A stretch of 64,000 bases of DNA from Chrysoperla carnea (lineage: Eukaryota > Arthropoda > Insecta > Neuroptera > Chrysopidae): positions 138,763,172 to 138,827,171 of the forward strand of contig NC_058337.1 in the NCBI RefSeq assembly GCF_905475395.1, written 5' to 3'. Shown piece by piece: positions 1 through 64,000 of the stretch. The translations under genes were made by a program, and so were the position numbers. Positions within the stretch are counted from its first letter, which is position 1; the number at the start of each line of letters is the position of its first letter. The notes under the pieces were generated by a model. That model was not told where the DNA came from and did no database searches. It saw only the letters and a program-made list of their open reading frames with translations.

Positions 1-212
1 GTATCAAATTTTAATTAAAATTAAAAAATATTGTATTAGATTAATATCATCATGCTGTAGAAGTAAAAATACAGTCTTTATAGTCAAGACTCATTTTAGA
101 TTTTTTTAAGCAATCCATCTTGACTCCTACAATTTATACAAGTTCTAGGACAGAAGCATCTATAGCGTAAGTTCTATCTCCTTTTTATGGGTAACAGCGG
201 TATCCACCTTTT

Positions 213-872
213 TCAAATATCACTACAAGATTTACCATAATTCATACAAATTCCTATCATTTCACTACCACTATCTACACAATCTTCAGAATATACTGAA
301 GATGTAGTGGCTTGTGTATTGTGTAGTTTTAATTGTTCTAACCTGTCTATTATTGAATTAATAGTTAATTCAGTTTGGGTGCTGATGTTTTTAACTTGGC
401 TATCTTGGGATTTGGAGTTTATCTTAATCCCATCATCAGTATCCAGCATAATTTTTGGCAAGTTATTACAAGACTTATTCTGAAGAAAACTGCTTGATAA
501 TAGTGGTGATGGGATTGGTATATGGTTATTACTTGAGTTAGATAATATTGAACTTTAACTAGTAGTAGAATCACAGTTTAATTGATTTTGGTGATGATTT
601 AAGTCAGTTTTCTGAGAATCATTTGCACATGACTCATCTTTATATTCCGGTCTGTTTTTTTGATTTAAAAAGAATGCTTCTAACGCTTTGTGGGCCTTTG
701 CATAATTAGTATTATTAGAATTTAAAATATCCAAAGAAGGCTGCTTAGATGTTACTTTTACTCCTCCCGCTGTATCTTTCGGTTGTAAAAAAAATTGTGC
801 CTTTTCACGTACATTATGACTCTCTTTTAGTGTTATTGAAAGATCGTGTGTGTTAGTAGGTTCTGTATTCAT
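213..872 (-). pseudogene. hypothetical plasmid-type protein, interrupted by one stop codon
   Basis: Two open stretches on the minus strand (872-555 and 554-213) are in the same frame and separated by a single TAA codon at 555-557, so together they form one 220-codon gene with one nonsense mutation. The product is hydrophilic and rich in Asn, Ser, Gln and Thr, with no membrane segment or recognisable motif. I do not recognise the family. The nearby ParA/Rep block suggests a plasmid or accessory origin, which is inference only. The stop matches the general decay of bacterial genes in this window. Confidence 0.55.
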
Positions 873-1458
873 ATTATATATCCTTATATTTAAGACCTGA
901 CATAGGTCTATTATGACATGATATTAATTTGTAGAAAATAAAAGCAATCTCCACCGCAAGCAGCTGGGAATTCAACCAAAAAAGGATTAAAATCAATACT
1001 ATAAATCGCTTCGTTTATTGATATTTAAGACTCCCAATTCTTCAGGTAAAAAGAAGTATACTACTATTTAGTAAGTTAACTATATTAAAAATTCATAGCA
1101 AAAATAGCATGCAATTTTTGGTAATTTCATTACAAAACTCACCTTACGCAAACGCGTTGTCATTGCTACAGTAAAAGGGACCAGTAAATTACGTCAAAAA
1201 TGGAACACTATATTTTAAAATTTTTATACCATATTACCCCCAGATTTAGATTTATTAATACACGCGAGTTTCGTATTAAGATGCCTAAATTATGGTTAAT
1301 TAACTTGCTAAAATCCTTATTATGCCAAGCTTTTAACAATTTGATAAGTTTCGCACTTCAATAATTGACATAAAAAAATGCAATTTATGCATTTTTAGGG
1401 GTTGTTGAAAGATGACGAGTAAAAGGTTATAATGAGATAAAAAATAAATAAGTAAGGA
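873..1458. other. intergenic, with an IS21 end remnant and a hairpin
   Basis: No gene is visible. Positions 1158-1196 closely match the left terminal repeat of the IS21 element at 51,096 (TGTCATTGCT..AAAGGGACCAGTAAATT), so an IS21 end was left here. At 1374-1396 a 9-bp inverted repeat (AAAAATGCA / TGCATTTTT) with a 5-nt loop lies just before the next transposase fragment and could act as a weak terminator or an IS end. Confidence 0.5.
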
Positions 1459-1767
1459 ATGTCAGAGCATCAAATAACAATGGTCAGTTTAGATGAATTA
1501 GTTAGCCCCGATCATCAATATCGTAAATTTAAAAGTTTATTTAAGTTTAAAACAGTTGAAAGAGAGTTATTAGCGATAGAATCTGAGGCTAATTATAAAG
1601 GTTACGGGATATTGCGGTTATTTAAATGTTTACTTTTACAATTTATGCAAGACTTATCTGACCGGGAATTAGAACGTTATTTAGCTGATAGTAATGCTGG
1701 TAAAAGGTTTTGTGATTTTGCTCTTACAGAGAAGACGCCAGATTATAGTGTGTTTAGTAAAATATAG
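1459..1767 (+). pseudogene. IS5/IS1182-type transposase, N-terminal fragment
   Basis: The 102 residues look like the N-terminal DUF772-like domain of IS5/IS1182 transposases. The sequence runs from a region around residues 10-25 resembling (D)HxYRKF into a helical region ending in a DREL-type motif near residue 70. The DDE catalytic domain is missing. The ORF ends where IS630-like sequence starts, so it was cut by another insertion or deletion. The start at ATG 1459 has a purine-rich AAGGA just upstream. It cannot be functional as it stands. Confidence 0.55.
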
Positions 1768-1843
1768 CAAGAATCATTAAGGTACTGACAAAATGAAAGT
1801 ATCATGTTATACTAAGCAATTATTAATAAATATATAAAGAGAT

Positions 1844-1959
1844 ATGGCACGAGCATATGCAATAGAACTAAGACTAAGAGTTATAAAAGCTGTAGAAGCA
1901 GGGATGCAATAAGTAAGGTAAGTAAATTATTTAATATAAGTCGTGATACTATATATAAA
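1844..1959 (+). pseudogene. IS630-type transposase, N-terminal HTH fragment
   Basis: From ATG 1844 the frame reads an N-terminal helix-turn-helix typical of IS630 transposases (MARAYAIELRLRVIKAVEAG). It then hits a stop and continues in a shifted frame with a second HTH helix (KVSKLFNISRDTIYK). The copy stops abruptly at the right end of an IS200 element at about 1960. Only about 40 codons remain. Confidence 0.55.
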
Positions 1960-2045
1960 TTACTACCGTCTAAAGCCGGTAGTTTGGTTTACGCTTGCAA
2001 AGCAGATTAAAAGCGTAAACGCCAAAACTCTGATATTCTAAAATC
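1960..2045. mobile_element. IS200 right end, separated from its tnpA by an IS256 insertion
   Basis: The hairpin ACCGTCTAAAGCCGGT and the GTTTACGCTTGCAAAGC..GCGTAAACGC stem match the right end of the intact IS200 at 11,607-11,676. The body of the same element, including tnpA, lies on the far side of an IS256 copy at 3,349-3,882. The segment ends with the last bases of tnpA. An 18-base stretch (CTCTGATATTCTAAAATC) appears on both sides of the IS256. Confidence 0.65.
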
Positions 2046-3372
2046 TGGCTCTGTGCAAATAAGTGTGTAAATTTCTCAAAGGTTATATAAAGAACATTAT
2101 AACTTAAGGAGAAATTAATATGGCTCAAAAACAAAATGAAGCAATAAATCAAGCCATAGATTTATTGATCAATAATGATACAGATATATCAACTTTATTT
2201 AAAGAAGATGGTTTATTAAAACAGTTAACTAAGCGTCTTGTAGAGAAGGCATTGCAGTCAGAGATGAATAATCATTTAGGATATAGCAAATATAGTCAGA
2301 GTAATATTGAGAATTCGCGTAATGGTTATAATGTAAAGAACCTCATGACAAAGAATGGTGCTGTTGAGATTGAAGTACCAAGGGATAGGAATAGTAGTTT
2401 TGAACAAGCATTAATAGCAAAGCGTCAAAGAAGGTTTGATGGATTTGATGACAAAGTGCTATCGTTATACGCTTAAGGCATGAGCTTATCAGATATAAAG
2501 ATTCAACTGCAAGAATTGTATGGAGCTGATATTAGTGAGAGCTTAATTAGTCAAATTACTGATGATATAATTGAGGATGTTAAGCTATGGCAGAGTCGTC
2601 CACTGGACTCAGTATATGCTATAGTGTTTTTTGATTGTTTAATAGTAAAAGTACGTCAGGATAAACGTATTATCAATCAATCAGTATATGTTGCATTAGG
2701 TATTGATTTACAAGGACAGAAAGATATTTTAGGATTATGGATCAGTGAAAATGAAGGTGCTAAATTTTTGCTTAGTAATTTTACTGAGATGAAAAACAGG
2801 GGTATGCAAGATATGTTAATTGCCTGCAGCGATAACTTGACTGGTATGTCTGAAGCTATAGGAGCATTTTTTCCAAAGACTGAGCATCAATTATGTATTG
2901 TACATCAAATCAGAAATAGTTTCAGATATGTATCTTATAAGGACCGTAAAGAACTTGCAGGTGATTTAAAACCTATTTATACTGCTAGTACTGAAGAAGA
3001 AGCACATCTTGCTTTGGAAAGTTTTGAAGCAAAATGGAATAAACAATATCCTCAAATTGCTAAGTCCTGGTATGCCAATTGGGATAATTTAATAATTTTC
3101 TTAGGCTGTCCTGAAGAAATAAGGAAAATAATTTATACTACTAATGCTGTGGAATCTGTCATTAGTCAGTTACGTAAGGTGACTAAAAATAAGAGAGTTT
3201 TCCCAAATGATAATGCTGTTTTTAAAAGCTTATATTTGGCAATTGATTATATGACTAGAAAATGGTCTATGCCTGTCCCAAATTGGAACGCGGCTATGGC
3301 TCATTTTTTAATTAAATTTGAAGGAAGAATCTAGGGCTTTGAAAAAATTTACACAGTTAATTGGAAAGACTC
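2046..3372 (+). mobile_element. IS256-family element, copy 1
   Basis: Imperfect terminal repeats (left GGCTCTGTGCAAATAAGTG, right complement GAGTCTTTCCAATTAACTG) flank one mutator-type transposase gene. The element is inserted in the 3' end of an IS200 tnpA. A nearly identical copy is at about 60,105-61,378. Confidence 0.7.
2120..3334 (+). pseudogene. IS256-family (mutator) transposase, one in-frame stop
   Basis: A roughly 404-codon transposase starts at ATG 2120 behind AAGGAGAAATTA, a strong ribosome binding site. It is split by a TAA at 2474-2476 where the sister copy at 60,177 has AAA. The DDE signature of the family is visible: Asp in VFFDCLIVKVR, Asp in ACSDNLTGMSEA and Glu in TTNAVESV. 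The second half (2480-3334) is open to the natural end. One nonsense mutation therefore breaks an otherwise full-length gene. The other two IS256 copies in the window carry different lesions, so each decayed on its own. Confidence 0.8.
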
Positions 3373-3798
3373 CTCTGATATTCTAAAATCAACTTTTTTA
3401 TGATATTCTTCTTGTTGCTCTATATACTTCTGTACTGCTTCTGAATTCACATTACCAACTGTAACAACAAAATACCCTCTAGCCCAAAGATGTTGACCCC
3501 AACATCGCTTACGAAGTAGTTCAAATTCCTGTAGCAATTTACGACTACTCTTTCCTTTAATATATTGTAACACCTTAGATATTGAGATACTCGGTGGAAC
3601 TGATACTAATATATGAACATGGTCAGGACTTATGCTGCCACTAATTATATCTATGTAATTAGCTGCACATATTTCCTGAATTACTTCCCTTGCTCTACTT
3701 GCTATTTGCCCAGTTAAAACTCTATACCTGTACTTTGAACAAAACACTATATGATACTTTAAATCATACAGGCTATGAGACCCTCTCCTATATTCCAT
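3349..3798 (-). CDS. tnpA: IS200/IS605-family transposase TnpA with altered C-terminus
   Basis: This is a Y1 HUH transposase of the IS200 type, which moves single-stranded DNA without target duplication. The HUH motif (PDHVHILVS, around residue 60) and the catalytic Tyr helix (QKYIEQQEEYHKK, around residue 127) are both visible. At 149 aa it is 6 residues longer than the intact 143-aa copies, because the last codons are read from the terminal repeat of the adjacent IS256. The catalytic residues are unaffected, but the right end needed for transposition sits 1.3 kb away beyond that IS256. The left-end hairpin (CGCCTAAAGGCG) lies at about 3,841-3,854. Confidence 0.85.
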   Translation of the reverse strand: MEYRRGSHSLYDLKYHIVFCSKYRYRVLTGQIASRAREVIQEICAANYIDIISGSISPDHVHILVSVPPSISISKVLQYIKGKSSRKLLQEFELLRKRCWGQHLWARGYFVVTVGNVNSEAVQKYIEQQEEYHKKVDFRISEESFQLTV

Positions 3799-3888
3799 CT
3801 CTTCCTCTAGTAACCTATTAGATAGATTATACTAAAGTGTTCGCCTAAAGGCGAGGGTGTTAACCCTATCCCACTTAACTACATAAAA

Positions 3889-4224
3889 AAGAGGGTTCGA
3901 GAAATTATTGCACAGGTAGCAACAGAATTAGGTATTAAAATAGAAAATGGAGTAGTATCAAGCGATCATATACACATTTTTGCTAATATTCCACCTCATA
4001 TAAAAATCTGTGAATTTGTACAAAAAGCGAAAGTCAGATCTTCAAAGAAGATGCAAGAGGAATTTCCAATATTAAAACAATATTACTTGGGTAGACATTT
4101 GTGGGCACGGGGTTACTTTAGTGCTACTAGTGGTAATGTGACTGATGATATAATTAATGAATATATTAATAAGCATACTGATGCACATGAATCAGACATG
4201 ATTTCTAACATAAGACTCGAATAA
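3889..4224 (+). pseudogene. tnpA: second IS200-type transposase, 5'-truncated
   Basis: About 111 codons of a different IS200/IS605 TnpA read in frame from 3889 to TAA 4224. The HUH motif (SDHIHIFANIPPH) and the strand around HLWARGYF are conserved. The Tyr helix (INEYINKHTDAHE) is recognisable. The N-terminus is missing because the IS200 copy at 3,349-3,882 abuts it, so one IS200 landed in another. No start codon remains. Confidence 0.7.
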
Positions 4225-4306
4225 GCTTTAGCTTGATATGCGACTTCTAGTCGCTATAATCAAACTTTTATCTCTCAGATGAAAGTGGTTGATTTCTCAG
4301 TCCATT
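4225..4306. mobile_element. right end of the second IS200-type element, joined to an IS3 end
   Basis: The stem GCGACTTCTAGTCGC (4240-4253) and the TTTATCTCTCAGATGAAAG region form the right end of the upstream IS200 relative. The same sequence appears inverted at about 58,635-58,700. Just after it, TTTCTCAGTCCATTAT matches the right terminus of the IS3 at 9,945, leaving a solo IS3 end that cuts the next gene. Confidence 0.5.
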
Positions 4307-4410
4307 ATATTGTTGGAATTTCTCTGTTGTGACAAACTGTCCGTTGATATGTCTTGATCTACAAAAGTATTACCTTTGTTGTCAAAACTATAAATATATG
4401 ATAGTTTCAT
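4297..4410 (-). pseudogene. truncated N-terminus of a gene with a Rep-like upstream region
   Basis: A 37-codon frame starts at the ATG complementary to 4408-4410. Its upstream region (4393-4505) is a near-identical inverted copy of the DNA upstream of the rep gene at 6,220. The coding part diverges from rep after the first codons and stops where the IS3 end joins. It looks like the start of a paralogous gene sharing the same promoter or operator block. Its function is unknown. Confidence 0.4.
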
Positions 4411-4454
4411 AGTACTACACCTTAATCCTTCATTAGGTTTAGAAAACAAACATG

Positions 4455-4503
4455 ACCAGTAAACATTCAAACTATTTTGCGATACTTTTTAGTGTTTACT
4501 GGT
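4455..4503. promoter_or_regulatory. palindromic site, copy A (operator- or origin-like)
   Basis: The arms ACCAGTAAACATT and AGTGTTTACTGGT face each other across a 23-nt spacer. The site lies about 45 bp upstream of the truncated minus-strand gene. Copy B (6127-6175) has the same arms and spacer in mirror orientation upstream of rep. A site shared by two divergent promoters of a plasmid maintenance block could be a repressor operator or an iteron-like replication site. Confidence 0.5.
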
Positions 4504-4627
4504 TTTTAATTAAACAATATTAATTTATGTTCATAGATAAATTTAAAGAATATTCTTTTAGTTGTCAAGTAAAATATTATCGATTTCGACAACATTATAT
4601 GTTAGTTTTAATTTTTTAGGTGATATC

Positions 4628-4843
4628 ATGGATGTAGTGAATAGTATTAAAAATTTTTTGACAAATCGGTTGGATAGGTTAAAAATTAATAGGAAGCTTT
4701 TTGCCAAGAATATAGGTGTTTCATATCACACTATTTGTCAAATATTTCATAATCGTACTAATCCCAGTCTTGTTACTATAATAAAAATAGCCAGTTATTT
4801 TAATTGCTCCATAGATGAGATAATTGGCAGAAAAAATTTATAG
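4628..4843 (+). CDS. small Xre/Cro-type HTH regulator
   Basis: A 71-aa protein consisting almost entirely of one Cro/C1-type helix-turn-helix. The recognition region (FAKNIGVSYHTICQIFHNR, about residues 27-45) is followed by the typical end of a short HTH_3 domain (ASYFNCSIDEIIGR). I chose ATG 4628 because the upstream extension to 4562 is AT-rich and lacks a plausible start context. The gene overlaps the start of a second HTH gene by one base, suggesting a two-gene operon. It is a candidate repressor of the nearby palindromic sites (inference). Confidence 0.7.
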   Translation: MDVVNSIKNFLTNRLDRLKINRKLFAKNIGVSYHTICQIFHNRTNPSLVTIIKIASYFNCSIDEIIGRKNL

Positions 4844-5103
4844 TGCAGGGTGAGTATAAGGATTTAGATATTTTATTGGATGATTGGAGTATAAGTCTGC
4901 GAGATTTTTAAAAAATTCAATTAAGTGCTATTAATATTAATCCTTATAAATTTTCAGTACACATAGGCTTTGATCATGAAACTATTACAAAATTTATAAA
5001 TGATGCGAACCCTAATAGAAGTTTAAACACAGCAGTTATTGTTGCAATATCAGAATATTTTGATAAGTCTATTGATGAATTAATAGGTAGAGTACATAAG
5101 TAA
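4843..5103 (+). pseudogene. second small HTH regulator, one in-frame stop
   Basis: The frame starts at GTG 4843, overlapping the stop of the previous gene, and runs 87 codons to TAA 5101-5103 with one internal TAA after about 22 codons. The C-terminal part ends SEYFDKSIDELIGR, closely parallel to the end of the upstream regulator, so the pair arose by tandem duplication. It appears inactivated by a single nonsense change. Confidence 0.55.
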
Positions 5104-5143
5104 ATGAGTACATAAGCAAGTACTCATTTACTTATGTACTCAT
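5104..5143. terminator. bidirectional hairpin between convergent genes
   Basis: Perfect 13-bp arms ATGAGTACATAAG (5104-5116) and CTTATGTACTCAT (5131-5143) lie exactly between the end of the plus-strand HTH pair and the end of the minus-strand RHH gene. A shorter alternative stem (GAGTAC/GTACTC) lies inside. The placement fits a shared terminator. Confidence 0.6.
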
Positions 5144-5327
5144 TAACCCATTGAACTATTATTTCAGACATCGTAATATTATTCTCCACTGTTTTTAATT
5201 TAAATTTCTTTAATACCGTGTTAGGTAGGTTTACATTAAGCCTAACAGTTTTATCTGCAGTAACTTCTTTAATAGCATTTTCTTTATCTATGTACGATCT
5301 ATTCGTAGTTTTAATTTTTAATACCAT
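5124..5327 (-). CDS. ribbon-helix-helix protein, probable partition partner of ParA
   Basis: A 67-aa basic protein. Residues about 25-66 fit a ribbon-helix-helix fold: the strand KTVRLNVNLP, then helix VLKKFKLKTVENN, then TMSEIIVQWVNEYI. Small RHH proteins encoded directly after parA act as centromere-binding adaptors in ParA/ParG-type plasmid partition. Its ATG lies inside the last codons of the unbroken parA frame, a translational coupling typical of par operons. The gene looks intact although parA is not. Confidence 0.65.
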   Translation of the reverse strand: MVLKIKTTNRSYIDKENAIKEVTADKTVRLNVNLPNTVLKKFKLKTVENNITMSEIIVQWVNEYISK

Positions 5328-5952
5328 TTAGTAACTCTATTAATTCATTGGTAATATTATTAATTTCTTCTGCACCACTATTGGGGTAATTTTAAAATAC
5401 AGTAAGACCGTCACTAGCTGTACTTGGGTATATTACTTTTTGCGTAGTATATGAGCGTAGTGTAGGTAGGTTATATTGATGTAGAGCGTTAATTACTTCC
5501 TTACTTAATTTTGTATTCTTTATTGTTCTGCTAATAATAAAGAATGCTTTCCGGATACCGTTAGTTACTTCCTGTCTTGCCTTTATTATATCTACTAAAT
5601 CCTGTGTCGCCCAAATATCCCAAGGTGATGGTTGAACAGGTATTAGTACAAGGTGAGAGATTTTTACAGCTGCTATAGATAATTTAGCGATTGCCGGTGC
5701 TCCATCGATGATAATTACATCAAACCCTTTTTTAACAGCCTCTATATCTTGTGGTAAAGATTCTCGATCTAATCCTATTACAGGTATAATATGCCCTTCA
5801 TTTACTTCGTTCCAATCACGTGCTGACCCTTGTGGATCACTATCAACGAGCAAGACCTTGTATCCTTGTCTTCGGAAAGCATGGGCAATATTAATAGATA
5901 TAGTTGTTTTCCCACATCCGCCCTTTTGATTTAAAATTGAAATTATATACAT
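5311..5952 (-). pseudogene. parA: ParA-type partition ATPase with premature stop
   Basis: A Walker-type ATPase of the small plasmid ParA class. The deviant Walker A motif KGGCGKTT is at about residues 10-17, Walker A' is in [14 protein letters not shown], and Walker B is in [10 protein letters not shown]. The frame is open for 186 codons to a TAA at 5392-5394. It then continues for 27 more codons in the same frame to a stop at 5311 that overlaps the RHH start, so the original was about 213 aa. Only the C-terminal helix is lost, and partial function cannot be excluded. Confidence 0.85.
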
Positions 5953-5979
5953 ATCTTAATCACATACTCATATAAGTAT

Positions 5980-6011
5980 AAGTGTTTATCCTTATATGAG
6001 GATAAACACTT
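5980..6011. promoter_or_regulatory. perfect 12-bp palindrome upstream of parA
   Basis: AAGTGTTTATCC and GGATAAACACTT flank an 8-nt loop about 28 bp upstream of the parA start. The position suits an operator for autoregulation of the par operon. Confidence 0.5.
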
Positions 6012-6038
6012 AGTAAAAATAATCAAGGTAATTAGTAA

Positions 6039-6065
6039 GTTGGATCGAGTTGGATCGAGTTCGAT
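6039..6065. repeat. short direct repeats, iteron- or centromere-like
   Basis: AGTTGGATCG is repeated at 10-bp spacing, followed by a partial third unit (AGTTCGAT). The repeats lie between the parA palindrome and the rep operator copy, where a parS or iteron site is often found. Two and a half units are weak evidence. Confidence 0.35.
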
Positions 6066-6126
6066 AATATTTTACTTGACAGTAAGAAGGATAATATTTA
6101 GGTTTGTTAGTGAGGAATTAACTAGA

Positions 6127-6175
6127 ACCAGTAAACACTAAAAAGTATCACAAAATAGTTTGAATGTTTACTGGT
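6127..6175. promoter_or_regulatory. palindromic site, copy B, upstream of rep
   Basis: The arms ACCAGTAAACACT and AATGTTTACTGGT mirror copy A at 4455-4503. The following 45 bp up to the rep ATG (6220) are also shared with copy A, so a roughly 100-bp promoter block is present in inverted orientation at both edges of the plasmid maintenance block. Confidence 0.5.
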
Positions 6176-6219
6176 TATGTTTGTTTTCTAAACCTAATGA
6201 AGGATTAAGGTGTAGTGTA

Positions 6220-8588
6220 ATGAATATACCACATAACGAACAAGAATACAATACTAATCAACTATCCCTACAACACATAGGCAATTTATCCTATGATCAA
6301 GGTAATACTGCCACTAGTTACGATAGTGTTAATTCCTTAACTACTCATAATAATCAATATACTTTGTTATATCCTGATTTAGTGCAGGAATTATTTGATT
6401 TTACGTTGCATAATAGCAACATTCTTAAAAAGAATGTACTTTTCTTCGGTGGTTTAGGCGTAAATAATGAGAATTATTCTTCTATAGACTCTTCTTGGTC
6501 CTCCTCTTTAGGTTCTACAAACTCTTCATTGTCACCTCGTGAAATATTATTTTTCTTACAGATCGTTTCATTGTACCAACTAGAATACTTCTATTACCTA
6601 TCCATCATTAAAACTTGCTAAACTTCTTGGTGTTGATGCTTCTTGTGATGTTGTTAGTAATGTTTTTAATTCTGATGGTCTTTCTAATCCTGCTAGTTCC
6701 TTGAGTGCTGCTAATATAAGAGCTACTATCTTAAAGATGACAGCTAAGCTTGAAGCTTTAGGACTTCTTAAAGTATTAAGAAGAAAAAGAAAGAATGGTA
6801 TGGACATGGCTAATAAGTTAATACCTGTTCTTCCTGATAGGTTGCATACAAGGATTAAGGACTCGCCATCTAATTTAAAAGTAGGTGATAGCTCCAAATT
6901 AGAACATGAGTCTAATCTAGAGCATATCTTAAGAACTAAACTATTTGTTCCAATTGAGCTTGATTTTATGAAAAGTCTTTTTAAAAATGATTTACCATCT
7001 AAGTACAAACTATTCTTCTTAAACTGTATTATGTCAGCTTACAGAAATTTTAGGCAAAACTCTAATAGCAGAGCAGAGGAAGATACCATTGATATACCTA
7101 ACGTGCTTTCTTTTTCTGCTACATCTCTTGAGTTAATGAAGAAGCCGTAGTACCCTTGATAGGATATTTAGATATGTCAAACAACAAGGGGATAGCTTCT
7201 TCATACAAGTAGAGTACAAATATACTAAATCTGATGATATTGACTCTAATAGATACGATAAATCTATTTTTGTCATATCTATTAATCCTTTAGTATTTCC
7301 TATATGTCAGATTAAACTGAAGGAAGAAGAAATTACAGAATTTGATTATGATATTTTGAAAAATACTAATCCTAGTATTTTTCCTGATACTTATGAGGGG
7401 TTTAAAGCGGCATGGTCAAAAAAACAGCCTAGCATAGTCAAAAAAACAGCCCTTAATAATAAAGATATAATAATAAAGAATAAGTATAAGAAGAATATAG
7501 ATTATATAGATGAAAATTGTGACAATTCATCTAAACCTTCCTCAAATTCCACATCAACATCTATACCAATAACAAAAAACACAGTGGTAAATCACAAAGA
7601 AGAGTTTTTTGAAGACAAGCTTTGCTTGTCTTCATCTAAATCTTATAATAATGCTTCTTTTTCAAATGATTCTAGTAATAGAAACAGCAAGAATATATCT
7701 GAGCAAAAAGAAAAAAGGTATGAATTAAGGCATTTCTACCCACTCTCAGAGAAAGACGCAAACATTCTTAACTTTAAAGCCAATAGAGAATTCAGCACAA
7801 ACTTCACAAATCAGTTATTGTTAAAGCTCTACATCAAATATCCAGAGAAGAGATTTAAGAACAGATTTACATTCTTTAGCTACATGGTACAAATCCTTCA
7901 GAATGAGAAGCACCAAGGACCGCTTGTGAATCATACAAGCTTTAGATTTAGTTGTAATATAGGCACAGAGGAAAAGAACTTACTTGAGAATGAAAGATAC
8001 TTAAACCAAATAGAAGATTCACTTGATCTAAGTAAAGAGATGTGTGTTAAGAAGAAGATAGCAGGAAGATTTAGTACTGAGATGGCATACAAGAAACTAA
8101 CGAAAGTACAATTTAAGACAAACCATGATAATAGCTTTATTACTGCACTAATACCAAGTTATCTTGCTTTAAGTGAGAGACAAATAACAACTTTAAGTGA
8201 GCAACTAGAAGCGGTATATGGCATTAATGGATATTATATGCAGGAGTTAGAGAAGGAAGTAATACAACCTTCTAAATCTAAAGCAACTGATATCGATTCT
8301 AATAAAAAATCTATTGGAATCTTAGAATCAAGTAAGTCATCAGAAGAAATAACAGAAAATACAGCGTGGAATCAAATCAGAAAGAACCTGAGAGCAGAGT
8401 TAGGTGAGTATATTGATCAAGCTTGGTTTTCTAAAGCAGAAGTTGCCGAGTGTAAGGAAACCAAAACCTTGACCTTAACAATGCCAACAAGGTTCATGGC
8501 TGATTGGATTAGGAACAACTACTCTCATGTTATAAGAAAATTTTCTGCAGAAGTAGGGATTATGGGGGTGGAGTATAGGTATGAGTGA
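6220..8588 (+). pseudogene. rickettsial plasmid replication initiator with C-terminal DnaA_N-like domain, two frameshifts
   Basis: Three overlapping frames make one gene of about 790 codons: 6220 to about 6600, about 6590-7140, and about 7140-8588. The first frame change lies in a T/A-rich stretch near 6540-6610 and the second in AAGAAGCC near 7140. The C-terminal 75 residues (WNQIRKNLRAELGEYIDQAWFSKAEV...) resemble the DnaA N-terminal domain, as found in the DnaA-like initiators of Rickettsia plasmids. The middle part has a winged-helix-like basic region (LKVLRRKRKNGM) of the kind seen in plasmid Rep proteins. Gene order (palindromic site, Rep, with ParA divergent) supports a plasmid replicon. 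The two indels make it inactive here. Confidence 0.7.
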
Positions 8589-8603
8589 TATTTTAGAGAA
8601 TAT

Positions 8604-9945
8604 AATGGACTGAAAAAATTGGACAAAAAAAGAGTTAGGTTATCTTGGTAATAAGTTAGAATAAAGAAATAACTTATAGGAGATAAAATGACTAAGAAAC
8701 AGATACGGAATTTCAGTGCTGAAGAGAAGACAAAGATAGTGTTAGACTTATTAAAAGAAGAAGTAACAATATCACAGTTATCGTCTAAATATGAGGTGAG
8801 TAGCAATAGTTTATCACATTGGAAGAAGCAATTTTATCAAATGCAGCAATAGCATTTGAACCAGCTAAGGTAGTGAGTGAATATCAAGAACAAATTAAAG
8901 AACTTAAGGAGCAAAATGATGCGTTGGCAAAGGTTTTAGGAAAAACTACAATTGAGAGAGATTGGGCTGTGGGAAAGCTAAGAAGCTTGGATTTATCAAA
9001 TAGAAAGAGTCTTGTCATATCCAAGCTAGAACAGTTACCAAAGACAAGACGATGTGAATTATTAGGGGTTAACCGTTCTTCAACATATTATAAAGTAGAA
9101 GGACTTAGTAGCTATAATTTAGATATATTAAATAGAATAGATGAGATATATACAGATAATCCAGAATTTGGTTATCGTTATATATATATCAGCAATTATT
9201 AGAAGATGGTTTTAAGATAGGTCGAGACCGAGTGCTAAAATATATGAGATTCATTGGTATTGAAGCGATATACCCTCATAAAAAGAAATCAACTACTATA
9301 AAAGATAGTGTGCATAAAATATACAGCTACCTACTTGATAAATACTGGATCACAACTGATAAAACTAAGAAAGTAGTTGTTCCTACTGCTAATGAGGTCT
9401 GGAGCGGAGATATTACATATATTCGCACTAACGGAGGCTTTGTGTATCTAGCATCCATTATAGATTGGCATAGCAAAGCCATATTAAGCTGTAAACTGTT
9501 AAATAGCATGGACGGGACATTAGTAACTGATATATTGAAGGAAGCATTAAATAAGTATCAAGCTCCACAGATATTTAATAGTGATCAAGGTAGTCAATAT
9601 ACCAGTAATGATCATATACAGATTCTTAAAGATTATAATATTCAGATATCAATGAATGGTAAAGGCAGAAGTATTGACAATTTTGTTATTGAGCGTTTCT
9701 TTAGGACGCTGAAATATAATTGTATATTTATTAATGATTATCAAAATATAGGAGAGCTTAAAGAGGGGATCAATGATTATATCAGTAAATATAATTATCA
9801 GAGATTCCATTCAAGTATTGGTTATAAAAAACCCATGAATGTCTATCTCGACAGTATACAATATCATACAAAAATGGCAGCTTAATTTTAAACAAAATGA
9901 CCAAGCAATTGGCTCAAAATTTTGTCTTGATTTCTCAGTCCATTA
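8604..9945 (+). mobile_element. IS3-family element
   Basis: The inverted ends ATAATGGACTGA and TCAGTCCATTAT bound an OrfA/OrfB transposase region. The right end abuts an IS200 right-end remnant. Confidence 0.65.
8688..9885 (+). pseudogene. IS3-family transposase (OrfA/OrfB), two frameshifts
   Basis: OrfA starts at ATG 8688 behind TAGGAGATAA and has an HTH_8-like domain (VTISQLSSKYEVSSNSLSHWKKQF). One extra T in a TTTT run near 8830 shifts the frame, and the coiled-coil/leucine region continues from about 8825. A second shift at a TATATATATATC run near 9185 precedes the rve integrase domain. The DDE residues are present: Asp in SGDITYI, Asp in NSDQGSQYTS and Glu in VIERFFRTLKY. Both indels lie in simple runs, as expected for neutral drift. 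A normal IS3 uses one programmed frameshift, but neither change is at a typical A6G site. Confidence 0.75.
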
Positions 9946-10073
9946 TCAATTACTACCGTCTAAAGCCGGTAGTTTGGTTTACGCTTGCAAAGCAGATTCA
10001 GGTGCTGTTGCACTAAGTGTGTAAATTTCTAGGATAGGTTATAGTAACAATAATATAATTTATTAGGAATAAC
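9946..10073. mobile_element. IS200 right-end remnant and IS256 left end
   Basis: From about 9946 the IS200 right-end hairpin (ACCGTCTAAAGCCGGT) and part of the next stem are present without a transposase. The sequence switches near 10,000 to the IS256-like left end (CTGTTGCACTAAGTGTGTAA) of the following element. Confidence 0.55.
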
Positions 10074-11091
10074 ATGAGTAACACTAACCAAGAGAAGATA
10101 AAGCAAGCAGTAGATTTGCTAGTAGATAAAGATACTGATTTAACGAGTTTTTTTGCCAAAGACGGGATGTTAAAGCAGTTAACTAAGAATATATTTGCAA
10201 GAGCCTTAAAAGCTGAGATGGATGAACATCTTGGTTATAGCAATTATGGTAGGATAGAGACTGAAAACAGCAGAAATGGTGTAGGAAAAAATAGCCTCAT
10301 GACTGAAGGGGGAGTATTGGAACTTGAAGTACCACGTGATAGAAATGCTGAATTTGCTCCTCTACTAATACCGAAACGTCAGACTAGGATTGATGGATTA
10401 GATCAGAAGATATCATCCTTATATGCTAAAGTGATGAGCCTCTCTGACATTAAGATTCAGATGCATGAGCTATATGGTGCAGAGATCAGTGAAAGCCTTA
10501 TTAGTAGGGTTACCGATAATGTTATGGATGAGGTTAGGAGTTGGCAGAATAGGCCTCTGGAAGCCATATATGCTATAGTATATTTTGATGCACTTATAGT
10601 TAAAGTACGTCAAGATAAGAGAATTATCAATAAGGCGGTATATGTAGCTTTAGGTGTAGATTTAACCGGAAGGAAAGATATTTTAGGCTTGTGGATTAGC
10701 GAGAATGAGGGGGCTAAATTTTGGTTAAATAATTTTACTGAAATGAAAAACGGGGGATTAAAAGATATCTTAATTGCTTGTAGCGATAATCTAACGGGCA
10801 TGAGTGAGGCGATATCTGTAGTATATCCACAAACTGAGCATCAGCTGTGCATTGTACATCAAATCAGAAATAGTTTGTCATATGTAAGCTATAAAAGTCG
10901 TAAAGAACTTGCAGCAGATTTGAAGCTAGTTATACAGCTCTATCACTGACGATGAAGCACTTACTGCCCTATCTGATTTTGATAAGAAATGGGGAAAACA
11001 GTACCCACATATTGCAAAATCATGGCAAAATAATTGGCAGAATTTGATAATTTTTTTACAATACCCAGAGGTAATTAGGCAAATTATTTAT
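10074..11091 (+). pseudogene. IS256-family transposase, second type, frameshifted and 3'-truncated
   Basis: This is a diverged relative of the copies at 2,120 and 60,177. It reads 291 codons from ATG 10074, then shifts frame near 10,930 and continues to 11,091, where an IS200 is inserted. Two catalytic Asp are present (YFDALIVKVR, ACSDNLTGM). The region carrying the catalytic Glu is missing, because the bases after the inserted IS200 belong to a different gene. It cannot be active. Confidence 0.75.
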
Positions 11092-11676
11092 GTAGTTAAG
11101 TGGGATAGGGTTAACACCCTCGCCTTTAGGCGAACACTTTAGTATAATCTATCTAATAGGTTACTAGAGAAAGAGATGGAATATAGGAGAGGGTCTCATA
11201 GCTTGTATGATTTAAAGTATCATATAGTGTTTTGTACAAAGTACAGGTATAGAGTTTTAACTGGGCAAATAGCAAGTAGAGCAAGGGAAGTAATTCAGGA
11301 AATATGTGCAGCTAATTACATAGATATAATTAGTGGCAGCATAAGTCCTGATCATGTTCATATATTAGTATCAGTTCCACCGAGTATCTCAATATCTAAG
11401 GTGTTACAATATATTAAAGGAAAGAGTAGTCGTAAATTGCTACAGGAATTTGAACTACTTCGTAAGCGATATTGGGGTCAACATCTTTGGGCTAGAGGGT
11501 ATTTTGTTGTTACAGTTGGTAATGTGAATTCAGAAGTAGTACAGAAGTATATAGAGCAACAAGAAGAATATCATAAAAAAGATGATTTTAGAATATCAGA
11601 GTTTTAGCGTTTACGCTTTTAATCTGCTTTGCAAGCGTAAACTAAACTACCGGCTTTAGACGGTAGTAATTGATAA
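11092..11676 (+). mobile_element. IS200-family element, complete copy
   Basis: The left end carries the CGCCTTTAGGCG hairpin, and the right end carries GCGTTTACGC..GCAAGCGTAAAC and ACCGGCTTTAGACGGT. It lies between IS256 sequence and the group II intron ORF with no target duplication, as expected for this family. Confidence 0.75.
11176..11607 (+). CDS. tnpA: IS200/IS605-family transposase TnpA
   Basis: An intact 143-aa HUH transposase, the usual length for IS200 TnpA. HUH is in SPDHVHILVS, and the catalytic Tyr is in the helix QKYIEQQEEYHKK. The ATG follows AGAGAAAGAG, a fair ribosome binding site. It is nearly identical to the copy at 62,243-62,674, and both flanking hairpin ends are present, so this is one of few bacterial genes here with no lesion. 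It is short and possibly recently mobile before transfer. Confidence 0.9.
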   Translation: MEYRRGSHSLYDLKYHIVFCTKYRYRVLTGQIASRAREVIQEICAANYIDIISGSISPDHVHILVSVPPSISISKVLQYIKGKSSRKLLQEFELLRKRYWGQHLWARGYFVVTVGNVNSEVVQKYIEQQEEYHKKDDFRISEF

Positions 11677-11822
11677 AGTGCTTGCATTGCTCTATCTTTC
11701 ATAGTTGGTATACCAAGCGACCTAAGTTTCCCATTGGCCTTTGGTATATAAACCCTCCTAAGAGGATATGGCTTGTAACCGCGTTGCCTCAAGTTCATTA
11801 TTGCATGAGATTTAAGAGCTGG
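11677..11822 (-). pseudogene. ltrA: group II intron reverse transcriptase (LtrA-type), internal fragment
   Basis: On the minus strand this segment reads the RT-0/RT-1 region of a bacterial group II intron protein ([20 protein letters not shown], then [16 protein letters not shown]), about 48 residues. The upstream part of the same ORF lies 37.5 kb away at 49,374-49,644. With one copy of the 4-base duplication CTGG, the two pieces join in frame. Downstream, the ORF is cut by the IS200 at 11,676, so the catalytic YADD part of the RT is absent from the window. Confidence 0.85.
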
Positions 11823-12378
11823 ATTAATATCTTGTAGACCAGATATTTAAATAAAAATTTATTTATTTAATTAAATTTACAATTTAATTTACACTTGTAC
11901 AAAATTAAAGTAACAACAATTAAAAATAAATATTTTAATGAAACGAATTATTTAACAATCCGAACGTATGTCAAACGATTGTAATAATAAGTAATATTGA
12001 AACAAAGATATCCGAACCCGAACATACGTCAAAAAGTTTGGATACTAAGTATTTTTGTACATTAGATAGTTTACTTTATATATGCTTTTAAAATATTGCT
12101 TAGTACTTAAGAAATGTGTTAAAATATCCTTTTTGTAATATGATCTTTTGTGACCGTCCAGATGGTATAACATTAATATTATTAAGGGTCAACTTTCTCT
12201 TAATATTTAAAGGACAGTTTTCTGAGAAATATTTGAGTATAGCAATATTTAAAATAAACTTTCTAAAATAACTATTCTAATTTATGTTTACTAATAAACA
12301 AATGCGTGACATGCACATGTTGCATTATATTATGGTTTTAAGTCTAAAAAAAATATAAGTAATAGGGAATATATAATT
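11823..12378 (-). repeat. LTR (3' LTR of the minus-strand element)
   Basis: The ends in transcript orientation are AATTATATATTCCC and TTAAT, and the length of 556 bp equals the partner. The polypurine tract is at 12,379-12,388. The three differences noticed relative to the other LTR lie near 12,229 and near 12,287-12,296. Confidence 0.85.
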
Positions 12379-13109
12379 CCTCCCTTCTTAGAATGAACTT
12401 CCGTTGTTTACAAGGTAGTTCGATCAACATAAAGCATTGGTATTGATATTCCAACCCTTTCTAATTGAGTTCGATAAATATCAGGTATTGGCACAGTTTG
12501 TGTTTTATGAAAATCCTTGGACCATACTTTAGAAAATATAAATTATACCAGTTCCAAATCTGTTGTAGGTATTTTCCAAATCTTCTATATTTTCTAGGTG
12601 TAGATGTTTATTTTTGTTGAATAATATTTGTTCCATTTCGATATTAGTATATGTAGTTTCCAATGTTCCATATCGTATACCATTCATATCCATATAACAT
12701 TGGTTCAGGGTAATATGAAGTTTACCAACAAAATTGGTAATGTTTTTTTTTTTTTTTCACATGACGAACTAATATTTAATCCGGTGTTTGTAAAAACTAT
12801 AAAATGATTAGTAACTACTAACAGTGTCCAATACGATTTTCCAGTATTTCCATTTCACATGTATTAAGTTTTCTGTCAGGAAGTTGCGTTGGGTAACAAA
12901 TGTAGTCTTGTTCTATTCTTTTGTGTTTTTTATTTCTTATAAATGAATATTCGTTGGGATTATGTAGGATTAAATTAGTTTCGGGATTTATTTTACTATA
13001 ATTTGTAGGGATAGGATATATAATCGTTAAGGTAAAGTTAGCTGAATTTAATGCTTTCTATTTTAATAACTCAAAATATGTCTAGAAATAACGTTTTCTG
13101 TAGCTACTC
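12379..13109 (-). pseudogene. env-like remnant of the LTR element
   Basis: Downstream of pol and upstream of the 3' LTR on the minus strand, the position of env in errantiviruses, there are short open stretches with scattered Cys residues and several stops or shifts. No intact frame longer than about 60 codons exists. The assignment rests on position plus weak resemblance to insect errantivirus envelope proteins, so it is tentative. The hAT-like element is inserted at its upstream side. Confidence 0.4.
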
Positions 13110-14691
13110 CAGTTGCGGATTTACCAGCAGGCTGAGTAGGCTGGAGCCTATGGCGGCAAATTTTAAGGGGCGGCAAATTTAGTTCATAAATTTTTTATTT
13201 CGATTGACAAAATTTAGAAAAAAATTATAATACACACACAAAATACGAATTTCAAAAATTATAGAGGAATTAAAATATTCAACAAAAACCGAAATATAGT
13301 CCTATATACAGTGCTAAATAATAAATATCTCAAAATCTCTGCATAAACAATTGCTAAACGCTTTTGATTATAATGTAATGATCATGAATTTTTAGAATAT
13401 CGCAATAGCGATTCCATATTATAGTCGAAATTTAGTTATTTTTACATATTTTCTTCACTGATAATTACTATAATTTTTTCTCCGTGTACCTAATAATTAT
13501 GAGATCTCCTTACACAATTCAATCTTGACACAAATATCGATGGTCTAATCATGATTGCTGCAGCAAGTTTGCAAATTGCAAATTCTATTCCAGAAAGTTA
13601 TTTCTTTATGCGTAAAAAAAATACTGACTAATTTTTATTAAATAAAAAACTAGTTCGATATCTTATAGAGATTCAGAATAAGTATAGTCTTTTTGTTTAA
13701 ATCAATCGAATAACTGATATTTGAACGATTGCAACATGACAATAAAAAATTCCCTCTACTAAATATGAAGTTAGACAATTTGCGGATTAGAAAATGGATA
13801 CATTTTATCAGTTAATTATTTTATTTGTAGTAAGAAAAAGTTTGGAAAATCCAGATGATCATGCCTTAAGCGCTTATGTCGTACACGAATTATTTAAATT
13901 GAATGTTTACATTTGTTAACTTTTTCACAAAGCCAACTTTTTTAGAAAATACAAATAATTTTTATGAGCTCAGCGATTATTTTTTCTTTTTGATAAGTTG
14001 CTTTTTTAAATAATATACATGTACATCGTATTTGTTAGACACGGTTTAATGTGAGAAAACATCGGATTTAGATTTTTAGGCAAGAGTCGACCTCCGATCG
14101 ACTTTAAGTCAAGAAAAGCTAAACGCTTTAGCTCTTGTGCTTAGAGTCAGAGCTAATAAACAAGATTTCGTACGACGATATAATAAATGATTTTGCGAAT
14201 TCAAAGTGTCGCAAAACAGTATTGTAATGCTTTTATAATTTGACTTGAATTATAATACTAACAAATAATTAAGAAAGGATATATTTATTGTGTTGTTTTG
14301 TAACTGTAAGTGTAATAATAAATATTTATCAACGTTCGCCAAATCTAGATTTTTTGTGTAAGCTTTATTCCTATTACGTAAGTATTGTATAGTTTTAACA
14401 CATACCTTAACTTACTTTAAAATTGGTACATGTTTGAGATATTTTTTGCATAAAATATTGTTTTTTGATAATTCTTTGCTGTAAAATAATCAAGGATCTA
14501 ACACGGTACCATAGTTTTCGATGATACTAACCATACGGGAAAAGTTGATGTAATGAGGATAATGGAGCACAAATCATAAAGTTGCAATTTTATTGATAGA
14601 TAATTGATATGATTGTGAACTAAGATATCAAAATTTAGAGGCGGCAAAAATTGAATAGCCTACGGGCGGCAAATCTCTAAATCCGCCACTG
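13110..14691. mobile_element. non-autonomous hAT-like DNA transposon
   Basis: The ends are inverted and imperfect: the left begins CAGTTGCGGATTTACC, and the right, read inward on the other strand, begins CAGTGGCGGATTTAGAG. Both then show TAGGCT and GGCGGCAAAT blocks. The flanking 8-bp duplication AGCTACTC is exact (13,102-13,109 and 14,692-14,699), the hallmark of hAT elements. The 1,582-bp interior has no long reading frame, so it depends on a transposase elsewhere in the host. It lies within the LTR element between pol and the env-like remnant. Confidence 0.85.
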
Positions 14692-14699
14692 AGCTACTC

Positions 14700-14973
14700 G
14701 AATACAAGTAATTATGTTGTCTATGTGCTGTTGACCAAAATATCTAGCTTGAAACCGAATTAAAAAAAATTATGATTGTAAGATTTGTTATTTATTTATT
14801 TATTTTATCTTTTTCTTAAATTCAATACGAATAGTCCTTGAGCAGTGCTAATATCTTTATATGTCGTTATCTGTTGTTTCACATAATTCAATCGATTATT
14901 TTTTTCTTACTTTAATTTTTCCTTTGTGATAATTTTGTATTTTCTGGGCATTTTTAACTTTAAAAATTTTACC
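14700..14973 (-). pseudogene. end of retrotransposon pol and start of env-like region
   Basis: On the minus strand 14,973-14,896 continues the C-terminal tail of the gypsy integrase that is read at 46,440-46,287 on the far side of the outer Maverick, up to a TAA at 14,896-14,898. The two parts join in frame when the TTTACC duplication (14,968-14,973 and 46,281-46,286) is counted once. The remaining bases to 14,700 look like the start of the env-like region. Confidence 0.6.
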
Positions 14974-16085
14974 AGTAGAAGAGTCATGTACCTCCTGGCG
15001 CAGTTTGACCTCAAGTAACCCCGCTTGGATGGTACACTTTTCAAAAAAGGGCAAACCTAGGTGAATGTTGGAAACCTCGGAAGTTGGATGACGTCATTGA
15101 CCAATAGTAAATCAAGATGGCGTTGGGAGGTGTGGTGGGGGTGAGGAATGACATAAACGGGGCTTGACCAATAGTGATGGGCGTGGTTGACAGGAGTGTG
15201 TTTCTTGGAAGTGGGGCTTAAAGGGGGCGGGAATTGGACGTTAGATAATCGAGCCCACTTTCAACCCCAAAGTATGGTACACTTTTCCAAAAAGGGCAAA
15301 CCTAGGTGAATGTTGGAAACCTCGGCATTGACCAATAGTAAATCAAGATGGCGTCGGGAGGTGTGGTGGAGGGGAATAATGGCTGCCTAAGCATTGATGA
15401 CGTCATTGGCTTTGACCAATAGTGGCGGAGAGTGAACGGGGGGCGGGACGTTGACATTAGTCAGCAATTTTCAAGAATATGTTAATTTGACCTTGAAAAA
15501 TATTGTAATTTGACACTTTAAATATACATGATAAAATTCAAGACACGTGACCGGATGTTAATATTTTTTTTTTATTGAATTAGCAATGTAATATGACACT
15601 TGAAATTTACATAATAAAAATACATGTTCAAACTTGTTTGAATGGACTTTGATCTTAAAATAATTTTACACGTGTCAGCAATTTTCAAGAATATGTTAAT
15701 TTGACCTTGAAAAATATGATATCATCATCTTGTTACAAGTTCAAACTTGTTTGAAATAATTTTACATATGTCAAAACACGTGACCGGATGTTAATATTTT
15801 TTTTTTTATGATTAAGCAATGTAATATGACACTTGAAATTTACATAATAAAAATACATGTTCAAACTTGTTTTGAATGGACTTTGATCTTAAAATAATTT
15901 TACACGTGTCAGCTATTCTCAAGAATATGTTAATTTGACCTTGAAAAATATGATATCATCATCCTGTTACAAGTTCAAACTTGTTTGAACATGTTCAAAC
16001 TTGTTTGAACTTGTTTAAACTTGTCTGAATTCCAAGAAAAAATAATTAGTTTGAATTACGATTATAAAAATATCAAATTACAACT
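14974..16085 (+). repeat. outer Maverick left terminal inverted repeat
   Basis: It matches the complement of 45,195-46,280 over about 1.1 kb. The outer 450 bp is GC-rich and modular, with repeated GACCAATAGT (CCAAT box), TGACGTCA (CRE-like, e.g. 15,089-15,096) and GGGGGCGGG (GC box) blocks. The inner 600 bp is AT-rich with repeated ACGTGACCGGATG and CAAACTTGTTTGAA units. The outer part looks promoter-like. Confidence 0.8.
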
Positions 16086-16134
16086 GGGGTATAAATTAAA
16101 AAAAAGCCTTAAACTTATTAGTATTAAACGAAAA

Positions 16135-16571
16135 ATGCTTCAAACATTTTTATATTTGCACTATTTGTTGCACAGAAGTAAGTTTTAAAAATTTTGTGTT
16201 CATATTTTTAACTCGTGAATAATAATAATATTTATTAATTGTGTAATTTTTGTTTTAGTGGAATGGAACAAAGCCCTAGAAGTGCTCACTGAGCTAATTG
16301 AGCACAAAAATTTTCAAGACCGTAGAGTCTTCGAAATCGTCTATTTGTTGACGATGAGTAAGTCTCAAAATTTTTTTATTTTTCTTTACAATAATTTATT
16401 AAAGGTTTTGTTTTTATTATTTTTTTAGAGCCGGATCATTACTTTATCCGGTCAGTGAGGATCGCTCAGCAATTAGTTGAGAGTGCTTTGCCGGATGAAA
16501 GTGAGTTCATTGTATACTTTTCTTCTTTTGTAAAATTTCTAATGTTTTTTTCTTTCTTTTTTTCAGGTTAA
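16135..16571 (+). CDS. tiny four-exon gene just inside the outer Maverick TIR
   Basis: This gene has no single long ORF. Four exons join in frame: 16135-16177, 16259-16357, 16429-16500 and 16567-16571. Each boundary has consensus signals: GTAAGT, GTAAGT and GTGAGT donors, and TTTTAG, TTTTTTAG and TTTTTTTCAG acceptors. The predicted product is about 72 aa, mostly helical, with a hydrophobic N-terminus encoded by exon 1 followed by a charged helical part. I recognise no family. The inner Maverick lacks it at the matching position. Three clean introns in a 440-bp gene argue it was kept for a function. RNA evidence would settle it. Confidence 0.55.
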
Positions 16572-16831
16572 TATTTTTAAATAATTACTATTATTTATTT
16601 ATTTATTTTTATTTATTTTTATTATAAATATATAAACATTAAAAATATTTAAATATTTTTATATTGTTTTGTGTTAGTTAAAAATTGCTTCAATAAAATT
16701 TCATGAACCTAGTCTAATATATATTCATATTAAAAAAATACATTTCCTTTTTTAAAACACAAATATGTTCACAAAAGCGGTCCACTATGACAAAATTTTT
16801 TTGTTACAAGTATGTTCGCAAAAACTTTCCA

Positions 16832-17070
16832 CTATAAAAGGAGACTTTTTTTATCAATATATGAATCATGTAAAGAGTCGAACCCTAACCACGTGACTTT
16901 AACGTTAGATCCATGTTTAGCTAAGACCTTTTCCACTAAATAAATGTTTGGATCGTGAACTTTTTGTAATTCTTCAGCATAGAAACCACCCTTTATATCT
17001 TTGTTGTTGTAATCCTTCAATAAATATGTTCTTGGGTTTGTAAGTTTCACCTCGTGAATGGTGAATATTT
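16832..17070 (-). pseudogene. integrase 3'-end fragment, inverted copy 1
   Basis: About 72 codons of the Maverick integrase C-terminus including the chromodomain tail, nearly identical to 34,610-34,826 but on the opposite strand. It continues into the same 3' flank as the intact gene (16,760-16,830). There is no catalytic core. It is one of three displaced integrase tails in the outer element. Confidence 0.8.
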
Positions 17071-17274
17071 CTGGTAACTACTCCGATTTTATAAGTTTTT
17101 GTTAAAAACTACTCCGATTTTATAAGTTTTTTAACAAAATTGATTTGATAACTGCTTTAATACTCTGATTTTTTCAATTTTTTTAATAAAATTGTTTTTA
17201 TATCTGCTTTAATACTCTGATTTCTCAGTTCATATCTGGTTCATATCCAAATCTAACGGGACAGGAGAAAGAGA

Positions 17275-18415
17275 ATTCTTAAGAATATGTTGAAATAGAT
17301 ATCATCTAACCTTGAAAAATATTGTAATTTGACACTTTAAATATACATGATAAAATTCAAGACACGTGACCGGATGTTTATTTTTTTTTTTTTTATGTTG
17401 AAATAGATAACATCTAACCTTGAAAAATATGATATCATCATCCTGTTACAAGTTCAAACTTGTTTTAATCGACTTAAAATAATTTTACACGTGACCGGAT
17501 GCTAATATTTTTTTATGATTAAGCAATGTAATATGACACTTGAACGTGTTAGATAATAATTTGCAAATCTGAATTCCAAGAAAAGAATATTATGAGTCTG
17601 CAATTTTCAAGAATATGTTGAAATAGATATCATCTAACCTTGAAAAATATTGTAATTTGACACTTTAAATATACATGATAAAATTCAAGACACGTGACCG
17701 GATGTTTATTTTTTTTTTTTATGTTGAAATAGATAACATCTAACCTTGAAAAATATGATATCATCATCCTGTTACAAGTTCAAACTTGTTTTAATCGACT
17801 TAAAATAATTTTACACGTGACCGGATGCTAATATTTTTTTATGATTAAGCAATGTAATATGACACTTGAACGTGTTAGATAATAATTTGCAAATCTGAAT
17901 TCCAAGAAAAGAATATTATGAGTCTGCAATTTTCAAGAATATGTTGAAATAGATATCATCTAACCTTGAAAAATATTGTAATTTGACACTTTAAGTATAC
18001 ATGATAAAATTCAAGATACGTGACCGGATGTTAATATTTTTTATGATTAAGCAATGTAATATGACACTTGAAATTTACATAATAAAAATACATGTTCAAA
18101 CTTGTTTGAATGGACTTTGATCTTAAAATAATTTCACACGTGTCAGCAATTTTCAAGAATATGTTAATTTGACCTTGAAAAATATGATATCATCATCTTG
18201 TAACAAGTTCAAACTTGTTTGAAATAATTTTACATGTGTCAAAACACGTGACCGGATATTAATATTTTTTTATGATTAAGCAATGTAATATGACACTTGA
18301 AATTTACATAATAAAAATACATGTTCAAACTTGTTTGAACTTGTTTAAACTTGTCTGAATTCCAAGAAAAAATAATTAGTTTGAATTACGATTATAAAAA
18401 TATCAAATTACAACT
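17275..18415. repeat. tandem copies of inner-TIR sequence
   Basis: A roughly 328-bp unit starting AAGAATATGTTGAAATAGAT occurs at about 17,281, 17,608 and 17,936, the first two nearly identical. It contains the ACGTGACCGGATG and TTCAAACTTGTT modules of the terminal repeats. The block ends at 18,415 with the same internal boundary sequence (AAATTACAACTTTTTTAGTGG) as a real TIR, showing a TIR end was duplicated or captured inside the element. Confidence 0.7.
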
Positions 18416-18774
18416 TTTTTAGTGGTGGGGGTAATGCTATAAAATTGTGTTGACATCGAAGAAGAAAGTCAAGCATTATTTTAAAATCATTCCTATATTG
18501 AATTTTGTTACTGCAAGATATATATATTTTATTGTTATACATCAGAAATTTCCGAATAAAAAATCATTTTATAAAATCTATGTATTTTTATTTTTAAATA
18601 TTTATAATACAACACTGTTTTTTTAAATAAGAAACTTACAATAAAAAATAATATTTTTACAATGTGATATTTTTTATTTCATATAAATCACAAGTATGTT
18701 CACAAAAGCGGTCCACTATGACAAATTTTTTTTTTTTTGTTACAAGTATGTTCATAAAAACGTTCCACTATAAA
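18416..18774. other. AT-rich spacer
   Basis: No gene is seen. The first 80 bp resemble the region just inside the right TIR of the inner element (around 39,940-40,020). From about 18,690 it matches the 3' flank of the integrase gene, inverted. Confidence 0.4.
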
Positions 18775-18985
18775 AGGAGACTTTTTTTATCAATATATGA
18801 ATCGTGTAAAGAGTCGAACCCTAACCACCGGACTTTAACTTTGGATCCACGTTTAGCTAAGACCTTTTCCACTAAATAAATGTTTGGATCGTTTTGTAAT
18901 TCTTAACTTTTTGTAATTCTTCGGTATAGAAACGACCCTTTATACCTTCGTTGTTGTAATCCTTCAATAAATATGTTAATTTGAC
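18775..18985 (-). pseudogene. integrase 3'-end fragment, inverted copy 2 (decayed)
   Basis: The same integrase tail as at 16,832, on the minus strand, with an internal duplication (AACTTTTTGTAATTCTT repeated near 18,890-18,920) and several substitutions. It does not read through. Confidence 0.7.
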
Positions 18986-19015
18986 CCTGAGAGTCATAAT
19001 TCCGTCTATTAGCGT

Positions 19016-19237
19016 TTGTTGATGTTACAATTTTTAAATAGTTGCGCATGTCTTGCTCTCAATAATGTTTTGGATTGTTCACATCAAGCTGAAAATATAA
19101 AAAATGGACCTGTAGATGTTAGGTTAGAATTGAAATGCTTGCAAAATATACCAGAGAATACATCAGCATTTTGTTTGATCTTACATGATCGAGTTGTAGA
19201 ATACAATCCGATAACGAATGAAGTCAAAAAGTACTAA
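19016..19237 (+). pseudogene. major capsid protein C-terminal fragment
   Basis: The last ~50 codons resemble the C-terminus of the inner element's major capsid protein (shared pattern DxRxE.....PxxxxAxCxxxHDRxxxYNPxTN), but with many substitutions, so this copy derives from a more distant Maverick lineage. The rest of the double jelly-roll is absent. Confidence 0.6.
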
Positions 19238-19327
19238 TTGTGTTATCATCATTATAAATTTGTCTGCAGAAGAGAGCAGTGTCCCTCCGGAACCAATTGC
19301 AAATAGAAATTTAAAACAAAATATATT

Positions 19328-19832
19328 ATGACTTGTTTTGTAGATGTACAAGGATTTAAAAATCAAAAAAAAAAACAAATTTATTATTAAAGAATTTGCT
19401 ATGGTTTCTACAAATTATGTTGAACATTTTATTTTCAAATCACCGGAACCATTGTCAAGCTTAACTTTAAATATTCAAAAACAAGTGCGCTATCTAAGTC
19501 AATTTTATCATGGAATAAGTTGGATAGATGGACACTGCGCATACAGTGAACGTAAACAGTTGATAAGAAACGTTTTAAAAAATTTTGATGTGATCATCGT
19601 AAAAGGATTAGAAAAACTAAAATGGGTTGAAGAATATACTGATGGAGAAATATACAACTTTGAAGATATTAAATGTTATGAAACATTGAAGCAATTAAAA
19701 AATAATTACTCAAGTCGAAGATGTACAAATCACAAATATTCCAATACTATGTGTGCTTTAGAAAATGCTGAAAATATGTATAAAAAATTTAACGAAAAAA
19801 ACATTTGTATATCATTATTACCATTTATTTAA
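19328..19832 (+). pseudogene. homologue of the 162-aa Maverick protein, frameshifted near the start
   Basis: The frame from ATG 19328 begins like the inner element's 162-aa protein (xVDVQGFK). It shifts in an A-rich run at about 19,365-19,378 and then continues in the 19,344-19,832 frame with matching landmarks (FIIKEF, the FKSPEPLSSL region, YHGISW, KGLEKLKW). Protein similarity to the inner copy is low, so the two copies are old. Cys and His near the C-terminus are shared. Function unknown. Confidence 0.55.
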
Positions 19833-20075
19833 AATAAATATTTTTTACATAAAATTTGTATATTTTAATAAAGTTTTTGAAATTTTAATAATTAATTGTT
19901 TAATTTATATTTCCTTTTATTGAATTCATTTTTCGTTTAAAAAACTACACCAACACATTAGTAGTAATATTAGTAATATAGTCAGAAAAATCACACTAAT
20001 TATTGATAAGTTTACATTAAAATAGAAATACATTATTATTATAATTGAAAAATCTCATAATAAGAATAAAAAAGT

Positions 20076-20615
20076 TCATTCAGGGGCGAAATATTTAATT
20101 GCTCCATATTTTGATCCAACTTTCTGTATTGTATCTTCAATAACTTCGTAAGTCAGCATTCCTCCAGTAATTTTCGAAGCCGTAAATATTAAGTTGTTGA
20201 TCATTTGTTTTATATTTAAGTTTTTATATTCTTCTATAAATACATTCATAAATCCAGAAATTCTAAATAATTCAAACACTGTTACTTCACCCAACATAAT
20301 TTGATCATTTTCATCCCACACATTAAACACTTTATTATTTTGATATTTGGTTAGAGATGATTTAAAACTACCAATTTCCATTTGCACATCATCCAAATCA
20401 TTTAGCATGAATAACATAATTTGTGACTTTTGATTCAATAAATCAAACCAATCTTCTGTTTTTAATACCAACGAACGAAATTTCGATAATAATTTAATTC
20501 TAACATTCCACGTTTTAAGTTCAATACAAATAGTAATTAACTTGCTCTTTGATTTATTTAAATAAAAAGTTTTCTCCATAATATATTGAGAATATTCCAC
20601 AAATTTACGATTCAT
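20076..20615 (-). CDS. 179-aa protein of unknown function, unique to the outer Maverick
   Basis: Starting at the ATG complementary to 20,613-20,615, a 179-aa mixed alpha/beta protein follows the ATPase fragment on the same strand. Residues 24-75 hold regularly spaced hydrophobics (LITICIELKTWNVRIKLL), and the middle reads GEVTVFELFRIS. I recognise no family; a DNA-binding accessory role is conceivable but not shown. It is open in frame with the upstream ATPase remnant, giving a chance 289-codon fusion frame. No counterpart is seen in the inner element. Confidence 0.5.
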   Translation of the reverse strand: MNRKFVEYSQYIMEKTFYLNKSKSKLITICIELKTWNVRIKLLSKFRSLVLKTEDWFDLLNQKSQIMLFMLNDLDDVQMEIGSFKSSLTKYQNNKVFNVWDENDQIMLGEVTVFELFRISGFMNVFIEEYKNLNIKQMINNLIFTASKITGGMLTYEVIEDTIQKVGSKYGAIKYFAPE

Positions 20616-20638
20616 TGTTGATTCTTGTTGTGTTGAAG

Positions 20639-20677
20639 AATTTCCATTCCATAATGTATGATTATGGAATGGAAATT
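20639..20677. other. perfect 17-bp hairpin at the ATPase-fragment junction
   Basis: AATTTCCATTCCATAAT (20,639-20,655) and its exact complement (20,661-20,677) flank the 5-nt loop GTATG. It lies exactly where ATPase similarity ends (about 20,678), so it could be a rearrangement scar or a terminator between convergent or tandem genes. Confidence 0.6.
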
Positions 20678-21318
20678 TTATTACAACAAATCCATTTGGT
20701 GAACTCCAACAATGTCGATATAAATCATGAAATTTTTGAAAATTCATATCAGAGCCAACATGATTGTAGAATATGTGTTTTAGATTCATTTCATCCGTTT
20801 TGAATAGCACCAAGCAATTAACATTGCCCCTTATGTTATGCTTTAGAACACGTGTGTAGCTCTGACATAGGTAGAAACAATCAATTTTTCGATGACGATC
20901 CATACTAAAGTATTCTCTACTTCTCTGTTGTGAATGACAGCTCACATCATCAAAAATGAAAAGACTTTTTTATCGAGCTTCATTCAGACTAGGAATTTCA
21001 CTAGTATCACTAAGTGGAAAAATAGCCAACCACTTCCACTAATTTTAAAGCCTCTTCTAGTAATTGATATTTCGGTTGGTAAACAGATTTACTGTACACA
21101 TAAATGTTTTCAAAGCGTAAACCATTTTCATCTTAAATTAAATTCAACATAACATTGGTTTTACCACAACCACTAGGGCCACATATTATTGTTCATAGTG
21201 AATCTGAAAATAGACGACCATGATATGTTTGTGTGTCTGTATTTTCTGGTAATAAACACTCAGAGCAGGTTGTTGTTTATGAAAATGCAATGTAACTAAG
21301 ACTAAAATTTCAATACAA
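20678..21318 (-). pseudogene. Maverick packaging ATPase, broken copy
   Basis: This region aligns with the inner ATPase (26,740-27,394). The 5' part (21,318-20,946) has several indels and a stop, while the 3' part (20,945-20,678) is open. The Walker A region (CGPSGCGKTN) is still readable near 21,170. The C-terminal residues of the enzyme are replaced at the hairpin at 20,639-20,677. It is non-functional. Confidence 0.75.
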
Positions 21319-21460
21319 CCCAGAGCACTTTACGATACAGATCTACATGCGTATGCTAAACAATTTAAAATTCCGTATTTTTGTAGTGTTTTTATGTGTG
21401 ACACCCTACCTAAAAGATCATATAAATATGACACTTTAAGTATAAATAATATTAAAAAAT
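21319..21460 (+). pseudogene. adenain-like protease, 5' fragment
   Basis: Matches 28,225-28,330 (N-terminal part of the inner protease), with stops. Similarity to the inner element then jumps to the spacer upstream of the DUF8207 gene (31,260-31,430), so the capsid gene block has been deleted between them. Confidence 0.65.
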
Positions 21461-21611
21461 TAGATGATTATGTATTTTGTTTTAATATAAAATTATAATT
21501 TTTTAAATAAAATTTTTTTATATAATCTATAGTACAAGTTGATTTATTATATTCCATATAAAGAGCATATTATATGGGTTGATTGATGATGCTTGTTAGA
21601 TTTGAAAACCT

Positions 21612-23890
21612 CTTTCTAAACAGACCAGTATTAAACAGGTCAAAACCAGTATTAAACAGATACAGACCAGTATTAAACAGGTCAAAACCAGTATTAAACA
21701 GATACAGACCAGTATTAAACAGGTTAAAACCAGTATTAAACAGATACAGACCAGTATTAAACAGGTTAAAACCAGTATTAAACAGGTTAAAACCAGTATT
21801 AAACAGATACAGACCAGTATTAAACCGATACAAACCAGTATTAAACAGGTTAAAACCAGTATTAAACAGGTTAAAACCAGTATTAAACAGGTTAAAACCA
21901 GTATTAAACAGATACAGACCAGTATTAAACAGGTTAAAACCAGTATTAAACAGATACAGACCAGTATTAAACAGGTTAAAACCAGTATTAAACAGATACA
22001 GACCAGTATTAAACAGGTTAAAACCAGTATTAAACAGGTACAGACCAGTATTAAACAGGTTAAAACCAGTATTAAACAGGTTAAAACCAGTATTAAACAG
22101 GTTAAAACCAGTATTAAACAGGTTAAAACCAGTATTAAACAGATACAGACCAGTATTAAACAGATACAAACCAGTATTAAACAGGTTAAAACCAGTATTA
22201 AACAGGTTAAAACCAGTATTAAACAGGTTAAAACCAGTATTAAACAGATACAGACCAGTATTAAACAGGTTAAAACCAGTATTAAACAGATACAGACCAG
22301 TATTAAACAGGTTAAAACCAGTATTAAACAGATACAGACCAGTATTAAACAGATACAAACCAGTATTAAACAGGTTAAAACCAGTATTAAACAGGTTAAA
22401 ACCAGTATTAAACAGGTTAAAACCAGTATTAAACAGATACAGACCAGTATTAAACAGGTTAAAACCAGTATTAAACAGATACAGACCAGTATTAAACAGG
22501 TTAAAACCAGTATTAAACAGATACAGACCAGTATTAAACAGGTTAAAACCAGTATTAAACAGGTTAAAACCAGTATTAAACAGGTTAAAACCAGTATTAA
22601 ACAGGTTAAAACCAGTATTAAACAGATACAGACCAGTATTAAACAGGTTAAAACCAGTATTAAACAGATACAGACCAGTATTAAACAGGTTAAAACCAGT
22701 ATTAAACAGATACAGACCAGTATTAAACAGGTTAAAACCAGTATTAAACAGGTACAGACCAGTATTAAACAGGTTAAAACCAGTATTAAACAGGTTAACA
22801 CCAGTATTAAACAGGTTAAAACCAGTATTAAACAGGTTAAAACCAGTATTAAACAGGTTAAAACCAGTATTAAACAGACACAGACCAGTATTAAACAGAT
22901 ACAAACCAGTATTAAACAGGTTAAAACCAGTATTAAACAGGTTAAAACCAGTATTAAACAGGTTAAAACCAGTATTAAACAGATACAGACCAGTATTAAA
23001 CAGGTTAAAACCAGTATTAAACAGATACAGACCAGTATTAAACAGGTTAAAACCAGTATTAAACAGATACAGACCAGTATTAAACAGGTTAAAACCAGTA
23101 TTAAACAGGTACAGACCAGTATTAAACAGGTTAAAACCAGTATTAAACAGGTTAAAACCAGTATTAATCAGGTTAAAACCAGTATTAAACAGATACAGAC
23201 CGGTATTAAACAGGTTAAAACCAGTATTAAACAGATACAGACCAGTATTAAACAGATACAAACCAGTATTAAACAGGTCAAAACCAGTATTAAACAGGTC
23301 AAAACCAGTATTAAACAGGTTAAAACCAGTATTAAACAGGTCAAAACCAGTATTAAACAGGTCAAAACCAGTATTAAACAGATACAGACCAGTATTAAAC
23401 TAGTCAAAACCAGTATTAAAGAGATACAGACCAGTATTAAACAGGTTAAAACCAGTATTAAACAGGTCAAAACCAGTATTAAACAGGTTAAAACCAGTAT
23501 TAAACAGATACAGACCAGTATTAAACAGGTTAAAACCAGTATTAAACAGATACAGACCAGTATTAAACAGATACAGACCAGTATTAAACAGGTCAAAACC
23601 AGTATTAAACAGGTCAAAACCAGTATTAAACAGATACAGACCAGTATTAAACAGGTTAAAACCAGTATTAAACAGGTCAAAACCAGTATTAAACAGGTTA
23701 AAACCAGTATTAAACAGATACAGACCAGTATTAAACAGGTTAAATCCAGTATTAAACAGGTCAAAACCAGTATTAAACAGATACAGACCAGTATTAAACA
23801 GGTTCAAACCAGTATTAAACAGGTTCAAACCAGTATTAAACAGGTCAAAACCAGTATTAAACAGGTTAAAACCAGTATTAAACAGGCCTG
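21612..23890. repeat. 21-bp tandem repeat array, about 108 units
   Basis: Units of 21 bp share the core ACCAGTATTAAACAG. Two main variants alternate: one with ATACAG after the core, one with GTTAAA or GTCAAA. Variant order often runs ABAB with runs of B. Because 21 is a multiple of three and the core lacks stops in two frames per strand, four very long ORFs appear. These are best read as by-products. The array is flanked on the left by the sequence that precedes the DUF8207 gene in the inner element and on the right by an integrase tail. Confidence 0.9.
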
Positions 23891-23924
23891 TTTACATACA
23901 GACCTGTTTAGATACAGACCTGTA

Positions 23925-24119
23925 TATTTATTGAAGGATAACAGCAACGAAGATATAAAGGGTGGTTTCTATGCCGAAGAATTACAAAAAGTTCACGATC
24001 CGAACATTCATTTAATGGAAAAGGTCTTAGCTAAACGTGGATCCAACGTTAAAGCCAGGTGGTTAGTGTTCGACACTTTACACGATTCATATATTGACAA
24101 AAAAAGTCTTATTTTATAG
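23925..24119 (+). pseudogene. integrase 3'-end fragment, copy 3 (direct)
   Basis: The last ~62 codons of the chromodomain integrase on the plus strand, directly after the 21-bp array. This position corresponds to the integrase location in the inner element, so a deletion removed the fiber gene and the integrase core. The 3' flank (24,120-24,430) matches 34,827-35,061. Confidence 0.8.
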
Positions 24120-24428
24120 TGCACCGTTTTTATGAACATACTTGTAACAAAAAATTTTTGTCATAGTGGACCGCTTTTGTGAACATATTTGTGTTTTATA
24201 AAAAAAAAAAAAAAATAAAAAATATCACATTGTAAAAATATTATTTTTATTGTAAGTTTCTTATTTAAAAAAACAGTGTTGTATTATAATAATATTAAAA
24301 AAATATATATTTATAAATTATCGAAAATACATTATAATTATTATTCTGAAAAGTATAAAAACAGAGTTGTATTATAATAATATTTAAAAAATATATATTT
24401 ATAAATTATCGAAAATACATTATAATTA
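24120..24428. other. AT-rich spacer between integrase tail and 141-aa gene
   Basis: No gene. It contains a partial local duplication (ATATTATAATTATTATTCTGAAAAGT appears in parts at 24,330 and 24,420) and poly-A tracts. The inner element has a shorter version. Confidence 0.5.
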
Positions 24429-24854
24429 TTATTCTGAAAAGTGTCCATTGTCATCATCATCATCTTTCTTCATAAGATAATTTTCAATTATTTCTTTCAC
24501 TTGCACATAGTCGGATAACTCGTCTGATGTAAATACACTGTAGTAAGATTGTTCAAAAATGGATAGTCCTACAATTCCATCTGTTTGTCCAGAGTGGATA
24601 TTTTTTAAAATCCAGTTCCAATTTTGTTTGTCTTCATCGTCTGACGATGGGGAAAATTTCACTTCTAAGTCCATTTGTTCTACCTTATCAATAAGGTAGT
24701 TTAAAGTTTCCGGTCGACCACATTTAATTGCCATATTAACCAATGTTTTAAAATACTTTGTTAACACATTGTTTAAAGTACTTAAACTACAATTATCTTT
24801 AATCATATTAACAATACAGTTGTTATCACTATTATGATTACTAAAGTCTTGCAT
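24429..24854 (-). CDS. 141-aa Maverick protein of unknown function (outer copy)
   Basis: An acidic protein with a repeat-like helical region (VNMAIKCGRPETLNYLIDKV) reminiscent of a single ankyrin-type helix pair, and an Asp-rich C-terminal tail. It differs from the inner copy at 35,062-35,487 by only a handful of residues. It lies between integrase and DNA polymerase on the polymerase strand in both elements. Preservation of both copies suggests recent function. I do not recognise a family. Confidence 0.6.
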   Translation of the reverse strand: MQDFSNHNSDNNCIVNMIKDNCSLSTLNNVLTKYFKTLVNMAIKCGRPETLNYLIDKVEQMDLEVKFSPSSDDEDKQNWNWILKNIHSGQTDGIVGLSIFEQSYYSVFTSDELSDYVQVKEIIENYLMKKDDDDDNGHFSE

Positions 24855-25093
24855 TTTGTATGTTTAAACTAACACTAAATTGTTTTCTACAATAATTCTA
24901 CCTAACTATCAGATTTTTTTTACACCCCCACCACTACTCTATCAATTGTTCATGCGCACTACTCTATCAATTGTTTGTACACCTATCACAATACCGAACC
25001 ACTTTGAGGATCATCACAACAGCAGGACACATTTCTGAAACAACAGCAAAAATTAGCTAAATATTAAAAACAAAAAATATAAAATACTTACAC

Positions 25094-25279
25094 TCAACAA
25101 ATAATGCTATAGTGGCCCCATGGTTTTGTTTCACATGAATTGTGAGTAATGTATCGTTTTTGGTCAAATGGTGATAAGCCCACTTTCTGCTGTTTGATGG
25201 TATGTAAGCGGTGTCGCTTGGATTGGATGCTTTGCTGAACATGGTAAAAGTTACGGTTCTCAAGCAAACACCGCTTATA
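25094..25279 (-). pseudogene. outer DNA polymerase B, C-terminal end
   Basis: The last ~60 codons of the outer element's polymerase, ending at the TGA complementary to 25,094-25,096. The rest of the gene lies at 41,134-44,835, beyond the inner Maverick. The 6-base duplication CTTATA (25,274-25,279 and 41,134-41,139) marks the split, and counting it once keeps the frame. Confidence 0.85.
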
Positions 25280-26300
25280 AGTAGAAGAGTCAGCCCACTC
25301 CTGGCGCAAAAGAATGGTACACTTTTCAAAAAAGGGCAAACCTAGGTGAATGTGGGAAACCTCGGTTGAATGCGAAGTTGGAGGGGATAGATGACGTCAT
25401 TGACCAATAGTAGCGCTGTAAAAATCAAAATGGCGTTGGGAGGTGTGGTGGGGTGAGGAATGGCTAAACGGGGGGTTGGCTTCAACCAATAGTGGCGGAG
25501 AGTGAACAGGGGGCGGGACGTAAGGGCAAACCTAGGTGAATGTTGGAAACCTCGGCATTGACCAATAGTAAATCAAGATGGCGTCGGGAGGTGTGGTGGA
25601 GGAGAATAATGGCTGCCTAAGCATTGATGACGTCATTGGCTTTGACCAATAGTGGCGGAGAGTGAACGGGGGGCGGGACGTTGACATTAGTCAGCAATTT
25701 TCAAGAATATGTTAATTTGACCTTGAAAAATATTGTAATTTGACACTTTAAATATACATGATAAAATTCAAAACACGTGACCGGATGTTAATATTTTTTT
25801 ATGATTAAGCAATGTAATATGACACTTGAAATTTACATAATAAAAATACATGTTCAAACTTGTTTGAATGGACTTTGATCTTAAAATAATTTCACACGTG
25901 TCAGCAATTTTCAAGAATATGTTAATTTGACCTTGAAAAATATGATATCATCATCTTGTAACAAGTTCAAACTTGTTTGAAATAATTTTACATGTGTCAA
26001 AACACGTGACCGGATGCTAATATTTTTTTATGATTAAGCAATGTAATATGACACTTGAACGTGTTAGATAATAATTTGCAAATCTGAATTCCAAGAAAAG
26101 AATATTATGAGTCAGCAATTTTCAAGAATATGTTGAAATAGATATCATCTAACCTTGAAAAATATTGTAATTTGACACTTTAAGTATACACGATAAAATT
26201 CAAGATACGTGACCGGATGTTAATATTTTTTTATGATTAAGCAATGTAATATGACACTTGAAATTTACATAATAAAAATACATGTTCAAACTTGTTTGAA
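25280..26300 (+). repeat. inner Maverick left terminal inverted repeat
   Basis: Nearly identical to the complement of about 40,115-41,133. It shares the module set of the outer TIR (CCAAT boxes, TGACGTCA, GC box, ACGTGACCGG units) in a different order, and its outermost 40 bp differ from the outer element after AGTAGAAGAGTCA. Confidence 0.85.
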
Positions 26301-26671
26301 TGGACTTTGATCTTAAAATAATTTTACACGTGTCAGCTATTCTCAAGAATATGTTAATTTGACCTTGAAAAATATGATATCATCATCCTGTTACAAGTTC
26401 AAACTTGTTTGAATAAAAATACATGTTCAAACTTGTTTGAATAAAAATACATGTTCAAACTTGTTTGAACATGTTTAAACTTGTTTGAATCGCATTAGAT
26501 CTTAAAATAATTTTACACGTGTTATGAGATTAGAATAAAGGTTTTATTTAATAAAAATCTTATAAATATTTTTTTTTTATTTATTAATGATTAAAATTTA
26601 CATTTTAAAAAAAATTTACAGAAAAAAATTATTATTATGAATCTGAAAAAACACACAAAGTATTGGTGACA
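26301..26671. other. TIR-derived spacer
   Basis: Extra copies of the TIR inner modules, including three tandem CATGTTCAAACTTGTTTGAA units at about 26,420-26,490, followed by about 150 bp of AT-rich sequence downstream of the ATPase gene. No gene is seen. Confidence 0.5.
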
Positions 26672-27355
26672 CTACAGTTCAATAAATTCATCAAATCCAT
26701 TCCTATAACGACCTGCATTCATAGAGAAATTTTTCATTATTACAACAAATCCATTTGGTGAACTCCAACAATGTCGACATAAATCATAAAATTTTTGAAA
26801 ATTCATATCAGAGCCAACATGATCGTAGAATATGTGTTTTAGATTCATTTCGTCCGTTTTGAATAACACCAAGCAATTAACATTGTCCCTTATGTTATGC
26901 TTTGGAACACGTGCGTAGCTCTGACATAGGTAGAAACAATCAATTTTTCGATGACGGCCCATACTAAAGTATTCTCTAATTCTCTGTTGTGAATGACAGC
27001 TCACATCATCAAAAATGAAAAGACTTTTTTCTCGAGCTTCATTCGGACTAAGAATTTCACTAGTATCACTAAATGGAAAATATCCAACCCCTTCCACTAA
27101 TTTTAAAGTCTCTTCTAGTAATTGATATTTCGGTTGGTAAAGAGATTTACTGTACACATAAATGTTTTCAAAGCGTAAACCGTTTTCATCATAAATTAAA
27201 TTCAACATAACATTGGTTTTACCACAACCACTAGGGCCACATATTATTGTTCGTAGTGAATCTGAAAATAGAGGACCATGATATGTTTGTGTGTCTGTAT
27301 TTTCTGGTATTAAATTTTCAACACTCAGAGCGGGTTGTTGTTTATGAAAACGCAT
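26672..27355 (-). CDS. Maverick genome-packaging ATPase (FtsK/HerA-like)
   Basis: About 227 aa from the ATG complementary to 27,353-27,355. Walker A is GPSGCGKTN (about residue 41) and Walker B is SLFIFDDV (about residue 104). Downstream, CFYLCQSY resembles the sensor strand of A32-type packaging ATPases. In Polintons and related viruses this enzyme pumps DNA into the capsid. The upstream 13-residue extension is possible but the second Met sits better at the family start. It is transcribed leftward, away from the capsid genes. Confidence 0.85.
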   Translation of the reverse strand: MRFHKQQPALSVENLIPENTDTQTYHGPLFSDSLRTIICGPSGCGKTNVMLNLIYDENGLRFENIYVYSKSLYQPKYQLLEETLKLVEGVGYFPFSDTSEILSPNEAREKSLFIFDDVSCHSQQRIREYFSMGRHRKIDCFYLCQSYARVPKHNIRDNVNCLVLFKTDEMNLKHIFYDHVGSDMNFQKFYDLCRHCWSSPNGFVVIMKNFSMNAGRYRNGFDEFIEL

Positions 27356-27446
27356 TTTTAATGTAACTAAGACTAAAATTTCAATACAACCCATTTTATA
27401 AACATTTAAATATATGTGAACTTAATTGTTTAAATCATTTAGTAGT

Positions 27447-28211
27447 ATGTCACATCAGAAGCAACAACACAAAGGAAGAGGTATTGTTAACACACTTATA
27501 AATAAATTACCGTTTGAGTTACACATACCAACTTATCAATATTGTGGACCTGGAACTAAGCTGGCAGAACGATTAGCGCGTGGTGATAAACCAAAAAACG
27601 CATTGGATCAGGCTTGTATGGTACATGATATAGCATATTCAAAAAGTAAAGACTTAAAGGAGCGTCATCTAGCAGATAAACAATTAGCGGAAGCCGCTTG
27701 GAAACGTGCCAAAGCATCTGATTCAACAATTGGTGAAAAAGCATCCGCTTTATTCGTTACAGGCGCCATGAAGGCAAAAACTTCACTTGGTATGGGATTA
27801 AAAAAGAAAAAGATGAAAAAGACAAAGAAAACTATAAACTTTACAGCATCAGTGCGAAAGGCACGAAATGCATTGAAAAAATCACAACCAACGGACTTAA
27901 AAGCAGCTGTAAAAATAGCAAAAGCAGCCGTGCGAGGTCAACGTATTAAAGCACCCACACGTGTAATACCAGTTCCAAAGTCTGGTGGTGTACTTCCATT
28001 AATTCCAATATTCGCAGGACTCTCTGCTTTAGGTGCTTTGGCTGGTGGAGCGTCGGGTATTGCTAAAGCCGTTACAAATTATAAAAGTGCTCGTGATCAA
28101 CTTAATGAGAGTCAAAGACACAACAAAACAATGGAAGCTATAGCAATGGGTAAAGGCTTGTATTTAAGACCGTACAACAAAGGCATGGGATTATATTTAG
28201 CAAAAAACTAA
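27447..28211 (+). CDS. capsid-associated protein with phospholipase A2-like domain
   Basis: A 254-aa basic protein. Residues about 25-75 form a parvovirus-VP1-like PLA2 domain: the calcium loop YCGPGT and the catalytic His-Asp pair in ACMVHDIAYS. A Lys-rich segment (KKKKMKKTKK) follows, then a hydrophobic stretch (LIPIFAGLSALGALAGGASG) that may insert in membranes. In parvoviruses such domains act in endosome escape; in Polintons the role is inferred. ATG 27,447 is preferred over an upstream TTG frame. It is first in the rightward capsid block. Confidence 0.8.
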   Translation: MSHQKQQHKGRGIVNTLINKLPFELHIPTYQYCGPGTKLAERLARGDKPKNALDQACMVHDIAYSKSKDLKERHLADKQLAEAAWKRAKASDSTIGEKASALFVTGAMKAKTSLGMGLKKKKMKKTKKTINFTASVRKARNALKKSQPTDLKAAVKIAKAAVRGQRIKAPTRVIPVPKSGGVLPLIPIFAGLSALGALAGGASGIAKAVTNYKSARDQLNESQRHNKTMEAIAMGKGLYLRPYNKGMGLYLAKN

Positions 28212-28212
28212 T

Positions 28213-28570
28213 TGAAACGCTACCACGTAGAGCACTTTACGATACGGAGCTACGTGCGTATGCTAAACAATTTAAAATTCCGTATTTTCGTGGTGTTTTT
28301 ATGCGTGACACCCTACCCAAAAGACCATATAAATATGAAACAGGAATTATCAACCATGATGTATCCAAAAATAGTGGTACACACTGGACGGCATATAAAA
28401 AGTACAATCGAAGTGTCATCTATTATGATAGTTTTGGAAATTTGAGACCGCCAGTGGAAGTAATTAAATATTTTAACGGATGTGACATTCAATATAATTT
28501 TGATAGACAACAACAGTTTAATACTCCGATTTGTGGACATCTATGTATACAATTTTTATTAAATAAATAA
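28213..28570 (+). CDS. adenain-like cysteine protease
   Basis: The frame carries the adenovirus-protease pattern: His in GTHW, Asp in YYDSFG and Cys in ICGHLC near the C-terminus. It would mature capsid proteins. Similarity to family members begins at about 28,225, but the first in-frame ATG is 28,301, inside the conserved part. The open frame extends leftward and overlaps the end of the PLA2 gene in a +1-type register. Initiation could use a non-AUG codon, ribosomal frameshift or splicing, or the start may have been lost. Confidence 0.7.
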
Positions 28571-28607
28571 ACCAGCAAGTCTTGTATTCACTTCATTCAA
28601 AATCAAG

Positions 28608-29285
28608 ATGTCATACATGCTTACATTTACAGGGAATAGCTCTTTTTTAACAACAGACTATTCTCCACCAATTGAATTAGATAAAAATGAAAATTATGAA
28701 ATGGGTCTAGTAGATTTACAAGGGTACAATTCCATACCTAATATACACAGCCACAATAACATGTTTTATTACGATGATAAAGTTATAGAAATACCACCAG
28801 GATCTTATGAAGTTGAAGATATTGAACGTTATTTAAAAGAAGCTGTAGGCGATGAGGTGACACTACAAATAAATGCTAATACAAATACATTAAAATGTGA
28901 AATAAAGTGTACCGTGATAATAAACTGTGAACCATCAGATTCTGTTTGTCGCATGTTGGGATTTAATAAACGAAAACTAGATGCAAATAAAAGACATGAA
29001 AGTGACAATACAGTTAATATTTTACCTGTAGAAACAATTTATGTTCAATGTAATATTACAAATGGATCGTATCATAACAATGAAATCAGTCACACATTGT
29101 TTCATTTTTCACCAAATCTACCACCAGGTTATAAAATTGTGATACATCCTATGAATGTTATTTATTTACCAATCAACTGTCAAACTATAAGCAACATTAC
29201 GCTCACGTTAGTGGACCAAACTGGTAAATTAGTTAACTTTCGAGGTGAAAACATTACAATTGGATTACACTTGAAAAAGATATAA
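28608..29285 (+). CDS. probable minor capsid (penton-like) protein
   Basis: A 225-aa beta-rich protein with few charged clusters. Its position between protease and major capsid genes and its size match the single jelly-roll minor capsid protein of Polintons. The motif LPPGYKIVIHPMNVIYLP near residue 170 has a beta-strand pattern. Its stop codon shares a base with the ATG of the next small gene. Assignment relies on synteny and fold expectation. Confidence 0.6.
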   Translation: MSYMLTFTGNSSFLTTDYSPPIELDKNENYEMGLVDLQGYNSIPNIHSHNNMFYYDDKVIEIPPGSYEVEDIERYLKEAVGDEVTLQINANTNTLKCEIKCTVIINCEPSDSVCRMLGFNKRKLDANKRHESDNTVNILPVETIYVQCNITNGSYHNNEISHTLFHFSPNLPPGYKIVIHPMNVIYLPINCQTISNITLTLVDQTGKLVNFRGENITIGLHLKKI

Positions 29286-29464
29286 TGGGTTTTGTATTTA
29301 ATCATCCTACACGTTATGCTGGAGGCAGTGTTTCTACAAACCGTCTCATAAAACAACCTCAATCGAGCAACAATAGAATAAATAATCACAAACAGTTATC
29401 ATACGAAAATAGAAAATTTCTTCAATCAATTGGTTTAAAACTAAAACGGCCAATTGTTGGGTAA
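29285..29464 (+). CDS. 59-aa small Maverick protein
   Basis: A short basic protein (starts MGFVFNHPTRYAGGSV) whose ATG overlaps the stop of the minor capsid gene by one base. It lies between minor and major capsid genes, a tight spacing suggesting a structural or assembly role. It has no recognised domain. At 60 codons it is easily missed. Confidence 0.5.
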   Translation: MGFVFNHPTRYAGGSVSTNRLIKQPQSSNNRINNHKQLSYENRKFLQSIGLKLKRPIVG

Positions 29465-29539
29465 AATTTAGTTGCTGGTTTAAAATAAAGAAATCAGTTA
29501 TACGAATAAAATTCAATTGTATTAAGAAGAAGAAGAAGA

Positions 29540-30736
29540 ATGGCAGAAATACTAGAAGTGACCAATGTACCTGAGTACGATAATGTTATTACAGGACTAG
29601 AGTATCACAACCACCAAGCTTATAATTCATCGAAATTTGAATCAAGCGATGAGAGTAGAATTTGCATTCAATCACAAGACTTGTACACATTACCAAGTGA
29701 AAGTGTTTTAAATATCGAAGGTCAAGTGACTGATGATGATGATACAAATGTAGCCAGCTTCATATCGAATGCTATATCATTTATGTTTCATGAAATTCGT
29801 TATGAAATTGGTGGTAAGGTAATTGATGTGATTAATAACGTAGGCATCGTTAGTACTATAAAAAACTATCTATCCCTAAACGAAAATCAAAGTAAAGCTT
29901 TAGAGAATGCTGGCTTTGGTGAAAATTTTAAAAAGAATGCTGCTGGTTACTTCAATGTTCGTATTCCGTTGAAAATGTATATGGGTTTTTTTGAAGATTA
30001 TCCTAAAATTCTCGTAAACATGAAACAAGAAATCGTTATTGTTCGTGCAAATGATGATATTAATTGTTTTACCTCAACTGTCGCAACAAGCAAACCTAAA
30101 ATTAAAATCAACAAATTAGAATGGTGTGTTCCATACGTTAAAGTGTCTGATAAAATGCGAGTCGAATTATACAACTTAGTCAATCAAAATGATGATTTGA
30201 GGTTATGGTTTCGATCAATGGAATGTCTACTTATACCAGAACTACCATTAACTGATAGACATGTGTGGAGTGTTAAAACTAGTGTAGAATGTCCTAACTA
30301 CGCTGTTATCTGTTTCCAAACAAATCGTGACCGCAACATTTTAAAAGATTCCAGTCAGTTTGACCATTGTAACATAACAAATTTGAAAGTCTATTTAAAT
30401 GGTGAAGCCTACCCATATGTGAATTTGAATCTAAATTACACAAATAATCAAACAGCGTTACTGTATGAAATGTATTGTAATTTTCAAAAATCGTACTATA
30501 GACGCTCTATAACAGAACCATTGCTAGATAAAGAAACGTTTATAAATAAATCACCTCTATTTGTCATTGACTGTTCTAAGCACCCAGAGTCACTTAAATC
30601 TACAACAGTGGACTTGCGCGTTGAGTTTGAAGCTAGTGTTAATTTCCCTGCTAAAACGCGTGCGTATTGTATAGTGTTCCATGATCGATTATTTAAATAC
30701 AATCCACTCACGAATATTGTGAATAGAGTAGTTTAA
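29540..30736 (+). CDS. Maverick major capsid protein (double jelly-roll)
   Basis: A 398-aa protein of the size and place of the Polinton major capsid protein. It is rich in beta-strand patterns, opens with a short acidic N-terminus and ends in a conserved block (LRVEFEAS, HDRLFKYNPLT). The start at ATG 29,540 sits after an AAGAAGAAGAAG purine run. It forms a tandem with the next gene two bases downstream. The outer element keeps only a distant C-terminal fragment of this gene. Confidence 0.75.
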   Translation: MAEILEVTNVPEYDNVITGLEYHNHQAYNSSKFESSDESRICIQSQDLYTLPSESVLNIEGQVTDDDDTNVASFISNAISFMFHEIRYEIGGKVIDVINNVGIVSTIKNYLSLNENQSKALENAGFGENFKKNAAGYFNVRIPLKMYMGFFEDYPKILVNMKQEIVIVRANDDINCFTSTVATSKPKIKINKLEWCVPYVKVSDKMRVELYNLVNQNDDLRLWFRSMECLLIPELPLTDRHVWSVKTSVECPNYAVICFQTNRDRNILKDSSQFDHCNITNLKVYLNGEAYPYVNLNLNYTNNQTALLYEMYCNFQKSYYRRSITEPLLDKETFINKSPLFVIDCSKHPESLKSTTVDLRVEFEASVNFPAKTRAYCIVFHDRLFKYNPLTNIVNRVV

Positions 30737-30737
30737 A

Positions 30738-31226
30738 ATGGCGTACATAGTGGACGTACAGGGTTTCAAAGTAAACAATGAATTCATCGTTAAAGAACTT
30801 AGTTTTGTGGATACAAATGGGAACCATTTTGGACATTATGTATTCAAACCACCATTTCCATTTAACACATTAAGTGATTCAGATAAGAAACAAACAATTT
30901 GGCTCTCAAATAATTACCATGGCTTATACTGGAATCAAGGAGCCACCGATTATTGCGAGTTATCAACCATTTTAACACATATTGCTAATCATAATGTAAT
31001 ATACTGCAAAGGTGAAGAAAAGAAAATTTGGATTAAAAAATTAATTCGAAATTCAACAAGGGCAGTCCACATTGAAAATTTGGATGGTGGAAAACCACTC
31101 CATAAGAATGACAGTGTATCAAAAGCTCTATGCATCTATCAACATAAACATTGTACTACAAATATTATTATGTATTTATTACATTATTTTTTTAATAGAT
31201 CTTTATACGGAGGTGCTTGTTGTTGA
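30738..31226 (+). CDS. 162-aa Maverick protein of unknown function
   Basis: It begins MAYIVDVQGFK and has landmarks FIVKEL, FKPPFPF, NYHGLYW, YCKGEEKKIW and a Cys/His-containing C-terminus (CIYQHKHCTTN). The pattern VDVQG followed later by VIYCKGEEK loosely recalls nuclease folds of RNase H type, but catalytic residues cannot be assigned, so function is unknown. A diverged homologue lies in the outer element at 19,328-19,832. It is located directly behind the major capsid gene. Confidence 0.6.
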   Translation: MAYIVDVQGFKVNNEFIVKELSFVDTNGNHFGHYVFKPPFPFNTLSDSDKKQTIWLSNNYHGLYWNQGATDYCELSTILTHIANHNVIYCKGEEKKIWIKKLIRNSTRAVHIENLDGGKPLHKNDSVSKALCIYQHKHCTTNIIMYLLHYFFNRSLYGGACC

Positions 31227-31498
31227 TAAATTAGTGTTAATGATTAAAAAAGTTTTAACAATAAATAATATTAAAAAATAAAATAATTGTCTTTATTCAT
31301 ATTTTGTATTTTGTTTTAATCTAAAATTGTAATTTTTTTTAAATAAAATTTTTTTTTTATCTTATCTGTAGTACAAGTTGATTTATTATTCCTTATAAAG
31401 AGCATATTATATAGGTTGATTGATGATACTTGTTAGGTTATTAAGCGCTGTTTATCAACTGTATAGGTCATTTAACTTGTGAGCTTTCATGTGATAAC

Positions 31499-32473
31499 AT
31501 GCTTCAGACAACGAAACAGCTAGCTAAGTTGAGCGATATTATACAGAAAAAGTATAACGCACTCAAAGCTGATGAACAAACAGCGACCATTTCATTAGAA
31601 AAAACATTTAAGCCCATCACTGATCCGTTGAATCAGCTAGTAGAAAAACAAGAGAACAAAAACGATTTTACTCGAATTAATATAAAACGCAAGATAGAAG
31701 ATGATACCTTAGAAGATAATAAAGATGAACTATTAAATTATACGCCAATGAAGGCTCGAAAATTATTTGAAGATACTCCAGTAGTCACAAAACAAAATCT
31801 ATCAGACACCTATGAGGATGATGCATTACACACTCCTGATGTTGTATTTAGGGAGATTATAAAATCACCAGAGAATAATCAGCATGCACTTCAGCATTTT
31901 ACAAAGACTTATGGAGATATGGCCGGTAAATACATTTATTTTATATTATCGAATAAAGATGATAAGCTTATCGATAATATTTACGGATTACGTTATGATA
32001 ATGCTGCTGATAGATTATATGTAGGTAATTCAGTTGTTCACATTAAGCATAACGATATACAAGTCAACGAAAAATGGTACGACGGGACATCAGGTTTATA
32101 TGAGCTTTTAGTAAAACAGATACCAAAACATTATTCAGAGCAAGACATGCGTAACTATTTAGAAATTGTAACATCAACAAACGCTTATAGACGGAATTAT
32201 GACTCTCGGGGTCAAATTCAAGGAACTAGAGGTTTAAAGTATAAAAAAATCATTAAGAAACATCTATACCCATCGGCTCCTGCTTCTGGTAGCGGTCTAA
32301 CATTATCACGAGTAACTAATAATCCCATAGATTATGTGTACTGGAATACAATCGACGAACTTTGCGACAGATTACGGCTGTTATGCGCATCACGTGACGC
32401 GGGAAATTTCAGCCATCAAAATGAAATCAATAGTTTGATACAAGAGTTAAGGGAAGAAAATATAATATACTGA
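31499..32473 (+). CDS. DUF8207-type protein
   Basis: A 324-aa protein with a charged coiled-coil-like N-terminal half and a conserved C-terminal half (YDGTSGLYELL, NAYRRNYDSRGQIQGTRGLKYKKII). That pattern matches the DUF8207 family common in insect Mavericks. Its biochemical role is not known. The outer element has lost this gene but keeps its upstream spacer, which there runs straight into the 21-bp array. The stop at 32,471 is immediately followed by the array here. Confidence 0.7.
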   Translation: MLQTTKQLAKLSDIIQKKYNALKADEQTATISLEKTFKPITDPLNQLVEKQENKNDFTRINIKRKIEDDTLEDNKDELLNYTPMKARKLFEDTPVVTKQNLSDTYEDDALHTPDVVFREIIKSPENNQHALQHFTKTYGDMAGKYIYFILSNKDDKLIDNIYGLRYDNAADRLYVGNSVVHIKHNDIQVNEKWYDGTSGLYELLVKQIPKHYSEQDMRNYLEIVTSTNAYRRNYDSRGQIQGTRGLKYKKIIKKHLYPSAPASGSGLTLSRVTNNPIDYVYWNTIDELCDRLRLLCASRDAGNFSHQNEINSLIQELREENIIY

Positions 32474-32483
32474 AAACCAGATT

Positions 32484-33125
32484 GGTTTCTAAACAGACTA
32501 GTATTAAACAGATACAGACCAGTATTAAACAGGTTAAAACCAGTATTAAACAGATACAGACCAGTATTAAACAGGTTAAAACCAGTATTAAACAGATACA
32601 GACCAGTATTAAACAGGTTAAAACCAGTATTAAACAGATACAGACCAGTATTAAACAGATACAGACCAGTATTAAACAGGTCAAAACCAGTATTAAACAG
32701 ATACAGACCAGTTTTAAACAGGTTAAAACCAGTATTAAACAGATACAGACCAGTATTAAACAGGTCAAAACCAGTATTAAACAGATACAGACCAGTATTA
32801 AACAGGTCAAAACCAGTATTAAAAGATACAGATCAGTATTAAACAGGTCAAAACCAGTATTAAACAGGTTAAAACCAGTATTAAACAGATACAGACCAGT
32901 ATTAAACAGGTTAAAACCAGTATTAAACAGATACAGACCTGTATTAAACAGGTTAAAACCAGTATTAAACAGGTCAAAACCAGTATTAAACAGGTCAAAA
33001 CCAGTATTAAACAGATACAGACCAGTATTAAACAGATACAGATCAGTATTAAACAGGTCAAAACCAGTATTAAACAGATACAGATCAGTATTAAACAGAC
33101 CTGTTTAGATACAGACCAGTATTAA
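32484..33125. repeat. 21-bp tandem repeat array, about 29 units
   Basis: The same unit family as at 21,612-23,890, with strict ABAB alternation in the first third. One unit near 32,819-32,838 is shortened, which shifts the reading phase of everything after it. It lies between DUF8207 and the fiber gene. One plus frame encodes a seven-residue repeat with Ile/Val at heptad a/d spacing, but no ATG opens it. Confidence 0.9.
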
Positions 33126-33214
33126 ACCAAGCTGTTTCTTATTAGACCTGTTTAGATTTTATATTTATTATATGTAATTATTTAAATTACATCATAACCT
33201 ATTGAGAACTCATT

Positions 33215-33910
33215 ATGAATGGTATAGATAAATTTGGATGTTCTCTCCTCAAAAATTATCAAGATTCATATACATCACATAATGAATCAATACTTCGATG
33301 TAATGTTGGAAATAATTGCTTTGATGCAAAACAAAGACGAATTGTGAATGTTGGGAAACCTATAAATAAGCAAGATGTTGTGAACTTGGAAAGTCTTGGG
33401 CAGTGTTTGTCATTAGATGATGAAGAATCATACTTTGACGCAAAAAATAAAAAAATAAGTAATGTAGCAAGTCCAGAATTTTCAACTGATGCTGTGGATT
33501 TATACACCCTTATCAATCATGTTAGTGATAAAATCAATAACACTACTGAAATATTTAACGAGAGTCTGAAAAAATTAAATGGTTATTTTCGAATATCAAT
33601 ACGTAATACACAACCAACAAAATTTTATTCAGATCCAACTGCTGATTTTGCATGGTATATATTGGAAAATAATACAAGAGTTTATGTATTTAGATTCCCA
33701 ATCTCTGTGATGATACATCATTTAGATATTAAACCAACATACTGTGAGGTCTTCAAAAACGATACTATTATAGATAAAAATAAACTGAATACATTAAAAT
33801 CAAACGATTATTTAACGTTTGGTATTCCTAAAAGTTTCATGACTACAAACTCTGATTCCATGTTATTATATGTTGACATTGGTATAAAATATAAATTAAT
33901 AGATGGATAA
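33215..33910 (+). CDS. fiber-like protein
   Basis: A 231-aa protein with two copies of a motif known from viral and phage fiber shafts: FDAKQRRIVNVGKPINKQDVVN near residue 37 and FDAKNKKISNVASPEFSTDAVD near residue 70. Each pairs a KxxxI(S/V)NV strand with a DAV helix start. The C-terminal ~120 residues may form a beta-rich head. It probably gives surface attachment, which is inferred. It overlaps the integrase start by eight bases. Confidence 0.6.
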   Translation: MNGIDKFGCSLLKNYQDSYTSHNESILRCNVGNNCFDAKQRRIVNVGKPINKQDVVNLESLGQCLSLDDEESYFDAKNKKISNVASPEFSTDAVDLYTLINHVSDKINNTTEIFNESLKKLNGYFRISIRNTQPTKFYSDPTADFAWYILENNTRVYVFRFPISVMIHHLDIKPTYCEVFKNDTIIDKNKLNTLKSNDYLTFGIPKSFMTTNSDSMLLYVDIGIKYKLIDG

Positions 33911-34826
33911 AAGACGAATTGTTGTGAATGAGCTACATAAACCAGCTCGACGTAATTATCCAAGAAGGCGTGTAATCATTAAGGGATTCAATGATTTATT
34001 TCAAGCTGATTTGGTAGAAATGATCCCGTATGCAAGACAAAATACCAACTTTAAATATATTTTGGTGGTCATCGATTGCTTCTCCAAATATAGCTGGGCT
34101 ATACCACTAAAGTCCAAGAGTGCGGTGGATGTCACTAATGCCATGGAACAGATTATAAAAGATCGTACACCTAAAAACCTTCAAACTGATAATGGTACGG
34201 AATTTTATAATGAAAAATTTAAGAGATTGATGAAAGAGTACAACATAAACCATTATTCTGTATATTCAACTAAAAAGGCGTGTATTGTAGAGAGATTTAT
34301 ACGCACACTGAAATCGATGATGTACAAACATTTCAGTTTGTATGGTAATTATAAATGGATAAAAGTATTACCGGAATTGATTAAACAGTACAATAATTCA
34401 TACCATCGGACAATCAGGATGAAGCCATCACAAGTCAATACACGAAACGAAAAACGGATTTTAAAAGATTCATACAATCATATTAAGATGGTGGGTCCAA
34501 AACAAAAATTTACAGTTGGTGATCATGTAAGGATAAGTAAATTTAGAACGACGTTTGCTCGTGGTTTTCATCCATCATGGACACCAGAAATATTCACCAT
34601 TCGCGAGGTGAAACTTACAAACCCAAGAACATATTTACTGAAGGACTACAACAACGAAGATATAAAGGGTGGTTTCTATGCCGAAGAATTACAAAAAGTT
34701 CACGATCCAAACATTTATTTAGTGGAAAAGGTCTTAGCTAAACGCGGATCCAAAGTTAAAGTCCGGTGGCTAGGGTTCGACTCTTTACACGATTCATATA
34801 TTGATAAAAAAAGTCTCCTTTTATAG
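33903..34826 (+). CDS. Maverick retroviral-type integrase with chromodomain
   Basis: A 307-aa integrase. The core holds Asp in DLFQADLVEM, Asp in LQTDNGTEFYN and Glu in VERFIRTLK, the D,D-35-E set. The C-terminal ~45 residues (YLVEKVLAKRGSKVKVRWLGF) form a chromodomain. It inserts linear Maverick DNA with 6-bp target duplication, which matches CTTATA at this element's ends. The N-terminal zinc-binding part is short or absent. Three displaced copies of its 3' end lie in the outer element. Confidence 0.9.
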   Translation: MDKRRIVVNELHKPARRNYPRRRVIIKGFNDLFQADLVEMIPYARQNTNFKYILVVIDCFSKYSWAIPLKSKSAVDVTNAMEQIIKDRTPKNLQTDNGTEFYNEKFKRLMKEYNINHYSVYSTKKACIVERFIRTLKSMMYKHFSLYGNYKWIKVLPELIKQYNNSYHRTIRMKPSQVNTRNEKRILKDSYNHIKMVGPKQKFTVGDHVRISKFRTTFARGFHPSWTPEIFTIREVKLTNPRTYLLKDYNNEDIKGGFYAEELQKVHDPNIYLVEKVLAKRGSKVKVRWLGFDSLHDSYIDKKSLLL

Positions 34827-35061
34827 TGGAACGTTTTTATGAACATACTTGTAACAATAAAAAATTTGTTATAGTGGACCGTTTTTGCGAACATATTTGT
34901 GTTTTATAAAAAAAAAAATAAATAAATAAATAAAAAATATCACATTGTAAAAATATTATTTTTATTGTAAAATTTTATCTATAACATATAAAAACAGAGT
35001 TGTATTATAATAATATTTAAAAAATATATATTTATAAATTATCGAAAATACATTATAATTA

Positions 35062-35487
35062 TTATTCTGAAAAGTGTCCATTGTCATCATCATCATCTTT
35101 CTTCATAAGATAATTTTCAATTATTTCTTTCACTTGAACATAGTCGGATAACTCGTCTGATGTAAATACACTGTAGTAAGATTGTTCAAAAATGGATAGT
35201 CCTACAATTCCATCTTTTTGTCCAGAGTGGATATTTTTTAAAATCCAGTTCCAAATTTGTTTGTCTTCATCGTCTGACGATGGGGAAAATTTCACTTCTA
35301 AGTCCATTTGTTCTACCTTATCAATAAGGTAGTTTAAAGTTTCCGGTCGACCACATTTAATTGCCATATTAACCGATGTTTTAAAATACTTTGTTAACAC
35401 ATTGTTTATAGTACTTAAACTACAATTATCTTTAATCATATTAACAATACAGTTGTTATCACTATTATGATTATCAAAGTCTTGCAT
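35062..35487 (-). CDS. 141-aa Maverick protein of unknown function (inner copy)
   Basis: Differs from the outer copy (24,429-24,854) at only a few residues. It has a helical core, an Asp-rich tail (MKKDDDDDN) and no recognised domain. It is downstream of the polymerase on the same strand and convergent with the integrase. Confidence 0.6.
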   Translation of the reverse strand: MQDFDNHNSDNNCIVNMIKDNCSLSTINNVLTKYFKTSVNMAIKCGRPETLNYLIDKVEQMDLEVKFSPSSDDEDKQIWNWILKNIHSGQKDGIVGLSIFEQSYYSVFTSDELSDYVQVKEIIENYLMKKDDDDDNGHFSE

Positions 35488-35725
35488 TTTGTATGTTTAA
35501 ACTAACACTAAATTGTTTTCTACAATAATTCTACCTAACTATCAGTTTTTTTGACACCCCCACCACTACTCTATCAATTGTTCATGCGCACTACTCTATC
35601 AATTGTTTGTACACCTATCACAATACCGAACCACTTTGAGGATCATCACAACAGCAGGACACATTTCTGAAACAACAGCAAAAATTAGCTAAATATTAAA
35701 AACATAAAATATAAAATACTTACAC

Positions 35726-38700
35726 TCAACAAATAATGCTATAGTGGCCCCATGGTTTTGTTTCACATGAATTGTGAGTAATGTATCGTTTTTGGTCAAA
35801 TGGTGATAAGCCCACTTTCTGCTGTTTGATGGTATGTAAGCGGTGTCGCTTGGATTGGATGCTTTGCTGAACACGGTAAAAGTTACGGTTCTCAAGCAAA
35901 CACCGCTTATAGTCCTCAAAAGTAAGTTTTCGGATAGCTGACTTCTTGAGACCCTTGGATCGTTTAGTCTCTTTTTTATTTTGCACCCGAATAGCATACA
36001 TTTTGCTACGTAATCCGACAAATTCTAGCATAACATCACCATTATTTTCATCGGACATTAAACCCTTGACTTTCTTATTACGTAGTGGCATACCATAGAT
36101 GTTGTCGGGTGCATAGTCAGCCGTATCAAAACGATTAATATCCTGTTTCATGACCTCATAGACGTCAGTATTTTTCACGCTATAAATTAGACTATCGGTG
36201 TCTGTGTATAATAACCTGACATTTGTGGGGTTGTACCGTTGGTACATGTAGTTGTAGTGGAAGTCATACACAAACGTTTTCGATATGTCTAAAATTGTGA
36301 AGCCTATGTAGATGGGTTTGTTGAAACGTATCTGTGATTTTTTCATTTCAACAATACTGACGTCATTGTCGAGCACCATCATACTGTGAAAATTGGGATT
36401 GGCAATTAATTTCTTCACACCATGTTTTCCATCCCAATTTTTTCGTATGTACACAACCCGATGTTTCCTCACATTCTCCATGGTTTTACCGAAGATGGCA
36501 TTAATCATGAGTTTGAATAATGCTTTTTCAAACTCATTTGAGGCGTTCTTGCGCATCTCGGTATTGAAATCAATATATGGTTTCAACCATGCAGATTGAT
36601 CGAATTGTAACACACGGTGGTATTTTGTTACCTTAACACCGAGTTGTGTATACAGTTTTAAATTCCTGTAGTGCACGACATAGTTGGTCTTATTGTAAAG
36701 GGTTGACAGAAGATATTTTTGTTTTGATCCAGGTGGTTTCGTTGTCTCCGGACATGGCGGTAAATCGCTAAAGTTATCATGTAGATGTTGGGGTATTTCA
36801 AGGTCTACTTCTAAAATGTACCCGACTGGTGAATCATCTGCAACATCCTCGATGTTTGGTGTGTCGACCCACTTAAAATTTCCTGTTGGTAGGTATCCAC
36901 ACATTGCTGCACCATATAGGTTCACCACATCATAATACATAAGGTAGACATCTTCTTGAGTTTTATCATACCCCTCTTCCATGTACTTATTGTTTGCCTT
37001 AGCATAGCGATTAGAACATTGACTTACACCGCCTCTGATTCCTTTCTCGATAAACAACAAGTCATCAATATCCGTGAACAATTCCAATTTGATATTGGTG
37101 TATTTCAACATGGCGCTCCACGTATAGCCAGGAAGTGTGTAATAGTGACTAGGATCGAGACTATAGCTATGAATACAAGTGTTACGGAAATTTTCAAAAA
37201 TATCCGCAAGTAGTAACACATCAGTTTTCATATACAGGTCTGAATAATCACCTAGTGTATGTAAATTGAATGTGTTCCATACCTGTATCGCATGGTTATA
37301 ATCCTCATCCGTTATGTGTTCATCTGTTAACACACTGTAGAACGCCTCCTTTGGTGGTAATTTTGTCTCTTGGAGACGTCCCCAGCTACTCATGTATTCA
37401 TATGGAAATACACCTTTTCTCGTTAGCAATTGAAATTGTTCATCATTACTGACCTATAAAAAATTAAAAAACAAATTACAACCCTGTATTAAAAATTAAT
37501 TATTTTTTATCATTTACCTCTTTATGTAAAATGGATTTTTTATCATTATCTAAATATGAGGCCAGATTTTCCAACTTGTCTGCGAGAAATCGGAAGGAAT
37601 CAATGAATCTTAATTGAATGTCCGAGACGTGCTTTGTGAAACTGATGTACTTTTCTTTGTTGATGGGCAACACATCAACTTGACCGTCGATTTCCGTCAG
37701 CAGAGCTTCAATAATAAAATGCGAATCGTATCCACTTAAGTTGTGCATCACAACAGGTATCACCCTTGAATCTTGATAATGCAGATTACAAAATTGGTGT
37801 GCTGCTCCACGGTAGATACCTAAAATAGATTAATATAAAATTAGATGAAATTAAAAAATAATAAATAACCTGCATTACCTGTGCGATGTGAATGGTCGCG
37901 AACACGTATGGAATTGGATACGAAATCTTTACCACAAATGTGACACTTCTCTGCTGACATAAAATCCAGTTCTTGTTCGACGGTGAGCGGATACATTGGT
38001 TTAACGTGTTTTATTTTTTGCTCTAATGAGTACGCTACTTGTTCCAGTTCATGAACAAACCACTTGACACAATCAGCACCACGGTATGCCTTATAAAACG
38101 ATTGGTTGGGATCATGGGTACAATGAACATAGTAACCTACACTGTAGGGTACATGTTTTTGAATATTTTTTGTATAAGACCCATGATCCATTTCCATGTC
38201 TTCATGATGTTGTGGTACCAATAACGCCTCAAAGTCAGCGTACACCATATACTCAACACGTTCCTTGCTGTTGAAATCTTTGAACTCAACGAACCGCTCA
38301 TCATCAGTTTCAGGCATTCGTACCCGCACTGCTTCTTTCTCACCACAATTTACTGAATGCTGTTGGAGTTTGACTTCTGTAGCAAAATAGTTGAGACATC
38401 GATCACATAAATAAATTTTATGCCTATCACTCTTTACACTCGATCGACTCAACTTTGCTAAATTTTTTATCCAGCAAAAGTGGTGACTGTTCCCATTCTC
38501 CACAGCCAGTAGATGAATTTTCTGCCCCGCAGTGTTCGAACTAACGCGTACAGGGAAAATTTCTAAATCACGTAGAAACGTATCTTTGTAGCCGTACACG
38601 TTAATCGATAGCTGCGGGTTCATCTTTTCAAATTTATTAATTTGATCCAGAGACATGGGAAACTTTAATCCATCATATTTCAAATGATGACTATAGTGCG

Positions 38701-39607
38701 GGTACTTATTCAAGCGTTGAGGATCCTTTTCAACCGGGTAAAGTGCTGACATTATCGACCATAAAAAGCAGTGTTGGTCATCATTCCGGACATTAATCAC
38801 AGCTTTTCTACATTTAATTGCAGATGGTAGTTCGCAAAATGTTCCAGCTGTGATCGGAGAGTACTTATTCATGTGGACTCGAATATTTATGATCATGTCA
38901 AGAGCCCAACCGCTATCGCGTTCCTGGAATTCTTCCAATTTTTTCAACAAATAGTTTTTGACATGATCAGTGTACCACTCCTGCATGTCCGTTGTCAGAT
39001 ACATTTCCTTGGCCGGCGTTATAAAAGTTTTCAAATCCTCCTCTTTGGTGATGGGCTTAATAAAATTGCCCGTGAACATAATATACACCTGAAATAAAAT
39101 CTCATTAGACTATTTAAATTATAAATCTTAAATTTTACTTACCTTGAGGGGATGCTTCACTAGCTCACGCCGAACGTGTCTTCTAAACATTGGAAATGCC
39201 CGGTTGAAAAATATATTTGGATCTTTATAATCCAAATTTGTAATCATACCAGTCTTCACCCTGCCCTGATGGTGGGTTTCAATTGTCTCCCAGATTAGAT
39301 GTCGATTTTGTTTTTTGGTGACTCCACCACCTTGTTTAACTAAATCTAATCGCAGTCGGTGAAGTTGCCGCTGGTATGATTTACAAAGTCCAATATTAGC
39401 TTCAAGACGCAGAGGATTTTCTTTCTTTAACATCAACATCTTTTTGAATAAGCGGATGTTCTGCTTATTAAGTATCATCCATCGCTCAGCTTCCTCCACC
39501 GTCTTGATGAGCCTCAACGCTCTCTCCACTTTCTTCATCATATCAGTGCTACCACCTTGAGGTACCATGTTTAGCGTCTGCATAACATTTTGTTCGTAGG
39601 TGTCCAT
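35726..39607 (-). CDS. protein-primed DNA polymerase B, four exons
   Basis: Exons on the minus strand are 39,607-39,143, 39,088-37,879, 37,819-37,518 and 37,453-35,726, with introns of 54, 59 and 64 bp. GT donors and AG acceptors are at every boundary and phases match. The joined product is about 1,234 aa. The exonuclease motifs are YADFEA and [10 protein letters not shown], and polymerase motifs are A ([10 protein letters not shown]), B ([13 protein letters not shown]) and C (YTDTDS). This is the replication enzyme of Polintons. Spliceosomal introns show a eukaryotic gene. A CHxCGKDF zinc-type motif lies near the end of exon 2. No lesion is seen. Confidence 0.9.
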
Positions 39608-39805
39608 CTTTCAAAAAAATTATATTTAAGTTTCACAATATTATTTAAAAAATTTATACACTTACCGTTATATTTTCAAATACTAAGCAAAATATACGTT
39701 ACCGAACGTTCAACACTAAAGTTAACTTACAACTGAGTAATATTTGTTTTTTGTATAAAATATATAGACTAAGTTTAGAATAATAAATATACCAAAAACA
39801 AAATA

Positions 39806-39923
<118 letters not shown>

Positions 39924-40114
39924 TAATGTAAAAAATATATGCAGAAAAACTAACTGAAGCAAAGGTGAATTTCAAAAGAGATACTTCAACAGCTACGTAC
40001 ATCACTTTTTATAGCATTATCCCCCCCACTAAAAAAGTTGTAATTTGATATTTTTATAATCGTAATTCAAACTAATTATTTTTTCTTGGAATTCAGACAA
40101 GTTTAAACAAGTTC

Positions 40115-41133
40115 AAACAAGTTTAAACATGTATTTTTATTATGTAAATTTCAAGTGTCATATTATATTGCTGATTCAATAAAAAAATATTAACATCCGG
40201 TCACGTATCTTGAATTTTATCGTGTATACTTAAAGTGTCAAATTACAATATTTTTCAAGGTTAGATGATATCTATTTCAACATATTTTTGAAAATTGCTG
40301 ACTCATAATATTCTTTTCTTGGAATTCAGATTTGCAAATTATTATCTAACACGTTCAAGTGTCATATTACATTGCTTAATCATAAAAAAATATTAGCATC
40401 CGGTCACGTGTTTTGACACATGTAAAATTATTTCAAACAAGTTTGAACTTGTTACAAGATGATGATATCATATTTTTCAAGGTCAAATTAACATATTCTT
40501 GAAAATTGCTGACACGTGTAAAATTATTTTAAGATCAAAGTCCATTCAAACAAGTTTGAACATGTATTTTTATTATGTAAATTTCAAGTGTCATATTACA
40601 TTGCTTAATCATAAAAAAATATTAACATCCGGTCACGTATCTTGAATTTTATCATGTATATTTAAAGTGTCAAATTACAATATTTTTCAAGGTCAAATTA
40701 ACATATTCTTGAAAATTGCTGACTAATGTCAACGTCCCGCCCCCCGTTCACTCTCCGCCACTATTGGTCAAAGCCAATGACGTCATCAATGCTTAGGCAG
40801 CCATTATTCTCCTCCACCACACCTCCCGACGCCATCTTGATTTACTATTGGTCAATGCCGAGGTTTCCAACATTCACCTAGGTTTGCCCTTACGTCCCGC
40901 CCCCTGTTCACTCTCCGCCACTATTGGTTGAAGCCAACCCCCCGTTTAGCCATTCCTCACCCCACCACACCTCCCAACGCCATTTTGATTTTTACAGCGC
41001 TACTATTGGTCAATGACGTCATCTATCCCCTCCAACTTCGCATTCAACCGAGGTTTCCCACATTCACCTAGGTTTGCCCTTTTTTGAAAAGTGTACCATT
41101 CTTTTGCGCCAGGAGTGGGCTGACTCTTCTACT
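40115..41133 (-). repeat. inner Maverick right terminal inverted repeat
   Basis: Complement of 25,280-26,300. It ends in GACTCTTCTACT followed by the target duplication CTTATA at 41,134-41,139. The same CCAAT, TGACGTCA and GC-box modules occur in its outer 400 bp. Confidence 0.85.
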
Positions 41134-44100
41134 CTTATAGTCCTCAAAAGTAAGTTTTCGGATAGCTGACTTCTTGAGACCCTTGGATCGTTTAGTCTCT
41201 TTTTTATTTTGCACCCGAATAGCATACATTTTGCTACGTAATCCGACAAATTCTAGCATAACATCACCATTATTTTCATCGGACATTAAACCCTTGACTT
41301 TCTTATTACGTAGTGGCATACCATAGATGTTGTCGGGTGCATAGTCAGCCGTATCAAAACGATTAATATCCTGTTTCATGACCTCATAGACGTCAGTATT
41401 TTTCACGCTATAAATTAGACTATCGGTGTCTGTGTATAATAACCTGACATTTGTGGGGTTGTACCGTTGGTACATGTAGTTGTAGTGGAAGTCATACACA
41501 AACGTTTTCGATATGTCTAAAATTGTGAAGCCTATGTAGATGGGTTTGTTGAAACGTATCTGTGATTTTTTCATTTCAACAATACTGACGTCATTGTCGA
41601 GCACCATCATACTGTGAAAATTGGGATTGGCAATTAATTTCTTCACACCATGTTTTCCATCCCAATTTTTTCGTATGTACACAACCCGATGTTTCCTCAC
41701 ATTCTCCATGGTTTTACCGAAGATGGCATTAATCATGAGTTTGAATAATGCTTTTTCAAACTCATTTGAGGCGTTCTTGCGCATCTCGGTATTGAAATCA
41801 ATATATGGTTTCAACCATGCAGATTGATCGAATTGTAACACACGGTGGTATTTTGTTACCTTAACACCGAGTTGTGTATACAGTTTTAAATTCCTGTAGT
41901 GCACGACATAGTTGGTCTTATTGTAAAGGGTTGACAGAAGATATTTTTGTTTTGATCCAGGTGGTTTCGTTGTCTCCGGACATGGCGGTAAATCGCTAAA
42001 GTTATCATGTAGATGTTGGGGTATTTCAAGGTCTACTTCTAAAATGTACCCGACTGGTGAATCATCTGCAACATCCTCGATGTTTGGTGTGTCGACCCAC
42101 TTAAAATTTCCTGTTGGTAGGTATCCACACATTGCTGCACCATATAGGTTCACCACATCATAATACATAAGGTAGACATCTTCTTGAGTTTTATCATACC
42201 CCTCTTCCATGTACTTATTGTTTGCCTTAGCATAGCGATTAGAACATTGACTTACACCGCCTCTGATTCCTTTCTCGATAAACAACAAGTCATCAATATC
42301 CGTGAACAATTCCAATTTGATATTGGTGTATTTCAACATGGCGCTCCACGTATAGCCAGGAAGTGTGTAATAGTGACTAGGATCGAGACTATAGCTATGA
42401 ATACAAGTGTTACGGAAATTTTCAAAAATATCCGCAAGTAGTAACACATCAGTTTTCATATACAGGTCTGAATAATCACCTAGTGTATGTAAATTGAATG
42501 TGTTCCATACCTGTATCGCATGGTTATAATCCTCATCCGTTATGTGTTCATCTGTTAACACACTGTAGAACGCCTCCTTTGGTGGTAATTTTGTCTCTTG
42601 GAGACGTCCCCAGCTACTCATGTATTCATATGGAAATACACCTTTTCTCGTTAGCAATTGAAATTGTTCATCATTACTGACCTATAAAAAATTAAAAAAC
42701 AAATTACAACCCTGTATTAAAAATTAATTATTTTTTATCATTTACCTCTTTATGTAAAATGGATTTTTTATCATTATCTAAATATGAGGCCAGATTTTCC
42801 AACTTGTCTGCGAGAAATCGGAAGGAATCAATGAATCTTAATTGAATGTCCGAGACGTGCTTTGTGAAACTGATGTACTTTTCTTTGTTGATGGGCAACA
42901 CATCAACTTGACCGTCGATTTCCGTCAGCAGAGCTTCAATAATAAAATGCGAATCGTATCCACTTAAGTTGTGCATCACAACAGGTATCACCCTTGAATC
43001 TTGATAATGCAGATTACAAAATTGGTGTGCTGCTCCACGGTAGATACCTAAAATAGATTAATATAAAATTAGATGAAATTAAAAAATAATAAATAACCTG
43101 CATTACCTGTGCGATGTGAATGGTCGCGAACACGTATGGAATTGGATACGAAATCTTTACCACAAATGTGACACTTCTCTGCTGACATAAAATCCAGTTC
43201 TTGTTCGACGGTGAGCGGATACATTGGTTTAACGTGTTTTATTTTTTGCTCTAATGAGTACGCTACTTGTTCCAGTTCATGAACAAACCACTTGACACAA
43301 TCAGCACCACGGTATGCCTTATAAAACGATTGGTTGGGATCATGGGTACAATGAACATAGTAACCTACACTGTAGGGTACATGTTTTTGAATATTTTTTG
43401 TATAAGACCCATGATCCATTTCCATGTCTTCATGATGTTGTGGTACCAATAGTGCCTCAAAGTCAGCGTACACCATATACTCAACACGTTCCTTGCTGTT
43501 GAAATCTTTGAACTCAACGAACCGCTCGTCATCAGTTTCAGGCATTCGTACCCGCACCGCTTCTTTCTCACCACAATTTACTGAATGCTGTTGGAGTTTG
43601 ACTTCTGTAGCAAAATAGTTGAGACATCGATCACATAAATAAATTTGGCGGCGGTGTTTTGTTACACCCGATCGACACAACTTTGCTAAATTTTTTATCC
43701 AGCAAAAGTGGTGACTGTTCCCATTCTCCACAGCCAATAGATGAATTTTCTGCCCCGCAGTGTTCGAACTAACGCGTACAGGGAAAATTTCCAAACCATG
43801 TAGAAACGTATCTTTGTAGCCGTACACGTTAATCGATAAATGCGGGTTCATCTTTTCAAATTTATTAATTTGATCCAGAGACATGGGAAACTTTAATCCA
43901 TCAAATTTTAAATGATATTTATAGTGCTGGTACTTAGTTAAACGTTGAGGATCCTTTTCAACCGGGTAAAGTGCTGACATTATCGACCATAAAAAGCAGT
44001 GTTGGTCATCATTCCGGACATTAATCACAGCTTTTCTACATTTAATTGCAGATGGTAGTTCGCAAAATGTTCCAGCTGTGATCGGAGAGTACTTATTCAT

Positions 44101-44835
44101 GTGGACTCGAATATTTTTGATCATGTCAAGAGCCCAACCGCTATCGCGTTCCTGGAATTCTTCCAATTTTTTCAACAAATAGTTTTTGACATGATCAATG
44201 TACCACTCCTGCATGTCCGTTGTCAGATACATTTCCTTAGCCGACGTTATAAAAGTTTTCAAATCCTCCTCTTTGGTGATGGGCTTAATGAAATTGCCCG
44301 TGAACATAATATACACCTGAAATAAAATCTCATTAGACTATTTAAATTATAAATCTTAAATTTTACTTACCTTGAGGGGATGATTCACTAGCTCACGCCG
44401 AACGTGTCTTCTAAACATTGGAAATGCCCGGTTGAAAAATATATTTGGATCTTTATAATCCAAATTGGTAATCATACCAGTCTTCACCCTGCCCTGGTGG
44501 TGGGTTTCAATTGTCTCCCAGATTAGATGTCGATTTTGTTTTTTGGTGACACCACCACCTTGCTTAACTAAATCTAATCGCAGTCGGTGAAGTTGCCGCT
44601 GGTATGATTTACAAAGTCCAATATTAGCTTCAAGACGCAGAGGATTTTCTTTCTTTAACATCAACATCTTTTTGAATAAGCGGATGTTCTGCTTATTAAG
44701 TAGCATCCATCGCTCAGCTTCCTCCACCGTCTTGATGAGCCTCAACGCTCTCTCCACTTTCTTCATCATATCAGTGCTACCACCTTGAGGTACCACGTTT
44801 AGCGTCTGCATAACATTTCGTTCGTAGGTGTCCAT
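41134..44835 (-). pseudogene. outer DNA polymerase B, exons 1-3 and most of exon 4, split by the inner Maverick
   Basis: The exon structure is identical to the inner gene: 44,835-44,371, 44,316-43,107, 43,047-42,746 and 42,681 onward. The coding frame of exon 4 is cut at 41,134 by the inner TIR and resumes at 25,279. Protein differences from the inner copy are concentrated in exon 2, and exon 4 is essentially identical. All exonuclease and polymerase motifs remain, so the gene was intact until the inner element arrived. Confidence 0.9.
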
Positions 44836-45040
44836 CTTTCAAAAAATTATATTTAAGTTTCACAATAATATTTAAAAAATTTTACACTTACCGTTATATT
44901 TTCAAATACTAAGCAAAATATACGTTACCGAACGTTCAACACTAAAGTTAACTTACAACTGAGTAATATTTGTTTTTTGTATAAAATATATAGACTAAGT
45001 TTAGAATAATAAATATACCAAAAACAAAAAAAAACAAAAA

Positions 45041-45083
<43 letters not shown>
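45041..45083. repeat. AAT microsatellite, about 14 units
   Basis: Shorter allele of the tract at 39,806-39,920, preceded by an A-rich AAAAAACAAAA stretch. It lies upstream of the outer polymerase gene. Confidence 0.85.
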
Positions 45084-45084
<1 letters not shown>

Positions 45085-45194
45085 TAACGTAAAAAATATA
45101 TGCGGAAAAAACTAACTGAAGCAAAGGTGAATTTCAAAAGAGATACTTCAACAGCTACGTACATCACTTTTTATAGCATTATCCCCACCACTAA

Positions 45195-46280
45195 AAAAGT
45201 TGTAATTTGATATTTTTATAATCGTAATTCAAACTAATTATTTTTTCTTGGAATTCAGACAAGTTTAAACATGTTCAAACAAGTTTGAACATGTTCAAAC
45301 AAGTTTGAACTTGTAGCAGGATGATGATATCATATTTTTCAAGGTCAAATTAACATATTCTTGAAAATTGCTGACACGTGTAAAATTATTTTAAGATCAA
45401 AGTCCATTCAAACAAGTTTGAACATGTATTTTTATTATGTAAATTTCAAGTGTCATATTACATTGCTTAATCATAAAAAAATATTAATATCCGGTCACGT
45501 GTTTTGACACATGTAAAATTATTTCAAACAAGTTTGAACTTGTTACAAGATGATGATATCATATTTTTCAAGGTCAAATTAACATATTCTTGAAAATTGC
45601 TGACACGTGTAAAATTATTTTAAGATCAAAGTCCATTCAAACAAGTTTGAACATGTATTTTTATTATGTAAATTTCAAGTGTCATATTACATTGCTTAAT
45701 CATAAAAAAATATTAACATCCGGTCACGTGTCTTGAATTTTATCATGTATATTTAAAGTGTCAAATTACAATATTTTTCAAGGTCAAATTAACATATTCT
45801 TGAAAATTGCTGACTAATGTCAACGTCCCGCCCCCCGTTCACTCTCCGCCACTATTGGTCAAAGCCAATGACGTCATCAATGCTTAGGCAGCCATTATTC
45901 CCCTCCACCACACCTCCCGACGCCATCTTGATTTACTATTGGTCAATGCCGAGGTTTCCAACATTCACCTAGGTTTGCCCTTTTTGGAAAAGTGTACCAT
46001 ACTTTGGGGTTGAAAGTGGGCTCGATTATCTAACGTCCAATTCCCGCCCCCTTTAAGCCCCACTTCCAAGAAACACACTCCTGTCAACCACGCCCATCAC
46101 TATTGGTCAAGCCCCGTTTATGTCATTCCTCACCCCCACCACACCTCCCAACGCCATCTTGATTTACTATTGGTCAATGACGTCATCCAACTTCCGAGGT
46201 TTCCAACATTCACCTAGGTTTGCCCTTTTTTGAAAAGTGTACCATCCAAGCGGGGTTACTTGAGGTCAAACTGCGCCAGG
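45195..46280 (-). repeat. outer Maverick right terminal inverted repeat
   Basis: Complement of 14,974-16,085, ending CATGACTCTTCTACT, then target duplication TTTACC at 46,281-46,286. Confidence 0.85.
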
Positions 46281-46440
46281 AGGTACATGACTCTTCTACT
46301 TTTACCTTTAATTTCTATTACTTTGTCCTTTGTATATTTGGGTACTATTTTATTTCGGCTATTTGTTACAAAAACATTTTCACCTACTGCTAAAAGTGGG
46401 AGATCAATTCGGTCTATGTTTCGGACTAATTTGGCTTTAA
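46281..46440 (-). pseudogene. gypsy integrase C-terminal tail, first part
   Basis: On the minus strand this region reads a C-terminal integrase segment (VGENVFVTNSRNK is visible) in a frame shifted by one relative to the upstream gag-integrase ORF. It runs into the outer Maverick at 46,280 and resumes at 14,973. Confidence 0.6.
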
Positions 46441-48246
46441 TTAATTGTTCTGTTTAGTAATTAAATCTTTTATAATTTGTTTTTCCTCAATATATTTATT
46501 AGCATAAGTAGAATGTATATTATCGGTGGTAGGTTTTAAAATTTGATTATCTCGTGGATGCATGTCATATTTATTTACTTTACAGAAATCGCAATTATTT
46601 ATGTATTTTTGAATTTTGGACTTCATATTGTCAAAATAATAAAGCTTTCTAAGATGGTTCAGTGTTTTATCAATCCCACGATGGATTGATAATTCATGAT
46701 AGTCTTTTATAAGTTTTGTTTGTTCATCAAAGTTTTCAACATCCTGTAAGAATTTAGTGCACCGAATGATTTTTAATTTTGAATCAAAATGTTTTAGATA
46801 TGCGTTTTGAATAACGTTGAAAATGATGTCTACTGTATAGATAGCATTTTGTTTATTCTTAACAATTTCTGTATTTAAAATTTTAATAGCTATGGATTCG
46901 TCTATTTTTGGTATTGTTAATACAATATGTTGTCTTGTTTGAAATAATTTAGTTAGTTTTCTTTCATATTTTGTTCCTAATTTAATAATTATTTGTCGTG
47001 AAAAGTTATTTAATGCTCGTTTGGATTCTATTATACCGCGATTAAGGTTTTCTTCGGCTGATTGTTGAATACTATTGCTATTTAAACTGTTTATTTGAAC
47101 TCTAAATATTGTGTCTACGTTAGTTTTTCTCTTAACAGTTTCATTAGTTTCATGCTCTATATTAAAGTTATTACCGAGTAACTTTATTTTCCACCTTGTA
47201 AAATTTTGATCATCAACAGGTACATCTAAAGTTTCTGACTGTTCTTTTTCAGGAATTTTATTAGTTTTATCAAATGAAATATAGTTATCATATGGGTTAC
47301 TTCGAGAATTTTCGACGTTATCATAAGCGGTAATATTATTAATTTGATTAAATGATTGTTTGGTATTTCCACTCGAAATATCCATAGGTTCAGTACTTGG
47401 TAGTTGCGATCTATAAGTTGGTGAACTTTTAAATCGACTTTGTTGGGGTGGAAAATGGTTTTGATACCAAGTCGGTTGATTATGCTGTAAGGGGCGGTAA
47501 TGAATCGGATTATTAAATGTATTATTTCGAAATGATTGTTCTGGTCGTAATTGCATACATTCCGTTGAAAAATTGGGTATTTGATAGTCATTTACAAAAT
47601 TGTGTGTAAGAACGCTATTGTTATGTGGATAACTATTTTGTATTTGTCTCGGTTGGGAATTTACATTTGGTTGAGATATTCTATATCTATCTTGATTAGA
47701 CTGTTGCATTGAAATTTCATTTACACAAATATCATACGCTTCCTTGATTGTTTTTGGTCGGTTGGATCTCACGATATACCCTAAATTTTGATCTAATCCT
47801 GCTATAAAAGATTTTAAAACAATATTCAAGTATACTTCGTTTTGTGCGTTTATGAATTCTTCAGATTTTGTTCGATCTACTGAGTTTAACAAAACGGTTT
47901 GTAAATCAACTACTTCTGTATAGTAATGTTTTAAATATTTATTTCCTTGATAAATAGTATTTAATTTATGAAGAATTAATTGTATTGTTCGATTGTCTGT
48001 GAAATGAGTTATTAATATTTCTTTAATAGTTTCCCAGTTAGAAGGGGTCCCACATGCAATGAGAGCATTTCGAGCTGGTCCTCTTATTTTTTGTTTTAAC
48101 CAATTAATCAATAAAGAGTTGTTCGCATTTGCTCCTTGGAGAACGAAATCTCCCATTTCAATGAATGTATTTAAAATTTCTGGACAACCTTCGTAGTAGT
48201 CCATATTTTTTAATATATTAATTACTGTTACTTTACTAGTAGCCAT
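46441..48246 (-). pseudogene. Gag fused to integrase zinc-binding domain by internal deletion
   Basis: One 601-codon frame. Residues about 1-190 look like a Ty3/gypsy Gag capsid (ANANNSLLINWLKQKIRG, FIAGLDQNLGYIVRSNRP). A Gln/Asn/Pro-rich region follows. The last ~100 residues hold the HHCC zinc-binding domain of a retroviral-type integrase (HELSIHRGIDKTLNHLRKLYY...CDFCKVNK). Protease, reverse transcriptase, RNase H and the integrase core are missing, so a large deletion fused the two ends in frame. The element could move only if helped in trans. Confidence 0.75.
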
Positions 48247-48377
48247 ATTAGCTTTGTTATTTTCTAATTTTAATTTTGAGTTATTATGTATTTGGTATAA
48301 TTAAATAATATTTAAAAAATTTTGTTAGTATTATTTAAATTTGAATTTTCTAAATTATAATTAAGCTATATTTTATT

Positions 48378-48656
48378 TCATAATTGTTGATAAATCTTCG
48401 TCCGTATTTGAATCGGAGCTAAGATTTTTTTGAATAATCTAACTTTTAGCTTATTCTTTACTTTAAATTTAGTAGGATGTTTAGGCATTAAGGTGTAGGT
48501 ATTCGAATATTCAACAAAGAAAAATTTACTTACATTTGAAATATGAACACCAACCACATTGTTACGTTTAAATTCCAGATAATTCCAAAAAAGAATACCA
48601 TAAATCTTCGATACGCCGTCGAAAATGGATTTAACCAGTTCCAATGTTGCTTCCAA
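48378..48656 (-). other. leader ORF of unknown significance in the LTR element
   Basis: A 92-codon frame between the primer binding site and gag on the minus strand. Its position is the 5' leader of the retroelement. The basic C-terminus (FKVKNKLKVRLFKK) is visible, but no family is recognised. It may be chance. Confidence 0.3.
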
Positions 48657-48800
48657 TCCAGTAAATTTTATTTTGTACTCTGGTTGATATTAAAAATTTA
48701 TTTGGAGTGTAGATACGTCCCAAAGACTTAAGAACCACTCGTAGAATTTACACAAATTTACGATGGACGCGATAATTTTCGAAAATTTTTTTCTCAAATT

Positions 48801-48818
48801 ATCCTACCGGCTGCGCCA
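48801..48818 (-). promoter_or_regulatory. tRNA primer binding site of the LTR element
   Basis: The complement reads TGGCGCAGCCGGTAGGAT immediately inside the 5' LTR, overlapping its last base. A TGGCGCAG-type site is characteristic of insect errantivirus-group gypsy elements, where it is assigned to tRNA-Ser. Confidence 0.75.
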
Positions 48819-49373
48819 TTAATATCTTGTAGACCAGATATTTAAATAAAAATTTATTTATTTAATTAAATTTACAATTTAATTTACACTTGTACAAAAT
48901 TAAAGTAACAACAATTAAAAATAAATATTTTAATGAAACGAATTATTTAACAATCCGAACGTATGTCAAACGATTGTAATAATAAGTAATATTGAAACAA
49001 AGATATCCGAACCCGAACATACGTCAAAAAGTTTGGATACTAAGTATTTTTGTACATTAGATAGTTTACTTTATATATGCTTTTAAAATATTGCTTAGTA
49101 CTTAAGAAATGTGTTAAAATATCCTTTTTGTAATATGATCTTTTGTGACCGTCCAGATGGTATAACATTAATATTATTAAGGGTCAACTTTCTCTTAATA
49201 TTTAAAGGACAGTTTTCTGAGAAATGTTTGAGTATAGCAATATTTAAAATAAACTTTCTAAAATAACTATTCTAATTTATGTTAACTAATTAACAAATGC
49301 GTGACATGCACATGTTGCATTATATTATGGTTTTAAGTCTAAAAAAAATATAAGTAATAGGGAATATATAATT
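48818..49373 (-). repeat. LTR (5' LTR of the minus-strand element)
   Basis: 556 bp, almost identical to 11,823-12,378. It is followed directly by the CTGG duplication at 49,374-49,377 and the group II intron ORF. Confidence 0.85.
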
Positions 49374-49644
49374 CTGGCGTATTCCAAGTTTCTTTGTCTA
49401 CACCAGCAGTTCTTTTTCCTCGATTCTCAGTCACTCTTCTAACTGCAATAGCTTTACCGCTAAAAGAATGGGTTAGTAGTCGTTGCAAGGCTTTGACTTT
49501 GCCCCATCTACCTTCCTTTGTTGCCTTTACGATACGCACCTGATAACTCTTAACAATTCTATTACATTCTTGCCAGTTTATGCTGTGCCAGTCTGTATTG
49601 TTGTCAGTAGACGCACTAACTGTCTTTTTATTTACAGCTAACAT
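49374..49644 (-). pseudogene. ltrA: group II intron reverse transcriptase (LtrA-type), N-terminal part
   Basis: Starts at the ATG complementary to 49,642-49,644 with an AAAGGAGAAA ribosome binding site. The 90 residues include the RT-0 leader typical of these proteins (WHSINWQECNRIVKSYQVRI, then RRVTENRGKRTAGVDKETW). The frame is cut after WNTP by the LTR element and continues at 11,822. The longer upstream frame to 49,836 is intron RNA, not protein. Confidence 0.85.
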
Positions 49645-50240
49645 TTGCTTTTCTCCTTTGAAAGTTTTATCAAATTCTCTCGTAATAAGAGACCTAGCAG
49701 AAGTCTGCCCGCTTTCGCGTGAAGTAATGTTACAACTTCTATCTATTTTATTACAAAATAGCATTCGCTTTTTCTGCTTTTCTTTACCTGCATCTTTACC
49801 AGCTCCTCTTACGACTTGCCTTATTTTAAACATCAAGGAAAAGATACAGGCTTACTGTGTTTTGCTTTTGTAACAAAAAAATGGGTTAGGTTCTACCTTT
49901 CTGCCGGTGATCATTTAGTCCACGTATTGCAAGCGCATCAATACAATAACCATATCACATCTCCTTTTGGATAAAGCCTTTCAGCATCTTTGGCTCTTCA
50001 ATTGTGACGACATTTATCAGTAGTTCACATATGTTAACCATACCATTTGAGCCTAGTCTCTAACCGCATGATGCTTGCAGTTCAATTTTCCTCTCACGAT
50101 TCCAATCCTCTTACGAGCCAAGTACAGTGTCCTAGTAGCTTCATACAAAAAATCACTTCAATGCATGTACCAGTAGGCTACTGTTGGTAGAACAACAGGT
50201 TTAATCTATTTTCATAGTTAAACAATTACATAAGCAACGT
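49645..50240 (-). ncRNA. group II intron RNA, 5' domains
   Basis: On the minus strand the roughly 600 bp upstream of the intron ORF contain domain I-like blocks (GTAAGAGGATTGGAATCG, GAGAGGAAAATTGAACTGCA, GCGGTTAGAGACTAGGCTC) that are common in bacterial group II introns. The exact 5' splice site (GUGYG-type) is not clear from the sequence, so the 50,240 end is approximate. The intron is inserted antisense to the Toprim gene. Domains V and VI would be beyond the IS200 on the other side and are not seen. Confidence 0.6.
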
Positions 50241-51068
50241 CACATCGCCCGTGCCAACAATTCAGCAAGTAATGTAACGGTTATAGCAGAAGGGGTAGAG
50301 ACGGCTTTAAATATTGGGGAAGCTGGTATTAAGGGTAAAATTCTTTGTAGTTTAGGTGTAAGTAACATCCGAAACTATGAGCCTATCAAAGGTGAGAGAA
50401 TAATAATTGCTGCTGATAATGATGGCAAAGACGCAGTATCAGTTAATACTGTCATTAAGGCTCAGGAAGAATTAATTAGGCAAGGAGCGACGGTAGCAAT
50501 AATACGACCACCGGAAAAAGGTGATTTTAATGATATGTTAAAATCCCAAGGGGCCGAATCTATAGACAAGCTTATAGAGCCTGAAATAATAAAATTAACA
50601 GCAGCTAGCAAAGTAACAGAACTTAAATCATCCTTAAAAGCAAGTGATGATAGAAAATCACAATTTCAGTCTATAGAATTATTATTTTCAAAATTTGCAA
50701 ATAACGATAATAAAGGACTAAATAATTTGCAGCAACAGCAAATAAAAGCTCTAGCAAAGTTTGGCACAGCAGAAAATATCGATACTGCTATGCAACTCTA
50801 CAGAGAAAAAGGTATAGATTCTTGTATGCTCTACAGTAACAAGATTTGCATAGCAGCAATAGAGCAGAAGATACAGAAAGATTTACAAATTATGCAGAAT
50901 AAATTTGATCCTATTATCATCCTCATCCCTGAAGATTACTTAAATGCCATAGGAAGAGATAAACAAGTAATGCAATATATAAGTCCACGCTCAGAAATAG
51001 GTAAAATGGTAAAAAGTGAGTTAAAGCAAGTATCTGAGATCAAACTAAATCAAGGAATAAGAGTTTAG
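50229..51068 (+). pseudogene. Toprim-domain primase/relaxase-type protein, 5'-truncated
   Basis: The frame is open from about 50,229 with no start. It carries a Toprim fold: the catalytic Glu in VIAEGVETALNI, then IIAADNDGKDA with the DxD acidic pair, then GDFNDML. This arrangement is found in plasmid and conjugative-element primases (Toprim_3 type), such as those in rickettsial mobile elements. The C-terminal ~180 residues are helical. The N-terminus was separated by the group II intron. The intact stop at 51,066 lies 30 bp before the IS21. Confidence 0.65.
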
Positions 51069-51192
51069 ATTATAGTGTAATAATATTTTACCAATTGTCA
51101 TTGCTAAAGTAAAAGGGACCAGTAAATTGCACGAAAAAGGGACCAGAGAATTTGGTGTAACCTAATAAGGTTATAATGTATCTAGTGATACA

Positions 51193-52245
51193 ATGATAAG
51201 AATAAATATGTACACAACAATTATCACCCTTTATAAGCAAGGCAACAGCCAAAGAAATATTGCCAAACTAACGAGGATAGACCGTAAAACAGTAAGAAAA
51301 ATAGTAAATCGTTATGTAGAGTCTGGTACAGAATATCCTGCACCCTATGAACGATCTTCAGCACTGGATTCTTGGCACGAACAAATAATTGAGTTATTAG
51401 AAAAGAATCTAAGTTACATAAGAATTTTTGAAGAGTTAAAAATTCAAGGTTATACAAAAAGTTATGGTTCGCTAACCCGTTATATCAAAAAATATAAGAT
51501 TCAGAATAACAGTTGCATTCGGTTTCATACTGTAGCAGGAGAGGAAGCACAAGTAGATTTTGGTGACATAGGCTTACAGTATAATGCTCAAGGGCGTACA
51601 GTTAAAGCATATGTATTTAATATGCGTTTAAGCTATAGTCGCCTTGATTATTATGGAGTAGTGTTTGATCAAAGTTGTAAAACATGGATACAATGTCATA
51701 TCAATGCATTTAATTATTTTGCTGGCAGTCCAAAAGTAATAAAACTTGATAATCTTAAAGCTGGGGTGGTAGATAGCAATTTCTTTGAGCCTGTATATCA
51801 GAAGGAATTCAAACGTTTAGCTGATCATTATGGGATTTTACTTTCTCCTTGTCGTATATATCAACCTCAAGAAAAAGGCAAAGTAGAATCAGGCATAAAG
51901 TATGTCAAAAATAACTTTTTTGCTGGACGTAAATTTCATAGATATGAAGAATTAATACACGATCTTGCCAACTGGTTAAATAAAGCAAATAACCGAATAC
52001 ATGGCACTACTAAAAAAATTCCTCAGGAACTATTTGAGCAAGAAGAAAGTAATAATTTAATACCCTTACCATTAGAAACGTTTGATGTGTCATCGTGGCA
52101 TAATCGAAAAGTAGCAAAAGATTGTCATATCACCATAGATAATAATTATTATCCCGTACCAGCAAAATATATATACAGTGAAGTATTGGTACAATTATCA
52201 CCAAACCTTGTTCAAATATTTTCTATACAAAATGATTTAATGATA
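51193..52245 (+). pseudogene. istA: IS21 transposase IstA, 5' part
   Basis: N-terminal HTH (NSQRNIAKLTRIDRKTVRKIV), then the DDE core: Asp in AQVDFGDIGLQ, Asp in VIKLDNLKAG and Glu in KGKVESGIKYV. Real IstA sequence stops at 52,245. The last 32 codons of the open frame to 52,341 come from the inserted element. The remainder of the gene is at 56,209-56,580. Confidence 0.85.
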
Positions 52246-53153
52246 TCCCACCAAAAACATAAATGTGTAAAAAGGCGTAGATGTCACAGAATCCCAATAA
52301 ACTCAATTACGTCAGCCCAAAAAAGTTGTGAAATCCCGTAGAGAAAAAAATTCTTCGAAAAAAATTTATAAAAATGACATAAATTTATTGAGTAACTTTT
52401 CCGTAAAGACGCATTAAAGTATTACATTAGCAACTTTTCGGGGACTTCATACCTACACGCACCTGTACAGGAGAACAAAAGAAAATCGTTAACCCCCTAC
52501 TACCTCCCTCCTCCCCTCTAATTTTAAGACGTTATAATTTTTTCACAACTTTTTTTAAACATCAAAATTTAAATTTAAACAATCGAAAGTATTCTTCAGA
52601 TAAAAGTCAAGCACCTACTTAACAAAGGCCTAATTTTATTTTACTAAAGTACGAAAATTATTGGTTTAAATTTCTTGTCAAGTTTCTCCTTAGTACGTAT
52701 TTATTTTATATTTTACTTCGCAAGTTTTTATTTTTGGATTCGTTTTTCTATTCCGAAAACTTGCGAAGTAAAATATAAAATAAATACGTACTAAGGAGAA
52801 ACCTACACAAGAAATTTAAACCAATAATTTTCGTACTTTAGTAAAATAAAATTAGGCCTTATTATATTAACATTAGAGGGGAGGAGGGAGGTAGTAGGGG
52901 GTTAACGATTTTCTTTTGTTCTCCTGTACAGGTGCGTGTAGGTATGAAGTCACCGAAAAGTTGCTAATGTAATACTTTAATGCGTCTTTACGGAATAGTT
53001 ACTCAATAAATTTATGTCATTTTTATAAATTTTTTTCGAAGAATTTTTTTCTCTACGGGATTTCACAACTTTTTTGGGCTGACGTAATTGAGTTTATTGG
53101 GATTCTGTGACATCTACGCCTTTTTACACATTTATGTTTTTGGTGGGATATCA
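52241..53153. repeat. large imperfect palindrome (foldback), about 0.9 kb
   Basis: Arms of about 400 bp pair around a centre near 52,745 (ACTTCGCAAG / CTTGCGAAGT). The left arm carries about 100 bp extra near 52,520-52,620. The outer tips are TGATATCCCACC and its complement. The repeat includes GAGGGGAGGAGGGAGGTAG purine tracts. It forms the left part of the insert in istA. Confidence 0.8.
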
Positions 53154-53674
53154 CTTCTTTTTGCCAGGCAATAGTATTTAAGTTGAAAGTGTTTGTAACA
53201 ATTTAAACTCTCCATTATGAATACATTGAATTACTGTTGAATACTGAGCCTCGAACGTCAAGAGAGATGTCATCAAAATTGTGTTATTTATAAATATTGT
53301 AATGAAAATTTCATTTTCATATAACTGATATTGATTATTTTATAATACATTCTATATAATTTACGCCTAATTTGCGTCCTCATGGGTAAACAGTCATGTT
53401 TTCGAAAAAATGTTTCTTGCAAAAGTTGGTTATTTGTTTATAAGGAATATTTTTTACATTAAAATTTTTGTTCTATCTATAATGGTTTACAAGATTGGTC
53501 CCACAGACCCAGGACTCAATTGACGTATATTGCTCATTTACGAACTTGACCTCACTTTTTACGTCCTGAGTACGCTATAAAAATTTCATCTTAATATTTC
53601 TTTTCGTTTTTGTGTTATCGTGTTGGCAGACAGACAGACAGATATTATGTAACTGCAAATATTTAGGCCTTATT

Positions 53675-54590
53675 TATGGGTAATACGCACAGCTTGATTT
53701 CATATAATAGTTCTGCACATGGATTGATCCTGAATATTACAACGGCTCATACAGGGGCCTTATATTTTGTAAGTGCGCATAATTGGGTCTTATATATTGA
53801 TAATGCGCACACTTTGATCCCATATAATTGTTCTGCGCATGGGATAATCTGGAATATAACAACTGCACATACATGAACCTTAAATTTTGTAAGTGTGCAT
53901 ATTTGGGTCTTATATATTGGAAGTGCGCACTGATTAATCATAAATTATAGTTCTGCGCATGCATTTAACCTGAATCTTACAACTACGCATACGCTGAATT
54001 TATATTTTGTTACTGCGCGTATGTAGGCCTTATATATTGCTAGTACACGCATGTGGATTACATGAAATAGTACTGCGCATGGGTTGATTCTAAATATTAC
54101 AACTGCGCAAACGGGAACCCTATATTTTGTAAATGGGCATATTCGGTCCTTAAATATTGAAAATGCGCATAAATTAATCACAAATGATAGTTCTGCGCAT
54201 ACATTTTACCTGAATCTTAGAACTGCGCATTAGCTTAGTTAATATTTTGCTACTGCGCATATGTAGGCCTTATATATTGCTAGTGCGCACATGTGGATTA
54301 CATGTAATAGTACTGCGCATGGGTTGATCCTGAATATTACAACTGCGCATACAGGGACTTTATATTTTGTTAGTGCGCATATTTGGGTATTATATCCGGG
54401 AAGTGCCCACAGATTAATCAATAATTAAAGTTGTGCGCATGCATTTGTCCTGAATCTTGCAACTGCGCATACGCTAAATTTATATTTTGTTACTGCGCAC
54501 ATGTAGGCCTTAAAAATTGCTAGTGCGCACACGAGGATTAGATGTAATAGTACTGCGCATAGGTTGACCCTCAATTCAAGCAAGTCTCTG
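53675..54590. repeat. 31-bp degenerate tandem repeats centred on TGCGCAT
   Basis: The motif TGCGCAT or TGCGCAC recurs about every 31 bp, roughly 28 times. A higher-order period of about 250 bp is visible (TATGTAGGCCTTATATATTG recurs near 54,020, 54,260 and 54,500). Frames across it on both strands are not genes. Confidence 0.75.
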
Positions 54591-56202
54591 TCGAATGTCC
54601 AAAATCGCATCTTTCTATAATTTAGAAGTCCCTTAGAATCGGTATAGCTGAATCATTTATAGATAAATCAATTATAGTGGAAGTGATGGAAAAATAATAA
54701 CGCCACTAACCTTACCATGTTTTGTTATCAAATCTAAACGTGTATACAAAATTTCAACTCAATCGGTTGAAGATATCTGCTTTAAAATTGAGTAATAAGA
54801 TTCCCCCCCCCCCCCATTTAACAAAATATTGCGGAAGCGACGAGAAAATTCGATCAAGTCAACCATAAAAATTCAATATCATTCAAAGTCAGCGTGCATA
54901 CAAAATTTCAACGTAATCGATTGAGGGTGTCGGCTTCAAAATTGGGTTGCAAGATTATTTATTGTTGAACATAACAATACCATTGTTTTTAAGAAAATAA
55001 AATTCGTTGTCATTGCAACAATTAGTAGTGAACACTACAAGACATATAAGCAAAATGGTTTAAAACATCTTGTGAAATTATATTTATACTTTTTTTAAAT
55101 TTAAGGACAAAAATAGTTGGATTTTGCATTATCGAAAAAAACAGGGCTGGTTATTTACTTTCTCGAGGGAAAATGATTGTTTTTTCGAAAAAATGTTTCA
55201 AACAAAAGTTGTTTATTTTTATGTAAGGAACATTTTTTACATTTAAACTTTTGTTCTATCTCTTACCGTTTTTTCGAAAATTGTAATTTAATTTTTTACT
55301 TTATTTGCTTTTCACGAGAAAAAAATTAGTTTTACAACAAAATTTTTCATACAGAATTGTTTAATTTTATGCAAGGAACATTTTTTGCATTTAAACTTTT
55401 GTTCTATCTCTTACAGTTTTTGCTATAAAAGCAAATTAAAATTTTCCTAATTAATGTAACATAATAATTTTAATATGTTTTCTACATGGTACTTTGAATT
55501 TTATAGGGTCTTATGAATTGAAATATTTTATTTAATTTTTATAATATTTTGAGTTGGAAATATTGAAATACACAGTTAATTTTTGATTATTTATTTAATA
55601 TTTATTCAAATTTAATCAATATTCAATTAAAATTATATAAATAACAAATTTTTAAGCGTATTTAAGCTTTCCCATACAAATTGTATTGGAAAAAAAACTA
55701 GCCTTCTGATTGGTTCATATTTTAACATGTATTTTTAAATGGGGTAAAAATGCACCTTTAATTAGCGAAATTTCCCATTTCCCGTTAAAAATTTTGATAT
55801 TTGGTATTTTTTCTGGGGTATGATTTTTCTCTAATTTATTTTAACGAAAACCGCATCTTTATACCATTTCTCAGTTTTGCTGTGAATTCATATCACTCAG
55901 CAACAAAATTTCGGGGCGTGGCCGTTTTTTGACGCGTTATTGCTCGGAAACGATGAGAGCCGTGAACGTGAGCTTTGATTTACGGCGTCCCAGAGTATAT
56001 ATCTACTTAAGTTGAAAATCTCAACGTTATAGCTCAAGTAGTTTCTGAGATATAAGGGTGTGAAAAAGGGCTATTTGACGTCCTGTATATATAGTCACAG
56101 CAAAAGCATACACATTTCACATATACATCATCATACATTACACTTTCAATTTTCGATTTTCCATTTTTTTAAATTAATCTACGCTTTGCACTGCTGTGCT
56201 AT
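54591..56202. other. gene-free part of the unclassified element
   Basis: AT-rich, with a poly-C run at about 54,804-54,815 and two related segments (GAACATTTTTTACATTTAAAC at about 55,227, a similar one at about 55,377). A conserved-looking GC-richer stretch at 55,900-56,090 (ATTGCTCGGAAACGATGAGAG) follows. No coding frame. Confidence 0.5.
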
Positions 56203-56208
56203 ATGATA

Positions 56209-56580
56209 GCAAGACACGTTAGAACAGATGGCAAAGGAATATTTACCACTAATTCGTCTCATTATGCCAAATATAAACGTCTATGCCCAGGTTTTATAGA
56301 ATATAGCGAACATTATCAACAACAAATGCAGCAGATAGGCAATAATTGCAGTTTATTATTAGAGTTATTACAACAAACACGAGTAAATGATTGGCAACGT
56401 TGTGCTCGCGGTATTATTTCTTTACGTAAGGTTTACAATGATGAGTTAATAGATAAAGCCTGCCATAGAGCATTACATTACGGTATAACTTCTTACTCTA
56501 AAATTAAGAACATCTTAAATAGTAATGCAGTAAACTTACCATTGCCAGAGTTTGGAGGTCAGAATGCAAAACTTGCTTAA
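56209..56580 (+). pseudogene. istA: IS21 transposase IstA, 3' part
   Basis: The C-terminal ~123 codons of IstA continue directly after the second copy of ATGATA. It ends 17 bases inside the start of istB, the usual istA/istB overlap. Confidence 0.85.
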
Positions 56581-57309
56581 TTACCTACGCAGCTTTAGAT
56601 TATCAGGTATAGTCAATAGCTTAAATGAAAGAATTATTTATGCTCAAAATAATAAACTAGGATTTAAAGAATTGCTTTCACTATTATGTGTGAAGATGAA
56701 AAATCTCACCGTAAAGATAATAATTACCGTCGTTGTAAAAGTGCTGCTAAATTACCGGTCACTAAAAATTTACAAGACTTTGATTTTCAATTCCAACCAA
56801 GTGTTGATACCAAAGTAATAAGTGATTTATCTACTTGTGATTATATTAATACTAAGAGTAATGTCATATTCATAGGTAATTCTGGAACTGGCAAAACTCA
56901 TCTTGCTATTGGATTAGCATTAAAAGCTTTAACACGAGAATACTCTGTATATTTTACTACGGTCTCGGATATGCTTTATAATTTACATATTGCAGGAGCA
57001 GATAATAGCCATCATAAACAGGTTAAATTACTCTTATCATTTGACTTATTAATTCTTGATGAGTTAGGTTTTAAGCAATTACCCAAACATTCAGTAGATG
57101 ATTTTTTTAATATTATTGCTAAACGATATGAAAATAAATCTACCATTATTACCACAAACAAGGATTTTGAAAGATGGAATGAAATATTTGCTGATGAGTT
57201 ATTAACTCATGCAATTATTGATCGAGTAGTACATCATGCACATATACTAAACATCACAGGTAAAAGTTATCGTATTAATAACTATAAATCTGGAGGTAAT
57301 ATGACATAA
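56564..57309 (+). pseudogene. istB: IS21 helper ATPase IstB, one frameshift
   Basis: Starts at ATG 56,564. The N-terminal helical domain is read to about 56,690, where a TGTGTG run carries a 2-base-type slip; the AAA+ part continues in the 56,686-57,309 frame. Walker A is GNSGTGKTH, Walker B is LLILDEL, and sensor-1 region is STIITTNKDF. It is full length apart from the slip. Confidence 0.85.
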
Positions 57310-57399
57310 AAAATTTTAAATAAAGTGGTCCCTTTTTCACGTAATTTAGTGGGTCCCTTTTTATTTGACAATGACAACCAATTCAAAAAATGTAAATAT

Positions 57400-58406
57400 A
57401 TGAGTGAACAAGGAAACCTGCTGGGTGGTCCAGATAAGGATAAGAAGAAAGCTAAGCATGATAAGATATTTCGTAAGGCACTGGAGAATCCTCTAGTTGC
57501 CCATGAGTTCTTTAATGCACACTTGCCCCCAAATATTAAAAGTTTAATAGATTTTCCTAGTTTAGCAATGGAAAATACCACTTTTGTAGAAAGCTCTTTA
57601 AAGATTCTATCTCTGATGTTTTATTCTCGTGCAAACTTGATAAACAAGACGGATACTTATTTTTACTTGTCGAGCATCAATCAAAAGCAGATTATTTCAT
57701 GCCTTTTAGGCTATTTAAATATATGATTAATATTTGTGAGCGATATTTAATACAAAATCCTAAGGCTAAGACTTTGCCATTAATATACCCGATGATATTC
57801 TTCAATGGTCAGGAGAAATATAATGTTGCAAGGAATTTGTGGGATTTATTTGCTAATAACAAATTAGCAAGAGAATTATGGATTAGTGATTACCAGTTAG
57901 TGAATGTCCATGAAATTCCTGATGAAGAGTTTAAACAAAGGATATGGTCAGGGCTATTAGAATTTTTTCTCAAGCATATACATGAGAGGGAATTATTAAA
58001 AAGATGGCAAGAAATATCAGATATATTACCGGAATTAACTAAAATAACGATAGGTTATGATTATCTAGAAATGATATTATATTATACATTGACGAAGATA
58101 GAGCAAGATGATAAAATAAAACTAGAGAATTTTTTATCAACAAAGTTGAATCCAGAAATAGGAACAAGGCTTATGAGAAGTTTAGCAGAGCATTGGCAAC
58201 AAGAAGGAAAAGAATTAGGTATTCTTGAAGGCTTACAAGTTGGTGAAGCTCAAGGTATCCAAATTGGGAAAGCTGAAGGAAAAGCTGAAGGGGAATATAA
58301 TAAAGCAGTAGAGGTAGCAAAGAAAATGTTAGTTCAAGGTTGCAATATTGCTTTAATTTCTAGTGTAACCGGTCTTTATGAAGCTTTTATTAGTTCTTTA
58401 GAGTAA
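57400..58406 (+). pseudogene. PD-(D/E)XK nuclease-like transposase (Rpn/YhgA family), one frameshift
   Basis: ATG 57,400 opens MSEQGNLLGG, then HDKIFRKALENP typical of the family. The frame shifts near 57,605 in TTTAAAGATTC and continues through SDVLF (catalytic Asp) and EHQSKAD (E-x-Q pair), then to 58,406. The C-terminal region has a Gly/Gln/Glu repeat (GLQVGEAQGIQIGKAEGKAEG), also common in this family. Such proteins are abundant in rickettsial genomes. The gene lies just right of the IS21 and may have been its target region. Confidence 0.75.
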
Positions 58407-58757
58407 ACATATTTCTTGTAAAATTTACTCTGCTGTTTGAAAAATCATTTATAAAAAATTCTGAAATAACAAAAAAGTTTTTTGTACACAGCTTACCTCT
58501 AAAACTCGTAATACTAAATTAGCGATTTAAAGGGGCATTATAATAGGATTTTTCTTTATAAGGTATTCCCTCCATCAAACAATTGAAATCTTTTAAAAAT
58601 GCCATTAAAATGGCTTTTATGTTTTTGGATTTAAATCAACCACTTTCATCTGAGAGATGAAAGTTTGATTATAGCGACTAGAAGTCGCATATCATGAGGT
58701 GTCCAATTTGTCTAGACTAAAAATTAAGATTTATGAGATATAATTTGCGTTATAATT
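58407..58757. other. intergenic, with inverted IS200-type end and IS3-like end
   Basis: No gene. At 58,635-58,695 the right-end hairpin of the second IS200 type (GCGACTAGAAGTCGC) occurs, inverted relative to 4225-4300. At about 58,703 TGTCCAATTTGTCTAGACTA looks like the terminus of the following IS3-family element. Confidence 0.5.
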
Positions 58758-59572
58758 TTACTCAATAATTTTTGTAAAATACACTTGTTCTGGAGTTAGA
58801 TATTCCAATGATTGGTGCATTCTTTTTCTATTATAAAAATTTATGTAATCAGTTATAGCATTTTTTGCCTCCTTGACAGTATTTAAAACCATCAAATATA
58901 TTTTTCCTTGTTTTAATGAACGCCAAAATCTTTCTATAAATACATTATCCAGGGCTCTGCCTTTGCCATCCATACTGATTTTGATTTCACGTTTAATTAG
59001 TCTTTCTGTGAAATCTTTTGATGTAAATTGAGAACCTTGATCTGTATTAAAGATTTCAGGATGACCATATTTTATTATAGCTTCTTCAAGTGCATCAATA
59101 CAAAAGTCACTTTCTAAACTAATAGACACCTTCCAGCTCACAATATAACGACTAAACCAATCAATAATTGCTACCAAATATACAAATCCTTGTGCCATTC
59201 TAATGTAAGTGATATCTGTACTCCATACCTGATTTACTTTAATAATTTCAACTCCTTTTAAAAGATATGGATATATTTTATGAGCTTGATTGCACTTACT
59301 TAAGTTCATTTTAGGATAGATAGCTTTAATAGCCATTATTCTATAATAACGACTTACTGCCTTGCGACCGATTGTAATTCCAAATGGTACAAGGTGCTCA
59401 GACATTATTCTTGCTCCAAAGTAAGGATGCTGCGTGTATATTTTATCAATCACTTGCATTATTTTTAAGTCTCTTTGGGTTAAGCCTTTTGGCTTGTAAT
59501 AATAGCTAGATTTTTTAATAAAAAGTAGAGCACATTGCCTAGAAATACTTAGATTACTACAATCTTTTTGTA
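58758..59572 (-). pseudogene. IS3-family transposase OrfB, 5'-truncated
   Basis: The rve core is intact: Asp in WSTDITYIRM, Asp in NTDQGSQFTS and Glu in VFIERFWRSLK, with the DDE spacing of IS3 OrfB. The frame extends upstream beyond the ATG at 59,459 to 59,572 (IS3 HTH_21 region, SYYYKPKGLTQRD), where an IS200 is inserted. OrfA and the left end are missing. It is a different IS3 from the one at 8,604. Confidence 0.8.
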
Positions 59573-60104
59573 GTTAAGTGGGATAGGGTTAACACCCTCG
59601 CCTTTAGGCGAACACTTTAGTATAATCTATCTAATAGGTAACTAGAGGAAGAGATGGAATATAGGAGAGGGCCTCATAGCTTGTATGATTTAAAGTATCA
59701 TATAGTGTTTTGTACAAAGTACAGGTATAGAGTTTAACTGGGCAAATAGCAAGTAGAGCAAGGGAAGTAATTCAGGAAATATGTGCAGCTAATTACATAG
59801 ATATAATTAGTGGCAGCATAAGTCCTGATCATGTTCATATATTAGTATCAGTTCCACCAAGTATCTCAATATCTAAGGTGTTACAATATATTAAAGGAAA
59901 GAGTAGTCGTAAATTGCTACAGGAATTTGAACTACTTCGTAAGCGATATTGGGGTCAACATCTTTGGGCTAGAGGGTATTTTGTTGTTACAGTTGGTAAT
60001 GTGAATTCAGAAGCAGTACAGAAGTATATAGAGCAACAAGAAGAATATCATAAAAAAGATGATTTTAGAATATCAGGGTTTTAGCGTTTATGCTTTTATT
60101 CTGG
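59573..60104 (+). pseudogene. tnpA: IS200-family element with frameshifted TnpA
   Basis: The left-end hairpin is at about 59,598-59,611. TnpA starts at 59,654 and is nearly identical to the copy at 11,176, but one T is lost near 59,732 (GAGTTTAACTGG versus GAGTTTTAACTGG). The rest is readable from about 59,740 to 60,084 with HUH and Tyr motifs. The right end is cut by an IS256. Confidence 0.85.
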
Positions 60105-60176
60105 GCTCTGTCCAAATAAGTGTGTAAATTTCTCAAAGGTTATATAAAGAACATTATAACTTAAGGAGAAATTAAT

Positions 60177-61338
60177 ATGACTCAAAAACAAAATGAAGCA
60201 ATGAACCAAGCCATAGATTTATTGATCAATAATGATACAGATATATCAACTTTATTTAAAGAAGATGGTTTATTAAAACAGTTAACTAAGCGTCTTGTGG
60301 AGAAGGCATTGCAGTCAGAGATGAATAATCATTTAGGATATAGCAAATATAGTCAGAGTGATATTGAGAATTCGCGTAATGGTTAAAATGTAAAGAACCT
60401 CATGACAAAGAATAGTGCTGTTGAGATTGAAGTACCAAGGGATAGGAATAGTAGTTTTGAACCAGCATTAATAGCAAAGCGTCAAAGAAGGTTTGATGGA
60501 TTTGATGACAAAGTGCTATCATTATACGCTAAAGGCATGAGCTTATCAGATATAAAGATTCAACTGCAAGAATTGTATGGAGCTGATATTAGTGAGAGCT
60601 TAATTAGTCAAATTACTGATGATATAATTGAGGATGTTAAGCTATGGCAGAGTCGTCCACTGGACTCAGTATATGCTATAGTGTTTTTTGATTGTTTAAT
60701 AGTAAAAGTACGTCAGGATAAACGTATTACCAATAAATCAGTATATGTTGCATTAGGTATTGATTTACAAGGACAGAAAGATATTTTAGGATTATGGATC
60801 AGTGAAAATGAAGGTGCTAAATTTTGGCTTAGTAATTTTACTGAGATGAAAAACAGGGGTATGCAAGATATGTTAATTGCCTGCAGCGATAACTTGACTG
60901 GTATGTCTGAAGCTATAGGAGCATTTTTTCCAAAGACTGAGCATCAATTATGTATTGTACATCAAATCAGAAATAGTTTAAGATATGTATCTTATAAGGA
61001 CCGTAAAGAACTTGCAGGTGATTTAAAACCTATTTATACTGCTAGTACTGAAGAAGAAGCACATCTTGCTTGGGAAAGTTTTGAAGAATAATTTAATAAT
61101 TTTCTTAGGCTATCCTGAAGAAATAAGGAAAATAATTTATACAACTAATGCTGTGGAATCTGTCAATAGTCAGTTACGTAAGGTGACTAAAAATAAGAGA
61201 GTTTTCCCAAATGATAATGCTGTTTTTAAAAGCTTATATTTGGCAATTGATTATATGACTAGAAAATGGTCTATGCCTGTCCCAAATTGGAACGCGGCTA
61301 TGGCTCATTTTTTAATTAAATTTGAAGGAAGAATCTAG
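60177..61338 (+). pseudogene. IS256-family transposase, copy 3, stop and internal deletion
   Basis: Nearly identical to copy 1 (2,120-3,334), but with TAA at 60,384-60,386 where copy 1 has TAT. It also carries a deletion of about 60 bp near 61,087 that removes the helix before LIIFLGYPEE and shifts the frame. Conversely, copy 1's own stop is a sense codon here. The terminal repeats are at about 60,105 and 61,378. Confidence 0.85.
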
Positions 61339-61503
61339 GGCTTTGAAAAAATTTACACAGTTAATTGGAAAGACTCCTTATTTATCAAAACTACAGTGGT
61401 TTATACAAACAAAATGACTACAAAAATACTTTTTCAACAGTTCGCTGATATTAATACACATAACACTTTCAGGAGTTGCGCATTTAGCAAAATTGCGTAT
61501 CAG
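61339..61503. mobile_element. IS256 right terminal repeat and spacer
   Basis: AAATTTACACAGTTAATTGG and following bases are the right end of the IS256 copy (to about 61,378). The remaining 125 bp hold no gene that I recognise. Confidence 0.5.
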
Positions 61504-62151
61504 CTAAAAGCCATCCGATGGATAGTCCACTTTTCGCTTTTCGCATGTTCTGTTACGGCAATCCAAATGATGACAAAGATTCTTAAGTATCTGCTCATAT
61601 GCAAGGAGTTGTGACATAGTCCAATTAAATCGACTCAAAATATTATATGCATTATTGATGTTAATATTAATATAAGCTGTATTAAACCTATCATTAGAGA
61701 GTAACTTTCTTAATCTTGTTTCCTGTGTCTTTTTATATTCATCGTGGTTTGCTGTACCAAATTCTGCTGTATTATGCATCTCTCTGCTACGTATTTGTAT
61801 TTCTATATTACGTTTATAGATATTAATTATGACATGTAAGGAACGGTAGCCATTATCCTCAGGATTAGTAATATAGTCTTTAAACTTCTTTACATCAACA
61901 GAATAAATATTGTAAATAATATCTAATACTTTATAACAGTCTTCTTTTTTATTAACTATAATCCTAAAAGCAATTAGGTCCTTCAATTCTTTCACAGTGG
62001 TAGCTTTTTTTAATATCTTCTTTAAAACAGAACAAGGAGATTTTAATCTGTAATGTATTTCAGCAGCTATATTAGCTTTATATAGTTTAGTGCTAATAGC
62101 AGCTATGATATTATGTAAATCATTAGTATTTATACCTTGCATAATTAACAT
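61504..62151 (-). CDS. RelA/SpoT-type (p)ppGpp synthetase domain protein
   Basis: A 215-aa protein with the RelA/SpoT nucleotidyltransferase signatures: DLIAFRIIV (substrate strand), the GYRSLHVIINI G-loop region, then EIQIRSREMHNTAEFGTANHDEYK. It lacks the N-terminal hydrolase HD domain and C-terminal TGS/ACT domains of full-length enzymes. Rickettsia genomes often carry such split spoT genes. Start at ATG complementary to 62,149-62,151. No stop or shift is seen, but activity is not assured. Confidence 0.75.
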   Translation of the reverse strand: MLIMQGINTNDLHNIIAAISTKLYKANIAAEIHYRLKSPCSVLKKILKKATTVKELKDLIAFRIIVNKKEDCYKVLDIIYNIYSVDVKKFKDYITNPEDNGYRSLHVIINIYKRNIEIQIRSREMHNTAEFGTANHDEYKKTQETRLRKLLSNDRFNTAYINININNAYNILSRFNWTMSQLLAYEQILKNLCHHLDCRNRTCEKRKVDYPSDGF

Positions 62152-62242
62152 TTATAATAAATTATAACGTTTGTTATCAATTACTAGCGTCTAAAGCCGG
62201 TAGTTTGGTTTACGCTTGCAAAGCAGATTAAAAGCGTAAACG

Positions 62243-62674
62243 CTAAAACTCTGATATTCTTAAATCATCTTTTTTATGATATTCTTCTTGTTGCTCTATA
62301 TACTTCTGTACTGCTTCTGAATTCACATTACCAACTGTAACAACAAAATACCCTCTAGCCCAAAGTTGTTGACCCCAATATCGCTTACGAAGTAGTTCAA
62401 ATTCCTGTAGCAATTTACGACTACTCTTTCCTTTAATATATTGTAACACCTTAGATATTGAGATACTCGGTGGAACTGATACTAATATATGAACATGATC
62501 AGGACTTATGCTGCCACTAATTATATCTATGTAATTAGCTGCACATATTTCCTGAATTACTTCCCTTGCTCTACTTGCTATTTGCCCAGTTAAAACTCTA
62601 TACCTGTACTTTGTACAAAACACTATATGATACTTTAAATCATACAGGCTATGAGACCCTCTCCTATATTCCAT
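62243..62674 (-). CDS. tnpA: IS200/IS605-family transposase TnpA
   Basis: An intact 143-aa copy, almost identical to 11,176-11,607, with HUH (SPDHVHILVS) and Tyr helix. The complete element spans about 62,180-62,757 with both end hairpins. It lies just downstream of the ABC exporter gene. Confidence 0.9.
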   Translation of the reverse strand: MEYRRGSHSLYDLKYHIVFCTKYRYRVLTGQIASRAREVIQEICAANYIDIISGSISPDHVHILVSVPPSISISKVLQYIKGKSSRKLLQEFELLRKRYWGQQLWARGYFVVTVGNVNSEAVQKYIEQQEEYHKKDDLRISEF

Positions 62675-62769
62675 CTCTTCCTCTAGTAACCTATTAGATA
62701 GATTATACTAAAGTGTTCGCCTAAAGGCGAGGGTGTTAACCCTATCCCACTTAACTACATAAAAATATA

Positions 62770-64000
62770 TTAATTATTTTCCTCTTCCTGCTGTTTATAC
62801 CATAGTTCTGCATAATAGCCTTTTTGTTTCAGTAAGGTTTTATGGTTGCCACGCTTGACTATATAGCCATATCTAACACAATAATCTCGTCTGCTTCAAT
62901 TATTGTTGATAAACGATGAGCAATAATTAAGGTAGTATAATGCTCAGATATTTCTTTAAGACTTGCCTGAATCAGCTTCTCAGTTTTAGTATCAAGTGAG
63001 CTTGTCGCTTCATCAAATACATATATTGATGGATTTTTGAGTAACGTCCTTGCTATAGCGATGCGTTGCTTCTCACCGCCTGAAAGCTTTAAACCTCGCT
63101 CACCTACTTGAGTATTATACCCTTCCGGCAAACTAGTAATAAACTCATGAATATGGGCGTTCTTTGAAGCAGCTATAACCTCATCATAGCTAGCCGAATT
63201 ATCACCATAAGCGATATTGTAATATATCGTATCATTGAACAAGACAGTATCTTGCGGCACGATTCCAATAGATTTGCGAAGCGAGCTTTGTGTAACCCCT
63301 CTTATATCCTGTCCGTCTATAGTAATACTGCCGCTTTTGATCTGAAAAGCAAACGTGAGATGGTTGACTTACCAGCCCCGCTACTCCCGACTATCGCAAG
63401 CGTCTTACCACTATCTATAGTAAAGCTGATATTATGTAAAATTGGACGTTCTTGATTATAAGCAAAATTCACCTCTTTAAAAGCGACTACGCCTTTTAAT
63501 ATAGAAAGCTCTTTAGCGTCTTTTTTTTCTTCCATACCAACTAGGGCATTCTTAATCTCTCTATAAGCAAAACCAAGTATTGAAAGTGGGATTGATAGCT
63601 GGAAAAGATAAGTATTAACCATGATTAAATCGCCAACAGTCATTTTACCTTGATTTATTTTAATCGCCGATAGTATCATAAGAGCGACAAGCCCAAGGGA
63701 TATTATAAAATTCTGCCCTTTATTTAAAATGGATAGGCTATTAGTTGTCTTCGTTGCTGATTTTTCATAAATTTGTAGTGCCTCATTAAATTTAGAGGCT
63801 TCATATTTCTCATTACTAAAATATTTAACGGTCTCAAAATTCAGCAGGCTATCGATTGCCCTATTATTTGCGATATTGTCGCTTTGATTCATCTCTCGTG
63901 CAAACGAAATCCGCCAAGTACTAATTAGGAAAGTGTAAAGAACGTAAATTGACATGGTTACTAAAATAGTGAAAGAAAACCAAATGCCATATACATACCA
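62770..64000 (-). pseudogene. Atm1-like ABC exporter (permease-ATPase), two frameshifts, 5' end outside window
   Basis: The permease helices (VYTFLISTWRISFAREMNQSD; IISLGLVALMILSAIKI) and the conserved DSLLNFETVKYFSNE segment are typical of Atm1/HMT-type exporters of Alphaproteobacteria and mitochondria. In the ATPase part Walker A is GSSGAGKST, signature LSGGEKQR and Walker [13 protein letters not shown], with the H-loop in IIAHRLST. A small deletion near 63,345 after TISRLLFR shifts the frame between Walker A and the Q-loop, and another near 62,865 shifts the last ~30 codons. The frame then ends at 62,770. In a free-living or symbiotic cell this gene would normally be kept intact. Confidence 0.8.

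Follow-up and report, generated by a model that had tools for sequence, protein, structure and literature searches.

Nested transposons in Rickettsia-derived DNA on chromosome 1 of the lacewing Chrysoperla carnea

Did eukaryotic transposons enter the DNA of a living bacterium, or bacterial DNA that already lay in an insect chromosome? The question is raised by a locus of C. carnea where host elements are stacked one inside another upon a bacterial gene. The window, the whole stretch analysed here (64,000 nucleotides), lies within roughly a megabase of decayed Rickettsia DNA on chromosome 1 (C1). An ordered insertion stack on top of this block is thus part of the reference genome of an insect used in biocontrol.

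Layers of the stack

The lowest layer is a group II intron, for which both the RVT_N domain (the sole match in the genome) and the intron RNA are present (Table 1). On plasmid pPCS148 of Ca. Megaera polyxenophila (AP017966.1) a single gene runs uninterrupted through the region to which the two parts of its ORF align, side by side, with 80.7-81.8% DNA identity on both sides of the site where the lacewing copy holds an LTR element. Five and ten bases remain unaligned; less the four duplicated bases this gives 11, equal to the gap between the two stretches in the plasmid gene. The placement of the LTR element in a bacterial intron ORF, proposed by a sequence-only reading of this DNA, is therefore upheld by the CTGG duplication and by the uninterrupted relative.

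Table 1. Features of the window, with positions counted from its first base
Feature	Position	Strand	Remarks
Bacterial (Rickettsia-derived) flank	1..11818		IS256/Mutator-type, IS3 and IS200 transposases, ParA, DnaA_N-domain protein
IS200-type element interrupting intron ORF (bacterial layer)	11087..11676	+	ORF 11143-11607
Group II intron ORF, next piece, across LTR element	11677..11818	-	adjoins first piece in intact Ca. Megaera plasmid gene
CTGG duplication, left	11819..11822		exact 4 bp
LTR (3' LTR in gag sense)	11823..12378	-	paired with 48818-49373
AGCTACTC duplication, left of hAT	13102..13109		exact 8 bp
Non-autonomous hAT-type element, brought by LTR element	13110..14691	+	ends and duplication
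AGCTACTC duplication, right of hAT	14692..14699		exact 8 bp
TTTACC duplication, left of M1	14968..14973		exact 6 bp
Outer Maverick M1, interrupted by M2	14974..46300		inverted ends ~1.1 kb
M1 PolB ORF, piece left of M2, to its stop	25091..25279	-	frame match
CTTATA duplication, left of M2	25274..25279		exact 6 bp
Inner Maverick M2	25280..41133		6-bp duplication, inverted ends, core genes
M2 A32-type ATPase	26672-27421
M2 phospholipase A2-like gene	27426-28211
M2 double jelly-roll capsid	29510-30736
M2 integrase	33903-34826
M2 PolB ORF	35726-37453 (and 37841-39109)
CTTATA duplication, right of M2	41134..41139		exact 6 bp
M1 PolB ORF, piece right of M2	41140..42681	-	PolB identity via M2 copy
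TTTACC duplication, right of M1	46301..46306		exact 6 bp
LTR element ORF, 619 aa	46441..48300	-	weak gag match, integrase zinc-binding domain, no reverse transcriptase domain
LTR (5' LTR in gag sense)	48818..49373	-	paired with 11823-12378
CTGG duplication, right	49374..49377		exact 4 bp
Bacterial flank	49378..64000		group II intron, Toprim protein, IS21 istA/istB, Rpn-type protein, IS3, IS256; includes host repeat 52246-56202
Group II intron reverse transcriptase ORF, N-terminal piece	49378..49851	-	RVT_N 108.6 bits
Group II intron RNA (RF02012, D1-D4-7)	50056..50199	-	103 bits, gathering 34
Host repeat ~4 kb in bacterial IS21 istA	52240..56208 incl. flanks (repeat 52246-56202)		ATGATA both sides

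The LTR element has paired LTRs, which differ by three substitutions in ~556 bp, and the 4-bp duplication. It is a defective copy, of Gypsy-type likeness. Its 619-aa ORF gave 56.1 bits for Integrase_H2C2, above the cut-off, and 20.1 bits for gag, under the cut-off of 24.1. The domain search found no reverse transcriptase domain in this ORF, and outside the Mavericks the element has no further ORF of at least 120 aa. Since the long ORF ends before the junction with M1 and lacks that domain, the element was already defective.

M1 does lie in the pol of the LTR element, as had been proposed, although this pol is a remnant; TTTACC stands on both sides. M1 is itself a decayed Maverick/Polinton: its ends, duplication and PolB are present, while most of the capsid gene is missing and a fragment is left near 19016-19198. 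The placement of M2 in the PolB gene of M1, flanked by CTTATA, also holds. The 6-bp duplication, long inverted ends (955 bp with 4 mismatches), PolB, integrase, A32-type ATPase and jelly-roll capsid of a Maverick/Polinton are all present in M2; for a cysteine protease gene there was no match among the ORFs scanned. The M2 capsid matches a C. carnea protein at 96%, the next best among the 120 listed standing at 59%. The PolB identity comes from matches of 53-59% to named DNA polymerases and to PF03175 proteins; the M2 ORF itself had no Pfam PolB match and no match against PDB. The two PolB pieces of M1 that flank M2 share one frame, matching the uninterrupted copy in M2, and among 40 scored matches the M2/M1 junction occurs at full length here only.

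The sequence-only reading had described exact target duplications at all four layers (CTGG, TTTACC, CTTATA and the 8 bp around the hAT element), and these were confirmed base for base. With the boundaries taken as given, agreement at all 24 duplicated bases would arise by chance with a probability of ~7e-14 at this base composition, a figure that serves as a guide only. It had also claimed that each excision restores the frame below. This is true of the intron ORF and of the M1 PolB gene. In the LTR pol the in-frame agreement at the M1 junction was judged by eye from separate pieces and extends only near the junction, and at the hAT element there is no frame to restore, because no ORF of at least 100 aa was found around it. 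An insertion absent from that description, the host repeat of ~4 kb, lies in the bacterial istA.

Origin of the hAT element

The hAT-type element has inverted ends of 14 bases with one difference, which we take to be hAT-like. The 4-kb stretch around it holds no ORF of at least 100 aa and so no transposase gene; the element is non-autonomous and its class assignment rests on the ends and the duplication. It had been seen as a side branch added at this locus, and here the evidence led us to another view. In three other copies of the LTR element a hAT is present as well, 1296-1305 bp into the element as counted from the start of the LTR, against 1287 bp in the window copy. The sole copy with a readable hAT boundary, on one side, has the same 8-bp duplication. 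These nearly equal offsets and the shared duplication indicate that hAT inserted earlier and elsewhere, and a local event is ruled out by the hAT-bearing copies. The order of events, earlier called unambiguous, stands for LTR element, M1 and M2 in succession; hAT precedes them, having arrived with the LTR element.

The surrounding bacterial block and its donor

How far does the bacterial DNA extend, and from what source did it come? The block spans ~1.14 Mb, is interspersed with transposons and is connected without a gap to host satellite. It was read as sampled stretches, ~240 kb of genome fetched by position, and all junctions (block edge and window layers) are those of the assembly rather than of reads. 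In one stretch the satellite runs until about base 3663 and recG follows directly with no N, which gives one continuous host-bacterium junction. The sequence across this edge was followed at single-base level, whereas the right edge is a tentative placement to within ~1 kb. Among the candidates scored, every one of the genome's 94 IS200 matches lies within the block and bacterial rpoB above the cut-off was found there only, so that a separate symbiont genome is not needed to explain the sequence. The donor belongs to the Rickettsia group: the rpoB piece has a 98% match to the best of 85 genomes compared, and over rpoB-rpoC the DNA shares 98.0% identity with another genome from this group. A donor from outside the genus Rickettsia had been considered after a first comparison with a best value of 79% among the matches listed, and was rejected on the 98% rpoB match. 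In a sampled stretch, another Maverick interrupts a second reverse transcriptase ORF, one that looks bacterial; the far end of this Maverick was not found within 2 kb beyond.

Essential bacterial genes of the block have lost their function: the rpoB frames are broken, the 16S gene lacks ~165 nt and dnaE is apparently split. Together with the satellite/recG continuity and the confinement of IS200, the damage to rpoB and 16S argues that the transposons entered Rickettsia DNA resident in the nucleus, not a living bacterium. The alternative, that eukaryotic transposons reached a living Rickettsia in the cytoplasm and that the assembly misjoined the bacterial genome to chromosome 1, could draw on the reading frames that remain open (many IS200 copies, MurJ, dapA-like, XerD-like); a young insertion would account for these, and so would a living genome. 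We find this alternative hardly credible given the broken genes, the gapless junction and the repeated occurrence of Maverick or other host elements in the sampled stretches. Eukaryotic transposition into bacterial DNA, as the sequence-only reading had it, is thus correct as to the bacterial root and the eukaryotic layers; the target was decayed Rickettsia-derived DNA in an insect chromosome. Its observation is confirmed in part and its interpretation supported in part.

It is almost certain, in our judgement, that Rickettsia DNA integrated in chromosome 1 of C. carnea, decayed, and was then hit by ordinary host transposition in the order given above. DNA of a Rickettsia close to a sequenced strain integrated at the repeat-rich end of the chromosome, probably by a single transfer, and its intron ORF was cut by the IS200 element before or after that. 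Elsewhere in the lacewing genome, hAT entered a Gypsy-type LTR element, and the composite then inserted into the intron ORF with duplication of 4 bp. M1 followed into the pol remnant and M2 into the PolB gene of M1, each duplicating 6 bp; the repeat in istA was a separate event. The insertions presumably took place in a germ-line nucleus.

Alternative histories and known systems

That the block is not one clean piece, being derived from several transfers or from one that was later rearranged, is possible, though we lean against it. The IS200 matches are unevenly distributed, and inverted Maverick pieces at C1:139.260-139.274 Mb together with what is probably a 366-kb duplication close to the end of the chromosome point to rearrangement in the region. 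On the other hand, one bacterial 16S (with 5 of 2048 candidates scored) and one bacterial rpoB were found.

The integrated DNA might also have been favoured by Mavericks as a landing site, or Mavericks might have helped the transfer. This would be compatible with integration followed by ordinary transposition; we consider it unlikely. Ten of 128 capsid matches are gathered in ~0.2% of the genome, at 39 times the average density. Yet C5:71.6-74.1 Mb is denser, with 38 capsid matches and no IS200 match, and ~0.57 Mb of host DNA bordering the block on its right side contains 6, so the block is not the only Maverick-rich place.

The kind of arrangement is already known, and literature searches found no earlier report of this block. 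In Drosophila ananassae the exact site of nuclear Wolbachia insertions (nuwts) could not be located because of retrotransposons, according to the part of the source at hand (PMC4299567); the lacewing donor is Rickettsia instead of Wolbachia, and both the layers and one edge of the insertion can be read. Closer are the Curculio weevils, where, as far as the available text of that study goes (PMC13419823), Rickettsia DNA likewise occurs alongside young Mavericks, and its insertions are embedded in them, which speaks for a Maverick preference. The same portion of text, which does not name lacewings, places Rickettsia-derived genes within Mavericks on every chromosome of the weevils, whereas in the lacewing the IS200, rpoB and RVT_N matches are confined to one block, which speaks against it.

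A causal link between such meetings in insects, with Maverick integrase or replication pasting or sheltering bacterial DNA, or with the latter offering an open landing pad, seems quite improbable to us. If it were real, the lacewing block would represent an early, undispersed stage and the weevils a late one. The block provides a test, independent of the weevils, of whether bacterial insertions attract Mavericks, and it could yield false Rickettsia signals in surveys of C. carnea.

Chromosomal setting and donor of the bacterial DNA

The nest in the window consists of ordered insertions within a nuclear Rickettsia insertion of the lacewing. The sequence-only reading had presented it as eukaryotic transposition into bacterial DNA; the bacterial root of this claim stands, but the setting is a block of Rickettsia-derived DNA mixed with transposons on chromosome 1 (C1). 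In the genome searched (559,487,470 bases, 337 contigs, C1 of 139,979,878 bp), all 94 IS200 transposase matches fell within one interval of C1 (all 102 candidates scored). For bacterial 16S there was one strong match (5 of 2048 candidates scored); five weaker ones at four other loci were taken as host rRNA, and five weak rpoB matches on C3 and C5 as host polymerase genes. The only RVT_N match in the genome is located in the window. Ten-kb samples from the block contained MurJ, DnaA_N protein, aminotransferase, dapA-type and polymerase III genes among host elements. N bases were absent from the window and from all sampled loci in which they were counted.

At the left edge of the block (locus L118) recG sequence follows the satellite, and a stretch of this sequence matches RecG models below whole-protein cut-offs, as would be expected of a fragment. 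Farther left, the samples at 138.05-138.06 and 138.15-138.16 Mb and most of that at 138.25-138.26 Mb were satellite. On the right side, locus L024 carried polymerase III alpha domains, and no bacterial ORF was recognised in L112 and L110, two loci beyond 139.410 Mb. Given this left edge and an approximate right edge, the block measures about 1.14 Mb, transposons included. The satellite array adjoining it (L009-L011 and L118) has one reading frame open for hundreds of codons. A second reverse transcriptase ORF, bacterial-looking and with a match to RVT_1, lies in locus L013 inside the block and is interrupted by a Maverick end at L013:1996.

Positions of elements and genomic features (window, C1 or other contigs)
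Feature	Position	Remark
Gypsy-type LTR element	window 11823-49373	in bacterial group II intron ORF
hAT element	window 13110-14691	
M1, outer Maverick	window 14974-46300	in pol remnant of LTR element
M2, inner Maverick	window 25280-41133	in PolB of M1
21/42-bp tandem repeat	window 21498-24119, 32493-33099	in both Mavericks
Host repeat, ~4 kb	window 52240-56208	in bacterial IS21 istA; ATGATA words on both sides
IS200 matches	C1:138,277,680-139,404,370	
Strong 16S match	C1:139,382,497	1191 bits
rpoB, two matches	C1:138,848,654-138,852,699	reading frames broken
End of satellite matches	C1:138,272,162	base 3663 of L118
Satellite array	C1:138.05-138.272 Mb	
Second reverse transcriptase ORF	L013:207-2037	C1:138.450 Mb
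Other hAT copies between LTR pairs	C6:10,423,388; C1:49,293,002; C6:13,809,218	
Densest capsid cluster	C5:71.6-74.1 Mb	38 matches (manual count)
Paired capsid matches	139,540,376/139,906,777; 139,570,593/139,937,045	C1:139.540-139.937 Mb
PolB-end matches	C1:139.260-139.274 Mb	seven, both orientations, within ~13 kb

Of the 85 genomes compared from the family, 83 matched an open rpoB piece, with identities of 98, 98, 97, 97 and 96%, then sixteen of 90-92%, two of 87% and the rest at or below 80%. The rpoB-rpoC region was 98.0% identical to the best of those genomes (86 mismatches in 4987 columns). These identities point to Rickettsia as the probable donor genus. The 16S sequence matched a named Rickettsia MAG in two pieces (95% and 97%) with about 165 nt absent between them (2 of 4 genomes matched). 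A wider comparison covered the best 80 of 588 relatives, a set outside which the closest genomes lie. The accessible part of PMC7762206 places the known C. carnea strain in the R. bellii clade, which would fit the donor.

Insect transposons in a nuclear symbiont insertion are of a kind already known, and the lacewing instance is large and useful. Among sources available in part, PMC4299567 describes a nuclear Wolbachia insertion containing host retrotransposons, and PMC13419823 Rickettsia insertions together with Mavericks in weevils; the accessible text of the latter does not mention Chrysoperla, lacewing or Neuroptera. Lacewing Rickettsia is treated in PMC5557424 and PMC7762206, in whose accessible parts 'lateral' and 'nuclear', and 'gene transfer' and 'nuclear', respectively, are absent. 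The corresponding part of the genome note (PMC10116181) has no mention of Rickettsia, bacteria, cobiont, endosymbiont or insertion. No report of the block was found among the open-licence papers listed, which does not in itself show absence from print.

Order of the nested insertions

A sequence check of the window confirmed all four insertions at the coordinates proposed for them, and the target duplications CTGG, AGCTACTC, TTTACC and CTTATA were found at element ends (joint chance about 7e-14, element boundaries taken as given). In what order did the layers arrive? The M2/M1 junction was full length in one of 40 scored matches (from 457 candidates), the window itself; the other 39 covered the uninterrupted PolB side only, one being M2's own gene. 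The LTR search gave at least 41 matches, 39 of them outside the window (40 of 118 candidates scored). Three hAT copies lay between LTR pairs elsewhere (40 of 226 hAT candidates scored), 1296-1305 bp from the LTR start versus 1287 in the window copy. At L115, one of these LTR copies with hAT, the one boundary contained also bears the AGCTACTC duplication. The group II intron ORF of Ca. Megaera is without interruption at the LTR site. From the junction matches and the hAT copies inside other LTR elements, it follows that hAT entered the LTR element first and the LTR element then entered the bacterial ORF, followed by M1 and lastly M2. The ordered nest had thus been correctly seen in the sequence-only reading, except that its hAT layer was misplaced, since other LTR copies carry hAT at a near-identical offset.

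Between the two LTRs there are 3 substitutions over about 556 bp. Insect substitution rates are near 3e-9 per site per generation, and with this 0.5% difference we infer an age below about 1 million generations. Comparison of the inverted ends shows 10 substitutions plus 9 gap positions over about 1.1 kb for M1, and 4 differences in 955 for M2.

The repeat in istA has many copies genome-wide (at least 153 matches, 32 of 10318 candidates scored), and by eye the istA reading seems to continue across it. Tandem repeats of 120 bp occur within it, together with an inverted repeat.

Mavericks inside and outside the block

The best match of the M2 capsid is a C. carnea protein with 96% identity; among the 120 proteins listed, the second best reaches 59%. 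With 126 of 145 candidates scored, there were 128 capsid matches, some of which are only fragments. Ten lie in the block, including two in the window, a density about 39 times that of the genome on average. The C5 cluster is denser than the block and had no match in the genome-wide IS200 search, and the chromosome end right of the block has 6 capsid matches in about 0.57 Mb. A build-up of Mavericks in repeat-rich DNA suffices to account for the excess in the block.

Near the C1 end there are two capsid match pairs, each with a spacing of about 366.4 kb, which suggests that a large segment is duplicated there, either in the chromosome or through assembly. The clustered PolB-end matches mark a Maverick piece within the block that is rearranged or amplified. 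The protein P0135, which has 59% identity to insect Maverick PolB, is recorded under Enterobacter cloacae complex; this bacterial entry probably contains insect DNA. On C6, C7, C108, C119, C130 and others there are reverse transcriptase ORFs of around 889 aa, many of them spaced about 11 kb from one to the next; perhaps these correspond to an X-linked repeat of very large size that the accessible part of PMC10116181 mentions. In the tandem repeat of the two Mavericks, reading frames stay open over as many as 837 codons, and they do so on both strands.
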